Origin: Sinohyriopsis cumingii | Lineage: Eukaryota > Mollusca > Bivalvia > Unionida > Unionidae | Length of the DNA stretch: 64,000 nucleotides | Assembly (NCBI GenBank): GCA_028554795.2 | Contig: CM068835.1 | Location: forward strand, 34,566,901-34,630,900 | Direction of reading: 5' to 3' | In this document: one piece after another, positions 1 to 64,000 of the stretch | Numbering within the stretch: the first letter of the stretch is position 1 | Layout of the letters: every line of letters begins with the position of its first letter | Notes under the pieces: model-generated | What the model was told of the DNA's origin: nothing | Seen by the model: only the letters and a program-made list of their open reading frames with translations | Databases searched by the model: none | Translations under genes and position numbers: made by a program

Positions 1-767
1 CCCAAGTCCTCAATGTCCTTCCCAGTCAAAATTTTTTTGATGTGGAAGTTCATGACGAGCAAATGCAACAGTGGATGGATAGCAATGTCAAATATGGCAA
101 GAAAACCCGTACACAAAATCAAAAGTACACCACCTATCACTTGTTCATTCTCCCAGGCTATTATTTTAGTGGTCAACATTTGGTCAGCACCATAGCCACC
201 AGGTTTAATGGCGTGTTTCTGAAAGCTTTGGAGCATGTCAATAAAAGTGTCACCATGGAGTACCACAAAGCAGCTCGTGGCTTCTCGATGAAATTTGAAC
301 GGAGTAAAATCATGTCCATTTTATTTTGTTCTGAATTGTTTGACATGTTGGGCGGAGACATGAACATGAGAATGGCCATGATGAAGAAAAACGAATTACC
401 CATCGTTTACGACAACGAGTCTTTTACCAAGTTATTTCGTACCCCAGTAGAACTGAATCAAGGACTGAATTTGATGTTCGTGTATTCCGATGTGGTGGAG
501 TACAACGTGGTGGGACACACCTCTGTGCCGTTACTGCGTGTCATTCCTTTCAAAGTGGATTCTGCCACGAACGCTGACGAGGAAGGTGGAAACACTTACC
601 ATGTCCACCGCGAATTTGTCCATCCTCACTATTTGCCTGTCAGCAAGTCGTATTTGGACACGGTCAACATTACTATAAAAGGAGATTTGGGACAAAATAT
701 TCCATTCACCAAAGGTAAAGTCACGGTGAAACTCCATTTTCGAAAACGGTTCTCTCACGACTCGTAA
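1..767 (+). CDS. Polinton penton (minor capsid protein), 5' truncated by the window edge
   Basis: The frame is open from base 3 to the TAA at 765-767. It matches the element 2 and 3 penton proteins from about residue 54 onward, so roughly 53 residues are off-window. Penton proteins of this family are single jelly-roll proteins that form capsid vertices. The C-terminal half is nearly identical in all three elements, while the middle (about 60-750 bp) is more diverged. Confidence 0.85.
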   Translation, partial: QVLNVLPSQNFFDVEVHDEQMQQWMDSNVKYGKKTRTQNQKYTTYHLFILPGYYFSGQHLVSTIATRFNGVFLKALEHVNKSVTMEYHKAARGFSMKFERSKIMSILFCSELFDMLGGDMNMRMAMMKKNELPIVYDNESFTKLFRTPVELNQGLNLMFVYSDVVEYNVVGHTSVPLLRVIPFKVDSATNADEEGGNTYHVHREFVHPHYLPVSKSYLDTVNITIKGDLGQNIPFTKGKVTVKLHFRKRFSHDS

Positions 768-770
768 GTC

Positions 771-1187
771 ATGTATCCAGTGTACCGAGGGGTTGCTCGA
801 CAGCGAGAACACGGTTTAGGAGATATGTTAAAATAGGCCTTTCGTTCGGTGGCCCCAGTCTTGAAACCGATGGTGACACGCGGATTGCACGCCTTGAAAG
901 ATGCGGCACTGACACAAGGCAAAGAATTTCTCCAAAATGTCATCGTCGACAAACAAAACCCTAAAGAAGCTTTCATGAGGGCAGGTAAAAATGTCTTGCT
1001 GCAAACGGGCAAAGACCTTTTGGGCCGACGAGAAACACCTATAAATGCCCTGCACGCTACCAAGTCAGGCATTCAGCAAGGACAAGGCAGAAAGAGACGA
1101 CGAAGACAACACCCTTTCACCAGACTTCAAGCTAGAAAGGTCAAGAAAAGAAGAACCGTTCGAGACTTAGACGTTTTCGATTACTGA
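771..1187 (+). pseudogene. Small basic virion protein (pVI-like by position), nonsense-mutated
   Basis: It begins 3 bp after the penton stop. An in-frame TAG at 834-836 (codon 22) interrupts a frame that is otherwise open to 1187 and aligns throughout with the intact 138-aa copies of elements 2 and 3. The product has a Gly-rich N-terminus (RGxxxxxxHGLG type), a hydrophobic/amphipathic middle and a Lys/Arg-rich tail. A downstream restart is possible but would lose the N-terminal motif. Confidence 0.8.
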
Positions 1188-1202
1188 AAAAAACTGAACA
1201 AA

Positions 1203-2513
1203 ATGATGCACCGAGAGTCTTGCGCTTGTTCCAAGTCGGAACTGGATCTGTTTGCCATGCCCCCCACCATGATGACGATGCAAGAATCCCAATGGGTGGA
1301 ATTTCATCCCGTCTCCTCATTGACAGCCTCAGCTCCCATCGAGTTTGAAATCAAAGGACAGCCCGAAGATTACATCGATCTGAATAGCAGTTACTTGTAC
1401 TTGAAAGTCAAAGTTGTCGATGAGGACAATTCGTCCCTAGATGGCGATGAGGTAATAGCTCCCGTCAACAATTTCATGCATTCCTTGTTTAGCGGAGTGG
1501 ACTTGTACTTGAACAACAAACTAGTCAGTAGCAGCATGGATACTTACCCTTATCGAGCGTACCTGGAGAATCTCTTGACGTACGGAATAGATGCCAAGAA
1601 CACTCATCTCAATGCCTGTGTGTTATGGGAAGCTGACGATGCAGGTCAGTTTGAAGAATTCGAAATTGATACAAAGAAAGAACACAATGGGGGATTTGTA
1701 GAACGAAGAGATAGAATCATAGGAGTCAACAAAAGTTTAGAATTGATGGATCGTTTGCATTTGGACATGTGGTTGCAAGAGAAATATTTGCTGAACGGAG
1801 TGAATGTTCGCCTGAGAATGAATCGTAGCAGTGCCGCTTTCCATTTGATAGGTACTACTGCTTGCAAAACTGTCATCGAGGAAGCCAGGATCTACGTACG
1901 ACGCGTAGAAGTGTTACCTAAAGTGGGTAACGACATCAGTCAGACGTTGAGCAGAACGACCGCTAAGTATCCCATACGACGCGTGGAAGTGAAAACTTTC
2001 ACTATTCCCAAGGGACAGCGATCCATGATCGAAGATCATCTGTTTCAAGGACAGCTACCCAAACGTGTGATCGTTGGTATCGTCGAGAATGAAGCCTTCA
2101 ACGGAGCTTCGGGTAAAAATCCTTTCTACTTTCGACACTTTGGCGTGTCCAAGATCGAAGTCAGTCGCGATGGCAAGACCTTGTGTACCGGACCTTTCGA
2201 ACCTGACTTTGAGAAGAAGAATTACTTGAGGTCGTACTTGTCCTTGTACGAAGCCACTGGTCAGTTAAGAACCAACACCAGTCACGGCATTACGTACGAG
2301 GATTATGCAGGAGGTTATGCTTTGTGGGCTTTTGATTTCACTCCAGACCAAGGCAGCGACGAGGGACATTTCCACCCTATAAAATCCGGCCAGATTCGTG
2401 TGGAACTTCAGTTTGCAGAACCACTGGACAAGACAGTGAACGTCATCCTGTATGCAGAATTCGATAATACGATAGAAATCAACAGTTTGAGAGAAGTCAT
2501 TCTAGATTACTAG
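1203..2513 (+). CDS. Major capsid protein, hexon-like double jelly-roll
   Basis: 436 aa, intact. The N-terminal part carries the family signature: FEIKGQ followed by YIDLNSSYLYLKVKV, then APVNNFMHSLFSGVDLYLNN. This is the conserved start of the first jelly roll in Polinton capsid proteins. The protein assembles the pseudo-hexameric capsid shell. The ATG at 1203 is chosen because it opens the conserved MMHRESCACSK start; it follows an A-rich spacer 16 bp after the preceding stop. The region around residues 145-170, a likely surface loop, differs most between the three elements. Confidence 0.88.
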   Translation: MMHRESCACSKSELDLFAMPPTMMTMQESQWVEFHPVSSLTASAPIEFEIKGQPEDYIDLNSSYLYLKVKVVDEDNSSLDGDEVIAPVNNFMHSLFSGVDLYLNNKLVSSSMDTYPYRAYLENLLTYGIDAKNTHLNACVLWEADDAGQFEEFEIDTKKEHNGGFVERRDRIIGVNKSLELMDRLHLDMWLQEKYLLNGVNVRLRMNRSSAAFHLIGTTACKTVIEEARIYVRRVEVLPKVGNDISQTLSRTTAKYPIRRVEVKTFTIPKGQRSMIEDHLFQGQLPKRVIVGIVENEAFNGASGKNPFYFRHFGVSKIEVSRDGKTLCTGPFEPDFEKKNYLRSYLSLYEATGQLRTNTSHGITYEDYAGGYALWAFDFTPDQGSDEGHFHPIKSGQIRVELQFAEPLDKTVNVILYAEFDNTIEINSLREVILDY

Positions 2514-2518
2514 AAGCC

Positions 2519-3022
2519 ATGGAAGACTGTTATCCCTCTTTACCTAGTGGAGAAACTTTAGAGATGAAATGTGAGGAGACTGTGGAAGGAGAATCCCAAG
2601 ACAAAGACGAAGAAGATATCATGGTGAAGTCGAGATGGCCAGAACAAGAAGCCCATTTAGTCTGCTGTTTTGCCAAACACTTGGCCGAAAAAATGACGGA
2701 ATTGATCAAGAAAAATTGCTATGGATGTCAAAACGATCATTCCAGTCAAATTCAACACGATAAATGTCTGATGTTGAGTCAAGAAGAAAAATTGGACGAG
2801 TATCTGGACGAAGCTTGGAGTCTCATCTCGGACGATGACGTGTTGCATCAGTGGTATAAAGACTTGCGTGAACATTCTTGTCCACCATTAACCACTCAAG
2901 AGATCCATCGTATCGAAGCTCTCCTGAATCAGAGTGAGGAGACGAAACGAAGAAACGGTTATTTGTCAGACATTTTCAAGCAAAATGTCAGGATCGAATT
3001 GACGACTTATTATTACCTGTGA
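2519..3022 (+). CDS. Conserved Polinton protein between capsid and protease
   Basis: 167 aa, starting 6 bp after the capsid stop. It has an acidic N-terminus and a central Cys/His cluster (NCYGCQND, then SQIQHDKCLM) that could bind a metal. The rest is predicted mainly helical. A protein with this C-x-x-C then H-x-x-C pattern occurs in the same place in other Polintons as I recall them, but its function is unknown to me. The N-terminal 40 residues vary between elements, while the Cys region is fixed. Confidence 0.7.
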   Translation: MEDCYPSLPSGETLEMKCEETVEGESQDKDEEDIMVKSRWPEQEAHLVCCFAKHLAEKMTELIKKNCYGCQNDHSSQIQHDKCLMLSQEEKLDEYLDEAWSLISDDDVLHQWYKDLREHSCPPLTTQEIHRIEALLNQSEETKRRNGYLSDIFKQNVRIELTTYYYL

Positions 3023-3044
3023 AAAAGAAAAAAACAACACACAA

Positions 3045-3602
3045 ATGGATACCTGGGAACTTTATTACCTTTTGAACCACAGTTCGTATACGGCTTCTTG
3101 GAATCCTGTCGTCTGTGCTAAAGATGAACTCCCTCATCGCAAACCTAAAGACCATCAAGCTTACGTGATCAACACGGACGACAGTCATCTCCCAGGAACC
3201 CACTGGGTAGCCGTCTACTTTCCTCAAGAAGGATGTGTGGAATATTTCGATTCGTACGGATTGCCCCCTTTGGAAGACGATATCATCGACTTTATGAGAA
3301 GAAATGCTCAAACCAGCCGATTCAATAATGTGAAATTACAAGGCACAGATTCCTTGGTGTGTGGACAGTACTGTGTGTATTTTCTGCACCATCGCAGCCT
3401 GGGCTATTCCTTAGAACATTTAGTGGCTCATTTTGATCCTCGTTCTTCTTCAAGAAACGATGTGAAAGTAGATCGATGGTTTTGTGACCATTATGCTTAT
3501 CTTTTGTCTCAAGCTAGGAAACGTAGTGTCCATCAATGGCCTAATGATTTTCAACAGTGGAAATCACAATTTCATTCACAACGTTGTCAGCCCTGTTTAT
3601 AG
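3045..3602 (+). CDS. Adenain/Ulp1-like cysteine protease (capsid maturation)
   Basis: 185 aa. The catalytic set of the adenovirus protease family is visible: His in GTHWVAVYF (residue 53), Asp in EYFDSYG (69), Gln in KLQG (99) and Cys in VCGQYC (106). The Gln-to-Cys spacing of 7 is the same as in adenain. In relatives this enzyme cleaves capsid precursors during virion maturation. It begins 22 bp after the preceding stop and is the last gene of the capsid block. Confidence 0.9.
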   Translation: MDTWELYYLLNHSSYTASWNPVVCAKDELPHRKPKDHQAYVINTDDSHLPGTHWVAVYFPQEGCVEYFDSYGLPPLEDDIIDFMRRNAQTSRFNNVKLQGTDSLVCGQYCVYFLHHRSLGYSLEHLVAHFDPRSSSRNDVKVDRWFCDHYAYLLSQARKRSVHQWPNDFQQWKSQFHSQRCQPCL

Positions 3603-3907
3603 TAGAGTGTGAATTGAGAAAAAAATGTTTGTCATTTGTTTGAAGAAAAAAATGTTTGATGTTATAATGTTGGATTATTGAATAAAAAATGTTGTGTTTT
3701 GAAAAAAAATGCCTTTGTGGTTTGTTTAGCTATAAGAATGTTGGATTCATGCTCTTTAATTTCTTACTATCCCTCTCATGACACTCACTGAACGTTGCGG
3801 CTCGAAAACCGTGTGGGGGATGTTTTCCTTCACGTCCGCGCTTTGACTTTAAGAACCGGGGTTGTTTCCAGTCTAACCATCCATTGTCGACTCATCCTCC
3901 TACGAAG
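3603..3907 (+). promoter_or_regulatory. Poly(A) signal and accessory-slot 1 promoter
   Basis: An AATAAA at 3681-3686 can end the capsid-block transcripts. At 3815-3840 lies the block GGGGGATGTTTTCC-TTCACGTCCGCG, followed by GACTTTAAG in place of a TATA box. The same block precedes each of the three accessory genes in every element, so it is likely a shared promoter or upstream element. Confidence 0.6.
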
Positions 3908-4279
3908 ATGTGCTCCAAACTAGCTAAGCTAAACGAAGCCTACGTGAATTTGCATAGGGTCAGACACAGTCTGATACCGAAGCCAGAAGAAATAGAGAAT
4001 GTGAGAATGTTAAAAGTCACTGAAGACCTGATAGAAGAGCTCTTCAGAGAAGAAGTGAACAGGGAGAAAGAAGAATGGACAGAGAAGTACAGACTTCAGA
4101 GACAGCAGCAACAGCAGCAACAACAACAACAACAACAACAGCAGCAGCAGCAACCTGAAGATGACAGAGGCTTTGTCGATTGTCGTATCGACACCAAAGA
4201 GTTCTTCTTCTCTTTCCGAAGAAGCAGACCTATTGCCAGAAAGTCTATCCTCAGAGGACATCGCATTCTTAGAAACTAA
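3908..4279 (+). CDS. Accessory slot 1: poly-Gln coiled-coil protein
   Basis: 123 aa. The N-terminus (KLAKLNEAYVNLHRVRHSLI) is helical, followed by an acidic helix, a pure Gln tract of about 18 residues around residue 70, and a conserved basic tail (FRRSRPIARKSILRGHR). The first ATG after the promoter is at 3908. The Gln run length differs between the three copies while the flanks stay conserved, which supports a real gene. No family is recognised. Confidence 0.6.
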   Translation: MCSKLAKLNEAYVNLHRVRHSLIPKPEEIENVRMLKVTEDLIEELFREEVNREKEEWTEKYRLQRQQQQQQQQQQQQQQQQQPEDDRGFVDCRIDTKEFFFSFRRSRPIARKSILRGHRILRN

Positions 4280-4788
4280 AAAAGATTGCCATAGCAAACA
4301 AAAAAACAAAAAAAAAGCCCTTTTTAGGGCTGCCCAATACTCTAGAAAAGAAATAACCATCAATTTGCCAATGTGTGTAGGTAGAGTAGTGTGAATATAA
4401 ACACTAACTATTTTTAAAAAATGTGAGGGTATGTGTTTGTGTGTTTGTGTTTGTAAGTGCTCACGTACGTTGGTATGGATAGTAGATTAAAATGATGTCT
4501 TTTTTTGGTGTTTGAGGTGTAGATTTGGGGTCAGATTGGATTGCTTTGCGTATGTGGATAGTCTATTGAAGTGGTTAATAACAAAAATTTTTTAGAATAG
4601 TAATGGGTAGCATAAAAAGTGAGTGAGTGTTTCTTTTAGGTCCGCGCGTTGTTTTTTGGTCATGATCTAGGTAAGATCAATTTTATGTTTTAGGGGGATG
4701 TTTTCCATCACGTCCGCGCTTTCAGTATAAATTGAAACTCGCTCGGCAGTCTAGCTACCCTTGTTGATTGATCAAGACCACCAGAAGA
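4280..4788 (+). promoter_or_regulatory. Hairpins, operator-like palindrome and slot 2 promoter
   Basis: In order: a hairpin AGCCCTTTTTAGGGCT at 4316-4331; a second hairpin with TAGTGT and ACACTA arms at 4387-4406 (8-nt loop); a T/G-rich stretch; the inverted repeat TGATCTAGGTAAGATCA at 4663-4679; and the promoter block GGGGGATGTTTTCC-ATCACGTCCGCGC at 4693-4720, followed by AGTATAAATT (a TATA box). The order is the same in elements 2 and 3. Confidence 0.55.
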
Positions 4789-5095
4789 ATGAACACCAGA
4801 ATTGTGAAACTGCTAGAACTCCAGATGCACCTGGAATATGCCAGGCGCATAGTAAATGAACTATCCGCGGAAGCCATAGTAGAAGAGGCAAGAATAAATA
4901 AGGAAGAGGAGGAGAGAAGAGAGAGGGAAGAGGAGGAAAAGAAAATAGGAGAGGATGACTTACAAGATACCAGAGACAGAGGATTGGGGTGCTGAAGCCA
5001 ATCATCCCGCCTCTGCACTCCCAAGAAGAAAGGTGAAAGGAGACTGGGGAAGAAGATGCGTGTGTGGCGCCAGGCCAGGAAGGTGCCATCATTAG
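4789..5095 (+). pseudogene. Accessory slot 2: Glu-rich coiled-coil protein, frameshifted
   Basis: The start at 4789 follows the TATA box by about 50 bp. The first 55 codons match the element 2 protein (KLLELQMHLEYARRIVNEL, then a Glu/Arg/Lys coiled coil). An indel near 4950 then moves the conserved C-terminal part into the +1 frame. As read, the protein stops at 4995 (68 aa). The conserved tail with CVCGARPGRC is still present out of frame, ending at 5095. Confidence 0.6.
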
Positions 5096-5546
5096 ATAGG
5101 TGCATCTGGAGTTCAAAAAAAAAACCAACAGCCCTTTTCAGGGCTACCCAATACTCTACAAAAGAAATAACTATAGATTTGCCAATGTGTGTGTGTGTGT
5201 AGGTAGAGTAGTGTGAATATAAACACTAACTCTTTTTTAATATTGCGAATGCATGTGTTTGTGTGTTAGTGATTGTGTTTGTAACTGCTCACGTAAGTTT
5301 GTGTGAATAGTAGATTATGGGTTTCTTTATTGTTTCTTAGCGTATGTGGAGAGTATAGTTTGGGTTTTATTATGTGAAATGAGAAAAGTGGGGATGTTTT
5401 CCTTCACGTTCGCGCGTTGTTTGGTCATGATCTAGGTAAGATCAATTTGATGTTTTAGGGGGATGTTTTCCTTCACGTCCGCGCTTTCACTATAAGAACC
5501 CACAAAGTTTGATGTTGGAACCATTCTAAGGAATAACTGAGACAAA
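5096..5546 (+). promoter_or_regulatory. Hairpins, palindrome and slot 3 promoter
   Basis: A hairpin AGCCCTTTTCAGGGCT lies near 5131-5147 and a TAGTGT/ACACTA hairpin at 5209-5228. Two copies of the GGGGATGTTTTCC-TTCACG block (about 5391 and 5460) flank the perfect palindrome TGATCTAGGTAAGATCA at 5428-5444. The second block leads into CACTATAAGAACC, the probable TATA box. Confidence 0.55.
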
Positions 5547-6143
5547 ATGACTCAAGTATCAGTTCTATTTAATCTGTAGAGAGACATCTATTTTTGGATA
5601 ATGGATGTAGAATATGGTGTAGGAAGAATAGAAGAGGAATGGAGGCATGGAGATATGAAAGACTTTGTAACCAGTCAAGTTCAAGGCCTAAAGACAGCAA
5701 GAGATATCATAGCAGGGATGATTGAAGAAGAAGTCAATAAGTCAAGAGGCTTCATTAACCCACCTTACTTCAGAGTGGGAAGTTTGAAGGAAGCACTGGA
5801 TCATGTCATCAAAGTCCGGTGCTTCCTAGAAAAAATATTGTACTGGACAGAGTGGAGGAATGTAAAATGGGGGTTGGACAAGGTGAAGAAAGGGGAAGAT
5901 CTGATGAGAAATGTAATGGAGGAAGAAGTAGAGAAGATTAAAGAGAAATGGAGGGAAGAAAGAAAGGATGTGGAAAACAAAAAGAAAAAGGAAGAGTTTG
6001 AGCGGCTTAACAACAATTGGATGAAAATCCAAGAGAAGTTCCGAGCCATGAGTCACCCGGACTGGATGCCGGAAACAAAAAAGAAGAAGAAGAAAGGAAT
6101 GATGGAAAAAATAAGAGGATGGTGGAAGAAGTTAAGGAGCTAG
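5547..6143 (+). CDS. Accessory slot 3: charged coiled-coil protein, stop near the first ATG
   Basis: The first ATG (5547) opens a frame with TAG at codon 11 (5577-5579), where element 2 has CTG. The in-frame ATG at 5601 gives 180 aa. The protein has an N-terminal helical part (LKTARDIIAGMIEEEVNK), a long Glu/Lys coiled coil and a basic, aromatic end (KIRGWWKKLRS). Whether 5601 is the native start or a rescue of the broken longer form cannot be told. No family is recognised. Confidence 0.55.
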
Positions 6144-6148
6144 AAGAA

Positions 6149-6472
6149 AAAACCCAAAGGCCCTTTTCAGGGCCACCCATATTTCTCGAAAAGAGAATGA
6201 CTTTCCACTGCCTACCCCTTTTTTAAAAAAATTTTTAAAAAAAAATCCCATGTTCAATTCCCCTTGGGGCTATAGTGGCCCAAGACTTTTTCCCATGTTC
6301 AATTCCCCTTGAGGCTAGAGTAGCCCAAGACTATTTCCCATGTTCAATTCCCCTTGAGGCTATAGTGGCCCACGATTTTTCTCCATGTTAAATTTCCATC
6401 GAGGCTATAGTGGCCCAAGGGGGGTCTGTAATGCTAATTCCCATTGAAGCTATGGTGGCCCCATTCACTACT
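6149..6472. repeat. Right TIR of element 1 with five iterons
   Basis: It begins with the hairpin GGCCCTTTTCAGGGCC and TTTCTCGAAAAGAGA, then an A/T tract. Five ~45-bp units follow (about 6247-6463), each with CCATGTT(C/A)AA and an element-specific core GAGGCTATAGTGGCC. It ends GGCCCCATTCACTACT. Confidence 0.85.
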
Positions 6473-6478
6473 TTTATA

Positions 6479-7067
6479 CGATACACGTTCATGTCAGTAA
6501 TTTTTTCTCTCCTCACTTCCTTTTTTTTATTTACCCCGTAATCGGTTGACCACTGGGAACCATCCCAAGGTCACCTTACAATCAAACATTTCTGGTTATC
6601 AGCTAATCTAGGGATAAAAAATGTAATCTACAGAAAAAGAAAAAAAAAACACATGCACACATGCATATGGCACACACTCTAGGTGACATGGACTTTTGTC
6701 ATATTACTATATTTTGTTCCTGTTTACCATCAAGTCAGATACAAGTTACATGTTCATTATTGAGGTCCATTTTTGAAGAAATTGGTCCTCTTTTTTATTT
6801 ACCTTAGCAGTGTATTTTTCAATGTTCTTATGCATTGCAACTATTTGCTTAAAAGCAAAAATAGAAGGATTTTTCATATTGAATCTGCAAGTATAAATAT
6901 AATATTTTACCAAAATAAGCAGGAAATTACACAAATTGTCCAGTTGTTCACTTCCTAAGAATGTTTCTTTTTTGGACAAATGTACAAAATTTGGGCAAAA
7001 AGGTGCAAAATCTTCAATAAAATGGTACCAAACTGTGAAGTAATACTGCAATCATTAAAGAGATGCT
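6479..7067 (-). mobile_element. LINE A, 3' end (separated from its body by element 2)
   Basis: Minus-strand codons at 6746-7060 read as the C-terminus of LINE ORF2 (for example YIYTCRFNMKNPS, then a helical Lys-rich end). Reading out of element 2's other flank (26980 onward, minus strand) into this segment, with one GATGCT copy removed, keeps the frame across the junction around an EHLFNDC-like motif typical of LINE ORF2 tails. A frameshift lies just after it. The rest to 6479 is A/T-rich with no gene. Confidence 0.75.
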
Positions 7068-7423
7068 AGTAGTAAGGGGGGATGCATTAGCGTCAATGGG
7101 AATTAGCATTGCAGAGACCCCTGGGACAGATTAGCGTCAAGGGAAATTTAACATGGAGAAAAATCGTGGGACAGATTAGCGTCAAGGGAAATTTAACATG
7201 GAGAAAAATCGTGGGACGGTTTAGCGTCAAAGGAATTTAAACAGGGTGGGACTTTATAGCGTCAAGGGAAATTGAACATGGGATTTTTTTTTAAATTTTT
7301 TTAAATTTAAATTTAAATTTAAATTTAAATTTAAATTTAAATTTTTTAAAAAAAGGGGTAGGCAATGGAAAGGCTATCTCTTTTCGAGAAATATGGCTGG
7401 CCCTGAAAAGGGCCTTTGGGTTT
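7068..7423. repeat. Left TIR of element 2
   Basis: 356 bp, inverse of 26615-26979. From the tip: AGTAGTAAGGGGGG, five iterons with core TTAGCGTCAA (about 7080-7282), a (TTTAAA)n tract, then the GGCCCTGAAAAGGGCC hairpin just inside the inner edge. Confidence 0.95.
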
Positions 7424-7437
7424 ATGTTAATATGCCC

Positions 7438-7671
7438 CTAACATAAAGGGCACCGCATTGGTCTTCTTCTTGTCCTTAGGCTGCGTCTTACTGTTGGTCC
7501 GTACATCAGCACTCTTTTCAGGCATCCTTGTCTTTCAACGTAGATCCTACGTATCCACAGGCTGGTGTTTGTCCTGTGGACAACGGTCCACTTGGATCGG
7601 ACATACATGAGCATGTCCCTCCTGAACATCATGGAAGACACAAGGGTGGATGACTCAACTGTGGTCCACAT
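7438..7671 (-). CDS. Small Arg-rich protein, 77 aa, next to the TIR
   Basis: The protein is strongly basic, with RTRRRPMR near the end and RKWTVVHRTNTSLWIRR-like segments; pI is clearly high. The element 3 copy (55543-55776) differs at only three residues, so the frame looks preserved. A TATAAATA lies about 50 bp upstream, on the other side of a shared promoter. Its position beside the TIR and its basic nature would fit a nucleic-acid-binding role, but no family is recognised. Confidence 0.55.
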   Translation of the reverse strand: MWTTVESSTLVSSMMFRRDMLMYVRSKWTVVHRTNTSLWIRRIYVERQGCLKRVLMYGPTVRRSLRTRRRPMRCPLC

Positions 7672-7890
7672 CTTGAAGCGACGAGAACAGGTGAATCAGT
7701 GCAGTTAACTGCGCTTATTTATAGGTAGAGGAAGGATTGAAACGGATTGAGTTCATTCACCAATCCGAACACGCGTTACAAAATTCAGTCAGCTCGCATC
7801 CAATCCGAAGAGAGCAGTCTGTGACGTCACGTGGTCTATATAGATTCGTTAGCGCTTGTGTGCAGTCAAACTATGCGACAGTGATCCAAC
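7672..7890. promoter_or_regulatory. Divergent promoter with a CRE palindrome
   Basis: A minus-facing TATAAATA box near 7717-7724 serves the 77-aa gene. A plus-facing TATATAG near 7838 serves the gene at 7891. TGACGTCA, the full CRE/ATF palindrome, is at 7822-7829, 10-15 bp upstream of the plus TATA, and is kept in element 3 at 55385-55392. It suggests control by host bZIP factors. Confidence 0.55.
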
Positions 7891-8470
7891 ATGACGGAAA
7901 CTCAGAAAACGATCCATTGGGGTGCACCAGCAGGGGAGACTGCCCAAGGGAACCCGGACTTACTTTCAGAAGAGGTGAAATGGGATTTTGTGGATTTTCT
8001 CTCCTCGCAAGAATTTGTTCCGGAACCTTCGTTACCTTCTTCATTACCGCAAGTGGAGAATTTTAGACAGAGACAGAAAGAAGAATTGGAGAAATTTATA
8101 CAACGACAAAAGGAAGCGGAACAAGCTTTTCTCCTACAGCAACAGCAGCAAGAAGAAGATGTAAGAAAAAAAACAACAGCAACAACAGCAAGAAGAAGTA
8201 GCAGCAAAGAAACAAGAGGGTGAAAATCAAACGGTCACGGTACTGTTGGACATTTTAGCGGAGTTAAGAAGTCTGAAACAAATGTATCAGACTTCTTTAT
8301 TACGACCGAAGAGAATACGACCTTCCCTAGCTAAACACGTAAACCCTGTGACTAAGCCTACCGTACCACCCTTAGTGATTTCAACCCAATCATCATCATC
8401 AACATTATGAAGTCCAGAAGTAGGCCTTGGCCGTGGCAAAGGCTTAAGGCAGTTAAAGTTGATTGCTTAA
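7891..8470 (+). pseudogene. Coiled-coil/Gln-rich protein, frameshifted and nonsense-mutated
   Basis: The copy matches the intact 191-aa protein of element 3 for its first ~90 residues (a coiled coil of Arg/Gln/Glu with a Gln run). An extra A in an A-run at about 8166-8173, next to a 9-bp insertion, then shifts the frame, giving a 110-aa product. Farther on, in the original frame, a TGA at 8408-8410 is a second lesion. The ancestral end is the TAA at 8468-8470. Confidence 0.8.
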
Positions 8471-8775
8471 ACTCACTCCTACATCATAAAGAAAAAGGCC
8501 CTTTTCAGGGCCACCCACATTTCTCGAAAAGAAATACAATTTCAATTTGTCAATAACCCAAAAAAACAACCCATTTTACCCTTATAGTACGTGTCTTTTT
8601 GTATGAGTGCGTGAGTGTAGCTTCTTATTTTAAAATCAAAACTCAAAGACACTTACCTTCTATCATTCATTTATTCTTTTATCCATTTTTTTACAATCCA
8701 ATTCACAACACAACACAACACTTTAATAAAAGTTCATTAACTTCTTCTTTCTCCTTATTTAGTCTCTCTGTTTTT
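8471..8775. terminator. Convergent 3' region with hairpin
   Basis: The hairpin GGCCCTTTTCAGGGCC at 8497-8512 lies 27 bp after the end of the coiled-coil gene and is followed by TTTCTCGAAAAGAAA. The remainder is A/T-rich between two convergent genes and includes TTTAATAAAAG near 8723. A matching arrangement is at 54443-54747. Confidence 0.5.
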
Positions 8776-9231
8776 TTATTTCTTCACAGTCTTTTCCTCA
8801 TTTTCTTCCCTTCTTCTTTTCTTCTTCTCCTGTTTCTTTGCCTCTTGTAAATAGACTTGTCTTCTTTCTTCCTCTTCTTCCTCTGAAGAATCCCTCTCTT
8901 CTTCCGAAGAATCCCTCTCTTCTTCTGAAGAATCCTTCTTTTCTTCTGACTCCTCTTGTTTCTTTTTTGGGCAATCTGGAGACCAATGTCCTTTTTCTTT
9001 ACAGTAATAACAGGTATCTTGACTTTTGTCTTTTTTAGTCCCTGTTTTTGTTCTTTTTTGACGGTCTGGACACTCTGAAGACCAATGCCCTTTCTTCTGA
9101 CAGATATAGCAAGTGTCTTGACTTTTATCTCGAAAGGAAGGAGAGTAGTCCGTAGGCTGGTCTGAAGAGAATTTTCTAATGACCCCTCGCAAAGCTCGGA
9201 CGAAACGTTCCATCTGGTTAGTCTCTTCCAT
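8776..9231 (-). CDS. Zinc-knuckle protein with two CCHC motifs and an acidic Ser/Glu tail
   Basis: 151 aa from the ATG at 9231. A longer frame starts at 9279, but that ATG sits only about 10 bp from the TATA box, probably upstream of the transcript start. Two knuckles C-x2-C-x4-H-x4-C (CYICQKKGHWSSEC and CYYCKEKGHWSPDC) lie near residues 40 and 70, followed by repeated DSSEEER units and a Lys/Arg-rich end. CCHC knuckles bind single-stranded nucleic acid; a role in replication or packaging is inferred. Confidence 0.8.
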   Translation of the reverse strand: MEETNQMERFVRALRGVIRKFSSDQPTDYSPSFRDKSQDTCYICQKKGHWSSECPDRQKRTKTGTKKDKSQDTCYYCKEKGHWSPDCPKKKQEESEEKKDSSEEERDSSEEERDSSEEEEEERRQVYLQEAKKQEKKKRRREENEEKTVKK

Positions 9232-9365
9232 CGTTGTGCTCGGCTTGAGAGTGAAATGAATAGTGAAAGAACAAGACACACACCCTTTTATATACGCTAG
9301 TCTGCCATGACTATAAATTAGTCTATGGTGTTTAAACTTGAGTCATTTGACGTTTTTCACTCAAG
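9232..9365. promoter_or_regulatory. Divergent promoter, zinc-knuckle gene / DNA polymerase
   Basis: Two TATA boxes lie back to back: TATATAAAAG reading minus (about 9286-9297) and CTATAAAT reading plus (9311-9318). TTGAGTCATTTGA (AP-1-like TGAGTCA) is found near 9340, downstream of the polymerase TATA. The arrangement is conserved in element 3 at 53838-53971. Confidence 0.6.
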
Positions 9366-12300
9366 ATGAAACGATCCTATTCATTTGAGAAGAAAGAAGA
9401 AGAAAGTAAGAGGCAGAAACGTGATCTATCGCCTCGTACCAGAGCTGAAATCTTGGCACAAATTCATGCCAGTGATTTTGAAGAGGACATGAGTGAACCA
9501 GAATTGGAACCCTCTAAACCAAGTTCACCACCCTTAGTCAACCCCGAAAAGTACTATTCCATTCGAGAGACGGAAAAGCGCTCCTCTAGAAAATTTAGAA
9601 CTACGGCTTACACCTACACGGTGAAGTTTAAAGATTTCAAGGCCGACGTACCCTTGGAGAAAGCAGAAGGGTTCATCACCGAGATGTGGGATTCTTTGCT
9701 CACCTCACTCAAGCGACAATGTCAAGCCAAAGAAGACGATCGCTTGACACTATCCATAGATCACGACGGTTTGAAATCCCCTGTTTGGATCGAGTTTAGC
9801 AGACCCGCAGAACTGACCCCTTCCAAAGTCATGGACAAGATTCAACACATACAACAATCTAATGACCAGTTTGACATCACCGATGGTAAAGCCACACTGA
9901 AAATGGCTCACGTCTCTCTTCCTCAAATGACCGGACAACGCAAAAAGATGTTATTGGTGGACGACCTTCGCAGCACCAAAAAGAGTCTCGTCCTAATTCA
10001 CAACCCTCAAGACCAGATGTGTTTAGCCCGTGCCATCGTGGTGGGACGAACCTATGCCAACAAGAACGACACGGCAGAATGGAAAAGAGCCTCGAAAACT
10101 ATTCAACAATCGGACCGAGCCAAACAACGAAACGAAGCAGAACTCCTGTTGCAACAAGCCGGACTGTCCAAAGACACACCCTGTGGCATTCCTGAGATGC
10201 AAAAATTGCAAGATGCCCTAGCTCCACGATACACCTTGAAAGTGCACCCTCAAGAAATGCGTGGGTCTCTGTTGTTTCGAGGCCAAGACTTTAAGGACGG
10301 AAAATACATTCACCTTTATCATCACGATGACCATTTCGATACCATTACCAGTATCACTGGATTCCTGGGATACGGATATTATTGTGAGAAATGTGATTAT
10401 GGTTATAATAATCGACAGCAACACAAGCATTGTGGATGGAAATGCCCAGGATGTTTGGCCTCTCCACCCTGTCTGAGCGAAGAACCAGTGCCTTGTTCGA
10501 CTTGTCTGCGCACGTTTGTCAGTCCTACCTGTTACCAACAACATTTGAAGACACAAGGTTCACAGCAGAAATGTGCTTGTCAACTCCTGAGATTGTGCCC
10601 TACGTGTGAACAAATCATACGTACCAATAAGGCCAAGGCACACGTATGTCGAGGAAAGAAAAAATGTCACATTTGTCACCACATCGTGGACTTGGAACAC
10701 CAATGCTACGTGCAAAAATACCAACCCCCACCAGAGAAAGAGGACGGTCACAAGAAGAAAGGCAATTTCATCTTTTTCGATTTCGAATGCATGCAAGAGA
10801 CCGGCATTCACATTCCTAATTTCTGCGTGGCTCATCGAGCGTGCGAGAAGTGCATTCAAGAACCTATCTTCAGTCATTGCCCTCACTGCAGCAAGATTCC
10901 CGGAGGGCGTGAAAAAATCTTTCGGGGACCGAACACGTTAGCCGATTTTGCCCAATGGGTCTTAGACCCCATCGACAAGACGTGGAGCCAAGAGGACATC
11001 GAACGTTACGGAGAATGTCATCGTCATGCCACAGTGATGGCTCACAATTTCTCCGGATACGATGGACAGTTTCTTTTGAGATACTATACGGAACAAGGCA
11101 CCGAGCGTCCTAAAGTGACTTTGAACGGAGCCAAAATCATTTTCATGCAAGTGGGACAAGTACAGTTTAAAGATTCGATGAGTTACTTGGCCATGCCTTT
11201 GAGTCGAATGCCTAAAACGTTTGGAATGACAGAAATGGCTAAAGGGTACTTTCCACAATTTTTCAATACGGAAGCCAATCAACATGCCGTTCTACCCCAT
11301 TTGCCCGAGGCTCACTATTACGACCCCGACAACATACGTACCGAACAACGAGAAGCTTTCTACGCTTGGTACCAGGCTCACGCCTCGGACCCTTTCGACT
11401 TTCAGGAAGAAATGTTAAAGTATTGTCGTTCCGACGTGGACATTTTACGACGTTGCTGTGGAAAATTTCGAGAACTGTTCATGGAACACGGAGGGGTCGA
11501 TCCTTTGAAAGAAGTTTGCACCATTGCCAAAGCGTGTTCCTTAGTGTACCGCCAACGATTCATGCCTGAAAAGACCGTGGCTGTCATCAGTCCTCAAACG
11601 ACCCACTATGTCAAGCGTCAATACTCGGTCAAAGCCCTACGTTGGTTACATTACTTGTGCGACAAGGAAGACAAATGGATTCAGCATGCCCGCAACGGAG
11701 GGGGTGAAAAGACCATCGGAACGTATTCGGTCGATGGCTGGGACTTAGAAAACCCCAAGATCGTCTACGAGTTTAACGGTTGCTTATTTCACTGATGTCC
11801 CGTCTGTTACCCTGACCGTGACACTAAAAATCAGTTTTTACAACGAACCATGGAAGACTTGTACCAGGACACTTGTCAGCGGCGCCTAAAGTTGGAACAG
11901 CAAGGATACCAAGTGGTGGAAATGTGGGAACACGAGTACGATCACCGTATGAAAACCGATCCTGAGTTTAAACGCCTCGTGGAAAGTTACCAGTTCATGG
12001 ACCCGCTGAACCCGAGGGATAGTTTGTACGGAGGAAGGACCAATGCCACCTGTTTGCTGTACCAAGCCGACGAAGAGAAAGGAGAAGAAATCAAATACTT
12101 GGACGTGTGTTCGCTGTATCCCTACGTGTGCAAATATTGTCGCTTTCCTGTAGGGCACCCGCAATTGCTGACGGAACACATCGACCTGAAAAACATTCGA
12201 CAATACGAAGGCTTGATCAAGTGCAAAGTTTTGCCTCCCACGAACTTATACCATCCCGTCTTACCTCACCATTGTCAAGGCAAACTGATGTTTCCATTGT

Positions 12301-13406
12301 GCCGTACTTGTGCCGAAACGTGCAACCAAGTCCAACCTTGTCAGCACAGCCAGGAAGAACGTGCCTTGACGGGAACCTGGGTCAGAGTAGAATTGTTCAA
12401 AGCTCTGGACATGGGATACCAACTGTTAGAAGTGTACGAAATTTGCCACTTTCCTAAGACACAACAATACCACAAGGGTGATCCTACTCAGAAAGGCATT
12501 TTCGCTGACTACGTGGATGCCTTTTTGAAACTGAAGCAAGAAGCCAGCGGCTATCCGTCCTGGTGACACACTCCCGAAGACCAAAGACAATTCAAAGAGA
12601 AATACTACGAACAAGAAGGCATCACTTTAGACCACATCGAGAAAAACGAAGGCAGGCGATCGTTTGCCAAAGTGATGTTAAATTGCTTGTGGGGTAAAAT
12701 GGCACAACGACCGTGTTTACCCAAGACGGAATATTTGACAGAACCTTCCCGCTACTTCCAGATGATTCACGACAAAACCAAATACATGAAACACGTGGAC
12801 GTCGTTCGAGAGAATTTGATCTTGGTCAATTACGAAAAAGATCTGGACTTTGTACAAGACGACCCTTTTGGAAATGTCATCATTGCGGCTTACGTGACAG
12901 CTCGTGCTCGCTTAAAATTGTACGAAGCTTTAGAACTGTTAGAAGAACGCGTCCTGTACTTTGACACGGACAGTTGCATTTACATCCATCACCCGATTCG
13001 ACATCACCCTGACATCGAAGGAGACCGTTTAGGAGCCTGGACAGACGAGCATCCCGACGACAAGATTCTAAGTTTCGTCAGTGGCGGTCCCAAAAATTAC
13101 GGCTACGAATACCGTGACAAACAAGGAGAAGTGCACACGACGTGCAAAGTGAAAGGACTGACTCTGAATCATCGTACCAGTCGAGTGGTCAACTTTGGGG
13201 TATTGAAAGAAGCCTTGCAATCGGGAGAGGATGGAAACATTAAAGTGACCACTTACCAACCGAACAAGATTGTACGTTTACCCACTCACCACATCGTCAG
13301 TCGGCCCTTGGAAAAAGTCTATCAAATCGTGTACCAGAAGCGAGTTCAACTTCCCAATCATTTTACCTTACCGTATGGACACGTTGGTATAAAACATTGG
13401 TTGTAA
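9366..13406 (+). pseudogene. polB: Protein-primed family B DNA polymerase, two nonsense codons
   Basis: The frame is the same throughout. Stops at 11793-11795 (TGA, after GCLFH) and 12564-12566 (TGA, after YPSW) divide it into 809-, 238- and 244-aa pieces. All motifs remain: a Cys/His-rich zinc region (about residues 330-440), exonuclease DFE (~472), HNFSGYDGQF (~559) and YCRSDVD (~685), polymerase DVCSLYP (~913), KVMLNCLWGK (~1101) and DTDS (~1198). The last ~10 residues differ from element 3 because a different downstream gene is joined here; GTATAAAAC inside the end is that gene's likely TATA box. Confidence 0.95.
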
Positions 13407-13429
13407 GAGGATAGCCACCCACCAGAAGG

Positions 13430-13888
13430 ATGACTTCGCCACAGCAAGAATCGAGTGAGAAACCCAATGAGAACTCCAAGTTCAAACCCTACCATTTTCC
13501 AGTCTTCTTACTTGACTATTGTGGTTGTGCCCGTCGATTGGACACGTTTCAGAAATGGCCTACGGATAGGGAAGGATTACCTTCTTCGCATGTTTTAGCT
13601 AGAACAGGATTTGTCTACTTGGGACCTGAGTCAGGATTGGGATACGAGGTACAGTGTTTCGCTTGCGGACTGAAGTTACGAATGGATCTATGTATCTATA
13701 AAGATTCAGCTATTCTGGAACATACTCGATGGTCTCCGCACTGTCCTTACCTTTCTATGGCCTTTCCACCCATCACACTATGGTACAATGTTGACGGTAC
13801 CTTAGAGACGGTGCCTTCCAGAACAGGACATAAAAAACGTAAAAAAGGAAAGATGTACAAGCTGGAGACTGCATTGCGACTAGTATAA
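13430..13888 (+). CDS. BIR-domain protein (IAP-like), absent from element 3
   Basis: 152 aa. It has a single type BIR-like fold signature: RRLDTFQKWP, ARTGFVYLG, then C-F-A-C, a His in ILEHTRW and a Cys in SPHCPYL, which together form the zinc site. No RING follows, and the C-terminus is Lys-rich. BIR proteins block caspases or cell-death signalling in animals and large DNA viruses; that role is inferred here. Element 3 has no gene at this place, so it was gained or lost since the copies split. Confidence 0.8.
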   Translation: MTSPQQESSEKPNENSKFKPYHFPVFLLDYCGCARRLDTFQKWPTDREGLPSSHVLARTGFVYLGPESGLGYEVQCFACGLKLRMDLCIYKDSAILEHTRWSPHCPYLSMAFPPITLWYNVDGTLETVPSRTGHKKRKKGKMYKLETALRLV

Positions 13889-13947
13889 AAAGGGGGCTAT
13901 GGTCAAGATCGATAGTTCATTGTGACTACCAAGACCGAGCGAACAAG

Positions 13948-14586
13948 ATGAATACTTTCAGAGAAACACAGAACAAGTTGTTTAGAAAGGCACAATTCAA
14001 GTGTGAGGCTTCTGAAGTGGAATGCGATTGTGAGCCTTGCGATGGGTACGATGCTGTACCTTGTGACCTGAGCGATGCCGTAAAGCATCATGGGAACTTT
14101 AGTGTCCCTACCCCTATCATGGAAAGTGATGCTGTGCGTGTCAAACCTGAGGGATGCGAAAGCGATGCCGCTCGTCCTCTTGGACATTTTACTGGGTTTC
14201 GTTTTAAAGGGGAATGTTCACCTTCACGTCTACCCCCCTACGGATGTCATCCAGTCCTGAGCAAACTCCTGTTCTTGTCACCCAACCCTCATCGAAACGA
14301 ACCTGTGAAAGACGAATATTCGTTCCCTGTGCGTTTGTCGGAATACTGCGACTTTGAAAATCGTCTTCAATCGTTCAAAGGAAAATGGCCTAAGTATCTG
14401 GGAGGACCGACCCCCGAAGAATTAGCCAGAGCCGTATTTTTCTACTTGGGCGAAGGAGATAAAGTCAAGTGCTTAAGTTGCGGTGTGTCACTTCACCACT
14501 GGGAACCGCAAGATTCGGCCTACGTAGAACATGCTCGATGGTCACTGAATTGTCATTACTTACCCTTAGTGGGACCGAGACATTGA
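13948..14586 (+). CDS. BIR-domain protein with Cys-rich N-terminus
   Basis: 212 aa. The BIR lies at about residues 130-207: ENRLQSFKGKWP, FFYLGEGDKVKC, LSCGVSL, then EHARW and a terminal Cys. The N-terminal 120 residues repeat short Asp-Ala-Val and Cys-containing units (DAVPCDLSDAVK, SDAVRVKPEG, SDAARPLG). Compared with element 3, the copy lacks part of the N-terminal Cys cluster. It also has Val for Gly before FFYL and Leu for Pro before the last Cys, which may weaken the fold. TATAAAAAG at about 13886 is its promoter. Confidence 0.8.
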   Translation: MNTFRETQNKLFRKAQFKCEASEVECDCEPCDGYDAVPCDLSDAVKHHGNFSVPTPIMESDAVRVKPEGCESDAARPLGHFTGFRFKGECSPSRLPPYGCHPVLSKLLFLSPNPHRNEPVKDEYSFPVRLSEYCDFENRLQSFKGKWPKYLGGPTPEELARAVFFYLGEGDKVKCLSCGVSLHHWEPQDSAYVEHARWSLNCHYLPLVGPRH

Positions 14587-14611
14587 AGTAACTTCTTACC
14601 ATCATCTGTTC

Positions 14612-14929
14612 ATGGATACCTTACAAGAGAACATTCGTGCTTTGCCTGTGGAATTGAGAGAAAGGATTTACCGAGAGCTGGTCAAAATACAAGTGAAACG
14701 TAAAGAACAATTGCATCCGTTACGTCACCAGATTTTTAAGCACTGGTACCTAAATGGTATAAGAGAACTGATTCGTCAGATATTGTTTCAGTGGTCAGAC
14801 CTTGTTCAATACTTCCAGGCTCCCGATGATCCACGTGTTGATTATTTTGGTTACTTCGAGATTCACCTACTACAACACATTGAGGAAGACAAGGTAAAGG
14901 ATTACAAACATATTTTACGTGGAATCTAA
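14612..14929 (+). pseudogene. F-box-like protein, hybrid of two paralogues and truncated
   Basis: 105 aa. The N-terminus has LPVELRERIYRELVKIQ, which resembles an F-box (low confidence). The upstream sequence and first residues (MDTLQEN) match element 3's gene at 48964-48509. The rest matches its neighbour at 48496-47978. This suggests recombination between the tandem pair. A deletion of about 70 bp near 14926 brings in a stop and removes most of the C-terminal third; its remains run to about 15010. Confidence 0.5.
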
Positions 14930-15013
14930 GATGCCCTACTGGAGAACGAAGATGTCTGGCTAGAAAGTACGTGTATTGTTTCCGAAACAAAGAGACTATA
15001 AAAACAGGCTGTC

Positions 15014-15238
15014 ATGCCACGACTTTTATCGCATGTAATCCAACAGATTCCATGGAAGGTACTCAATGACCATATTCAAACCATGGATCATTACCATCAA
15101 TTATTACAAGAACTTTATCCATTCAATTTGGGACGACAAGTGGTGTGTGTCTTAGTGACTTGTTTTCTGGGATTTCGTTTACCAGCCGATTCTTTGTGGA
15201 CTCTTTACGATCAGTACTTACCACCTCAATGGCCTTAA
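15014..15238 (+). CDS. Short hydrophobic ORF upstream of the ATPase
   Basis: 74 aa, with a hydrophobic stretch VVCVLVTCFLGFRL around residues 42-56. The element 3 copy (48033-47809) differs at few positions. A TATAAAAAC lies only about 10 bp before the ATG, so this start may be upstream of the main transcript start; the true start could be an internal ATG. No family is recognised. Confidence 0.4.
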   Translation: MPRLLSHVIQQIPWKVLNDHIQTMDHYHQLLQELYPFNLGRQVVCVLVTCFLGFRLPADSLWTLYDQYLPPQWP

Positions 15239-15552
15239 ATGGTCACGAAAAACTCCTTTTGCTCAAAGTCTTGCGGTTTCATCTGGATACTTCTCGACCT
15301 CAACAGGAAAAAAAGATTCGTCAACTTTTAGCTACCCAAGACGTGTATGACGATGTGTGTGTAGCTTGTGACTTACATCCCCATTGGACAGATGTCCGTG
15401 CCTGGAAAGAATGGGGTTTTGAGGCTTGGACCCAAGAAGTGGCCCAGTATGCACGAGAGTTGTTCAAGGAAAAAAGTTACTTTTCAACCCGTGTTAGTGA
15501 CGGTGCCAGAAGAACCCGTCACCCAGGACAGGACTGTCGTGGACAGACCTGA
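15229..15552 (+). CDS. Unknown protein overlapping its neighbours
   Basis: 107 aa from the ATG at 15229, which overlaps the previous stop by 10 bp. The protein is mostly helical (KLLLLKVLRFHLDTSRPQQ) with a CVACDLHPHW motif. It is open in element 3 too (47818-47477). Its 3' third overlaps the membrane-protein frame at 15449-15736, so at least one of the two overlapping frames constrains the other. Confidence 0.45.
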   Translation: MALNGHEKLLLLKVLRFHLDTSRPQQEKKIRQLLATQDVYDDVCVACDLHPHWTDVRAWKEWGFEAWTQEVAQYARELFKEKSYFSTRVSDGARRTRHPGQDCRGQT

Positions 15553-15736
15553 AAGACCCTTTCGGGAGGACACTTGTGTGACCTTACCTCCTACTATAGA
15601 ACTGGTTAGAACATTACCCAAAACATGTTGTACAGACACTTGTGTTTATTCCACGTTCATAGTTATCATGTGCCTTTTATTCTTGTACTTAAGCCTTTGG
15701 CTTTTATGTATTTTTGTCTTTCGTATTCATGTTTGA
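15449..15736 (+). CDS. Small C-terminal-anchored membrane protein
   Basis: 95 aa from the ATG at 15449. An extracellular-like part rich in Thr/Val/Pro is followed by a Cys pair (TCCTDTC) and a 22-residue hydrophobic segment (IVIMCLLFLYLSLWLLCIFV) close to the C-terminus. AATAAA at 15749-15754 follows directly, so this frame ends a transcript. The element 3 copy is longer by a short insertion but keeps the Cys pair and the anchor. Confidence 0.55.
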   Translation: MHESCSRKKVTFQPVLVTVPEEPVTQDRTVVDRPERPFREDTCVTLPPTIELVRTLPKTCCTDTCVYSTFIVIMCLLFLYLSLWLLCIFVFRIHV

Positions 15737-15825
15737 AAAAAAACATTCAATAAACGTGTTCTGAAAAAGTATATAAACTCTTGTCTTGTTTGTTTTTTCG
15801 TGTCACAAGTGACATTTCTCACACT

Positions 15826-16581
15826 ATGGCTACTTCTGCTGTCTCTGCTCCCTCTTCCTCTACTGTCAAAGTCATCGACGAACACTTAGATCGTGCCAGT
15901 TGGGAGGCTTTGTAACTACGCCATCCCTTTAACATGCTCATTGCTGGACCTAGCGGTTCAGGCAAAACCGAATTCGTCAAACGTTTGATCGAACATAAAC
16001 ATCATTTGATCGATCGACCCCCTCAACGAATCGTGTGGTGTTACAAAGAGTGGCAATCGACGTACAGCCTCTTGCGAGAAAGTCAAGGCGATTCCATCGT
16101 GTTTGTGGAAGGCATTCCTAAAGAAGACGACGGCATCGTCTCTGACTCCCGTCAAACCCATTTGGTCATTTTCGACGACATGTTAGGAGAAGACGAAGAA
16201 GAAATTAAATTGTGGTTCACGCGCAAAGGGCATCACCGTAATGCCAGTGTCCTTTACATCACCCAAAATTTGTTTCAACAAAGTAAAGCCCATCGCACCA
16301 TCAGTCTCAATGCGCATTACGTGGTCTTGTTTAAAAACCCTCGAGATAAATCGCAAGTGCAAGTCTTAGCCAAACAGTTAGGAACACCTTGGCTGACTCA
16401 GGCGTACGACGATGCCACTCAAACGCCACACGCCTATTTACTCGTCGATTTGAAACCTACGACCCCCGAGGATTTGCGATTTCGTACCCACTTGTTTCAC
16501 CACTGGTGCCAAGACGGAGGGCCTGTCCTGTACACGTCTCCGTCCTCGACTTCATTTCACTCCCCATCAAAAAATCTATAA
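15826..16581 (+). pseudogene. FtsK/HerA-type packaging ATPase (A32-like), nonsense codon 30
   Basis: The ATG is at 15826 and an in-frame TAA at 15913-15915 stops the protein before the Walker A motif. Downstream the frame is open with Walker A GPSGSGKT (~41-48), Walker B LVIFDD (~113-118) and later ATPase motifs. Relatives pump genomic DNA into capsids. An internal ATG at 15934 could give a 215-aa protein that still has Walker A but lacks the N-terminal 36 residues. CTATAAAAAC at the 3' end is the next gene's TATA box. Confidence 0.9.
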
Positions 16582-16621
16582 AAACCTCAGACCCTTTTCG
16601 TCTGTCTCACACAACGTCAAC

Positions 16622-17547
16622 ATGACGTCCCTTCAGTCGCATCTTCCCGTCAAATTGATTCGTGCCTTGTATGGCATCAGTCGAGAAAAAGATCCACAAA
16701 CACGAGCCCGTGTCTTAGAAGCTAGTCTCAAAGAAGTCTTACGATGGTTCACGGTGACGGCACGTCAATTACTCCAAGGAATCATTCAGATTCCTCATCA
16801 AACCCAACGCTTTTTTGATCGAAACAAAGTCGCTTTGGTCCAACTGGCCGATCCCCGCATCGACACTCAAACCAAAAAACAAATCATTTTGAAACCTGGA
16901 GGGAGCGGTACTCTAGGAGGGGTCATCATTCGCTCACTCTTAAGATGGGATCCTAATGCCCCCAAAGTTATACTCAAGACAAAAGTCCAACGAAGCCCCA
17001 AGAAGAAAAAGAAAAAGACCAGGTCCCCAAGGAGAAAAACTTCTCCAGTGGCGGGACCCTCCTCTGACCAGACACCACCCCGGAAAAAAAAAGAAGCCCC
17101 AAGAAAAAGAAAAGTCCACAGAAGAAAACTAGTCGCAAGAGAGGCACTTCGGCCAGGACGCAACCTTACACTCGCAAACCACGACCTGCCACAGCGGTGA
17201 CTGCGTCTCCGGCAGCCTCACGTTTATCCACTTCTCCGTTGATGTCACCAGGAACTGAAGAGTACTTGGAGACGTTGATCACACCAAGAACTTCTCCGTT
17301 GATGACCCCCAAAAGAACTTCCCCAGTGGCAGGACCTTCCAATTTAGCGGCAGTGGCTGATGCTCACAAAGTACCTTCTCCCAAAATCAAAGTCCATGAA
17401 AGATCGGGCATGTTACAAAGTTTACTGGATTTGTCCAAGCAAGAACTGGCTCGATTTAGTCCGTTACGTACCCCTGCACGACGTGTCATGCCTATCCTCA
17501 AACTAATACGCCGTAAAGACAATCAGTGGCGACGCGTTCCAGTATAA
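16622..17547 (+). pseudogene. Basic virion-type protein, frameshifted
   Basis: The N-terminal 140 residues match element 3's 316-aa protein: a helical part, then LADPRIDTQTKKQIIL and a Gly-rich hydrophobic stretch (GGSGTLGGVI). In the Lys/Pro/Ser-rich middle a deletion near 17080-17100 shifts the frame; it stops at 17200. The C-terminal part (PTS-rich repeats with TSPLMSPG and TSPVAGPS, then FSPLRTPARR) is open in another frame from 17197 to 17547. Confidence 0.75.
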
Positions 17548-17606
17548 AAAAGGCTTGTGACCGAGTAGGGTATCAGTGTTTTTTTGGTGCTCCTAAAGAC
17601 TCAAAG

Positions 17607-17993
17607 ATGTCACCCTCCAGAAAACCCCAAGGAAAGAAAAGGAAAGGACTGCCACCACGTTTAGCCAAACATGGGGACCTGTTATCTGTCCTGTCCAAAG
17701 CTTCTCCACCCCTACGAAAAAAACTCATTCAAACAAACTCCAAAGAGGTCATCGATACCGTGTGCGAATGTTGTTTGAACGTTTTGAAAGGCACGATCCC
17801 TTTGTCCAAACACCAGAAACAATGCTTAGGCAAACATCGTCACGTTCTTCGGAAGATGGTTCAAAAGAAAATTCCCATTTGTCAAAAAAAGAGGATGTTG
17901 GTCCAACGTGGAGGCATTTTACCTCTCTTGTTAGGCCCCATACTGAAAGGAGTCTTGGGAACCATGTTGGGAGGACTAGTGGGAGCAAGATAA
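17607..17993 (+). CDS. Basic virion-type protein with GGILPLLLGPIL segment
   Basis: 128 aa from the ATG at 17607, about 60 bp after TATAAAAAAG; the frame is open farther upstream, but those codons precede the likely start. It has CECCLNVLKG with two Cys, a KHQKQCLGKHRHVLRKM basic part, then KK-x-LVQRGG and a hydrophobic end (LPLLLGPILKGVLGTML). This arrangement recurs in Polintons and recalls small core proteins of adenoviruses; it may bind DNA and membrane. Confidence 0.65.
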   Translation: MSPSRKPQGKKRKGLPPRLAKHGDLLSVLSKASPPLRKKLIQTNSKEVIDTVCECCLNVLKGTIPLSKHQKQCLGKHRHVLRKMVQKKIPICQKKRMLVQRGGILPLLLGPILKGVLGTMLGGLVGAR

Positions 17994-18042
17994 AAAGGCC
18001 TTCGAAAGTCCCAAGATCTCAGAATCGACCCCTGACAACCCC

Positions 18043-18744
18043 ATGGAAGGACGAAAACTAGCTTTAGTGCCTTACAAACGATGGATGGAATACCATCGGT
18101 GGCAAGAACAACGCACCCCGCATTTACCTCCCAATCCCAATTTGAGCGAGATGTCCCAGTTACAACACGAATTGCAATCCTTGATGGATCGCCAAGATTT
18201 GTCCCAAACAGAAAAATCGCAAAAGTACGGTCAACTCTTGCAAAGACTGCAACTCTTTCACCAGAAAGCTTTAGACGAAACAGCTTTACCCACTCTGAAA
18301 GATTTTAAGACCTTGATGAAAAGTCCAGCGCCATCATCATTACCACCACCACTACTACCATCCCCTGGGGTCACCAGAGATGCTACCCCACGAAGGCCTG
18401 AGGAAGAAGAGATGCGAGAAGTGTTTCAAACACCGTCAGCAGCTCCCATTTCGAGTAAGATTGCAGCATCCTTGTTGACCCCGTCCCCCACACCCCAACG
18501 AGAAGAAATGAAAGCTTGGGTTAAAAAGATGATGTCCACTCCTCCTTCGACAGAAGTGAAAAAGAAAGAAGGGAAACCAGAAGTGAAAAAAGAAAAGAAG
18601 ACCAAAGCCATTCCATTACCACCTCCACCACCACCACTACCTTCGACTTCTACTCCCGTAGCCCATCGGACACGTAAATCCGTTTCCAAACCACCCTTTC
18701 GACCCACCCAAAGTAGCATCACTGAAGAGTGGGTGACTTATTAA
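18043..18744 (+). CDS. Conserved Polinton protein, helical N-terminus and Pro/Lys-rich tail
   Basis: 233 aa. It starts MEGRKLALVPYKRWMEYHRW, then has two helices rich in Leu/Gln (residues 40-85), followed by a low-complexity part of Pro, Ser, Thr and Lys. The first ~100 residues are almost identical to element 3; the tail differs greatly in length and composition. No enzyme motif is seen. Its place before the integrase is fixed. Confidence 0.65.
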   Translation: MEGRKLALVPYKRWMEYHRWQEQRTPHLPPNPNLSEMSQLQHELQSLMDRQDLSQTEKSQKYGQLLQRLQLFHQKALDETALPTLKDFKTLMKSPAPSSLPPPLLPSPGVTRDATPRRPEEEEMREVFQTPSAAPISSKIAASLLTPSPTPQREEMKAWVKKMMSTPPSTEVKKKEGKPEVKKEKKTKAIPLPPPPPPLPSTSTPVAHRTRKSVSKPPFRPTQSSITEEWVTY

Positions 18745-18772
18745 CACACCAACCAACACAAAAAATAAAAAA

Positions 18773-19885
18773 AGGGAAAAAGTCTTAGCCAGCATTTACT
18801 ACGATCCCTCCCATCCTGCAGGTTACGCAGGAGTTCAAAAATTGTATCGTGCTGCCAAAACTCGACTGAAAAGTCTCCGTTTACCTCAAGTGCAACGATG
18901 GTTACAAGAACAAGCTACCTACACTTTACACAAACCCATTCGACGCAAGTTTGCCAGAAGTCGCACCCGAGTGGAAGGCATCGATCATCAATGGCAAGCC
19001 GATTTAGCCGATGTCTCTCATTTGGCCAGCTACAATCGTGGATACAAATATTTGTTTTGTGTCATCGACGTCTTTTCCAAATTTGCCTGGGTCGTGCCCT
19101 TGACTTCCAAATCGAGCAGCGAGTTAGTGCGAGCCCTGCAACGGGTGTTGAAACAAAGCGGTCGTCACCCTCTTCGATGGCAAACGGACAAAGGTACCGA
19201 ATTTCTGAACCAAGCTTTCCAAAAAGAATTAAAGAAACGTGACATTCATTTTTTTACCACCGAGAATCCCGAAACCAAAGCCAGCATCGTGGAACGTTTT
19301 CAACGCACTTTGAAAGAACGCATGTGGAAATATTTTACGCATCACCACACTCTGAAGTACATCGACATCTTACCTCACCTGGTGCAAGCGTACAACCAAT
19401 CTTACCATCGAAGCATCGGACGTGCCCCGCAAGACGTGACTCCCGACAACGAAGTGTTGGTGTTTGAGCGTCTGTTTGGTACGTCCCCGACGAGGGCTGT
19501 CCCCAAGAAAAGTGAAGAGTTGGCCGTAGGAGATTGGGTGCGCATTGGCAAAACCAAACGCACTTTCGACAAAGGTTACTTACCTAACTGGACCACTGAA
19601 TTGTTTCGCGTCACTGGACGAGTGCATGGCCGTCATCCTGCCGTCTATAAATTGGAAGACATGAACGGAGAAGTGCTCAAAGGAACGTTTTATTTGCCCG
19701 AGTTACAACGTGTCACCAAAAAAGAAGACGACGTGTACGACATCGAAAGCATTCTCGAACGCAGAACCCGTAAAGTGGGCAAACGACGTGTCAAAGAAGT
19801 CAAAGTACGTTGGAAAGGATATCCACCCAGTTTTGATTCTTGGATCGACGCTTCGCAAGTCATCGACTATAAAAAGAAGAAGTGA
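18773..19885 (+). pseudogene. int: DDE integrase (rve) with chromodomain, start codon lost
   Basis: The position of the start codon (18773-18775) reads AGG where element 3 has ATG; the rest is open to the TGA at 19883-19885. Catalytic residues: Asp in QADLADV, Asp in WQTDKG and Glu in IVERF, with 34 residues between the last two. A chromodomain (YDIESILERR to WKGYPPSFDSW) ends the protein. It inserts the element and makes the 6-bp duplication. A restart at a non-ATG codon or a downstream ATG would lose part of the N-terminal domain. Confidence 0.9.
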
Positions 19886-19890
19886 CCATC

Positions 19891-20313
19891 ATGCCCTTTC
19901 ACACAGCAGACGCAGCTACTACGTCGACCACTCCTCCTTCACCCAGTTCTTCTGTGCAAGATTTACAAAAACAACCCTTGTGGGTGTGGTGTGGAGAACG
20001 TGTGCCTAAAACGCAAATCGTCTTTTTCTGCCAAATCTTCGTGGTGTATTGTGTCATCGGGGCAGCCATTGCCAATTTGAGTTTGCAACAAGGAGACAAA
20101 CAATTGTGGACCATTTTATTGAGTAGTTGCATCGGTTACCTGCTTCCCAATCCCTCCCTGAAATTCTCCTCGAACGGGAACCACGGGAACCTTGTGTCCA
20201 GTGCCAGTGCCAGTCACCAGTCCAACCACAACCAGAACCCCATTTTTGGTGGAGACACGCCTCTGACGTCCAGTAATAACCCCTCGGACAGCCACAGAAC
20301 TGTGGAATTATGA
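19891..20313 (+). CDS. Two-pass membrane protein
   Basis: 140 aa from the ATG at 19891, 5 bp after the integrase stop. Two hydrophobic segments (IVFFCQIFVVYCVIGAAIANL and WTILLSSCIGYLLP) lie in the middle; the C-terminus is a Ser/Asn/His-rich tail. The last codon overlaps the penton ATG (ATGA). GACTATAAAAAG, inside the end of the integrase, is a likely TATA box. A membrane protein in this place may sit in an inner virion membrane or help entry; the function is not known. Confidence 0.65.
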   Translation: MPFHTADAATTSTTPPSPSSSVQDLQKQPLWVWCGERVPKTQIVFFCQIFVVYCVIGAAIANLSLQQGDKQLWTILLSSCIGYLLPNPSLKFSSNGNHGNLVSSASASHQSNHNQNPIFGGDTPLTSSNNPSDSHRTVEL

Positions 20314-21245
20314 GTCACCAAAACCAATTTTACTTAACCTTACCCAGTGACAGTTCCATGGAGGTGTTTCCCCACAACACGTTGTGCTGTTACACGGCTA
20401 AATTACCTCAAGCCATCCCCTTAGATCACGAAGCCCATTGGGAAGTGGCTTTAGTAGAAATGATTCACCCGACCCAAGTCCTCAATGTCCTTCCCAATCA
20501 AACTTTTTTTACGGTGGAAGTTCTTGACGAGCCATTGCAACAGGAGTTGGATAAGAGAGCCACCATATCTGACATTAAAACCTATAATGACAAAACTAAA
20601 ACCACGACCTACCACTTGTCCATTCTCCCAGGCTATTATTTTAGTGGTCATCATTTGGTCAGCGCCATAGCCTCCAAGTTTAATGGCGTGTTTGGGAAAG
20701 CTTTTGAGATTGTCAGGAGCAAAAGTGTCACCATGGAGTACCACAAAGTAGCTCGTCGCTTCTTGATGAAATTTGAGCGGAGTAAAATCATGTCCATTTT
20801 ATTTTGTCCTGAATTGTTTGACATGTTGGGCGGAGACATGAACCTGAGAATGACCATACTCAAGAACAACGAATTACCCATCGTTTACGACAACGAGTCT
20901 TTTAGCAAGTTATTTCGTACCCCAGTAGAACTGAACCAAGGACTGAATTTGATGTTTGTGTACTCCGATGTGGTGGAGTATAACGTGGTGGGACACACCT
21001 CCGTACCGTTACTGCGTGTCATTCCTTTCAAAGTGGATTCTGCCGCGAACGCTGACGAGGAAGGTGGAAACACTTACCACGTCCACCGCGAATTTGTCCA
21101 TCCTCACTATTTGCCTGTCAGCAAGTCGTATTTGTACACGGTCAACATTACTATAAAAGGAGATCTGGGACAAAATATTCCATTTACCAAAGGAAAAGTC
21201 ACGGTGAAACTCCATTTTCGAAAACGGTTTTCTCACGATTCGTAA
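20310..21245 (+). CDS. Penton (minor capsid protein), complete
   Basis: 311 aa. The N-terminus FYLTLPSDSSMEVFPHNT and EAHWEVALVEMIHP is the signature of Polinton single jelly-roll minor capsid proteins. It overlaps the membrane-protein gene by 4 bp. The middle third (about residues 60-150) is the part that varies most against elements 1 and 3, as expected for exposed loops, while the C-terminal half is nearly fixed. Confidence 0.85.
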   Translation: MSHQNQFYLTLPSDSSMEVFPHNTLCCYTAKLPQAIPLDHEAHWEVALVEMIHPTQVLNVLPNQTFFTVEVLDEPLQQELDKRATISDIKTYNDKTKTTTYHLSILPGYYFSGHHLVSAIASKFNGVFGKAFEIVRSKSVTMEYHKVARRFLMKFERSKIMSILFCPELFDMLGGDMNLRMTILKNNELPIVYDNESFSKLFRTPVELNQGLNLMFVYSDVVEYNVVGHTSVPLLRVIPFKVDSAANADEEGGNTYHVHREFVHPHYLPVSKSYLYTVNITIKGDLGQNIPFTKGKVTVKLHFRKRFSHDS

Positions 21246-21252
21246 GTAAGTC

Positions 21253-21669
21253 ATGTATCCAGTGTACCGAGGGGTTGCACGACAGCGAGGACACGGTTTA
21301 GGAGACATGTTAAAATCGGCCTTTCGTTCGGTGGCCCCGGTGTTGAAACCGATGGTGACACGCGGATTGCACGCCTTGAAAGATGCGGCACTGACGCAAG
21401 GCAAAGAATTTCTCCAAAATGTCATCATCGACAAACAAAACCCTAAAGAAGCCTTCATGAGGGCAGGCAAAAATGTCCTGCTGCAAACGGGCAAAGACAT
21501 TTTAGGCCGACGAGACACACCTATAAATGCCCTGCACGCTACCGAGTCAGGCATTCAGCAAGGACAAGGCAGAAAGAGACGACGAAGAAAACACCCTTTC
21601 ACCAGACTTCAAGCGAGAAAAGCCAAGAAAAGAAGAACCGTTCGAGACTTAGACGTTTTCGATTATTGA
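21253..21669 (+). CDS. Small basic virion protein (pVI-like by position)
   Basis: 138 aa. It has a Gly-rich start (GHGLGDML), an amphipathic helix (KSAFRSVAPVLKPMV), a conserved central part (KEFLQNVIIDKQNP) and two basic clusters (GRKRRRRKH, KAKKRRTVR). Polintons usually have such a protein next to the capsid genes. By analogy with adenovirus pVI or pX it could bind DNA or disrupt membranes; that is inference. Confidence 0.65.
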   Translation: MYPVYRGVARQRGHGLGDMLKSAFRSVAPVLKPMVTRGLHALKDAALTQGKEFLQNVIIDKQNPKEAFMRAGKNVLLQTGKDILGRRDTPINALHATESGIQQGQGRKRRRRKHPFTRLQARKAKKRRTVRDLDVFDY

Positions 21670-21683
21670 GACACAGAAAAAAA

Positions 21684-23009
21684 ATGATGCACCGAGAGTC
21701 ATGTGCTTGTTCCAAGACGGAACTGGATATGTTTGCCATGCCCCCCACCATGATGACGATGCAAGAATCCCAGTGGGTGGAATTTCATCCCGTCTCCTCT
21801 TTGACGGATTCCGCTCCCATCGAGTTCGAAATCAAAGGACAACCCGAAGATTACATCGATCTGAATAGCAGTTACCTATATTTGAAAGTGAAAGTGATCA
21901 AAACGGACAACAACAATCCCGGAGCCAATGATAGGGTAGCTCCTGTTAACAATTTCATGCATTCCTTGTTCAGCGAAGTGGACTTGTACTTGAATAACAA
22001 ACTGGTCAGCAGTAGCATGGATACTTACCCATATCGTGCCTACTTGGAAAATCTCTTGACGTACGGAAAAGAAGCCAAGAATACTCATCTGGATGCTTGC
22101 GTGGTATGGAAACCTGACACGGCAGGTGTAGGCACGTTTAGCGACACAGCCCTGACAGAAGATGACAATCCTCACAATGTGGGGTTTAAAACACGTAGAA
22201 CTAAAATTCTGCAAGGGCGAAGTTTAGAACTGATGGATCGTTTGCATTTGGACATTTGGGTACAAGAAAAGTATTTGCTGAACGGCGTGGATATCCGCCT
22301 GAGACTGAATCGTAGCACTGCCGCTTTCCATTTGATGGCCCATGCCAACGAATACAAAACTGTTATCCAAGAAGCCAGACTTTACGTACGCCGTGTGGAA
22401 GTGTTACCTAAAGTGGGAAACGACATCAGTCAGACGTTGAGCAGAACGACCGCCAAGTATCCCATACGACGTGTGGAAGTGAAAACGTTCACCATTCCTG
22501 TTGGACAGCGATCCATGATTGAAGATCATCTGTTCCAAGGACAGTTACCCAAGCGTTTGATCGTTGGTATCGTCAGGAATTCAGCTTTCAATGGACTTCA
22601 CAACGAAAATCCTTTTGAGTTTCGTCACTCTAGCGTGTCCAAAATCGAAGTCAGTCGCGACGGCAAGACCTTGTGTACCCGACCCTTTGAGCCTAACTTT
22701 GCCCAGAACAGTTACTTGAGATCGTACTTGTCCCTGTACGAAGCCACGGGACAGTTAGGGACCAACACCAGTCACGGGATTACGTACGACGATTATGCAG
22801 GAGGCTATGCTTTGTGGGCTTTCGATTTCACTCCAGACCAAGGCAGCGACGAGGGACATTTCCACCCTATAAAATCAGGCCAGATTCGTGTGGAAATTCA
22901 GTTTGCAAACCGAGACCCTGCTGATCCAACGTTGAACGTCATCCTGTATGCAGAATTTGACAATACGATAGAAATCAACAGTTTGAGAGAAGTCATTCTA
23001 GACTATTAG
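21684..23009 (+). CDS. Major capsid protein, hexon-like double jelly-roll
   Basis: 441 aa from the ATG at 21684; an upstream TTG-initiated frame adds six residues but is not used by the other copies. The conserved FEIKGQ and YIDLNSSYLYLKVKV signature is present. Differences from the other elements cluster at residues 60-75, 140-180 and 305-330, which look like surface loops. It is intact despite the decay elsewhere in this element. Confidence 0.88.
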   Translation: MMHRESCACSKTELDMFAMPPTMMTMQESQWVEFHPVSSLTDSAPIEFEIKGQPEDYIDLNSSYLYLKVKVIKTDNNNPGANDRVAPVNNFMHSLFSEVDLYLNNKLVSSSMDTYPYRAYLENLLTYGKEAKNTHLDACVVWKPDTAGVGTFSDTALTEDDNPHNVGFKTRRTKILQGRSLELMDRLHLDIWVQEKYLLNGVDIRLRLNRSTAAFHLMAHANEYKTVIQEARLYVRRVEVLPKVGNDISQTLSRTTAKYPIRRVEVKTFTIPVGQRSMIEDHLFQGQLPKRLIVGIVRNSAFNGLHNENPFEFRHSSVSKIEVSRDGKTLCTRPFEPNFAQNSYLRSYLSLYEATGQLGTNTSHGITYDDYAGGYALWAFDFTPDQGSDEGHFHPIKSGQIRVEIQFANRDPADPTLNVILYAEFDNTIEINSLREVILDY

Positions 23010-23014
23010 AAGCC

Positions 23015-23497
23015 ATGGAAGACTGTTATCCCTCTTTACCTAGTGGAGAAACTTTGGACATGGAATGTAAGGAGACTGTGGAAGAAGAAGTGATCATGAT
23101 GAAGTCAAGATGGCCAGAACAAGAAGCCCATTTAGTCTCCTGTTTTGCCAAACATTTGGTCGAAAAAATGACGGAATTGATCAAGAAAAATTGCTATGGA
23201 TGTCAAAACGATCATCCCAGTCAAATTCAACACGATAAATGCCTAATGTTGAGTCAAGAAGAAAAATTGGACGAGTATCTGGACGAAGCTTGGAGTCTCA
23301 TCTCGGACAAAGACGTGTTGCACCAGTGGTATAAAGACTTGCGTAAACATTCTTGTCCACCATTAACCACTCAAGAGATCCATCGTATCGAAGCTCTCCT
23401 GAATCAGAGTGAGGAAACAGAACGAATAACCGTTTATTCGTCAGACATTTTCAAGCAAAATGTCAGGATCGAATTGACGACTTATTATTACCTGTGA
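23015..23497 (+). CDS. Conserved Cys-containing Polinton protein
   Basis: 160 aa, 6 bp after the capsid stop. It is shorter than the element 1 copy through loss of an acidic N-terminal segment (residues ~25-35). The NCYGCQND and QHDKCLM cluster and the C-terminal ELTTYYYL are unchanged. Confidence 0.7.
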   Translation: MEDCYPSLPSGETLDMECKETVEEEVIMMKSRWPEQEAHLVSCFAKHLVEKMTELIKKNCYGCQNDHPSQIQHDKCLMLSQEEKLDEYLDEAWSLISDKDVLHQWYKDLRKHSCPPLTTQEIHRIEALLNQSEETERITVYSSDIFKQNVRIELTTYYYL

Positions 23498-23513
23498 AGA
23501 AAAAAACACACAA

Positions 23514-24074
23514 ATGGATACCTGGGAACTTTATTACCTTTTGAACCACAGTTCGTATACGGCTTCTTGGAATCCTGTCGTCTGTGCTAAAGATGAACTT
23601 CCTCATCGCAAACCTAAAGACCATCAAGCTTACGTGATCAACACGGACGACAGTCATCTCCCAGGAACCCACTGGGTAGCCGTCTACTTTCCTCAAGAAG
23701 GCTGTGTGGAATATTTCGATTCGTACGGATTGCCCCCTTTGGAAGACAATATCATTGACTTTATGAGAAGAAATGCTCAGACTACCCGATTCAATAATGT
23801 GAAATTACAAGGCACAGATTCCTTGGTGTGTGGACAGTACTGTGTGTATTTTCTGCATCATCGCAGCCTGGGCTATTCCTTAGAACATTTAGTGACTCAT
23901 TTTGATCCTCGTTCTTCTACTAGAAACGATGTGAAAGTAGATCGATGGTTTTGTGACCATTATGCTTATCTTTTGTCTCAAGCTAGGAAACGTAGCGTCC
24001 ATCAATGGCCTAATGATTTCCAAAAGTGGAAATCACAATTTCATTCACAACGTTGTCAGCCCTGTTCAAGGTAA
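23514..24074 (+). CDS. Adenain/Ulp1-like cysteine protease
   Basis: 186 aa with His53, Asp69, Gln99 and Cys106 as in element 1. Only about ten residues differ from the other two copies and none is catalytic. The end has one extra codon compared with element 1. Confidence 0.9.
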   Translation: MDTWELYYLLNHSSYTASWNPVVCAKDELPHRKPKDHQAYVINTDDSHLPGTHWVAVYFPQEGCVEYFDSYGLPPLEDNIIDFMRRNAQTTRFNNVKLQGTDSLVCGQYCVYFLHHRSLGYSLEHLVTHFDPRSSTRNDVKVDRWFCDHYAYLLSQARKRSVHQWPNDFQKWKSQFHSQRCQPCSR

Positions 24075-24407
24075 ATTGTATTTGAAGAAAAAAATGTTTG
24101 TGATTTGAAAAGATTGTTTGATGTTATAGTGTTGGATTATTGTTAAAAATGTTAGAGTTGTTGTTTAGTGTTAAGTGATTTTTGAATAAAAAATGTGTTT
24201 TGAAAAAAATGCCTTTGTCTTTTGTTTAGCTATAAGAATGTTGGATTGATGCTCTTTCATTTCTTACTATCCCTCTCATGACACTCATTGAACGTTGCGG
24301 CTCGAAAACCGTGTGGGGGATGTTTTCCTTCACGTCCGCGCTTTGACTTTAAGAACCGGGGTTGTTTCCAGTCTAACCATCCATTGTCGACTCATCCTCC
24401 TAAGAAA
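24075..24407 (+). promoter_or_regulatory. Poly(A) signal and slot 1 promoter, element 2
   Basis: AATAAA is at 24185-24190. The GGGGGATGTTTTCC-TTCACGTCCGCGC block is at about 24315-24341, followed by GACTTTAAG. The sequence around it (AACGTTGCGGCTCGAAAACC) is identical in all three elements. Confidence 0.55.
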
Positions 24408-24779
24408 ATGTGTTCCAAACTAGCCAAGCTCAACGAAGCCTACGTGAATTTGCATAGGGTCAGACACAGTCTGATACCGAAGCCAGAAGAAATAGAGAAT
24501 GTGAGAATGTTAAAAATCACTGAAGACCTGATAGAAGAGCTCTTCAGAGAAGAAATGAACAGGGAGAAAGAAGAATGGACAGAGAAGTACAGACTTCAGA
24601 GACAACATCAACAGCAGCAACAACAACAACAACAACAACAGCAGCAGCAGCAACCTGAAGCTGACAGAGGCTTTGTCGATTGCCGTATCGACACCAAAGA
24701 GTTCTTCTTCTCTTTCCGAAGAAGCAGACCTATTGCCAGAAAGTCTATCCTCAGAGGACATCGCATTCTTAGAAACTAA
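24408..24779 (+). CDS. Accessory slot 1: poly-Gln coiled-coil protein
   Basis: 123 aa. The Gln tract begins QHQQQ and runs about 18 residues at position ~70. The N-terminal helix and the basic C-terminus are as in element 1. The frame is intact although the neighbouring slot 3 gene is not. Confidence 0.6.
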   Translation: MCSKLAKLNEAYVNLHRVRHSLIPKPEEIENVRMLKITEDLIEELFREEMNREKEEWTEKYRLQRQHQQQQQQQQQQQQQQQPEADRGFVDCRIDTKEFFFSFRRSRPIARKSILRGHRILRN

Positions 24780-25272
24780 AAAAGAATGCCATAGCAAGCA
24801 AAAAAAAAACAGCCCTTTTCAGGGCTACCCAATACTCTAGAAAAGAAATAACGATCGATTTGCCAATGTGTGTAGGTAGAGTAGTGTGAAAATAAACACT
24901 AACTCTTTATTGATAGTGAGAGTGTATGTGTTTGTGTGTTAGTGTTAGTAACAGTTCACGTAAGTTTAGGTCAATAGTAGATTAAAATAATGTATTTTTT
25001 GGTGTTTGAGGTGTATATTTGGGGTTAGATTGGATTGCTTTGCGTATGTAAATAGTCTATTGAAGTGATTTATAAAAAATTTTAAAATAGTGATGGGTAG
25101 CATAAAAAAGTGAGTGTTTCTTTTAGGTCCGCGCGTTGTTTTTTTGGTCATGATCTAGGTAAGATGAATTTTATGTTTTAGGGGGATGTTTTCCTTCACG
25201 TCCGCGCTTTCACTATAAATTAAAAACTAATCGTCAGTTGGGTCACATCGTCGACCTGTTAACAGCAAGAGA
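24780..25272 (+). promoter_or_regulatory. Hairpins, palindrome and slot 2 promoter, element 2
   Basis: AGCCCTTTTCAGGGCT hairpin near 24811-24827; TAGTGT/ACACTA hairpin at 24882-24901; palindrome at 25151-25167 with one mismatch (TGATCT-AGGTA-AGATGA); promoter block near 25181-25208 ending in CACTATAAAT. Confidence 0.55.
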
Positions 25273-25581
25273 ATGAATACAAGGATTGTGAAGCTGCTAG
25301 AACTCCAGATGCACCTGGAATATGCCAGGCGCATAGTAAACGAACTAACAGCGGAGGCTATCGTAGAAGAAGCAAGAATAAAGAAGGAAGAGGAGGAGAG
25401 AAGAGAGAGGGAAGAAGAGGAAAAGAAAATAGGAGAGAGGATGTCATACAATATTCCCGAGACAGAGGATTGGGGTGCTGAAGCGAATCATCCCGCCTCT
25501 GCACTCTCAAGACAAAAAGTAAAAAGAGACTGGAGTCAAAGATGTGTGTGTGGCGCCAGGCCTGGAAGGTGCAACCATTAG
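25273..25581 (+). CDS. Accessory slot 2: Glu-rich coiled coil with Cys tail, intact
   Basis: 102 aa. An N-terminal helix (KLLELQMHLEYARRIVNEL) leads into an uninterrupted Glu/Arg/Lys coiled coil (residues 35-58), then a Trp-containing linker (ETEDWGAEA) and a C-terminal CVCGARPGRC. Because it is open and similar in element 3, it serves as the reference for the frameshifted element 1 copy. No family is recognised. Confidence 0.6.
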   Translation: MNTRIVKLLELQMHLEYARRIVNELTAEAIVEEARIKKEEEERREREEEEKKIGERMSYNIPETEDWGAEANHPASALSRQKVKRDWSQRCVCGARPGRCNH

Positions 25582-26009
25582 ATAGGTGCATCTGGAGTTG
25601 AACAAAACAGCCCTTTTAAGGGCTACCCAATACTCTAGAAAAGAAATAACTATTAATTTGCCAATGTGTGTAGGTAGAGTAGTGTGAATATAAACACTAA
25701 CTCTTTATTATTAGTGAGAGTGTATGTGTTAGCGTTTGTGTTTGTAAATGATGAAGTAAGTTTGTGTGAATAGTAGATTATGGGTTTCTTTATTGTTTCT
25801 TAGCGTATGTGGAGAGTATAGTTTGGGTTTGATTATATGAAATGAGAAAAGTGGGGATGTTTTCCTTCACGTCCGCGCGTTGCTTGGTCATGATCTAGGC
25901 AAGATCAATTTTATGTTTTAGGGGGATGTTTTCCATCACGTCCGCGCTTTCATTATAAGAACCCACTACGTTCGTCGTTGGAACCATTCTACGGAATAAC
26001 TGAGACAAA
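25582..26009 (+). promoter_or_regulatory. Hairpins, palindrome and slot 3 promoter, element 2
   Basis: AGCCCTTTTAAGGGCT hairpin near 25609-25625; TAGTGT/ACACTA hairpin at 25680-25699; palindrome TGATCT-AGGCA-AGATCA at 25891-25907, flanked by two promoter blocks (about 25854 and 25921); the second ends in CATTATAAGAACC. Confidence 0.55.
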
Positions 26010-26603
26010 ATGACTCAAGTATCAGTTCTATTCAATCTACTGAGAGACATCTATTTTTGGATAATGGATGTAGAATATGTTTTAGGAAGAATAGAAGAGG
26101 AATGGAGGCATGGAGATATGAAAGACTTTGCAACGAGTCAAGTTCAAGGCCTAAAGACAGCAAGAGATATCATAGCAGGGATGATTGAAGAAGAAGTCAA
26201 TAAGTCAAGAGGCTTCATTAACCCACCTTACTTCAGAGTGGGAAGTTTGAAGGAAGCACTGGATCATGTCATCCAAGTCCGGTGCTTCCTAGAAAAGATA
26301 TTATATTGAACAGAGTGGAGGAATGTAAAATGGGGGTTGGACAAGGTGAAGAAAGGGGAAGATATGATGAGAAAAGTAATGGAGGAAGAAGTAGAGAAGA
26401 TTAAAGAGAAATGGAGGGAAGAAAGAAAAAATGTGGAAAACAAAAAGAAAAAGGAAGAGTTCGAGCGACTTAACAACAATTGGATGAAAATCCAAAACAA
26501 GTTCCGAGCCATGGGTCACCCGGACTGGATGCCGGAAACAGAAAAGAAGAAGAAAGGAATGATGAACAAAATAAGAGGATGGTGGAAAAAGTTAAGAAGT
26601 TAA
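26010..26603 (+). pseudogene. Accessory slot 3: charged coiled-coil protein, nonsense-mutated
   Basis: The frame is open at codon 11, where element 1 is interrupted, but has TGA at 26307-26309 (codon 100), where element 1 has a Trp codon. It continues in the same frame to 26603. The full frame would be 197 codons with a C-terminal KIRGWWKKLRS. The truncated 99-aa product loses the whole coiled coil. Confidence 0.75.
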
Positions 26604-26614
26604 AAGAAGAAGAA

Positions 26615-26979
26615 AAACCCAAAGGCCCTTTTCAGGGCCAGCCATATTTCTCGAAAAGAGATAGCCTTTCCATTGCCTACCCCTTTTTTAAAAAATTTAA
26701 ATTTAAATTTAAATTTAAATTTAAAAAAATTTAAATTTAAATTTAAAAATTTTTTTTAAAAAATCCCATGTTCAATTTCCCTTGACGCTATAAAGTTCCA
26801 CCCTGTTTAAATTCCTTTGACGCTAAACCGTCCCACGATTTTTCTCCATGTTAAATTTCCCTTGACGCTAATCTGTCCCACGATTTTTCTCCATGTTAAA
26901 TTTCCCTTGACGCTAATCTGTCCCAGGGGTCTCTGTAATGCTAATTCCCATTGACGCTAATGCATCCCCCCTTACTACT
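26615..26979. repeat. Right TIR of element 2
   Basis: 365 bp, inverse of 7068-7423; the main difference is the arrangement and length of the (TTTAAA)n tract. Five iterons with core TTGACGCTAA lie at about 26764-26970. It ends CCCCTTACTACT, followed by the GATGCT duplication. Confidence 0.95.
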
Positions 26980-26985
26980 GATGCT

Positions 26986-29600
26986 CAATACTTTCATTTT
27001 CACTCTTACAGAAAGTACATTTGTTGTCATCTGATATGTTAATTCTTTTCAGAAAATCATTGGTAGGGATTATTCTATAGATTAATTTAAAGTAAAAAGA
27101 AAAACTTCGTATCCTTGGTACAGCATTTCGCCCGGCTATAAATCTCAGACCACTACTCGCTACTTATATTTTTATTAAATACTTGCACCCAAGTTTCTTG
27201 CTTCGCAGTGTGTTGCCTTTTAGCTTTTTTTTGAATGATCTTTGTAAACAAACTTGAGTGAATTTTGTTTTTGCACGTTCATTATTTTATCCTCCTGCTT
27301 ATCAAAATTATTATTTATTATATACTAAATGGTCTTTTATGGCGTCTTTCCACGCTTTTAGAATTTTGGATATTAAGGAGAAGCATTTCAAAAAATCATC
27401 GCTTCTAGTTTTTTTGTTTTATTATTTCAAAAGATATTAAATTACCGTGATCATCTACTAGATCATTCACAATTTCAAAACCGGCTTATGTCCAGGATTT
27501 GTATTGATAGAACATTTGGGGGTGGGGGCAAATTTAATATGCTCATGGATAGATACTCGTTAGGACTTTGCGGTTCCTCATTCCAATTAAATACTGCCAA
27601 AATTACATCTCTCCAAAAACTGTTTTTAATGAACTTACTAAATCCTTCTAATTTCTTTCTCCCTAATTTCCAAGTATCCTTTCTATTTCTGAGTATAGTT
27701 GTATTGACTAAGTTCTGCCACGTTCCATTTTCCTTTTCCAGCAATCTTTTTACCCATCTTATCTTAATATACCTAATGAATGAAATTATGTGTATTATAT
27801 TTAGTCCTCCCTCGTTTTCTGGAGAAACTAGTATATCACGTTTTATTTTCTCTACTTTTCCACCCCATACAAACTTAAATAATGTGTGATTTAGTTCTGC
27901 TTCAACTTATGCTGATGGGTTTGGAAGTGCTGAAAAAAGATGTATGAATATGGGCAGAACAAGAGTTTTTACAACAATTACTTTACCAACTATTGACAGA
28001 TGTCTTTGACTACAGCCTGCCAGTATTCGTTTTGCCTTTGTTAGTTTCTTCATATGCATGTAATTAATTTCCACCATTTGTTGTAAATCTGTAGAAAATA
28101 CTATGCCAAGGAGTGTAAAGTTAGAAGAGGACCAAATTAGGCCCATTTCGGGACATATACTTTCATTAGAAAATTTCCTGTTTCCAATCCAAGTAGCTTT
28201 TGTTTTTGTTATGTTACATTTAAGTCCAGATAATAGAAGAAGAAAAACTTGGAAGATATTCATAGTTGCTTCAAGAGAAAGTTGAGGTCCATCAAGAAGA
28301 ATAAATGCGTCATCGGCATACTGACCCAATTTATATTCACTGGCGTCAAAGATTAGTCCCCGTACATCCACATTTTGCTTTAACGTTATAGCTAAAATTT
28401 CAATCCCAATGATAAATAACTATGGTGCAAGAAATCTCCTTAACGACATCCTCTTTCAAGTCTAAAAAGATGATATATGCCCATTATTTATTACACAATA
28501 TTTAGAGTCATCACAAAACAGCTTAAACCACTTACAAACGGAATCACCAAAGTTAAAAGATTGTAAAGCTTCTTCCACAGAGATCCAGTTAATTGAGTAA
28601 AAGGCTTTTTCAACGTTTATTAATAATAACAAACCATATATGTTTTCATTCTCAAGTTGGTCCATGATATCGTATAATAGCCTGGTATTTTCTCCAATGA
28701 ATCTACCCTTTATGTATCCTTTTTGAATATCACTGATTATTGATGGAAGAACCTTTATAATCCTAGCTGCAATGACTCCTGAAGCAATCTTATATTCAAC
28801 ATTTAAAAGTGATATAGGTCTCCATGTTTTAAAATATATTTTGTCTTTTTCTTCCTTTGGTAGACATGTGATGGCTCCTTGAGTCTGAAAATCTGAAAGT
28901 TTTCCTACAGGTTACCCGTAATTTATGTATCTACATTTAAATCTCCCAAGAGACTTCCAAAAGAATTTATAGAACTCCAAAGTGAATCCATCCGAGCAAG
29001 GACTTTTTCCATTTTCCATCCGTTTTAAAGACATACCGAATTCAATGACTATAAGCAGACCCTCGCATGATTCTCTTTCCTCTTCACTAAGTTTAATATT
29101 GTGATTAAAAAATCTATTTCGAGTTTCTTGAGTGGCCCCACCATCAAGCTGCGCAATTCTAATTTTGTACAATTCCATATAAAACTGTTTTTGAGCTTCT
29201 AAAATATCTATTTGGTCAGATATATTTGTCCCGTCACCTAAAATAATTTCCTGTATTGTCTTATTGACATAGTTTCTTTTTTCAAGGTTTAAAAAGTACT
29301 TTGTGCTTTTTCCCCAAATTCATACCATCTAGCTTTAGATCTTAATATAACACCTTCTATGTATTTTTTCCTAGATTCCTCTAATTCTGCTTTTCTTCTC
29401 TCGAAATTTTCCAGAGTTTCCCCATCTATATTATTCGACAGTCCCCCCTGAATTTCTATTATTTCCTGCTCAATTTTCTTTAATTTCCCCAGTTTCTCTT
29501 TTGTTTTCCTAATAGAATAACATATAACTTCATACCTTATTTTCATTTTTAAAATTTCAAAGAGCATTTGATCATTACAGGAAAGAGAAACAAGGAGAGA
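26986..29600 (-). pseudogene. LINE reverse transcriptase remnant
   Basis: From the 5' side: RSKARWYEFGEKAQ near 29300; MENGKSPCSDGF near 29010; LLLLINVEKAFYSINW near 28610, where the usual catalytic Asp of motif A reads Asn; QYADDAFILLDG near 28320 (motif C); and KCTFCKSENES near 27010, the Cys cluster at the C-terminus. Several frame breaks separate the blocks. Confidence 0.85.
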
Positions 29601-29634
29601 GTCATCTTTTTTCCCCCTACATAATATTCATTTA

Positions 29635-29956
29635 CAACCGCTCCGGTGGCCTAGTAGTTAGAGCGTCCGCCTCGGATGCGGGAGGTCGTGGGTTCGATCC
29701 CCGGCCGAGTCATACCAGAGACTTAAAAAATGGTACTAACAGCTGCCTCGCTTGGCGTTCAGCATTAAGAGGTTAGTGTTAGGACTGGTCGGCCTGGTGT
29801 CAGGATAATGTGACTGGGTGGGACATCATGCTACATGTCTGCGGCATGATGCCCCAGTGCTAGACATCACTATAAACTGCCACATTGCAGACATCGTAGC
29901 GATATGACTGAAAAATTGTTAAAGCTACGTTAAAAATCAAAATCACATCACATCAC
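29635..29956 (+). mobile_element. tRNA-derived SINE (V-SINE-like) inserted in LINE A
   Basis: Perfect 12-bp target duplications AATATTCATTTA flank it (29623-29634 and 29957-29968). The head is tRNA-like: A box around TGGCCTAGTAGTTAGAG and B box GGTTCGATCC at 29691-29700. A central domain with TGTGACTGGGTGGGAC follows, and a short (ATCAC)n tail. The layout resembles RUDI-type molluscan SINEs; the name is from memory and should be checked against a repeat library. Confidence 0.88.
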
Positions 29957-29968
29957 AATATTCATTTA

Positions 29969-30800
29969 TAGTGTCAGTTATACACTTTTTGACCAAATTA
30001 GTATACTCAATGTTCCTCAACAGTTGGGCATTAAATTTCCAATATCCTTTTCCCCTTGGACACGTTGAAAATGCCATACTCAAAACAATAGCTGAATGAT
30101 CAGTCTACCCTGGTAAGATACACGCATCAGCTGTATCCATATAAACGTCATCCGATACAAGAAAGTAATCCAATCTACTTTGTTTCAATGAATGTTTTTG
30201 CCTCCAGGTATACTTCTTTAAGTCTTGATTGGAATTTCACCATGGATCAATTAATTCCGGTTCGTTTTTCAGGTCTTGGATCGCTGCCCTAGACTGTTGG
30301 TGCTTGTCATGTAAAATATTATAAGTATCCAAATCTAAATCTTGAACAGTGTTCCAGTCTCCACGCATTATAATTGATGAGTTCTTAAAAAATTACATCT
30401 CCTCCTTTAACTTTCTAAAACAAAATGCTATGATTATCATCATTATAACCATACAAATTCACGAGGATTATTCTGTTGCCATTAATTTTAATATCTAAAA
30501 TAATAAATCTCCATTGACTGTCACATCATTCCCTATGAATTATAAATTCAAAAGTATTTCTAAACATTATTGCAACACCGGCACTATTACTAGAGCAGTG
30601 GCTAAATATACATTTGTATCCCCATTCAGCTGCTCAATATATTTCATCGTTCTTTTGTACTATGAGTTTCTTGCAAGATACATTATTTTGTTTAATCCAG
30701 TGGAAAATGTCCCTTCGTTTGAAGACTGAACCTTACAGGCCTCTAACATGTATAGATATAATTTTTATTTTAATATCCATGAAAACAGCATAAATTTTAC
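29969..30800 (-). pseudogene. LINE endonuclease remnant
   Basis: Minus-strand frames give GDWNTVQDLDLD near 30360, LDYFLVSDDVY near 30160, TDHSAIVLSM near 30080 and RGKGYWKFNAQLL near 30040. This is the order of motifs in apurinic/apyrimidinic-type LINE endonucleases. It is broken by stops and by the SINE just downstream. Confidence 0.75.
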
Positions 30801-31489
30801 ATATACATGTTCTTGTACAGGAATGTATGAAGTAATTATCACCTTGAGTTTATCATATGCATGGCTTTCACACTCACACTCACACAAAATACAAACATCT
30901 ATTATAAAATCTTCTATGGTGTTACAGTACATGCTGTAGATTTGGTTGCAGTTAACATTGATACAGTATACGATGGACAACAAGTGAAGCAACTCTATTT
31001 GCGATAACTCTTATGCACCTCTGACAGACCTTTCCGGAGCTAAGACAGTTTTGAAAACCAAATGGCACATATTAATAAGAGTATAAGTTACAAATTAACG
31101 AATGAAAGAAGGGGTGAAAGGGAAGAAGAAGAAATTATGAATGAGCGCATACATGGAAGTGGTGAGTGATTGAATGAATGAGCAAGAATGGGAGACTGAA
31201 AAAGTGAATGTGGAAGAGTAGTATTGAAAAGGTGAGTAAATGACTGAGTAAATGAATGTGTATATGAGTGCATATGAATGAAAGATGATTTATGAAATAA
31301 TGAGTAAATTGGTAAGGGGGAGATATGACACAGTGTGAGAGCGAATAAACAAATCTATTAATTAGGGACACAAATGGTGACGGAAAAAGTGTCTTATAAA
31401 AATATTAAAACAAATTAGAGTAGAAAAAGAAGTATCAAGGCGAAAGTTCACATACCTATTTCGTCAATTTCATAATTTCATAGAGTTAC
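30801..31489. other. Gap between LINE endonuclease and ORF1; low-complexity insert
   Basis: The stretch 31100-31340 is dominated by repeated GAATGAATGAG-like units and carries no convincing gene. The 5' part of the endonuclease should fall here but is not recognisable. Confidence 0.4.
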
Positions 31490-32299
31490 ATATTACACTT
31501 ATATTCTAATTTTCTCATCAATTTCATAATAGATGTCAAATTTTATTCTTTTTCCTGATTTGGTTTTACCATACACAGATCAATTAAAGAACCATGCACT
31601 GTCAAATTCCTGATGCCTGGATAATTTATTGGTAAGTTCAGTATTCATCCTGGTCACATCCTCTACCAGTCTAATTCATTTGTTTTATTTAAAAGCCTTC
31701 CGTTTCTTGATAATTGGAAGTTTACAATCCAGATTCCAAAATTTAACAATCACTGGCCTTGGGTGTTATTGTCGGCCTAGGATCCTAAGCACAGCCACTA
31801 TGTCCATGTTGTCCAAATTAATCTTTGTGACTTCATTCACCAATTTCGGCATTCTCTCTCTCAGACTTTCATTTTCCTCCTCCAGCCCTAAAACGTTAAC
31901 GTTCAGCTTCCTGGAATATTGTTCGATTTGGTTTGAAGCCGCACTTGCTTGTTTCGATCTCCTGTCACAATCTTTCATGTTGCTCCTCATTCTGTCATTT
32001 TCCTTCTTTGCCTCTTGTATTTTTTCTCGGAATTGGTGGTTTTCGAATTCCAATGAATCCATCCTATCTATCAACTCTCCTGTCCTCTCCTTTACTACCC
32101 TTTCACTTTCTACAACTATCTCCTTTCTCAGATCATCCTTCACATTCTCTAGCGATTTTCTCACAATAGTTAAGACAGTTTCCGTAAGGTCAGCTTTTTT
32201 CACCACGTCAGCAATAGCAGATGTGAAATCTACTTTTGAAATACTCCCTCTGAGACTTTGCTTTATTTCATCAATGTCCAGCTGAATTGCTTGATTCAC
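31490..32299 (-). pseudogene. LINE ORF1 remnant (coiled coil plus RRM-like region)
   Basis: A 177-codon open stretch (32299-31766) is a long heptad coiled coil ending NQIEQYSRKLNVNVLGL, the start of an RNA-binding fold in L1-type ORF1 proteins. The C-terminal part continues with frame breaks to about 31490 (VEDVTRMNTELTNKL, SVYGKTKSGKRIKFDI). Confidence 0.75.
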
Positions 32300-32750
32300 T
32301 CATACTTGTGTCAGATATCTCCATTAGGGCGCCTTCTGTAATATGGTTTTTATTTGTTGCTTGCCTTGATCTTTCTTTCCACTCATGCTTGTAGATAATC
32401 TTGTTTGGACTAATTTTTTCTCACTAATCGATTGTGACACTGACATTTATTACTCACCATGTGCCAAACAATTCTTACAATTGAAGGCAACAGATGGACA
32501 GGTAACTACACTGAAATAAGTAAATGAGTCAAACAAATCAGGTACAAAATGTTTCAAAACTGCACCACTAAACTTCCATCTCAACTCTATCATAATCGAA
32601 TTATGAGTGAAAAAACACATTTTTTTCCCAAATTGACCATGATCCACCATTATTGTTCTATATCCTGCATTCCTTGAATATTCACACATCATCCCAACAA
32701 TTATGAACCATTTCACCGATAAAATAACCACTTATAACCGCACTTCCTTG

Positions 32751-33989
32751 GTTATAGCATCATCAGGTATGTTGGATTTTTAATTAACCTCAGCCATCCT
32801 CCTTCTTCTCAGAAGGCATTATACTGTTACTGTCCTCCTTTAGATTCAATTCGTCTGACTGGAAATAATATTCTTTTAGAAATTAAAATGGAACTGATAT
32901 GTGATATTTACATGACTGGACAAAATCAATATTTAGTGGCTCGACCAGAACACGAAACCAAATCCATGTACCTCGCCAAAAGGCTATAAAGCTTGGCCTA
33001 CACTTGATAATGTAATCCACAGAGCACTCAGTTTAAGTCTATGATTCAAAGAGAAGATAATATATAATGGGAAGTTAGGAAGGGTTTAGGTTATGAGACA
33101 TTGCTCTTGTAGCCCGCGTAATTTGTTACCTTTGACAGATCACAGGACTGGCCATAACACATTATCATTTTTTAAACAACTTATCTGTGTTTATTCTTGG
33201 CTGGGATAAAATCAGCAGTATAGTGTGTCACTTTAGAGCTAAAAAGCGAGTCATATGTTATACGGGTAAAAATATAATTGAACCAACGGAAAATTAGCAT
33301 TAGGTAGCCGTCTTGAAATGTTTACGGAAAAATGTACTGCCTATAAATTGGTTCATAGATCATTCACAGGATGAGTCTGTTTGGCTAGAAATTGCAACAG
33401 TGTAAGATGTGGGGCTTTTTGGTTGGAAATGTACTCGCTAAGAGTTTGCCCTGTAACTGCAAATAAATATTACGTTGTAGTTTTACCATGTGTATTGTCT
33501 GGATGGAAATATAGCTATGTAATGTGTTGGCTCTATTTGGCCAGAAATGTAACAGGTCGGATATGTATGGCCTTTAACAAAAATGTATTAGATGCACTCG
33601 TTAAACATTGATAAGTACTTGAAAGACAGTATATTTTGCTAAAATCAGTTAAACAAAAAATCCCAAATAACAAATGGTCAGCATTACGGACAGCCAGTTA
33701 TGTTTTTCTATAAAGCTGGCGATTTTTTATGCATTCGTCAGTTTTCATACAAAGTTAACAAAATCCACTGTAGTTTCATTAACATGCTGACCTTGGAATA
33801 ATAGTTAGTATGTGTACTTTTGTAGAGTTTATCTTACGATGTATGAAACTTTGACCTAGGCGCAGATTGTTTTGGCAATATTTTGCGTCCTGAGATTTCT
33901 GCTCATATTGGAATTTTGTATTTCAGACAGAATGTCCAGTGAATTTGTTTCGCTTAAAAGATATAACACCTTAAAGTATATCGATGTAG

Positions 33990-34026
<37 letters not shown>

Positions 34027-35080
34027 ATCCAGAGACTGAGAGAAAGAGTATTGTGAATATCGTATCCATACGAGAGCAAGAGAGTTACATAAATGGAAAA
34101 ATAAATCAATCAATCCCCTAGCATATAATGAAGACATCTTTCGAATTGAATAAAATCATGTTTTGCTTTAGAGTTTAGATTTAGTAGACAGGTAGTTAAA
34201 TTATTACTAAAGAGAGCGCAGAGTTATTGTTTATTGTGAAACATTGGATATATGTGTGTCACGATAAATAAACTGATTTTGTTATGGCGGCCGATGGTGC
34301 TGCCCTGATTTTGGTTTGAAAGATATCACCTGCCCCTGCCTGCCTACTGCAGTGTCGACAAGTCACAGCAATAGCTATAGGTCCACAGTGTATGGCCTGA
34401 TTTGCTCACAAATACGCAACGGTTAGAAGCCATTGTTTCAAAAAGAACGTTAACCGGGATATTTTCTTTGCGGCTCTCAAACTTGGCAACATCAGTAAAC
34501 CTGGAGTAGAGTTAACAAAATAGCCCACTGAAAACAACGATTTATTGTTTTTTTAATCACGTTTTGAACACCCGATATAATATCCGCTTTGGTGATTTGA
34601 ATGCTGCGACAGCGACAACCTGAGGTCAAGACCTAGGCATCCAGTGCCAGTAGCTTCTCGTGGGTCCGTGGTTCTTCCGGAGTTTTCCCGGGTTCTTCCT
34701 CCACCATTAATACCGGCCGCCATGCATAGCCTATCGTGTGCTGAAAAAATAGCGTTAAACCCCACAACAAGAACAAGAATTAGCTGGTCTAGATCTTTCA
34801 TTTTCTGCAAATGATGTTAAGTCTAGAACTTGACTGCCCTTATTCATGTACGCGTACAGGATTCTCCCTTGATTTGTTTCAGCTAGTGATGTGGGGAAGT
34901 AGGATTTGACCTCAACTCCTGCTCATCTTTCCCCTTATTTGAATTTGCCATACTACTGCAAAATTTCAAAACTAGCAAGAGCAAAATGACTTAAATTTGA
35001 AAATATGTAAATAGTACTTGTTAGTAGATAAATTGGAATTACATAATGAATAATGGAAATATAAAATATGATATCTTTCT
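32751..35080. other. Host intergenic DNA; GT microsatellite and a repeat fragment
   Basis: No gene is supported. A (GT)n run is at 33994-34022. The segment 34580-34790 is more G/C-rich than its surroundings and ends GCGTTAAACCCCACAACAAG. This resembles the 3' end of common molluscan repeats, so it is probably a repeat fragment. Confidence 0.4.
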
Positions 35081-35769
35081 CATACACAAGGAATACTCTA
35101 AACACAGAGTGTAGTTGTTGACATCTCTTAGACCCTGCTCAGCATATAAAGCTGGTTAGGACTTAGAAGTGAGACCCTGGTTTTCCAAAACTGGTATGTG
35201 CTGAGTGTCTACCTGTCCACATTTTTGATGTAACAAGTGTAACTGTCATAAGAAGAAAACGAATAATAAAATAAGTGTAATTTAGTCAGGGTTGTTCTCT
35301 GTTTTGTTCGTCAAATAATAGAGTTTTACGTTATCTCAATAATGCTTAGGTAGTTATTCTTTCTTCCCTGTGCCTGGGCTGGCAATGGGCCTGATTTCTA
35401 ACCATCCTCGCTTGAACTTAGGATAGTACTAGCTTCCCTTAGGACTATTACTTCCAAGGGAGAGGTTCCTTTCCTTTTTTGTTTTTGTTTTTGGTGGTTG
35501 CTCGTTTTAAATTGACTCTGCCAAAGTCGTGTTTTTTTTGTGTGTGTTGTGCAGTGATGTGCGTTGTGCTGTAGTTGCTCCCCATTTAGATATTAAGACG
35601 GCACTATCTAGGTCAAATTCATTATAGTGGTACGTTCTTATCTAAACCTATTTGCGTCAAAGGAAATTTTGAATCAGTATCTAAAGCCTAAAATAAAATA
35701 TTTAGTGTTGGAAAAATAATAAAGTGTTTAAATGCTAGCGTTTGTTTGGTGAGTGCATGTGGTGCATAT
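35080..35769. repeat. Dispersed repeat, copy 1
   Basis: The segment around 35270-35460 (ATAAGTGTAA..GTCAGGGTT, then GCCTGGGCTGGC-ATGGGCCT and AACTTAGGATAGTACTA) matches 57140-57310 in the same orientation at moderate identity. The two copies lie on either side of element 3. The family is not recognised. Confidence 0.6.
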
Positions 35770-36128
35770 TATTACTGGTGTTCTAGTTATTCTATATGTC
35801 TTAGCATATTGTGACCGTTAGGTAAATAGTATTACTGGTGTTCTAGTTATTCTATATGCCTTAGCATATTGTGACTGTTAGGTAAATAGTATTACTGGTG
35901 TTCTAGTTATTCTATATGCCTTAGCATATTGTGACTGTTAGGTAAATAGTATTACTGGTGTTCTAGTTATTCTATATGTCTTAGCATATTGTGACTGTTA
36001 GGTAAATAGTATTACTGGTGTTCTAGTTATTCTATATGCCTTAGCATATTGTGTCTGTTAGATAAATAGTATTACTGGTGTTCCAGTTATTCTATATGCC
36101 TTAACATATTGTTGCTGTTGTTAGGTTG
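35770..36128. repeat. 60-bp minisatellite, about six units
   Basis: Units of 60 bp (ATTACTGGTGTTCTAGTTAT, then TCTATATGCCTTAGCATATT and GTGACTGTTAGGTAAATAGT) repeat with few changes. A single diverged unit (TTATTCTATATGCCTTATCA) occurs near 57633 in the second dispersed-repeat copy. Confidence 0.9.
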
Positions 36129-36289
36129 TTTTATATTGTCAATCGGTAGTACTTAGTTGCATAATAAAAGGCAAAAATCCAGAATAGAGGGTTATTCCCT
36201 TCCAATGTTTTAAAGTATATTCAGATTATTAAAGTTAGTTTTCAAAATAAAATAAAAATGGTAACTATTGCCAAAAATAGTACATAGTA

Positions 36290-36621
36290 AGTAGTGAAAG
36301 GGGGCGCTTTACGGACAATGGGAATTAGCATTAAAAACACCCCTGGGTCACTTTACGGACAAGGGAAATTTAACATGGAGAAAAATCGTGGGTCACTTTA
36401 CGGACAAGGGAATTTAACATGGCAATAAATCGTGGGTCACTTTACGGACAAGGGGAATTGAACATGGCAATAAATCGTGGGTCACTTTACGGACAAGGGG
36501 AATTGAACATGGGATTTTTTTTAAAAAATTTAAAAAAAAAAAATTAAAAAAGGGGTAGGCAATTCAAAGACTATCTCTTTTCGAGAAATATGGCTGGCCC
36601 TGAAAAGGGCCTTTGGGTTTT
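36290..36621. repeat. TIR of element 3 (right end of the element)
   Basis: 332 bp, inverse of 55792-56122; by eye the differences are confined to A/T-run lengths. Five iterons with core CTTTACGGACAA lie at about 36301-36513, followed by an A/T tract, TCTCTTTTCGAGAAA and the GGCCCTGAAAAGGGCC hairpin. Confidence 0.95.
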
Positions 36622-36624
36622 CTT

Positions 36625-36999
36625 CTAATTTCTTCTTTTCCTCCACCAAGTTCTTATTTTATCTCCTACACTCTTCTTCTCTTTCTTTTTTTCTTCTCCT
36701 CTTCTTTCTTCCTCCTCTTCTTTCTTCCTCTTTTCATTTTCTTCTTCTTTTTCAATTTTTTCATTCCATTCTCTCATCCTTATCCTTTCCTCTTCATCCT
36801 CCTTTTCCTCCTTTATTTCTTTCAACAGATCACTAATGATTACCTTCATTTTTCGTAAATTGTTTATCTCCATCTTCACTCTATGGGGACTATATGAGTA
36901 GTGATCCTCGTTTAGGTTAACCAACATTTGCTCAAACATTCCTAAATTGTCCATGACGTTTTGCAATTTTTCCATTTTGTTAAGGTGGTTTGACGCCAT
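36625..36999 (-). CDS. Accessory slot 3: charged coiled-coil protein, divergent form
   Basis: 124 aa against 180-197 in elements 1 and 2. The N-terminal 60 residues bear no clear resemblance to those copies. The coiled coil (KEEEEERRGEEKKKEK) and the C-terminal KIRTWWRKRRN correspond to their KIRGWWKKLRS end. The promoter block and position are the same, so the gene body has been swapped or has evolved fast between conserved ends. Confidence 0.55.
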   Translation of the reverse strand: MASNHLNKMEKLQNVMDNLGMFEQMLVNLNEDHYSYSPHRVKMEINNLRKMKVIISDLLKEIKEEKEDEEERIRMREWNEKIEKEEENEKRKKEEEEERRGEEKKKEKKSVGDKIRTWWRKRRN

Positions 37000-37428
37000 C
37001 TTCTTTGTATTCTTTGCAGAATGGTTTGAACAACTAATACTGTGGGTTCTTATACGAAAAGCGCGAACGTGAAGGAAAACATCCCCCTAAAACATAAAAT
37101 GGATCTTACCTAGATGATGACCCAACATCGCGCGGACGTGAAGGAAAACATCCCCTACTTTTTCATTTCATATAATATAACCCAAACTATACTCTCCACA
37201 TTTGCTAAGAAACAATAAAGAAACCCATAATCTACTATTCGCACAAACATACCTTTACTCTTACAAACACAAACACACCAACACATACCCTCACACATTA
37301 AAAAGAGTTAGTGTTTATATTCACACTACTCTACCTACATACATTGGCAAATTGATCGTTATTTCTTTTCTAGAGTATTGGGTAGCCCTGAAAAGGGCTG
37401 TTTTGTTTGGAACTTCATGGACACCTGG
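37000..37428 (-). promoter_or_regulatory. Slot 3 promoter, palindrome and slot 2 hairpins, element 3
   Basis: Promoter blocks are at about 37059-37088 and 37131-37154 (minus strand). Between them is a degraded palindrome (37101-37117, two changes from TGATCTAGGTAAGATCA). The TAGTGT/ACACTA hairpin lies near 37310-37330 and the GCCCTGAAAAGGGC hairpin near 37385-37401. Confidence 0.5.
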
Positions 37429-37767
37429 TTAATGGTGGCACCTTCCAGGCCTGGCGCCACATACACATCTTATCCCCCAGTTACTTTTTACCTTTTGGGG
37501 GGAGAGAGCAGAGGCAGGATATGTCGCTTCAGAATCCCAATTTTCGCTCTCTGGGATTTTGAAATTTCTTCTCTCCTTTTCCTCCTCCTCTTCTTTGTTT
37601 CTTCTTTCCTCTTTATATCTTCTTTCTTCTTCTTCTTTATATCTTCTCTCCTCCTCTCTTATCCTTCCCTCCTCGACAATGGCTTCCGCGGCCAGTTCAT
37701 TTAATATGCGCCTGGCATATTCCAGATGCACATGAAGCTCCAACAGTTTCTCCAGTCTCGTGTTCAT
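37429..37767 (-). CDS. Accessory slot 2: Glu/Arg-rich coiled coil with Cys tail
   Basis: 112 aa. The N-terminal helix and CVCGARPGRCHH end match element 2. The coiled coil is expanded by a repeated EERRYKEE unit. The frame is intact. The fixed ends and variable charged middle repeat the pattern seen in slots 1 and 3. Confidence 0.6.
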   Translation of the reverse strand: MNTRLEKLLELHVHLEYARRILNELAAEAIVEEGRIREEERRYKEEEERRYKEERRNKEEEEEKERRNFKIPESENWDSEATYPASALSPQKVKSNWGIRCVCGARPGRCHH

Positions 37768-38278
37768 TTTTGGTGTTGATCAATCAACAAGGGTAGCTGG
37801 ACTGCCGAACGAGTTTCAATTTATAGTGAAAGCGCGGACGTGAAGGAAAACATCCCCCTAATAACATAAAATTCATCTTACCTAGATCACGACCAAAAAA
37901 AAAACAACAACGCGCGGACCTAAAAGAAACACTCGCTCACTTTTTTATGCTACCCATCACTATTGTAAAATTTTTATAAATCACTTCAATAGACTATCCA
38001 CATACCCAAAGCAATCCAATCTAACCCCAAATCTACACCTCAAACAGCCCAAAAAAAGAAAGAAACATCATTTTAATCTACTATCCACACCAACCTACTT
38101 TATCACTTACAAACACAAACACACAAACACATACCCTCACAATATCTTAATAAAGAGTTAGTGTTTATTTTCACACTACTCTACCTACACACATTGGCAA
38201 ATTAATAGTTATTTCTTTTCTAGAGTATTGGGTAGCCCTGAAAAGGGCTGTTTTTTGTTTTTGCTATGGCATTCTTTT
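37768..38278 (-). promoter_or_regulatory. Slot 2 promoter, palindrome and slot 1 hairpins, element 3
   Basis: Promoter block at about 37830-37858; palindrome at 37873-37889 with one mismatch; TAGTGT/ACACTA hairpin near 38158-38180; AGCCCTGAAAAGGGCT hairpin near 38234-38250. The order mirrors elements 1 and 2. Confidence 0.55.
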
Positions 38279-38641
38279 TTAGTTTCTAAGAATGCGATGT
38301 CCTCTGAGGATAGACTTTCTGGCGATAGGTCTGCTTCTTCGGAAAGAGAAGAAGAATTCTTTGGTGTCGATACGACAATCGACAAAGCCTCTGTCAGCTT
38401 CAGGTTGCTGCTGTTGCTGCTGTTGCTGTTGTTGCTGCTGTTGCTGTCTCTGAAGTCTGTACTTCTCTGTCCATTCTTCTTTCTCCTTGTTCATTTCTTC
38501 TCTGAAGAGCTCTTCTATCAGGTCTTCAGTGATTTTTAACATTCTCACATTCTCTATTTCTTCTGGCTTCGGTATCAGACTGTGTCTGACCCTATGCAAA
38601 TTCACGTAGGCTTCGTTGAGCTTAGCTAGTTTGGAGCACAT
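38279..38641 (-). CDS. Accessory slot 1: poly-Gln coiled-coil protein
   Basis: 120 aa from the ATG at 38641. The Gln tract is shorter (about 15) than in elements 1 and 2; otherwise only a few residues differ. Confidence 0.6.
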   Translation of the reverse strand: MCSKLAKLNEAYVNLHRVRHSLIPKPEEIENVRMLKITEDLIEELFREEMNKEKEEWTEKYRLQRQQQQQQQQQQQQQQPEADRGFVDCRIDTKEFFFSFRRSRPIARKSILRGHRILRN

Positions 38642-38963
38642 CTTCTTAGGAGGATGAGTCGACAATGGATGGCTAGACTGGGAACAACCCGGTTCTTAAA
38701 GTGAAAGCGCGGACGTGAAGGAAAACATCCCCCACACGGTTTTCGAGCCGCAACGTTCATGAGAGGGATAGTAAGAAATGAAAGAGCATCAATCCAACAT
38801 TCTTCTAGCTAAACAAAAGACAAAGGCATTTTTTCTAAACACAACATTTTTTATTCAAAAATCACTTAACACTAAACAACAACAACATTTTTAACAATAA
38901 TCCAACACTATAACATCAAACAATTTTTTTCAAATCACAAACATTTTTTTCTTCAAATACAAC
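38642..38963 (-). promoter_or_regulatory. Slot 1 promoter and poly(A) signal, element 3
   Basis: On the minus strand the promoter block is at 38706-38731. AATAAA (TTTATT on plus, 38850-38855) can end the capsid-block transcript. Confidence 0.55.
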
Positions 38964-39524
38964 CTACCTTAAACAAGGCTGACAACGTTGTGAATTAAAT
39001 TGTGATTTCCACTGTTGGAAATCATTAGGCCATTGATGGACACTACGTTTCCTAGCTTGAGACAAAAGATAAGCATAATGGTCACAAAACCATCGATCTA
39101 CTTTCACATCGTTTCTAGCAGAAGAACGAGGATCAAAATGAGTCACTAAATGTTCTAAGGAATAGCCCAGGCTGCGATGATGCAGAAAATACACACAATA
39201 TTGTCCACACACCAAGGAATCTGTGCCTTGTAATTTCACGTTATTGAATCGGGTGGTTTGAGCATTTCTTCTCATAAAGTCGATGATATCGTCTTCCAAA
39301 GGGGGCAATCCGTACGAATCGAAATATTCCACACAGCCTTCTTGAGGAAAGTAGACGGCTACCCAGTGGGTTCCTGGGAGATGACTGTCGTCCGTGTTGA
39401 TCACGTAAGCTTGATGGTCTTTAGGTTTGCGATGAGGGAGTTCATCTTTAGCACAGACGACGGGATTCCAAGAAGACGTATACGAACTGTGGTTCAAAAG
39501 GTAATAAAGTTCCCAGGTATCCAT
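38964..39524 (-). CDS. Adenain/Ulp1-like cysteine protease
   Basis: 186 aa. His53, Asp69, Gln99 and Cys106 are all present. It starts 31 bp after the preceding stop across an A-rich spacer and is the last gene of the capsid block. This copy belongs to the element with all frames intact. Confidence 0.9.
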   Translation of the reverse strand: MDTWELYYLLNHSSYTSSWNPVVCAKDELPHRKPKDHQAYVINTDDSHLPGTHWVAVYFPQEGCVEYFDSYGLPPLEDDIIDFMRRNAQTTRFNNVKLQGTDSLVCGQYCVYFLHHRSLGYSLEHLVTHFDPRSSARNDVKVDRWFCDHYAYLLSQARKRSVHQWPNDFQQWKSQFNSQRCQPCLR

Positions 39525-39555
39525 TGATTTGTGTGTGTTTTTTTTTTCTTCTTCT

Positions 39556-40053
39556 TCACAGGTAATAATACGTTGTCAATTCGATCCTGACTTTTTGCTT
39601 GAAAATGTCTGACGAATAAACGGTTATTCGTTCTGTTTCCTCACTCTGATTCAGGAGAGCTTCGATACGATGGATCTCTTGAGTGGTTAATGGTGGACAA
39701 GAATGTTCACGCAAGTCTTTATACCACTGGTGCAACACGTCTTCGTTCGAGATGAGACTCCAAGCTTCGTCCAGATACTCGTCCAATTTTTCTTCTTGAC
39801 TTAACATCAAGCATTTATCGTGTTGAATTTGACTGGGATGATCGTTTTGACATCCATAGCAATTTTTCTTGATCAATTCCGTCATTTTGTCGACCAAGTG
39901 TTTGGCAAAACAGGAGACTAAATGGGCTTCTTGTTCTGGCCATCTCGACTTCATCATGACAATTTCTTCGTCTTGGGATTCTCCTTCCACGGTCTCCTCA
40001 CATTCCATCTTTAAAGTTACTCCACTAGGTAAAGAGGGATAACAGTCTTCCAT
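39556..40053 (-). CDS. Conserved Cys-containing Polinton protein
   Basis: 165 aa. The N-terminal acidic segment is intermediate in length between the other two copies. The Cys/His cluster NCYGCQND and QHDKCLM is unchanged; it starts 5 bp after the capsid stop. Confidence 0.7.
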   Translation of the reverse strand: MEDCYPSLPSGVTLKMECEETVEGESQDEEIVMMKSRWPEQEAHLVSCFAKHLVDKMTELIKKNCYGCQNDHPSQIQHDKCLMLSQEEKLDEYLDEAWSLISNEDVLHQWYKDLREHSCPPLTTQEIHRIEALLNQSEETERITVYSSDIFKQKVRIELTTYYYL

Positions 40054-40058
40054 GGCTT

Positions 40059-41372
40059 CTAATAATCTAGAATGACTTCTCTCAAACTGTTGATTTCTAT
40101 GGTATTATCGAATTCTGCATACAGGATGACGTTCACTGTCTCTGGCAGAGGATTTGCAAACTGAAGTTCCACACGAATCTGGCCGGATTTTATAGGGTGG
40201 AAATGTCCCTCGTCGCTGCCTTGGTCTGGAGTGAAATCAAACGCCCACAAAGCATAGCCTCCTGCATAATCTTCGTACGTAATACCGTGACTGGTGTTGG
40301 TTCCTAACTGACCGGTGGCTTCGTACAAGGACAAGTACGATCTCAAGTAATTCTTGTTTTTAAAGTCAGGTTCGAAAGGTCGGGTACACAAGGTCTTGCC
40401 ATCGCGACTGACTTCGATCTTAGACACGTCAAAGTGTTCAAAGTAGAAAGGATTTTTAGCGAAGGCTCCGTTGAAGGCTGTATTCTCGACCATACCAACG
40501 ATCAAACGTTTGGGTAACTGTCCTTGGAATAGATGATCTTCGATCATGGATCGCTGTCCAGCAGGAATGGTGAACGTTTTCACTTCCACTCGTCGTATGG
40601 GATATTTGGCGGTCGTTCTGCTCAACGTCTGACTGATGTCGTTTCCCACTTTAGGTAGCACTTCCACACGGCGTACGTAGAGTCTGGCTTCTAGGATTTT
40701 GGTTTTGTACTCGTCAGCATTACCCAATAAATGGAAAGCGGTACTGCTCCGATTCAGTCTCAGGCGAGCATTCACTCCGTTTAGCAAATATTTCTCTTGC
40801 AACCACATGTCCAAATGCAAACGGTCCATCAGTTCTAAACTTTTGTCGACTCCTTTGATTCTGTCTCTTCGTTCTATAAATCCCGCATTGTTTTTTTTGG
40901 CTGATGGATCAGTTTCGAATGTTTCAAACTCGCCTGTTTCGTCAGCTTCCCATACTACACAGGAATTGAGATGAGTGTTCTTGGCATCTATTCCGTACGT
41001 CAAGAGATTTTCCAGGTAGGCACGATAAGGGTAAGTATCCATGCTGCTACTGACCAGTTTGTTATTCAAGTACAAGTCCACTCCACTGAACAAGGAATGC
41101 ATGAAATTGTTGACGGGAGCTACTGCTTCATCGTCTATAGGACCTCCAGTCTTATCTAGAATTTTGACTTTCAGGTACAAGTAACTGCTATTCAGATCGA
41201 TGTAATCTTCGGGCTGTCCTTTGATTTCAAACTCGATGGGAGCGGAATCGGTCAATGAGGAGACGGGGTGAAATTCCACCCACTGAGATTCTTGCATGGT
41301 CATCATGGTGGGGGGCATGGCAAACAGATCCAGTTCCGTCTTGGAACAAGCGCAAGACTCTCGGTGCATCAT
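40059..41372 (-). CDS. Major capsid protein, hexon-like double jelly-roll
   Basis: 437 aa from the ATG at 41372. The first-jelly-roll signature (YIDLNSSYLYLKVK, NNFMHSLFSGVDLYLNN) is intact. It differs from elements 1 and 2 mainly in the loops at residues ~60-70, ~150-170 and ~300-315, and is closer to element 1 at residue 130 (GIDAKNTHLN). Confidence 0.88.
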   Translation of the reverse strand: MMHRESCACSKTELDLFAMPPTMMTMQESQWVEFHPVSSLTDSAPIEFEIKGQPEDYIDLNSSYLYLKVKILDKTGGPIDDEAVAPVNNFMHSLFSGVDLYLNNKLVSSSMDTYPYRAYLENLLTYGIDAKNTHLNSCVVWEADETGEFETFETDPSAKKNNAGFIERRDRIKGVDKSLELMDRLHLDMWLQEKYLLNGVNARLRLNRSSTAFHLLGNADEYKTKILEARLYVRRVEVLPKVGNDISQTLSRTTAKYPIRRVEVKTFTIPAGQRSMIEDHLFQGQLPKRLIVGMVENTAFNGAFAKNPFYFEHFDVSKIEVSRDGKTLCTRPFEPDFKNKNYLRSYLSLYEATGQLGTNTSHGITYEDYAGGYALWAFDFTPDQGSDEGHFHPIKSGQIRVELQFANPLPETVNVILYAEFDNTIEINSLREVILDY

Positions 41373-41388
41373 TTTTTTGTTCTGTGTC

Positions 41389-41805
41389 TCAATAATCGAA
41401 AACGTCTAAGTCTCGAACGGTTCTTCTTTTCTTGGCCTTTCTCGCTTGAAGTCTGGTGAAAGGGTGTTTTCTTCGTCGTCTCTTTCTGCCTTGTCCTTGC
41501 TGAATGCCTGACTCGGTAGCGTGCAGGGCATTTATAGGTGTGTCTCGTCGGCCCAAAATGTCTTTGCCCGTTTGCAGCAAGACATTTTTGCCTGCCCTCA
41601 TGAAGGCTTCTTTAGGGTTTTGTTTGTCGATGATGACATTTTGGAGAAATTCTTTGCCTTGCGTCAGTGCCGCATCTTTCAAGGCGTGCAATCCGCGTGT
41701 CACCATCGGTTTCAACACCGGGGCCACCGAACGAAAGGCCGATTTTAACATATCTCCTAAACCGTGTCCTCGCTGTCGAGCCTCCCCTCGGTACACTGGA
41801 TACAT
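41389..41805 (-). CDS. Small basic virion protein (pVI-like by position)
   Basis: 138 aa, differing from the element 2 copy at a single residue near the start (GEARQ for GVARQ). Such near-identity, against the diverged loops of penton and capsid, shows strong constraint or recent exchange. Confidence 0.65.
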   Translation of the reverse strand: MYPVYRGEARQRGHGLGDMLKSAFRSVAPVLKPMVTRGLHALKDAALTQGKEFLQNVIIDKQNPKEAFMRAGKNVLLQTGKDILGRRDTPINALHATESGIQQGQGRKRRRRKHPFTRLQARKAKKRRTVRDLDVFDY

Positions 41806-41812
41806 GACTTGC

Positions 41813-42757
41813 TTACGAGTCGTGAGAGAACCGTTTTCGAAAATGGAGTTTCACCGTGACTTTTCCTTTGGTGAATGGAATATTTTGTCCCAGATCTCCT
41901 TTTATAGTAATGTTGACCGTGTCCAAATACGACTTGCTGACCGGCAAATAGTGAGGATGGACAAATTCGCGGTGGACGTGGTAAGTGTTTCCACCTTCCT
42001 CGTCAGCGTTTGCGGCAGAATCCACTTTGAAAGGAATGACACGCAGTAACGGTACGGAGGTGTGTCCCACCACGTTGTATTCCACCACATCGGAATACAC
42101 GAACATCAAATTCAGTCCTTGGTTCAGTTCTACCGGGGTACGAAAATACTGGCCAAAAGACTCGTTGTCGTAAATGATTGATAATTCGGGGGGGTTTTTT
42201 TGTTGTTCTACTCTCTTCCTCATCTCCATGTCACCGCCCAACATGTCAAACAATTCATCACAAAAATAGAAACCCATGATTTTATCCTCAGGAAATTTTA
42301 TCAGGAAGCGACGAGCTGTTTTGTGGTATTCCAGGGTGACAGTTTTGTTCTTGACATTCTTAAAAGCTTCCCCAAACACGCCATTAAACCTGGTGGCTAT
42401 GGTGTTGACCAAATGTTGACCACTAAAATAATACCCTTGGGGAATGAACAAGTGATAGATGGTGTACTTTAGATTTTTTGTGCTAGGGGCTTTATGCTTA
42501 TATTTGCTATGGGTATCCATCCACTGTTGTATTTGTTCGTCATAAACTTCCACATCAAATTTATTTTGATTCACAACGACATTGAGGACTTGGGTCGGGT
42601 GAATCATTTCTACTAAAGCCACTTCCCAATGGGCTTCGTGATCTAAGGGGATGGCTTGAGGTAATTTGGCTGTGTAACAGCACAACGTGTTGTTGGGAAA
42701 CACCTCCATGGAACTGTCACTGGGTAAGGTTAAGTAAAATTGGTTTTGGTGACTCAT
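41813..42757 (-). CDS. Penton (minor capsid protein)
   Basis: 314 aa. The start FYLTLPSDSSMEVFPNNT and the C-terminal half are as in element 2. Residues ~60-170 are clearly different (for example KYKHKAPSTKN and EDKIMGFYFCDELF), so this copy carries another variant of the exposed region. It overlaps the membrane-protein gene by 4 bp. Confidence 0.85.
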   Translation of the reverse strand: MSHQNQFYLTLPSDSSMEVFPNNTLCCYTAKLPQAIPLDHEAHWEVALVEMIHPTQVLNVVVNQNKFDVEVYDEQIQQWMDTHSKYKHKAPSTKNLKYTIYHLFIPQGYYFSGQHLVNTIATRFNGVFGEAFKNVKNKTVTLEYHKTARRFLIKFPEDKIMGFYFCDELFDMLGGDMEMRKRVEQQKNPPELSIIYDNESFGQYFRTPVELNQGLNLMFVYSDVVEYNVVGHTSVPLLRVIPFKVDSAANADEEGGNTYHVHREFVHPHYLPVSKSYLDTVNITIKGDLGQNIPFTKGKVTVKLHFRKRFSHDS

Positions 42758-43164
42758 AATTCCAGAGTTCTGTGGCTGTCCGAGGGGTTAGTGGATGTCA
42801 GAGGCGTGTCTCCGCCCAAAATGGGGTTCTGGTTGTGGTTGTTGGAGTGGTGACTGGCACTGGCACTGGACACAACGTTCCCGTTCGAGGAGAATTTCAG
42901 GGACGGATTGGGAAGCAGGTAACCGATGCAACTGCTCAATAAAATGGTCCACAATTGTTTGTCTCCTTGTTGCAAACTCAAATTGGCGATGGCTGCCCCG
43001 ATGACACAATACACCACGAAGATTTGGCAGAAAAAGACGATTTGCGTTTTAGGCACACGTTCTCCACACCACACCCACAAGGGTTGTTTTTGTAAATCTT
43101 GCACAGAAGAACTAGGGGAAGAAGGACTGGTCGACGTAGCTGCGTCTGATGCGTGAAAGGGCAT
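42754..43164 (-). CDS. Two-pass membrane protein
   Basis: 136 aa from the ATG at 43164. Both hydrophobic segments are identical to element 2. The tail has small deletions in a Ser/Asn/His-rich stretch. Confidence 0.65.
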   Translation of the reverse strand: MPFHASDAATSTSPSSPSSSVQDLQKQPLWVWCGERVPKTQIVFFCQIFVVYCVIGAAIANLSLQQGDKQLWTILLSSCIGYLLPNPSLKFSSNGNVVSSASASHHSNNHNQNPILGGDTPLTSTNPSDSHRTLEL

Positions 43165-43169
43165 GATGG

Positions 43170-44279
43170 TCACTTCTTTTTATAGTCGATGACTTGCGAA
43201 GCGTCGATCCAAGAATCGAAACTGGGTGGATATCCTTTCCAACGTACTTTGACTTCTTTGACACGTCGTTTGCCCACTTTACGGGTTCTGCGTTCGAGAA
43301 TGCTTTCGATGTCGTACACGTCGTCTTCTTTTTTGGTGACACGTTGTAACTCGGGCAAATAAAACGTTCCTTTGAGTACTTCTCCGTTCATGTCTTCCAA
43401 TTTATAGACGGCAGGATGACGGCCATGTACTCGTCCAGTGACGCGAAACAGTTCGGTCGTCCAGTTAGGTAAGTAACCTTTGTCGAAAGTGCGTTTGGTT
43501 TTGCCAATGCGCACCCAATCTCCTACGGTCAACTCTCCACTTTTCTTGGGGACAGCCCTCGTCGGGGACGTACCGAACAGGCGCTCGAACACCAGCACTT
43601 CGTTGTCGGGAGTCACGTCTTGCGGGGCACGTCCGATGCTTCGATGGTAAGATTGGTTGTACGCTTGCACCAGGTGCGGTAAGATGTCGATGTACTTCAG
43701 AGTGTGGTGATGCGTAAAATATTTCCACATGCGTTCTTTCAAAGTGCGTTGAAAACGTTCCACGATGCTGGCTTTGGTTTCGGGATTCTCGGTGGTAAAA
43801 AAATGAATGTCACGTTTCTTTAATTCTTTTTGGAAAGCTTGGTTCAGAAATTCGGTGCCTTTGTCCGTTTGCCATCGAAGAGGGCGACGACCGCTTTGTT
43901 TCAACACCCGTTGCAGGGCTCGCACTAACTCGCTGCTGGATTTGGAAGTCAAAGGCACGACCCAGGCAAATTTGGAAAAGACGTCGATGACACAAAACAA
44001 ATATTTGTAACCACGATTGTAGCTGGCCAAATGAGAGACATCAGCTAAATCGGCTTGCCATTGATGATCGATACCTTCCACTCGGGTGCGACTTCTGGCA
44101 AACTTGCGTCGAATGGGTTTGTGTAAAGTGTAAGTAGCTTGTTCTTGTAACCATCGTTGCACTTGAGGTAAACGGAGACTTTTCAGTCGCGTTTTGGCAG
44201 CACGATACAATTTTTGAACTCCTGCGTAACCTGCAGGATGCGAGGGATCGTAGTAAATGCTAGCTAAGACTTTTTCCAT
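43170..44279 (-). CDS. int: DDE integrase (rve) with chromodomain, intact
   Basis: 369 aa. Catalytic Asp77 (WQADLADV), Asp139 (WQTDKG) and Glu174 (IVERF), with 34 residues between the last two. An N-terminal HTH/zinc-like region precedes the core. A C-terminal chromodomain (about 314-365, WKGYPPSFDSW) could direct insertion to modified chromatin. The protein cuts and joins element ends and generates the 6-bp duplication. The ATG at 44279 is intact, unlike element 2. Confidence 0.93.
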   Translation of the reverse strand: MEKVLASIYYDPSHPAGYAGVQKLYRAAKTRLKSLRLPQVQRWLQEQATYTLHKPIRRKFARSRTRVEGIDHQWQADLADVSHLASYNRGYKYLFCVIDVFSKFAWVVPLTSKSSSELVRALQRVLKQSGRRPLRWQTDKGTEFLNQAFQKELKKRDIHFFTTENPETKASIVERFQRTLKERMWKYFTHHHTLKYIDILPHLVQAYNQSYHRSIGRAPQDVTPDNEVLVFERLFGTSPTRAVPKKSGELTVGDWVRIGKTKRTFDKGYLPNWTTELFRVTGRVHGRHPAVYKLEDMNGEVLKGTFYLPELQRVTKKEDDVYDIESILERRTRKVGKRRVKEVKVRWKGYPPSFDSWIDASQVIDYKKK

Positions 44280-44300
44280 TTTTTTGTGTTGATTGGTGTC

Positions 44301-44942
44301 TTAATAAGGCACCCACTCTTGGAAGAGGCTACTCTTTTTCTCTTGGGGTATTTTCTTGGATTGCAAGGCTTTGCGTGTGCGACCGGCAATAGGTGTCGAA
44401 GAGGAGGAGGAGGATGTCTGAGCAGGGGATATCGGTTCTTGTTTCACTTCTGTCTTCACTTCTGTCTTCACTTTCTTTTTCTCTTGTGAGGAAGAAGGGG
44501 TGGCCATCATCTTTTTAATCCATCCAATTCTGGAGGTAGGTGGTGTTGTTAACTTGCGTACTTTTTCTGGTGGAGTTTGAAACCCTTCTTCTTCTTCTTC
44601 TTTTCCTTTTTCTGTCTTGGTCACGGGTACTGGTGGTACTGGTACTGGTGATGGTGCTGGACTTTTCATCAAGGTCTTAAAATCTTTCAGAGTGGGTAAA
44701 GCTGTTTCGTCTAAAGCTTTCTGGTGAAAGAGTTGCAGTCGTTGCAAGAGTTGACCGTACTTTTGCGATTTTTCTGTTTCGGACAAATCTTGGCGATCCA
44801 GCAAGGATTGCAATTCGTGTTGTAACTGGGACATTTCGCTCAAATTGGGATTGGGAGGTAAATGCGGGGTGCGTTGTTCTTGCCACCGATGGTATTCCAT
44901 CCATCGTTTGTAAGGCACTAAAGCTAGTTTTCGTCCTTCCAT
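44301..44942 (-). CDS. Conserved Polinton protein, helical N-terminus and variable tail
   Basis: 213 aa. The first ~105 residues are nearly the same as in element 2. The tail is different: Val/Pro, a Glu run, then Lys-rich and Ser-rich segments. It ends 21 bp before the integrase start. Confidence 0.65.
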   Translation of the reverse strand: MEGRKLALVPYKRWMEYHRWQEQRTPHLPPNPNLSEMSQLQHELQSLLDRQDLSETEKSQKYGQLLQRLQLFHQKALDETALPTLKDFKTLMKSPAPSPVPVPPVPVTKTEKGKEEEEEGFQTPPEKVRKLTTPPTSRIGWIKKMMATPSSSQEKKKVKTEVKTEVKQEPISPAQTSSSSSSTPIAGRTRKALQSKKIPQEKKSSLFQEWVPY

Positions 44943-44991
44943 GGGGTTGTCAGGGGTGAATTCTGAGATCTTGGGACTTCCGAAGGCCTTT

Positions 44992-45378
44992 TTATCTTGC
45001 TCCCATCAGTCCTCCCAACATGGTTCCCAAGACTCCTTTCAGTATGGGGCCTAACAAGAGAGGTAAAATGCCTCCACGTTGGACCAACATCTTCTTTTTT
45101 TGACGAATGGGAATTTTCTTTTGAACCATTTTCCGAAGAACGTGACGATGTTTGCCTAAGCATTGTTTCTGGTGTTTGGACAAAGGGATCGTGCCTTTCA
45201 AAACGTTCAAACAACATTCGCACACGGTATCGATGACCTCTTTGGAGGCCGTTTGAATGAGTTTTTTTCGTAGGGGTGGAGAAGCTTTGGACAGGACAGA
45301 TAACAGGTCCCCATGTTTGGCTAAACGTGGTGGTAGTCCTTTCCTTTTCTTTCCTTGGGGTTTTCTGGAGGGTGACAT
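44992..45378 (-). CDS. Basic virion-type protein with GGILPLLLGPIL segment
   Basis: 128 aa from the ATG at 45378; TATAAAAAAG lies about 60 bp upstream. It differs from element 2 at only a few residues. The hydrophobic end and two Cys are kept. The KK-x-LVQRGG arrangement resembles the KKQIILKPGG of the next gene upstream, so the two proteins may share an ancestor. Confidence 0.65.
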   Translation of the reverse strand: MSPSRKPQGKKRKGLPPRLAKHGDLLSVLSKASPPLRKKLIQTASKEVIDTVCECCLNVLKGTIPLSKHQKQCLGKHRHVLRKMVQKKIPIRQKKKMLVQRGGILPLLLGPILKGVLGTMLGGLMGAR

Positions 45379-45436
45379 CTTTGAGTCTTTAGGAGCACCT
45401 AAAAACACTGATACCCTACTCGGTCACAGGCCTTTT

Positions 45437-46387
45437 TTATACTGGAACGCGTCGCCACTGATTGTCTTTACGTTTTATCAGTTTGAGGACAGGCATGACA
45501 CGTCGTGCAGGGGTACGTAACGGACTAAATCGAGCCAGTTCTTGCTTGGACAAATCCAGTAAACTTTGTAACATGCCCGATCTTTCTTGAACTTTGATTT
45601 TGGGAGAAGGTACTTTGTGAGCAGCAGCCACTGCTGCTAAATTGGAAGGTCCTGCCACTGGGGAAGTTCTTTTGGGGGTCATCAACGGAGAAGTTCTTGG
45701 TGTGATCAACGTCTCCAAGTACTCTTCAGTTCCTGGTGACATCAACGGAGAAGTGGACAAACGTGAGGCTGCCGGAGACGTTGTGGCAGGTCGTGGCTTG
45801 CGAGTGTAAGGTTGCGTCCTGGCCGAAGTGCCTCTCTTGCGACTAGTTTTCTTCTGTGGACTTTTCTTTTTTTGAGGACTTTTTCTCTGTTTCTTTTTCT
45901 TGGGGCTTCTTTTCTTTTTCCGGGGTGATGGTGGTGGTGTCTGGTAAGAGGAGGGTCCCGCCACTGGAGAAGTTCTTCTTGGGGACTTGGTCTTTTTCTT
46001 TTTCTTCTTGGGGCTTCGTTGGACTTTTGTCTTGGGGATAACTTTGGGGGCATTAGGATCCCATCTTAAGAGTGAGCGAATGATGACCCCTCCTAGAGTA
46101 CCGCTCCCTCCAGGTTTCAAAATGATTTGTTTTTTGGTTTGAGTGTCGATGCGGGGATCGGCCAGTTGGACCAAAGCGACTTTGTTTCGATCGAAAAAGC
46201 GTTGGGTTTGATGAGGAATCTGAATGATTCCTTGGAGTAATTGACGTGCCGTCACCGTGAACCATCGTAAGACTTCTTTGAGACTAGCTTCTAAGACACG
46301 GGCTCGTGTTTGTGGATCTTTTTCTCGACTGATGCCATACAAGGCACGAATCAATTTGACGGGAAGATGAGACTGAAGGGACGTCAT
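45437..46387 (-). CDS. Large basic virion-type protein, intact
   Basis: 316 aa. Residues 1-105 are helical and end in KKQIILKPGGSGTLGG plus a hydrophobic segment. Residues 130-200 are almost pure Lys/Arg/Ser/Pro, as in DNA-condensing core proteins. The PTS-rich part has repeated TSPLM and TSPVAGPS units; the end is FSPLRTPARR and basic. It is placed between ATPase and a second basic protein; a genome-condensing role is inferred. Confidence 0.7.
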   Translation of the reverse strand: MTSLQSHLPVKLIRALYGISREKDPQTRARVLEASLKEVLRWFTVTARQLLQGIIQIPHQTQRFFDRNKVALVQLADPRIDTQTKKQIILKPGGSGTLGGVIIRSLLRWDPNAPKVIPKTKVQRSPKKKKKKTKSPRRTSPVAGPSSYQTPPPSPRKKKRSPKKKKQRKSPQKKKSPQKKTSRKRGTSARTQPYTRKPRPATTSPAASRLSTSPLMSPGTEEYLETLITPRTSPLMTPKRTSPVAGPSNLAAVAAAHKVPSPKIKVQERSGMLQSLLDLSKQELARFSPLRTPARRVMPVLKLIKRKDNQWRRVPV

Positions 46388-46440
46388 GTTCACACTGTGT
46401 GAGACAGACGAAAAAGGGTCTGAGGTTTTTATAGATTTTT

Positions 46441-47184
46441 TCATGGGGAGTGAAATGAAGTCGAGGACGGAGACGTGTACAGGACAGGCCCTCCGTCTTG
46501 GCACCAGTGGTGAAACAAGTGGGTACGAAATCGCAAATCCTCGGGGGTCGTAGGTTTCAAATCGACGAGTAAATAGGCGTGTGGAGTTTGAGTGGCATCG
46601 TCGTACGCCTGAGTCAGCCAAGGCGTTCCTAACTGTTTGGCTAAGACTTGCACTTGCGATTTATCTCGAGGGCTTTTAAACAAGACCACGTAATGCGCAT
46701 TGAGACTGATGGTGCGATGGGCTTTACTTTGTTGAAACAAATTTTGGGTGATGTAAACGACACTGGCATTACGGTGATGCCCTTTGCGCGTGAACCACAA
46801 TTTAATTTCTTCTTCGTCTTCTCCTAACATGTCGTCGAAAATGACCAAATGGGTTAGACGGGAGTCAGAGACGATGCCATCGTCTTCTTTAGGAATGCCT
46901 TCCACAAACACGATGGAATCGCCTTGACTTTCACGCAAGAGGCTGTACGCCGATTGCCACTCTTTGTAACACCACACGATCCGTTGAGGGGGTCGATCGA
47001 TCAAATGATGTTTATGTTCGATCAAACGTTTGACGAATTCGGTTTTGCCTGAACCGCTAGGTCCAGCAATGAGCATGTTAAAGGGATGGCGAAGATACAA
47101 AGCCTCCCAACTGGCACGATCTAAGTGTTCGTCGATGACTTTGACAGTAGACGAAGAGGGAGCAGAGACAGCAGAGGTAGCCAT
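46441..47184 (-). CDS. FtsK/HerA-type packaging ATPase (A32-like), intact
   Basis: 247 aa from the ATG at 47184. A longer frame exists, but this ATG matches element 2 and follows TATATAC at a suitable distance. Walker A is GPSGSGKT (~41-48) and Walker B LVIFDD (~113-118); a sensor-like ITQNLF follows. It would drive DNA into the capsid. Its stop comes three codons earlier than in element 2. Confidence 0.92.
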   Translation of the reverse strand: MATSAVSAPSSSTVKVIDEHLDRASWEALYLRHPFNMLIAGPSGSGKTEFVKRLIEHKHHLIDRPPQRIVWCYKEWQSAYSLLRESQGDSIVFVEGIPKEDDGIVSDSRLTHLVIFDDMLGEDEEEIKLWFTRKGHHRNASVVYITQNLFQQSKAHRTISLNAHYVVLFKSPRDKSQVQVLAKQLGTPWLTQAYDDATQTPHAYLLVDLKPTTPEDLRFRTHLFHHWCQDGGPVLYTSPSSTSFHSP

Positions 47185-47268
47185 GGTATGAGAAATGTCA
47201 CTTGTGACACGAAAAACAAACAAGACAAGAGTTTATATACTTTTTTCAGAACACGTTTATTGAATGTT

Positions 47269-47598
47269 TCAAATATGAACACGAAAGACAAAAATACATA
47301 CAACCCAAATAGTGATGTACAGGAATATAAAACACAGCAAAGTGATCAAAGTGGAATATAAACAAGTGTCTGTACAACATGTTTTGGTTAACCAAGATGT
47401 CCTAGGGACAGTGTGTAATGTTCTTACAGTCTCTACATGAGGTATTGTCACACAAGTGTCCTCCCGGAATGACCTTTCAGGAATGTCCATGACAGTCCTG
47501 TCCTGAAGCGAGTGGTTGTTCTCGGTGACAGGTTCTTCTGGCACCGTCACTAACACAGGTTGAAAAGTAACTTTTTTCCTTGAACAACTCTTGTGCAT
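47269..47598 (-). CDS. Small C-terminal-anchored membrane protein
   Basis: 109 aa from the ATG at 47598. The hydrophobic C-terminal anchor (LLCFIFLYITIWVVCIFVFRV) and the CCTDTC motif correspond to element 2, with two short insertions in the linker. AATAAA (plus TTTATT, 47256-47261) follows at once. Confidence 0.55.
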   Translation of the reverse strand: MHKSCSRKKVTFQPVLVTVPEEPVTENNHSLQDRTVMDIPERSFREDTCVTIPHVETVRTLHTVPRTSWLTKTCCTDTCLYSTLITLLCFIFLYITIWVVCIFVFRVHI

Positions 47599-47818
47599 AC
47601 TGGGCCACTTCTTGGGTCCAAGCCTCAAAACCCCCCTTTTTCCAATCACGAACATCTGTCCAATGAGGGTGTAAGTCACAAGCTACACACACATCGTCAT
47701 ACACGTCTTGGGTCGCTAAAAGTTGACGAATCTTTTTTTCCTGTTGAGGTCGAGAAGTATCCAGATGAAAACGCAAGGCTTTGAACAAAAGGAGTTTTTC
47801 GTGACCATTTAAGGCCAT
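47477..47818 (-). CDS. Unknown helical protein with CVACDLHPHW motif
   Basis: 113 aa from the ATG at 47818. It overlaps the 74-aa ORF by 10 bp and the membrane-protein frame by about 120 bp. The overlap region is kept open in both frames in both elements. Confidence 0.45.
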   Translation of the reverse strand: MALNGHEKLLLFKALRFHLDTSRPQQEKKIRQLLATQDVYDDVCVACDLHPHWTDVRDWKKGGFEAWTQEVAQYAQELFKEKSYFSTCVSDGARRTCHREQPLASGQDCHGHS

Positions 47819-48033
47819 GGAGGTGGTAAGTACTGATCGTAAAGAGTCCACAAAGAATCGGCTGGTAAACGAAATCCCAAAAAACAAGTCACTAAGACAC
47901 ACACCACTTGTCGTCCCAAATTGAATGGATACAGTTCTTGTAATAATCGATGGTAATGATCCACGGTTTGAATATGGTCATTGAGTTCCTTCCACGGAAT
48001 CTGTTGGATGACATGTGACATAAGTCGTGGCAT
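47809..48033 (-). CDS. Short hydrophobic ORF upstream of the ATPase
   Basis: 74 aa, with five substitutions against element 2. The ATG lies inside the 3' end of the F-box-like gene and only about 15 bp after its TATA box, so an internal start is possible. Confidence 0.4.
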   Translation of the reverse strand: MPRLMSHVIQQIPWKELNDHIQTVDHYHRLLQELYPFNLGRQVVCVLVTCFLGFRLPADSLWTLYDQYLPPPWP

Positions 48034-48496
48034 GGCAGCCTGTTTTTATAGTCTCTTTGTTTCGGAAACAATACACGTACTTTCTAGCCAGAGATCTTCG
48101 TTCTCCAGTAGGGAATCTAAATCTTGCATACTGTAACCGAAACTTCAGAGTTCGTTTAGAAGTTTCCTCTTCCTCTAAGTAGATTCCACGTAAAATATGT
48201 TGATAATCCTTTAACTTGTCTTCCTCAATGTATTGCTGTAGGTGAATCTCGAAGTAACCAAAATAATGAACATTTCGATCATTCACTAACTCAAAGTGTT
48301 GAACAAGGTCTGACCACTGAAACAATTTCTGACGAATCAGTTCTCTTATACCATTCAGGTACCAGTGGTTAAAGATCTGGTGACGTAACGGATGCAATTG
48401 TTCTTTACGTTTCACTTGTATTTTCACCAGCTCTCGGTAAATGCGTTCTCTCAACTCCACAGGCAAAGCACGAATGTTCTCTAGCAAAGTATCCAT
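47978..48496 (-). CDS. F-box-like protein, paralogue A
   Basis: 172 aa. The N-terminus MDTLLENIRALPVELRERIY is shared with paralogue B. The remainder is helical and ends in a basic part rich in Arg/Tyr (KYVYCFRNKE). An F-box would recruit an SCF ubiquitin ligase, but only the short LPVELRERIYREL stretch supports that, so the call is tentative. The last 56 bp overlap the next ORF. Confidence 0.45.
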   Translation of the reverse strand: MDTLLENIRALPVELRERIYRELVKIQVKRKEQLHPLRHQIFNHWYLNGIRELIRQKLFQWSDLVQHFELVNDRNVHYFGYFEIHLQQYIEEDKLKDYQHILRGIYLEEEETSKRTLKFRLQYARFRFPTGERRSLARKYVYCFRNKETIKTGCHATTYVTCHPTDSVEGTQ

Positions 48497-48508
48497 GAAT
48501 AGGTCATA

Positions 48509-48964
48509 CTAAATCCTCTTTGGTCTGACACAAGAAATGTACTCTTTGCACAAACATGGTTTCACTTCAGTGTCGAATTTAAATCGTTGAGTCACTAATC
48601 TACACATTACAATTCGTTCAGAAGTTTCCTCTTTCACCAAGTTGACATTGTGTTCAAGATGTTGGTAATTCGTTAACTCTTCCTCTGGAATTCGATGCAG
48701 TACGTTTACAATGATGTAACTACAATCGTCCATACCAAACCAATCCTTTTTAAAACTAGAGGATCGTTGATCAATGTCTGTCCAATGGAACACTTTCAAT
48801 TGAATCAGTCCTTGTATAGCCTTCAGGTACCAGTGGTTCAAACACCGGTGACGTATCGGATGCAATTGTTCTTTACGTTTCACTTGTATTTTGACCAGTT
48901 CTCGATAAATGCGTTCTCTCAACTCCACAGGCAAAGCACGAATGTTCTCTTGTAAAGTATCCAT
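48509..48964 (-). CDS. F-box-like protein, paralogue B (extra copy in element 3)
   Basis: 151 aa, 12 bp upstream of paralogue A. The first ~36 residues are nearly identical to A; the C-terminal two thirds diverge (HWTDIDQRSSSF, ISCVRPKRI). Element 2 has only one gene here, with the start of B and the body of A. Confidence 0.45.
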   Translation of the reverse strand: MDTLQENIRALPVELRERIYRELVKIQVKRKEQLHPIRHRCLNHWYLKAIQGLIQLKVFHWTDIDQRSSSFKKDWFGMDDCSYIIVNVLHRIPEEELTNYQHLEHNVNLVKEETSERIVMCRLVTQRFKFDTEVKPCLCKEYISCVRPKRI

Positions 48965-48992
48965 GAACAGATTATTATGGTAAGAAGTTACT

Positions 48993-49736
48993 TCAATGTC
49001 TCGGTCCTACTAAAGGTAAGTAATGACAATTCGGTGACCATCGAGCATGTTCAACGAAGGCCGAATCTTGCGGTTCCCAGTGGTGAAGTGACACACCGCA
49101 ACTGAAGCACTTGACTTTATCTCCTTCGCCCAAGTAGAAAAATCCGGCTCTGGCTAATTCTTCGGGGGTCGGTCCTCCCAGATACTTTGGCCATTTTCCT
49201 TTGAACGATTGAAGACGATTTTCAAAGTCGCAGTATTCCGACAAACGCACAGGAAACGAATATTCGTTTTTCACAGGTTCGTTTCGATGAGGGTTGAGTG
49301 ACATGGGTAGGAGTTTGCTCAAGGCTGGATGACATCCGTAGGGAGGTAAACGTGAAGGTCGACATTCCCCTTTAAAACGAAACCCAGTAAAATGTCCAAG
49401 AGGACGAGCAGCATCGCTTTCGCATCCCACAGGTTTGACACGCACAGCATCACTTTCCATGACAGGGGTAGGGGAACTAAAGTTCCCATGATGCTTTACG
49501 GCATCGCTCAGGTCACAACGTACAGCATCGGTCCCATCGCAAGGCTCACAATCGCACTCGTCTGCAAACTCCGTTACGCAATTACAATGGTAACCACATG
49601 GACAATCGCAGTTTCCTTCCGGACATTTTCCGTCGCAATGCCTGGGTCTTATCCATCCAGTATTAGTCACACTAGAGAAAGATACAGCTTTTTTACAATC
49701 CCCAAACTGGAACGATGTCTCTTTCAAAGTATTCAT
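48993..49736 (-). CDS. BIR-domain protein with Cys-rich N-terminus
   Basis: 247 aa. The BIR is at about 165-242: FENRLQSFKGKWP, ARAGFFYLGEGDKVKC, FSCGVSL, VEHARWSPNC, with all zinc ligands. The N-terminal Cys cluster (CPEGNCDCPCGYHCNC) is longer than in element 2 and might bind additional metal. No RING. The TATA box TATATAAAAAAG lies inside the 3' end of the polymerase gene. Confidence 0.82.
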   Translation of the reverse strand: MNTLKETSFQFGDCKKAVSFSSVTNTGWIRPRHCDGKCPEGNCDCPCGYHCNCVTEFADECDCEPCDGTDAVRCDLSDAVKHHGNFSSPTPVMESDAVRVKPVGCESDAARPLGHFTGFRFKGECRPSRLPPYGCHPALSKLLPMSLNPHRNEPVKNEYSFPVRLSEYCDFENRLQSFKGKWPKYLGGPTPEELARAGFFYLGEGDKVKCFSCGVSLHHWEPQDSAFVEHARWSPNCHYLPLVGPRH

Positions 49737-49781
49737 CTTGTTCGCTCGGTCTTGGTAGTCACAATGAACTATCGATCTTGC

Positions 49782-52700
49782 CTAGGGTTCCTTTTTTATA
49801 TACAGACCAATACCGACGTGACCGTACGGTAAGGTGAAATGATTGGGAAGTCTCACTCGCTTCTGGTACACGATTTGATAGACTTTTTCCAAGGGTCGAC
49901 TGACGATGTGGTGAGTGGGTAAACGTACAATCTTGTTCGGTTGGTAAGTGGTCACTTTAAAGTTTCCATCCTCTCCCGATTGCAAGGCTTCTTTCAATAC
50001 CCCAAAGTTGACCACTCGACTGGTACGATAATTCAGAGTCAGTCCTTTCACTTTGCACGTCGTGTGCACTTCTCCTTGTTTGTCACGGTATTCGTAGCCG
50101 TAATTTTTGGGACCGCCACTGACGAAACTTAGAATCTTGTCGTCGGGATGTTCGTCTGTCCAGGCTCCTAAACGGTCTCCTTCGATGTCAGGGTGATGTT
50201 GAATCGGGTGATGAATGTAAATGCAACTGTCCGTGTCAAAGTACAGGACGCGTTCTTCTAACAGTTCTAAAGCTTCGTACAATTTTAAGCGAGCATGGGC
50301 TGTCACGTAAGCCGCAATGATGACATTTCCAAAAGGGTCGTCTTGTACAAAGTCCAGATCTTCTTCGTAATTGACCAAGATCAAATTCTCTCGAACGACG
50401 TCCACGTGTTTCATGTATTTGGTTTTGTCGTGAATCATCTGGAAGTAGCGGGAAGGTTCTGTCAAATATTCCGTCTTGGGTAAACACGGTCGTTGTGCCA
50501 TTTTACCCCACAAGCAATTTAACATCACTTTGGCAAACGATCGCCTGCCTTCGTTTTTCTCGATGTGGTCTAACGAGATGCCTTCTTGTTCGTAGTATTT
50601 CTCTTTGAATTGTATTTGGTCTTCGGGAGTGTGACACCAGGAAGGATAGCCGCTGGCTTCTTGCTTCAGTTTCAAAAAGGCATCCACGTAGTCAGCGAAA
50701 ATGCCTTTCTGCGTGGGGTCACCCTTGCGGTATTGTTGTGTCTTGGGAAAGTGGCAAATTTCGTACACTTCTAACAGTTGGTATCCCATGTCCAGAGCTT
50801 TGAACAATTCTACGCTGACCCAGGTTCCCGTCAAGGCCCGTTCATCCTGGCTGTGATGGCAAGGTTGGTCTTGGTTGCACGTTTCGGCACAAGTACGACA
50901 CAAGGGAAACATCAGTTTGCCTTGACAATGGTGAGGTAAGACGGGATGGTATAGGTTCGTGGGAGGCAAAACTTTGCACTTGATCAAACCTTCGTATTGT
51001 CGAATGTTTTTCAGGTCGATGTGTTCAGTCAGCAATTGCGGGTGCCCTACAGGAAAGCGACAATATTTGCACACGTAGGGATACAGCGAACACACGTCCA
51101 AGTATTTGATTTCTTCTCCTTTCTCTTCGTCGGCTTGGTACAGCAAACAGGTGGCATTGGTCCTTCCTCCGTACAAACTATCCCTCGGGTTCAGCGGGTC
51201 CATGAACTGGTAACTTTCCACGAGGCGTTTAAACTCGGGATCGGTTTTCATACGGTGATCGTACTCGTGTTCCCACATTTCCACCACTTGGTATCCTTGC
51301 TGTTCTAACTTTAGGCGTCGCTGACAAGTGTCCTGGTACAAGTCTTCCATGGTTCGTTGCAAAAACTGATTTTTAGTGCCACGGTCAGGGTAACAGACGG
51401 GACATCCGTGAAATAAGCAACCGTTAAACTCGTACACGATCTTGGGGTTTTCTAAGTCCCAGCCATCGACCGAATACGTTCCGATGGTCTTTTCGCCTCC
51501 TCCGTTGCGGGCATGCTGAATCCACTTGTCTTCCTTGTCGCACAAGTAATGTAACCAGCGTAGGGCTTTGACCGAGTATTGACGTTTGACAAAGTGGGTC
51601 GTTTGAGGACTGATGACAGCCACGGTCTTTTCAGGCATGAATCGTTGTCGATACACTAAGGAACACGCTTTGGCAATGGTGCAAGCTTCTTTCAAAGGAT
51701 CGACCCCTCCGTGTTCCATGAACAGTTCTCGAAATTTTCCACAGCAACGCCGTAAAATGTCCACGTCGGAACGACAATACTTTAGCATTTCTTCCTGAAA
51801 GTCGAAAGGGTCCGAGGCGTGAATCTGGTACCAAGCGTAGAAAGCTTCTCGTTGTTCGGTACGCATGTTGTCGGGGTCGTAATAGTGAGCCTCGGGTAAA
51901 TGGGGTAGAACGGCGTGTTGGTTGGCTTCCGTATTGAAAAAGTGTGGAAAGTACCCTTTAGCGATTTCTGTCATTCCAAACGTTTTAGGCATTCGACTCA
52001 AAGGCATGGCCAAGTAACTCATCGAATCTTTAAACTGTACTTGTCCCACTTGCATGAAAATGATTTTGGCTCCGTTCAAAGTCACTTTAGGACGCTCGGT
52101 GCCTTGTTCCGTATAGTATCTGAGAAGAAACTGTCCATCGTATCCGGAAAAATTGTGAGCCATCACCGTGGCATGACGATGACAATCTCCGTAACGTTCG
52201 ATGTCCTCTTGGCTCCACGTCTTGTCGATGGGGTCTAAGACCCATTGGGCAAAATCGGCTAACGTGTTGGGTCCCCGAAAGATTTTTTCACGCCCTCCGG
52301 GTATCTTGCTGCAGTGAGGGCAATGACTGAAGATAGGTTCTTGAATGCACTTCTCGCACGCTCGATGAGCCACGCAGAAATTAGGAATGTGAATGCCGGT
52401 TTCTTGCATGCATTCGAAATCGAAAAAGATGAAATTGCCTTTCTTCTTGTGACCGTCCTCTTTCTCTGGTGGGGGTTGGTATTTTTGCACGTAACATTGG
52501 TGTTCCAAGTCCACGATGTGGTGACAAATGTGACATTTTTTCTTTCCTGAACATACGTGTGCCTTGGTATTATTGGTACGTATGCCTTGTCCACACGTAG
52601 GGCACAATCTCAGGAGTTGACAAGCGCATTTCTTCTGTGAACCTTGCGTCTTCAAATGTTGTTGGTAACAGGTAGGGCTGACAAACGTGCGCAGACAAGT

Positions 52701-53837
52701 GGAACAAGGCACTGGTTTTTGCCCTTCGCTCAGACAGGGTGAAGAGGCCAAACATCCTGAGCATTTCGATCCACAATGCTTGTGTTGCTCTCGATTGTTA
52801 TAACCATGGTCACATTTCTCACAATAATAACAGTATCTCAGGAATCCAGTGATACTGGTAATGGTATCGAAATGTTCATCGTGATGATAAAGGTGAATGT
52901 ATTTTCCGTCCTTAAAGTCTTGGCCTCGAAACAACAGAGGTCCGCGCACTTCTTGAGGGTGCACTTTCAAGGTGTATCGTGGAGCTAGGGCATCTTGCAA
53001 TTTTTGCATCTCAGGAATACCACAGGGTGTGTCTTTGGACAGGTCAGCTTGTTGTAACAGGAGTTCTGCTTCGTTTCGTTGTTTGGCTCGGTCGGAACGT
53101 TGAATAGTGTCCCAGGTTCTTTTCCATTCTACCGTGTCGTTCTTGTTGGCATAGGTTCGTCCCACCACGATGGCACGGGCTAAACACATCTGGTCATGAG
53201 GGTTGTTAATTCGGACAAGACTCTTTTTGGTGTTGCGAAGGTCGTCCACCAATAACATCTTTTTGCGTCCTGTCCCTTGAGGAGGAGAGACGTGGGTCAT
53301 GTCCAGTGTGGCTTTACCATCGGTGATGTCAAACTGATCATTAGATTGTTGTACGTGTTGAATCTTGTCCATGACTTTGGAAGCAGTCAATTCTGCAGGG
53401 GTGCTAAACTCGATCCAAACAGGGGATTTCAAACCGTCGTGTTGTATGGAAAGTCTCAAGCGATCGTCTTCTTTGGGTTGACATTGTCGCTTGAGTGCAG
53501 TGAGCAAAGAATCCCACACCTCAGTGATGAACACTTCTGCTTTCTCTAACGGCACTTCAGCCTTGAAATCTTTAAACTTCACCGTGTATTTGTAAGCCGT
53601 GGTTCTAAATTTTCTAGAGGAGCGCTTTTCCGTCTCTCGAATGGAATAGTACTTTTCAGGGTTGACAAAGGGTGATGAACTTGGTTTAGAGGGTTCGGAT
53701 TCTGGTTCACTCATGTCCTCTTCAAAATCACTGGCATGAATTTGTGCCAAGATTTCAGCCCTGGTACGAGGCGATAGATCACGTTTCTGCCTCTTACTTT
53801 CTTCTTCTTTCTTCTCGAATGAATGGGATCGTTTCAT
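49782..53837 (-). CDS. polB: Protein-primed family B DNA polymerase, intact
   Basis: 1351 aa. N-terminal ~300 residues contain no recognised domain. Zinc-like Cys/His blocks span ~330-460 (YCEKCDHGYNN, CSTCLRTFVSPTC, CHICHHIVDLEHQC). The 3'-5' exonuclease has DFE, HNFSGYDGQF and YCRSDVD. The polymerase has DVCSLYP, KVMLNCLWGK and YFDTDS. This domain set replicates linear DNA from a protein primer at the TIRs. The C-terminal codons double as the TATA box of the BIR gene. Confidence 0.96.
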   Translation of the reverse strand: MKRSHSFEKKEEESKRQKRDLSPRTRAEILAQIHASDFEEDMSEPESEPSKPSSSPFVNPEKYYSIRETEKRSSRKFRTTAYKYTVKFKDFKAEVPLEKAEVFITEVWDSLLTALKRQCQPKEDDRLRLSIQHDGLKSPVWIEFSTPAELTASKVMDKIQHVQQSNDQFDITDGKATLDMTHVSPPQGTGRKKMLLVDDLRNTKKSLVRINNPHDQMCLARAIVVGRTYANKNDTVEWKRTWDTIQRSDRAKQRNEAELLLQQADLSKDTPCGIPEMQKLQDALAPRYTLKVHPQEVRGPLLFRGQDFKDGKYIHLYHHDEHFDTITSITGFLRYCYYCEKCDHGYNNREQHKHCGSKCSGCLASSPCLSEGQKPVPCSTCLRTFVSPTCYQQHLKTQGSQKKCACQLLRLCPTCGQGIRTNNTKAHVCSGKKKCHICHHIVDLEHQCYVQKYQPPPEKEDGHKKKGNFIFFDFECMQETGIHIPNFCVAHRACEKCIQEPIFSHCPHCSKIPGGREKIFRGPNTLADFAQWVLDPIDKTWSQEDIERYGDCHRHATVMAHNFSGYDGQFLLRYYTEQGTERPKVTLNGAKIIFMQVGQVQFKDSMSYLAMPLSRMPKTFGMTEIAKGYFPHFFNTEANQHAVLPHLPEAHYYDPDNMRTEQREAFYAWYQIHASDPFDFQEEMLKYCRSDVDILRRCCGKFRELFMEHGGVDPLKEACTIAKACSLVYRQRFMPEKTVAVISPQTTHFVKRQYSVKALRWLHYLCDKEDKWIQHARNGGGEKTIGTYSVDGWDLENPKIVYEFNGCLFHGCPVCYPDRGTKNQFLQRTMEDLYQDTCQRRLKLEQQGYQVVEMWEHEYDHRMKTDPEFKRLVESYQFMDPLNPRDSLYGGRTNATCLLYQADEEKGEEIKYLDVCSLYPYVCKYCRFPVGHPQLLTEHIDLKNIRQYEGLIKCKVLPPTNLYHPVLPHHCQGKLMFPLCRTCAETCNQDQPCHHSQDERALTGTWVSVELFKALDMGYQLLEVYEICHFPKTQQYRKGDPTQKGIFADYVDAFLKLKQEASGYPSWCHTPEDQIQFKEKYYEQEGISLDHIEKNEGRRSFAKVMLNCLWGKMAQRPCLPKTEYLTEPSRYFQMIHDKTKYMKHVDVVRENLILVNYEEDLDFVQDDPFGNVIIAAYVTAHARLKLYEALELLEERVLYFDTDSCIYIHHPIQHHPDIEGDRLGAWTDEHPDDKILSFVSGGPKNYGYEYRDKQGEVHTTCKVKGLTLNYRTSRVVNFGVLKEALQSGEDGNFKVTTYQPNKIVRLPTHHIVSRPLEKVYQIVYQKRVRLPNHFTLPYGHVGIGLYIKKEP

Positions 53838-53971
53838 CTTGAAAGCAAAAAGTCAAATGACTCAAGTTCAAACACCATAAACTACTTTATAGTCATAGCA
53901 GACCAGCGTATATAAAAGGGTGTGTGTCTTGTCCTTTCACTATTCATTTCACTCTCAAGCCGAGCACAACG
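53838..53971. promoter_or_regulatory. Divergent promoter, polymerase / zinc-knuckle gene
   Basis: Plus-facing GTATATAAAAGG near 53909-53920 and minus-facing GACTATAAAGTAG near 53885-53896. TGAGTCATTTGA (minus strand, AP-1-like) lies between the polymerase TATA and its ATG, as in element 2. Confidence 0.6.
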
Positions 53972-54442
53972 ATGGAAGAGACTGACCAGATGGAACGTTT
54001 CGTCAGAGCTTTGCGAGGGGTCATTAGAAAATTCTCTTCAGACCAGCCTACGGACTACTCTCCTTCCTTTAGAGATAAAAGTCAAGATACTTGCTATATC
54101 TGTCAGAAGAAAGGGCATTGGTCTTCAGAGTGTCCAGACCGTCAAAAAAGAAAAAAAACAGGGGATAAAAAAGACAAAAGTCAAGATACCTGTTATTATT
54201 GTAAAGAAAAAGGACATTGGTCTCCAGATTGCCCAAAAAAGAAACAAGAGGAGTCAGAAGAAAAGAGGAATTCTTCAGAAGAAGAGAGGGATTCTTCAGA
54301 GGAAGAGAGGGATTCTTCTGAGGAAGAAAGAAGACAGGTGAAGAAAAAGAAACAGGAGAAAAAAAGAAGAAGGGAAGAAAGCGAGGAGGAAGAAGAGGAA
54401 AAGAGTGTGACGGTGAAGAAATTAAAAAAACAGAGAGACTAA
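53972..54442 (+). CDS. Zinc-knuckle protein with two CCHC motifs
   Basis: 156 aa from the ATG at 53972. The two knuckles (CYICQKKGHWSSEC, CYYCKEKGHWSPDC) are identical to element 2. The SSEEER repeats and the Lys/Glu end differ slightly in number. It is one of only two genes that run against the main block. Confidence 0.8.
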   Translation: MEETDQMERFVRALRGVIRKFSSDQPTDYSPSFRDKSQDTCYICQKKGHWSSECPDRQKRKKTGDKKDKSQDTCYYCKEKGHWSPDCPKKKQEESEEKRNSSEEERDSSEEERDSSEEERRQVKKKKQEKKRRREESEEEEEEKSVTVKKLKKQRD

Positions 54443-54747
54443 ACAAGGAGAAAAGAAGAAATTAATGAACTTTTCTTTATTAAAGTGATGTGTTATAAAT
54501 TGTGAATTGGATTGTAAAAAATGGAGAAAAGAATAAATGAATGATATAAGGTAAGTGTCTTTGAGTTGTGATTTTAAAATAAGAAGCTACACTCACGCAC
54601 TCATACACAGACACGTACTAAAAGGGTAACATGGGTGGGGTTTATTTTATTTTTTTTGAGTTATTGGCAAATTGAAATTGTATTTCTTTTCGAGAAATGT
54701 GGGTGGCCCTGAAAAGGGCCTTTTTTCTTCATGGTGAAAGGGTGAGT
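54443..54747. terminator. Convergent 3' region with hairpin, element 3
   Basis: The GGCCCTGAAAAGGGCC hairpin at 54705-54720 precedes the stop of the minus-strand coiled-coil gene by 28 bp (3' side). TTTATTAAAG near 54475 may serve as poly(A) signals. The rest is A/T-rich. Confidence 0.5.
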
Positions 54748-55323
54748 TTAAGCAATCAACTTTAACTGCCTTATGCCTTTGCCACGGCCAAGGCCTACTT
54801 CTGGACTGCGTAATGTTGATGATGATGATAATGATTGGGTTGAAATCACTAAGGGTGGTACGGTAGGCTTAGTCACAGGGTTGACGTGTTTAGCTCGGGA
54901 AGGTCGTATTCTCTTCGGTCGTGATAAAGAAGTCTGATACATTTGTTTCAGACTTCTTAACTCAGCTAAAATGTCCAACAGTACCGTGACCGTTTGATTT
55001 TCACCCTCTTGTTTCTTTGCTGCTACTTCTTCTTGCTGTTGTTTTTTTCTTACCTCTTCTTCTTGTTGCTGTTGCTGTAGGAGAAAAGCCTGTTCCGCTT
55101 CCTTTTGTCGTTGTATAAATTTCTCCAATTCTTCTTTCTGTCTCTGTCTAAAATTCTCCACTTGCGGTAATGAAGAAGGTAACGAAGGTTCCGGAACAAA
55201 TTCTTGCGAGGAGAGAAAATCCACAAAATCCCAATTCACCTCTTCTGAAAGTAAGTCCGGGTTCCCTTGGGCGGTCTCCCCTGCTGGTGCACCCCAATGG
55301 ATCGTTTTCTGAGTTTCCGTCAT
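54748..55323 (-). CDS. Coiled-coil/Gln-rich protein, intact
   Basis: 191 aa. Residues 60-110 form a Gln/Glu/Arg coiled coil with a Gln run. The C-terminal part is basic with Ser runs (RPKRIRPSRAKHV, SLSSSSTLR) and ends GLGRGKGIRQLKLI. The frame is intact here and broken in element 2. No family is recognised. Confidence 0.65.
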   Translation of the reverse strand: MTETQKTIHWGAPAGETAQGNPDLLSEEVNWDFVDFLSSQEFVPEPSLPSSLPQVENFRQRQKEELEKFIQRQKEAEQAFLLQQQQQEEEVRKKQQQEEVAAKKQEGENQTVTVLLDILAELRSLKQMYQTSLSRPKRIRPSRAKHVNPVTKPTVPPLVISTQSLSSSSTLRSPEVGLGRGKGIRQLKLIA

Positions 55324-55542
55324 GTTGAATCACTGTCGCATAGACTGAATGCACACAAGCGCTAGCGAATCTATATTGACTACGTGACGTCACAGACTGC
55401 TCTCTTCGGATTGGATGCGAGCTGACTGAATTCTGTAACGCGTGTTCGGATTGGTGAATGAACTCAATCCGTTTCAATCCTTTCTGTACCTATAAATAAG
55501 CGCCGTTCAATGCATTGATTCACCTGTTCTCGTCGCTTCAAG
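55324..55542. promoter_or_regulatory. Divergent promoter with CRE palindrome, element 3
   Basis: TGACGTCA at 55385-55392 lies upstream of a TATA-like sequence for the minus-strand coiled-coil gene. TATAAATA at 55491-55498 faces the 77-aa gene, 45 bp before its ATG. The layout matches element 2 although the sequence between has diverged. Confidence 0.55.
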
Positions 55543-55776
55543 ATGTGGACTACAGTTGAGTCATCCACCCTTGTGTCTTCCATGATGTTTCGGACAGACT
55601 TGCTCATGTATGTCCGATCCAAGTGGACCGTTGTCCACAGGACAAACACCAGCCTGTGGATACGTAGGATCTACGTCGAAAGACAAGGATGCCTGAAAAG
55701 AGTGCTGATGTACGGACCAACAGTAAGACGCAGCCTAAGGACAAGAAGAAGACCAATGCGGTGCCATTTATGTTAA
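55543..55776 (+). CDS. Small Arg-rich protein, 77 aa, next to the TIR
   Basis: Basic protein with three substitutions against 7671-7438. The end RSLRTRRRPMRCHLC is strongly basic with a final Cys. It stops 16 bp before the TIR. Confidence 0.55.
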   Translation: MWTTVESSTLVSSMMFRTDLLMYVRSKWTVVHRTNTSLWIRRIYVERQGCLKRVLMYGPTVRRSLRTRRRPMRCHLC

Positions 55777-55791
55777 TGAATACATTAACAT

Positions 55792-56122
55792 AAAACCCAA
55801 AGGCCCTTTTCAGGGCCAGCCATATTTCTCGAAAAGAGATAGTCTTTGAATTGCCTACCCCTTTTTTAATTTTTTTTTTTAATTTTTTTTTAAAAAATCC
55901 CATGTTCAATTCCCCTTGTCCGTAAAGTGACCCACGATTTATTGCCATGTTCAATTCCCCTTGTCCGTAAAGTGACCCACGATTTATTGCCATGTTAAAT
56001 TCCCTTGTCCGTAAAGTGACCCACGATTTTTCTCCATGTTAAATTTCCCTTGTCCGTAAAGTGACCCAGGGGTGTTTTTAATGCTAATTCCCATTGTCCG
56101 TAAAGCGCCCCCTTTCACTACT
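55792..56122. repeat. TIR of element 3 (left end of the element)
   Basis: 331 bp, inverse of 36290-36621. Five iterons with core TTGTCCGTAAAG lie at about 55898-56112. It ends CCCCCTTTCACTACT before the ATAGTA duplication. Confidence 0.95.
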
Positions 56123-56400
56123 ATAGTAAGTCTTGCTTCGGCAAATTAAAAGTAATTCAATCCAGCTGAATTGTGAAAATAAAAATTTGGTAGTAAAAAA
56201 TTTAAGATGTTGTATTTAATATTTATAATCAAAGTCTTGACTGTGTTAAGGTGCCGATAATAGTATTTAGTAAGTCTTGCTTCAGCAAATTGAAAGTAAT
56301 TAAATCGATCTGAAATGTGTATAATCACAGGTTGGTAGTAAAAATTTAAGTTGTTCTAATCAGTATTTATAATCGAATTCATGTGTTTTGAATAAGTTAA
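56123..56400. repeat. Diverged tandem duplication flanking element 3
   Basis: Two units of about 150 bp (ATAGTA..AGTCTTGCTTC(G/A)GCAAATT, then ATTTATAATC) start at 56123 and about 56268. Element 3 lies at the edge of the first unit. Confidence 0.65.
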
Positions 56401-56689
56401 TCCTATGGCAATTTTGAAAGTAATCCGTCAAAATCGTCATCCAATAGGTTCTTCTTTTCTTTGGTTCGTTTTGCTGGGTACCAAGATTCTCCTCCTTTAT
56501 TTTGAGTTTTCTTGGGGTTGTTCCGTTACAGAGTCAGAGCTAAGCAGGGTATACTTCAGACGAAGTACCATAGTATTCTTTTTCTAATTTCGTTATTTTA
56601 GAATGTCTTGTCCATGTACATATGTGTTGGTCCAGAAATTTTGTGTCTTATATCGGTATTCCGTATGGTTAAATTGTTTGTTTGTTTAA

Positions 56690-57019
56690 CGTTTTATACT
56701 CCTTAGAGGTATTAATGAATCAATCTGAGGTCAACCTTGCTGACGTGTCAGACCCGTCTGCAAAACCCGACATTATGTCTGCTATGATAGACACAGATTA
56801 ATTCTTTGAGTTCCCATATCTGAAATCACTTTCCTAAATCGAAATCCTTGTTTGTTTCCATTCCTGTTCCATAGGATAGATATTTTGTTTTGTGGTTTAT
56901 ACCCCTTATGGGTATTAGTGAATCAGTCTGACGACCACCCTGCTGATGTGTCTGGTCCTCTCCCGAAAACCCGACATTCTGTCCTCTATGATAGACACAG
57001 ATAAATTCTTGAATCACTA
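56690..57019. repeat. Diverged ~190-bp direct repeat
   Basis: GGTATTA(G/A)TGAATCA(G/A)TCTGA and ACCCGACATT-TGTC followed by TATGATAGACACAGAT occur at about 56708-56800 and 56910-57003. No gene. Confidence 0.6.
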
Positions 57020-57690
57020 ATGTATTTGTTGGCACCTCTTAGCACCGTCAATGACACCCTGGTTTCCAAAAGGTGTTATGAGGTGATTGTTTCCCTGTCA
57101 ACCCTTTTATTGTTATGAGTGTTGATGTTTAAAATAATACATAAGTGTAACTGAGTCAGGGTTAGTCTTTGTTTTGTTCACCAAATCATATAGTTGTCCT
57201 ACCCAAATAAGCTTAGAAAGGATGTAATATCTTCCCTTAGCCTGGGCTGGCTATGGGCCTCATTTCCATCAATCTTCTCTTTGAACGTAGGTTAGTACTA
57301 CCCTCCCTTGAAACTATAAAGTTCCAAAGTGGTCTTCCTTCCCATTGATCCCCTTTGTTTAAATAGATGAGTGACTTTTCCAGAGTTATTTTGTCCTTAT
57401 GTTGTGCTAATAGTTAGTGCTTTGTTGTATTGAAACCCATGTATTGATAGCACGGCTCTATCTAGATCAAATATACATTGGTTGTTTTCCTTTATCTAAA
57501 CCTAGTGTGAACAAAGGAATTTGAAAAGAAATAAGCCAAAATGCATTTGGTATGGAAAATAATAACGTGTCTAAGTGCATTCTGTTCTGTATGGTGAGTG
57601 TGTGTTTTGTGTTTAAATATTGATGAAGTTATTCTATATGCCTTATCATATTGTTGTCCCATTAATTGTAATTTTTAAATTATTGCACTT
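57020..57690. repeat. Dispersed repeat, copy 2
   Basis: Matches 35080-35769 in the same orientation, including GTCAGGGTTAGTCTTTGTTTTGTTC and the start of the minisatellite unit. It is diverged by many small changes, so this is an old repeat. No coding potential is seen. Confidence 0.6.
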
Positions 57691-58763
57691 TGGCGTAGTA
57701 AGAGGATTGAAATGATTGAAAACAAAGTAGTATTTATTCTTGATATTGTAACATAATGTTCATTTGTTATTTTGTTACATCTTAGCGCAATAAAGGAATT
57801 GGAACTGATAATCACGGGAACGTGATGGAAATCATGGTAGCAATTTTTTAATATTTTGTAATATCATTGTCTAGTGATTTGATTCTTTGTTGTATAGGTT
57901 CTTTTTTAAATTATTCTATCTTAGTATAGTATAGGGAATTGAGATTTACAATCCGCTATTGAGAACATTGTGATAGCTAAACTATATGTAAGTAAGTTGA
58001 ATTAACGTTGATTGCGTCCATTAGGGTATTTCTACCTTTATTCCAGCACAGCTGGCTGTTTAATTACTCCAGGGGGAAGGAATTAGTGTCTCATCCCACA
58101 GGCTTTTATGTGTTCGAAGAACACTGATTAATTTGGTCATCAGATCGTGGGACATATTAATCCCTAACGACCTGAATGTAGGGCCGTCATGAGTGGAAAT
58201 GAACCCATGAATGAAAAGTTGGAATTCAGTTGCGACTTAACGCACCAGGTGTCAACCCAAGCAGTATGTAACGTACGCTACGATTGGTCGGCAGCGATGA
58301 CGTCACATTAGGACACTTGTTTGTTTTTCACGGGTGGAAATGGTCCTACATTCCGTCAATGGTACGATGTCCGAGTGAGGTCAGGAAGTAGGGTCACGGA
58401 AAGCCAGCCATGGATGTTGTGTACTCCCCAAAACACCAGCCCGTACTTAATTCAAATCTAGTCCAGTTTTGCTAATGGACAATAAAAAATAACAATAATC
58501 TGTTAGCCACCTGTGCAATTAGATCAAATCCAGCAAGTCTTAAAAAAATCCTACTTCTTAGCAAATCTATCTAATTCTAGTACATAGTGTACGTAATGAA
58601 AATGCCCTAATTATCCTATTTAACTAATATGTCTAAGCGACATCTAAAACGTTTAGTCACTATTAGGTCATAACAAGTTTTAAGTTTCGATGTGGCAGTC
58701 CAATGGATCAGGTTTGTGTAAATATAGTTGTATCAAAATGGGATACCAAGCCAAAATGGTAGC
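57691..58763. other. Host intergenic DNA, no gene seen
   Basis: A/T-rich sequence with repeated motifs like TATTTTGTTACATCTTAG and TTGTATAGG near 57700-57960, probably more old repeat. Nothing with coding support. Confidence 0.4.
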
Positions 58764-59231
58764 CTAAATAAAAAGGCAATTCATGCCCTTAGAAGGGCTA
58801 TTTTGGAAATTAGAATGTGCCACGCAGTCCTCTGCAATCTTGACCTTTTCCGCACTTCGTCTATCAGGTCCTTTAATTTGCGGGTAGGCGTATTGGTGCA
58901 GGGTGGACACGATTTCTGCAGCTTCTACTAGTTGCCAGAGAGGATAATTGGAACAGGCGTGGTGATAGTACTGAGTGAGTATCCTGACCCCGTAATACCA
59001 TTGGGCAGGATTCGGCTTGTAGGTTTCCAAAGATTTATAGGTAATGTAGTTCACAGCGTTAGTGAAATGTCCTGCTTTCTTTATATCTTCCATCGCTGAT
59101 GCTAGGTCCATTTCTTTATACTTATTGACTAGGGGGGCAGTTTCCTCTTCTTTTTCATCCGCTTCTATGTCCTCTTCGCTCTCATCGTTTGCGTAAGATT
59201 CTTCTGGACTGTCGTTGGAAGCTGAAGACAT
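58764..59231 (-). CDS. Hypothetical protein with acidic N-terminus
   Basis: 155 aa. The first 35 residues are Ser/Glu/Asp-rich (EESYANDESEEDIEADEKEE). The rest is helical with many aromatics (NPAQWYYGVRILTQYYHHA). It ends 7 bp after the next upstream ORF. No domain is recognised. It could be the Gag-like part of a mobile element, but there is no enzyme ORF beside it to support that. Confidence 0.35.
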   Translation of the reverse strand: MSSASNDSPEESYANDESEEDIEADEKEEETAPLVNKYKEMDLASAMEDIKKAGHFTNAVNYITYKSLETYKPNPAQWYYGVRILTQYYHHACSNYPLWQLVEAAEIVSTLHQYAYPQIKGPDRRSAEKVKIAEDCVAHSNFQNSPSKGMNCLFI

Positions 59232-59238
59232 GTCCAGG

Positions 59239-59775
59239 TCAGCTGCAGCTGTGTCCTATGTTTAGCTCGTGGTTTCTTGCTCTAATGTAGTTGCCTGCAT
59301 TGCAGGAGTATGTGATACAGTACTCGCAAAAGTCTCCTGTAATGTTTTGTTGCAGTTCAGCAACGACATTAGTCCAGGCCCCGTGTTGTTGTACCCCTCG
59401 TTGCGGAGTAGTTGGGGTTGGTACTGTCGGCTGTTGATTGCTAATTGTCTGTTGAGGCGACCTAGGTGGGCAGCATACTGGCTGGGTCTGCACTGACTGC
59501 TCCCTCTGCTGTTGCATATTCCTTCCACCACGGCGACTCCTGGGCCTTATTATTTTATCTTCTTTATTCTCCCATATTAAGAGAAGCGTTGTTCTACTTT
59601 GTTGGGCTCTTAAACTCCAGCCGGAAGCATCAAATAGGCCTAAGCATTTTAGTGAGTGCATCGCCTGGGGGGGGGGGGTATTGATTCTGTCGCTAGCTCC
59701 ATTGTATGTGTTACCTCTTGATCTGTTCACTGCAGACTGAATGGGATGGAATGAATGATTGAAACTGGTGGTCAT
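59239..59775 (-). CDS. Hypothetical protein with Pro/Gln-rich middle
   Basis: 178 aa. Residues 80-140 are rich in Gln, Pro, Thr and Ser, followed by a Cys/His C-terminus (FCEYCITYSCN, NIGHSCS) that might bind zinc. A run of 10 or more G on the plus strand at about 59668-59677 lies inside the frame and is a likely site of frame change. It may be a single unit with the downstream ORF; function unknown. Confidence 0.3.
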   Translation of the reverse strand: MTTSFNHSFHPIQSAVNRSRGNTYNGASDRINTPPPQAMHSLKCLGLFDASGWSLRAQQSRTTLLLIWENKEDKIIRPRSRRGGRNMQQQREQSVQTQPVCCPPRSPQQTISNQQPTVPTPTTPQRGVQQHGAWTNVVAELQQNITGDFCEYCITYSCNAGNYIRARNHELNIGHSCS

Positions 59776-60540
59776 GTCAAGTTATAGCTTGAAGTCCCTC
59801 TGCACTTCCGGAGGGATAGAAATTTTCCATCACACTCATGTGATGGAATGATGGAACAAATTCATGGATCAGTTACTCGCCAAAATTTTCTTTCAGTTAT
59901 GTTAGTGTTTGCTTCAAGATGCATTTACTTATCATTGGTCATAGCTTAATTGCGCGTTTATAGATGCTTCCATGGAAGGCAGGCGTGGAGCAGTGATTGA
60001 TACATTTTATGTCGGGTGTCAAACTTGAGACCCCTTATCCAATTTTGAATAAGACGATCCATAAAGGAGTGAGTTTTATTTATATCGGCTCTATTTTTTC
60101 TCGATTTGACCCTCGTGGTATTGGACTTGCCTTTACGCCCTTCAAACAATATAATTGAATTGAGAACTTGGGAGCGAAATTTTGAGTTCTCCGATTCAGT
60201 TTCTTTTGCAATCAGGATTTTATCAAATGTTCTTCGTAGAGTTGTGGTTATGACCGTTGACTGAAGAGAAACGTGTTTGTGTCAAACTGAGTGTACACGA
60301 TACTTATTGCAAAATCTGTATATTATTCGAAAGAATGTAAGATTTCAAATTTGCCAGTCACAAAGCTCTCCTGAATGGCTTCTCTTTAGAGTGCCCATCC
60401 TTAGATGGGATGGTCATCCGGAGGGCCCTGTCCACCATGCAACATGTAGGTATTAAAATATTTTGGCTTCTTTTTTTATCCTTGGATTTTATCCAGTTTT
60501 CCCAGATGTTTTTCCAATTGTGTAGTGGCTTTAGAGTTTA
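59776..60540. other. Host intergenic DNA, no gene seen
   Basis: No open frame above 63 codons and no recognisable protein. The region joins the 3' truncated end of the second LINE. Confidence 0.4.
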
Positions 60541-62010
60541 AATTTTATTAGGTGGTAATTTTTGGTCTCTTATTATATCATATATCTCGTCTTTATTTCT
60601 ATTGATCCTATATTTTTTGTTATCTCTATATTCTTTTAGTACTTCAGTTTGTCTATAGGCTACTACTGGTGGTTTAATTATCTTGATTAGTTTATTATTT
60701 TTGTGAATTTCTTGTTTGTTATTTGACATCATGAATCCAAACCAATATAGGTAGTGCTTTGTCTTTTAGTTCTTTGACATCATGAATCCAAACCAATATA
60801 GGTAGTGCTTTGTCTTTTAGTTATTTGACATCATGAATCCAAACCAATATAGGTAGTGCTTTGTCTTTTAGTTCTTTGACATCATGAATCCAAACCAATA
60901 TAGGTAGTGCTTTGTCTTTTAGTTATTTGACATCATGAATCCAAACCAATATAGGTAGTGCTTTGTCTTTTAGTTCTTTGTCATTTGTGGGGTTGCTTAT
61001 TATTTTTTTACATTCATTTTCTTTAAGCTTTTGGTGTCGGCTTGTATTCTAGAATATTTTTGACTTATTCTGTTTTGAATTGGATCGCATAAATAATATA
61101 TATTAAAGTTGTGTAATGGAATCAGACGTTCTTCTATTTTATTTTGTTTTTGATATTCAGGGATATTTAAAATTGAGTTATTAAGTTTCCAGTATGTATT
61201 ATCCCATCTTATTGATTCTATTGTATTAATGTCTAGCATTATAGCTTTGTGATCAGCTATTTCTTCTTGTAAAATTGCACTATTATTGATATTATTTTTT
61301 AGTTTATTACTGATATAAGTTTGGTCGGTTCTTGAGGCAGTGTGTTCTAGTTCATATGTATATTCTTTTTTAGTTAGCTGAAGTTGTTTAAAGGTATCTA
61401 TTAAATTATTCTTTTTTATGAAACCTTCTAATGTTAGAGCTGTGTCGTTTTCCTATTTGACAATTTCATTTCTTTTATCAATTTCATTAGTGCACGAGTT
61501 AAAATCTCCTATTATAATTAAATTGTGTAGGTTATACGGTTGTACGTAGTCTGAGAGTCTGTAAAGAAAGGGCATTGTTTTGTTCCTTCTTGCTGGGACA
61601 GAAGTGTTTCTTTGTTTTTTATTTCTAAATGTATCATTCTTTCCTTTAATTCGGGTGGCTTGGGGAGAATTTTCCAATCCATTTGCAGTGTTCTATAATT
61701 AATTATAATTCCCACCCCTGATTTAGGGTTGATATAATCTTTTTGTGTTACGCAAATCGCGTTTAATTGGTCTTCCACAAAGTTTGTTACTTTCTGTTGA
61801 ATATTCTGCATTTCTTGTACACAAATGATATGTTTTAGCTAGCTTAATTAGATGTTTGACTTTATAGAAATCTAGTCCATTGACATTAATTGACAGTACT
61901 TTAATTCTGTCATGTTTTTCCATTTCAAAGTGAAAATGCTTGTTTTTATGTTCGTGGTTTGTAGTATTTAAAGTAAAGTTTATTTTTACATTATGTTTGT
62001 ATTTGTGCAA
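60540..62010 (-). mobile_element. LINE B fragment, endonuclease region only
   Basis: Minus-strand frames give IKVLSINVNGLDFYKV (start of an apurinic-type endonuclease) near 61890, GVGIIINYRTLQMDWKI near 61710, LIIIGDFNSCTNEID near 61500 and RWDNTYWKLNNSILN near 61190. Several frameshifts. The reverse transcriptase is absent; the coding trace stops near 60540. Confidence 0.75.
60722..60980. repeat. 51-bp minisatellite, about five units
   Basis: Units start TTTGACATCATGAATCCAAA at 60722, 60773, 60824 and onward. A C/A difference alternates from unit to unit, giving a 102-bp higher-order repeat. It lies inside the LINE B remnant. Confidence 0.9.
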
Positions 62011-62556
62011 TTGTCATTATTGGGGTTTCTTAATTTTGGGGGGTTGTTTTTTCCGGTACATCGGGGAAATTTTGTTTTCGGGGGCTTGATTGGGTGTTTT
62101 TGTTGTCCAGTTTGCTCTTTATTTATGTGATCCGTTTCCTCTGTGTGTTGTGTTTGGGGGTTTCGAGTTGCTTGTGGTGTTGCATTATTGTTGTCTACCA
62201 TTAGAGGTGTCAGTTGGGGTTTACTTTCCATTTCTTTATGTATTTTTATTTCTGTTGTGTTTATTGTCCTTTTTTTAATTGTTGTTTACGTTGTTATTGT
62301 CAACTTCTTTGGGAAAGTTTGCTCTTATTTTTTTCTTTTTTTTTAATACTTTTTTTAATGTCAATTTTGACGATTAGTTTACCAGTGCAAAAACCCGGCA
62401 TTGCTTTGGAAGTATCCCGACGGACACTTTTTACTTTAATCCCCGCCCTTTTCTGTAAATCCTCCTGGAAACTTTTCGGGAGGGGGATTTCCTCGTTGAA
62501 TTTGGACAGATCTCTGCATATTTCCTAACTATAATCTTTGCTATTGGGGGGTCACC

Positions 62557-62826
62557 CTAACCACTTGTCGTAAAGCATGAGATTCCCTTTTGGGAGTAAA
62601 AACTCCTGTTAGGATAGAGGAGGTAGAACCCCCTTCCTATGTCATAGAAGGTGTCTAAGTTTTTTATGTTTATGCCTCTTGCCGCTAGAGCGGCAAGAAT
62701 TGTAATGGTGTTTGGGCTGTCTTCGGCCGGGTTTTCTGACGCGTCGATGGCCTGGGCCCAATGGTCTCTATATGCCTTAAATAGCCTCCCTTGCTCTACT
62801 TCTTTCGTTTTGAAGTATTGCTTCAA
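62557..62826 (-). pseudogene. Possible ORF1 fragment of a retroelement
   Basis: 89 codons, helical, with TITILAALAARGINIKNL and an aromatic end. It lies upstream of LINE B on the same strand, so it may be the LINE's first ORF. No domain is recognised. The stretch 62030-62350 in between is T-rich on the plus strand. Confidence 0.3.
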
Positions 62827-62879
62827 GAAAGCTTCTCCATTTATGTCTTTTACATATTCAGTAGAGATTTTGGCTTGGC

Positions 62880-63865
62880 GCAGCTAAGCGCAGGGTAGCT
62901 CTTAAATGAACAGTTTTAATGAATCAACGAACAGAAAACCTTATCTACTGTAATTTATGTTTTATGATGATTATTTGTAGCTTAGATGTGCTGCATGCGC
63001 GAATGCTGATAGACAAGATATTATCTTTTGTTGTCGTTCATACGATCCAATTTATATCCATTGTCGTCTTCATGTGAACAGAATCAGTAGACCGCTCACT
63101 GACAAGACGTTCGGTAATGTGAAGATTTGATCTTACGGCGAGGCATTTATATATAGACGAAGTCGTAATATATCGTCTGTGCGCTGGAAGCATTCCGTTT
63201 TTCTCATTGAAAGCACTTCGCACGTGTGGCAAAGGATGAACCGAACTCACTATTTCGAAATATTGTACAATATAAATAAATCATCCTCGGGTATCGTTGT
63301 ACAAAACAAAAACGAAACCCGAGTACATGTATCTAATAAATAAAAGGATTTATACAATTCCGTGACAGTAACATCATATTAAAAATGTAATCGGACGTTA
63401 ACGTATTTAGTGTGGAACAGCATAGTCATTGTTCCTTGAACTGATGTAGTATGGAACAGAATATACACTGTTCCATAAACTCCTGTAGTATTGACCAGCG
63501 TATACATTGTTCACTGAACTCCTTTAGAATAGAAACGCAAAGCATATATATTGCTCCTTGAACCTCTGTAGAATAGAAAAGCATATACATTGTTCTTGAA
63601 ATTTTCATAGCAGAAAACAAGGATTTGCCTATCATAAATCAGATGTTGTAATTTATTATTTTAATGAAATACAATTTCTTCAAAATACTAATAAGGCACA
63701 TATAACGCTTCGCATAAAAATATAGAACAACCTTTTCGTACCGTAATACAAGTACAAAACTAGTATCACAAATCCAAATAACAAAGCTGTAATAAATAAT
63801 TAATTTCGAGTGAGCAAGCAAATATCCTGTACAACAGCGAGAAATGACAATAATAATAATAATAA

Positions 63866-63896
<31 letters not shown>

Positions 63897-64000
63897 AATG
63901 ATAATGTTCTGAAGTCATAGTAATAGGGACTGAAATACGTGCATGCACGAATCCATGCTACACATCAGTGATAAATTAGTATAACTTCTTCTTTGGCATA
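62880..64000. other. Host intergenic DNA with ATT/TAA microsatellite
   Basis: A (TAA)n run is at 63849-63899. Between 63410 and 63610 a loose ~60-bp repeat contains GTAGTATGGAACAG and TATACATTGTTC. No gene is supported. Confidence 0.45.

What the first reader, a model, noticed from the sequence alone, without database searches (positions are those of the whole stretch)
36290..56122. A Polinton with every gene open and near-identical ends: candidate active element or endogenous virus
All 21 predicted genes of element 3 read through, including polymerase (1351 aa), integrase with all three catalytic residues, ATPase, protease with full catalytic set, penton and capsid protein. TIRs differ by eye only in A/T-run length, and the ATAGTA duplication is perfect. 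Polintons are usually found decayed, as element 2 shows.
Basis: partly seen in the sequence, partly recalled or inferred. Interest (0 to 1): 0.88.

Follow-up and report, generated by a model that had tools for sequence, protein, structure and literature searches.

The report
Young Polinton with histone-type gene ends
This is one of thousands of copies, some inserted very recently, of a virus-like DNA element in a clam-like animal genome, and some of its genes appear to end with the same RNA hairpin signal that the host uses for its own histone genes.

Summary
Window 36290-56122 is a complete Polinton: perfect ATAGTA duplication, AG...CT ends, ~330-bp inverted repeats that differ only inside an A/T run, and open core genes. 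The host genome (2.9 Gb, bivalve-like) shows recent mobility. Element 3's exact 29-bp end occurs 84 times, forming 41 paired elements (the window copy included) and 2 lone ends. All 11 pairs examined have different, perfect 6-bp duplications. Of the 34 best polymerase matches, 31 are uninterrupted. The wider family has about 5,800 or more copies if each keeps two exact inner-TIR marks.
Beyond the finding: element 3 carries replication-dependent-histone 3'-end signals (6-bp stem, 4-nt loop, 10-nt spacer, purine element) just after four small accessory genes and in both TIRs. They closely match the host's own histone genes; two exact forms occur 23,544 times in this genome. I found no such report in the literature searched. 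Core and virion units instead are followed by AATAAA.
Best reading: an integrating dsDNA virus (Polintoviricetes, near Eupolintoviridae) that has taken over host histone mRNA 3' processing, probably to express accessory genes in S phase. Signals and positions are shown; RNA use and virions are not.

The parts
36290..56122 (.). Complete Polinton (element 3)
   Evidence: TIRs, AG..CT ends, TSD
36284..36289 (+). Target-site duplication ATAGTA, left copy
56123..56128 (+). Target-site duplication ATAGTA, right copy
36290..36617 (+). Left TIR (inner edge approximate) with five word-bearing repeats of about 45 bp (word TA-CGGA-CAA) and a histone-type stem-loop
55795..56122 (-). Right TIR (inner edge approximate), same content
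36571..36616 (-). Histone 3' stem-loop + downstream element inside left TIR, after ORF 36625-36999
   Evidence: RF00032 35.6 bits over cut-off 34
37359..37404 (-). Histone-type stem-loop after ORF 37429-37767
   Evidence: RF00032 31.0 bits (below cut-off 34), E 2e-5
38209..38254 (-). Histone-type stem-loop after ORF 38279-38641
   Evidence: RF00032 31.0 bits (below cut-off 34), E 2e-5
54681..54725 (-). Histone 3' stem-loop after ORF 54748-55323
   Evidence: RF00032 41.2 bits
55797..55842 (+). Outward-facing stem-loop in right TIR (mirror copy)
   Evidence: RF00032 35.6 bits
36625..36999 (-). sl1: small, highly charged ORF (124 aa; coiled-coil-like by eye) with histone-type 3' end
37429..37767 (-). 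sl2: small charged ORF (112 aa) with histone-type 3' end
38279..38641 (-). sl3: small charged ORF (120 aa) with histone-type 3' end; dN/dS 0.02 against element 2
38964..39524 (-). Adenain-like cysteine protease
   Evidence: Peptidase_C5 E 0.008 (below cut-off), motif by eye
40059..41372 (-). Major capsid protein (F54H12.2-like)
41813..42757 (-). Putative penton; hypervariable aa 41-200
   Evidence: position; fold not tested
43170..44279 (-). Integrase: rve core with D77, D139, E174 plus chromodomain
46441..47184 (-). Packaging ATPase, Walker A GPSGSGKT
   Evidence: Pox_A32
48993..49736 (-). BIR (inhibitor-of-apoptosis) domain protein
   Evidence: PF00653 E 1e-23
49782..53837 (-). Family B DNA polymerase, 1351 aa
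   Evidence: PF03175 E 5e-42
53972..54442 (+). CCHC zinc-knuckle protein, divergently transcribed
   Evidence: PF00098 E 1e-13
54748..55323 (-). sl4: 191-aa ORF with histone-type 3' end
7068..26979 (.). Element 2 (related Polinton, TSD GATGCT, mildly decayed; iteron word GCGT)
1..6472 (.). Element 1, right part only (cut by window edge)

Best explanation
Element 3 is a young, complete provirus of a Polinton (integrating adenovirus-like dsDNA virus; Polintoviricetes, near Eupolintoviridae) of a bivalve-like host. The inferred cycle is protein-primed replication from iteron-bearing TIRs, packaging by the ATPase into capsids, and insertion by the rve-chromo integrase with a 6-bp duplication. Gene expression uses two kinds of RNA 3' end. 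PolyA signals follow the replication unit and the virion unit. A host-type histone stem-loop plus downstream element follows four small accessory genes, one of them inside the left TIR, with a mirror copy in the right TIR. SLBP and U7 of the host would then cleave these transcripts without polyadenylation and tie them to S phase, or to oocytes and early embryos. Shown: element anatomy, recent multiplication, purifying selection, and the sequence, spacing, strand and position of the signals with their match to host histone genes. Inferred: RNA processing, S-phase timing, replication mode, particles.
For: TIRs, TSD and open core genes. 41 exact-ended pairs plus 2 lone ends, 0 with the reversed pattern. 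22 pairs examined: 19 have a determinable terminus on both sides, and 19 of those 19 have perfect, all-different TSDs. 31 of 34 scored PolBs, element 3 included, without a stop. dN/dS element 3 v 2: integrase 0.04, sl3 0.02, protease 0.14, ATPase 0.14, MCP 0.25, PolB 0.26. Histone signals: Rfam hits; in 20 random stretches of the genome, hits over the cut-off fell in 3 of 3 with element DNA and 0 of 17 without. One motif spanning stem, 10-nt spacer and purine element occurs 12 times in the window against 0 in 100 shuffles; 9 of the 12 lie 13-36 nt after the stop of an open ORF on the same strand. Four genes of the host histone repeat have the same stem and spacer, three of them the same CTAGAAAAGA. 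Stem pair 1 changes G-C to A-U on both sides. Exact genome counts 11,587 and 11,957, controls 0. AATAAA after the protease in elements 1-3, and after the replication unit in elements 2-3.
Against: No RNA data. sl3 and sl4 of element 3 also have AATAAA 70-80 nt beyond the start of the stem-loop, so polyA could be used. Two of the five stem-loops of element 3 score below Rfam's cut-off, and none of L001-L008, which lie in the element's middle, has a hit. U7 and SLBP searches of the host gave no match, without a working positive control. Covariation rests on one of six pairs; the other five never vary. Not all copies are intact: of three randomly hit copies, L009 has a stop in PolB and lacks a stretch. 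No virion evidence; no relative of capsid or integrase in IMG/VR.
Confidence: 0.74

Rival explanations
1. The stem-loops are DNA or packaging elements of the TIR (origin hairpins) that only resemble histone 3' ends.
For: They lie in both TIRs, and no ORF of my list ends at the right-TIR copy.
Against: Copies also follow sl2, sl3 and sl4 well away from the TIRs, on the coding strand, 27-36 nt after stops in the three elements, with the host's 10-nt spacer and purine downstream element.
Confidence: 0.12
2. Plain self-synthesising transposon: amplification within the germline without particles; virion genes kept by recent ancestry alone.
For: Thousands of copies in one genome; no free virus found in IMG/VR.
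Against: Capsid protein, ATPase and protease are under purifying selection between elements with dS 0.05-0.46; the putative penton has a hypervariable block between conserved ends, as an exposed surface might. Core genes of cyprinid-fish Mavericks are reported under strong purifying selection (PMC8097293, abstract and passages read).
Confidence: 0.25
3. Old, decayed family with element 3 intact by luck.
For: Element 2 has stops, and its own end type occurs as only 3 pairs and 6 lone ends; L009 is damaged.
Against: The element-3 end type has 41 pairs and 2 lone ends, near-identical TIRs and 31 of 34 open PolBs.
Confidence: 0.04
4. Assembly artefact (duplicated haplotypes or collapsed copies).
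For: Three of the 41 pairs lie on contigs numbered above 19.
Against: 19 of 19 determinable pairs have different TSDs.
Confidence: 0.02

Closest known systems
Polinton/Maverick elements; Eupolintoviridae (adintoviruses), class Polintoviricetes
   Same: PolB, rve-chromo integrase, packaging ATPase, protease, MCP (F54H12.2-like), TIRs, 6-bp TSD, ~20 kb
   Different: Histone-type 3' ends were not found described in the papers searched or in the two searched inside. Whether TIR repeat words have been described was not searched.
Vertebrate Mavericks (Barreat and Katzourakis 2021, PMC8097293; abstract and passages read)
   Same: Intact ORFs, TIRs, 6-bp TSDs, purifying selection
   Different: There at most 38 intact copies per genome, and up to 287 in all among the genomes named in the passage; here 41 of one end type (full intactness of each not checked) and about 5,800 or more in all
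Mavericks of Mercenaria mercenaria (PMC8905726; table row read)
   Same: Bivalve with abundant Mavericks (two sets of figures in the row: 1.69 and 1.93% of the genome; 31.4 and 34.5 Mb; 7,091 and 6,453 pieces)
   Different: Anatomy and 3' signals not described in the passages read
Metazoan replication-dependent histone mRNA 3' ends (Rfam RF00032)
   Same: 6-bp stem, 4-nt loop, purine downstream element at fixed spacing
   Different: Attached to non-histone mobile-element genes
Host core histone repeat (locus L063)
   Same: Same stem and 10-nt spacer; CTAGAAAAGA in three of four
   Different: Host stems seen all begin G-C; sl2 and sl3 stems begin A-U

Membership tests
Polinton/Maverick | TIRs with AG...CT ends and 6-bp TSD | tested here: met
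Polinton/Maverick | Family B DNA polymerase | tested here: met
   PF03175, motifs DVCSLYP and YFDTD; the NSxYG-type motif was not found by pattern
Polinton/Maverick | Retroviral-type integrase with DDE residues | tested here: met
Polinton/Maverick | FtsK/A32-type packaging ATPase | tested here: met
Polinton/Maverick | Adenovirus-type cysteine protease | tested here: inconclusive
   Pfam E 0.008, below cut-off; motif read by eye
Polinton/Maverick | Double jelly-roll major capsid protein | tested here: inconclusive
   1191 homologues, several of the 120 listed named F54H12.2-like (that this name marks Maverick capsids is recalled); no PDB match; fold not predicted
Polinton/Maverick | Penton (single jelly-roll) | not testable with these tools
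   structure tool off
Eupolintoviridae (adintoviruses) | Integrase with C-terminal chromodomain | tested here: met
   PF00385 at 322-366
Eupolintoviridae (adintoviruses) | PolB with N-terminal OTU-like domain | tested here: inconclusive
   Pfam shows only DNA_pol_B_2 at E 0.01; no sensitive comparison made
Eupolintoviridae (adintoviruses) | Virions or free genomes | not testable with these tools
   IMG/VR scans found none
Replication-dependent histone 3' end | 6-bp stem with 4-nt loop in the right sequence | tested here: met
Replication-dependent histone 3' end | Purine downstream element at fixed distance | tested here: met
   10-nt spacer in host and element
Replication-dependent histone 3' end | Position just after the stop codon | tested here: met
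   13-29 nt for sl1-sl4 of element 3
Replication-dependent histone 3' end | No polyA signal nearby | tested here: inconclusive
   none found for sl1, sl2; AATAAA downstream of sl3, sl4
Replication-dependent histone 3' end | Cleavage by the SLBP/U7 machinery | not testable with these tools
   no RNA data; U7 and SLBP searches inconclusive

The most novel reading that the evidence does not exclude
A still-transmissible animal dsDNA virus that runs its accessory genes through the host's histone mRNA 3'-end pathway, so that a virus programme is locked to S phase and early development. The genome would then hold over 23,500 exact virus-type histone 3' ends. Different virus strains in the same genome are told apart by origin 'words' repeated in the TIRs and tied to the polymerase gene, much like plasmid incompatibility groups, while integrase and virion modules are exchanged between strains.
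Probability: 0.4. Interest if true: 0.9.

Novelty: new variant of a known kind. Interest (0 to 1): 0.74.

Why it matters
Whether animal Polintons are transposons or viruses is an open question. A genome with dozens of near-identical copies whose polymerase genes are open, and thousands of relatives, makes it directly testable in one host. Use of histone 3' processing by a mobile element would be a new link between virus gene expression and the cell cycle. It also predicts that polyA-selected RNA-seq misses the transcripts, which might be one reason why Polinton expression is seldom noticed (my inference).

Tried and rejected
Chance origin of the stem-loops: rejected (0 in 100 shuffles; reversed-pattern controls 0). 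Decay by age: rejected for this subfamily. Relatives in IMG/VR by capsid, capsid profile and integrase profile: none, and no viral contig with the histone motif; the tool warns that records very near the window's genome may be left out. Capsid protein against solved structures by sequence: none. Published name for the host from chromosome lengths: no hit. U7 by Rfam: not found, but only 65 of 801,960 candidates were scored; a U7-like pattern gave 5 hits against 1 for the control, flanks not obtainable. SLBP: no match, and no control rang. Structure prediction: unavailable. In one search the ATPase comparison had three loci in the wrong strand, so its line 'distinct ATPase proteins 4' is wrong; one search corrects it.
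Full report
1. The element. Window 36290-56122 (19,833 bp) is bounded by perfect ATAGTA duplications and begins AG and ends CT. The TIRs align over 328 columns with 324 identical; the 3 mismatches and 1 gap lie in the A/T run. ORFs on the minus strand include PolB (1351 aa), an rve-chromo integrase with D77, D139 and E174, an A32-like ATPase, an adenain-like protease, a capsid protein whose homologues are named F54H12.2-like in Mercenaria, Crassostrea, Saccostrea and Ostrea, a BIR-domain protein and, on the plus strand, a CCHC zinc-knuckle protein. Element 2 (7068-26979, TSD GATGCT) and the right part of element 1 (to 6472) are relatives.

2. The genome. The window lies in a 2.9-Gb assembly of 1138 contigs. 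Matches fall mainly on contigs C1-C19, and those whose length was shown are 115-193 Mb, so I take it to have about 19 chromosomes. The host looks like a bivalve: '19 chromosomes' occurs in several bivalve genome papers listed (one abstract seen, Saxidomus purpuratus, says so), and the named protein relatives are mostly bivalve, with some Branchiostoma and one MAG of a clam symbiont genus (that Thiodiazotropha lives in clams is recalled). The species is not identified. The exact terminal 29-mer of element 3 occurs 84 times (reversed control 0), as 41 plus/minus pairs, the window's included, and 2 lone ends; 40 pairs are 19.7-20.7 kb long and one is 12.2 kb. For element 2's end the same count is 12 ends: 3 pairs and 6 lone ends. 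Of the 41 pairs I fetched 10 and added the window copy: 11 of 11 have perfect TSDs, all different. Outside the A/T run I count 5 mismatches (2, 2 and 1 in three pairs) in about 3,000 aligned bases; 29 bases of each pair are fixed by the search pattern. Three of the 11 pairs also differ in TIR length (24, 90 and 92 gap columns, at least two by a further repeat). With neutral rates of 1e-9 to 1e-8 per site per year (recalled, not measured here) this means mean ages of roughly 0.1 to 1 million years. For element 3 alone zero differences in about 280 bases outside the run only bounds the age, to below about 0.5 to 5 million years.

3. The whole family. An inner-TIR 34-mer occurs 11,587 times exactly (control 0), so about 5,800 or more elements if each keeps two. 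Of the first 100 listed, 70 form plus/minus pairs 13.9-20.9 kb apart, against 3 minus/plus neighbours and 1 same-strand neighbour within 12-22 kb. Of 10 such pairs drawn at random from the 35, 7 have a common terminus and all 7 have perfect TSDs; 3 could not be determined. These pairs are older on average: 37 mismatches to 3,142 identities outside A/T contexts, 16 of the 37 in one pair. In 20 random 10-kb stretches from four chromosomes, 3 hold element DNA, covering 9.7% of 200 kb, with a wide error; one of the three copies (L009) is damaged.

4. Selection and intactness. Between elements 3 and 2 dN/dS is 0.02-0.26 for sl3, integrase, protease, ATPase, capsid and PolB, and 0.4-0.7 for the penton candidate, BIR protein, sl4 and several unknown ORFs; against other copies the penton candidate reaches 0.87 (L012) and the zinc-knuckle protein 1.04 (L009). 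The penton candidate varies most at residues 41-200, with near-invariant ends. Genome searches return 150 of 150 scored ATPases and 109 of 111 scored integrases at the top score, none of them with a stop; these lists hold only the best matches and are biased that way. Nine ATPase copies (eight from that list and element 3) encode one protein from nine different DNA sequences, 2-10 synonymous differences apart; in the ORFs beside them stops occur in a few. Of 34 scored PolBs 31 have no stop and 3 have one. In vertebrates the maximum reported is 38 intact copies (PMC8097293, passages read); Mercenaria has 1.69-1.93% Maverick DNA (PMC8905726, table row read).

5. Histone-type 3' ends. Rfam finds RF00032 in all three elements. 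In element 3 there are five: three over the cut-off (35.6, 35.6, 41.2 bits) and two at 31.0 bits, below it. Four follow the stop codons of the small ORFs sl1-sl4 by 13-29 nt on the coding strand; the fifth is the mirror copy in the right TIR. In the 20 random stretches, hits over the cut-off fell in the 3 with element DNA and in none of the other 17. A motif joining stem-loop, 10-nt spacer and purine element occurs 12 times in the window, 0 in 100 shuffles. Nine of the 12 follow an open ORF by 13-36 nt, one lies behind the interrupted sl4 of element 2, and two are TIR mirror copies. Four genes of the host histone repeat (H3, H2B and H2A by their N-termini, the fourth taken as H4 from its place) have the same stem and spacer, and CTAGAAAAGA in three of four. 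The first stem pair is G-C or A-U with both sides changed together; the other five pairs never vary. The signal of sl2/sl3 occurs 11,957 times exactly in the genome (control 0); that all of these lie in elements was not checked. The core units differ: AATAAA follows the protease in all three elements, and the replication unit in elements 2 and 3, where a TATA box precedes the ATPase. No IMG/VR contig has the motif. Literature searches showed no such report (listings with starts of abstracts seen). Searched inside, PMC11071296 holds 'histone' twice, both for histone-like proteins, and PMC8097293 not at all.

6. Origin words. The TIR repeats carry a 4-base word, TA-xxxx-CAA, that differs between elements (CGGA, GCGT, GCCT, CGTA, GCGA, GGGA, and in L064 an odd form GGGTCT read by eye) but is largely the same in all repeats of both TIRs of one element, with mixed cases (L068, L074, L078, L009). 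Of the 34 best PolB matches 29 lie in the 41 elements with element 3's end, against 11 of 150 ATPases and 1 of 111 integrases. PolB and this end therefore travel together, while the other modules seem to have been exchanged. Physical closeness of PolB to one TIR may explain part of this, and the ATPase and integrase lists are ties cut off arbitrarily on C1-C7.

7. Reading. The parts fit an integrating dsDNA virus with very recent germline activity and with accessory genes expressed through the host histone 3'-end pathway. The anatomy, copy number, dating and signals are shown here. Cleavage by SLBP/U7, S-phase timing and virions are inferred.

Noticed in passing
window 48993-49736: BIR (inhibitor of apoptosis) domain protein beside PolB, perhaps a captured host gene.
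   Followed up: partly
window TIRs of elements 1-3; L064-L083: Repeats of about 45 bp with a 4-base word that differs between elements but is largely concerted in both TIRs; PolB type goes with element 3's end.
   Followed up: partly
window 41813-42757: Putative penton with a hypervariable block at residues 41-200 between near-invariant ends; its 60-70% relatives all come from JGI, ENA or lgn sources without organism names.
   Followed up: partly
window 40059-41372 and 44301-44942: dS about 0.45 between elements 3 and 2, against about 0.1 in many neighbouring genes: suggests module exchange between element lineages.
   Followed up: partly
window 47269-47655: 128-aa ORF comes in about three types (about 97, 68 and 50% identity) among eight copies with identical ATPase.
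   Followed up: no
P0001, P0002: Integrases 92% and 90% identical to this one from JGI and ENA sources; organism or environment not visible.
   Followed up: no
G000:C226:476850 and C15:68753217: U7-like sequences TCTTTTCT-N-AATTTGTCTAG, complementary to part of the shared downstream element (5 hits, control 1, flanks not read).
   Followed up: partly
L063; Host core histone genes in tandem ~8.3-kb repeats, mostly on contigs numbered above 300 and on C14.
   Followed up: partly
window 35766-36119 and 60710-60984: 60-bp and 51-bp tandem repeats beside element 3; the 60-bp unit contains ATAGTA, the target sequence.
   Followed up: no
window 29640-29712: tRNA-Pro (CGG) gene between elements 2 and 3.
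   Followed up: no
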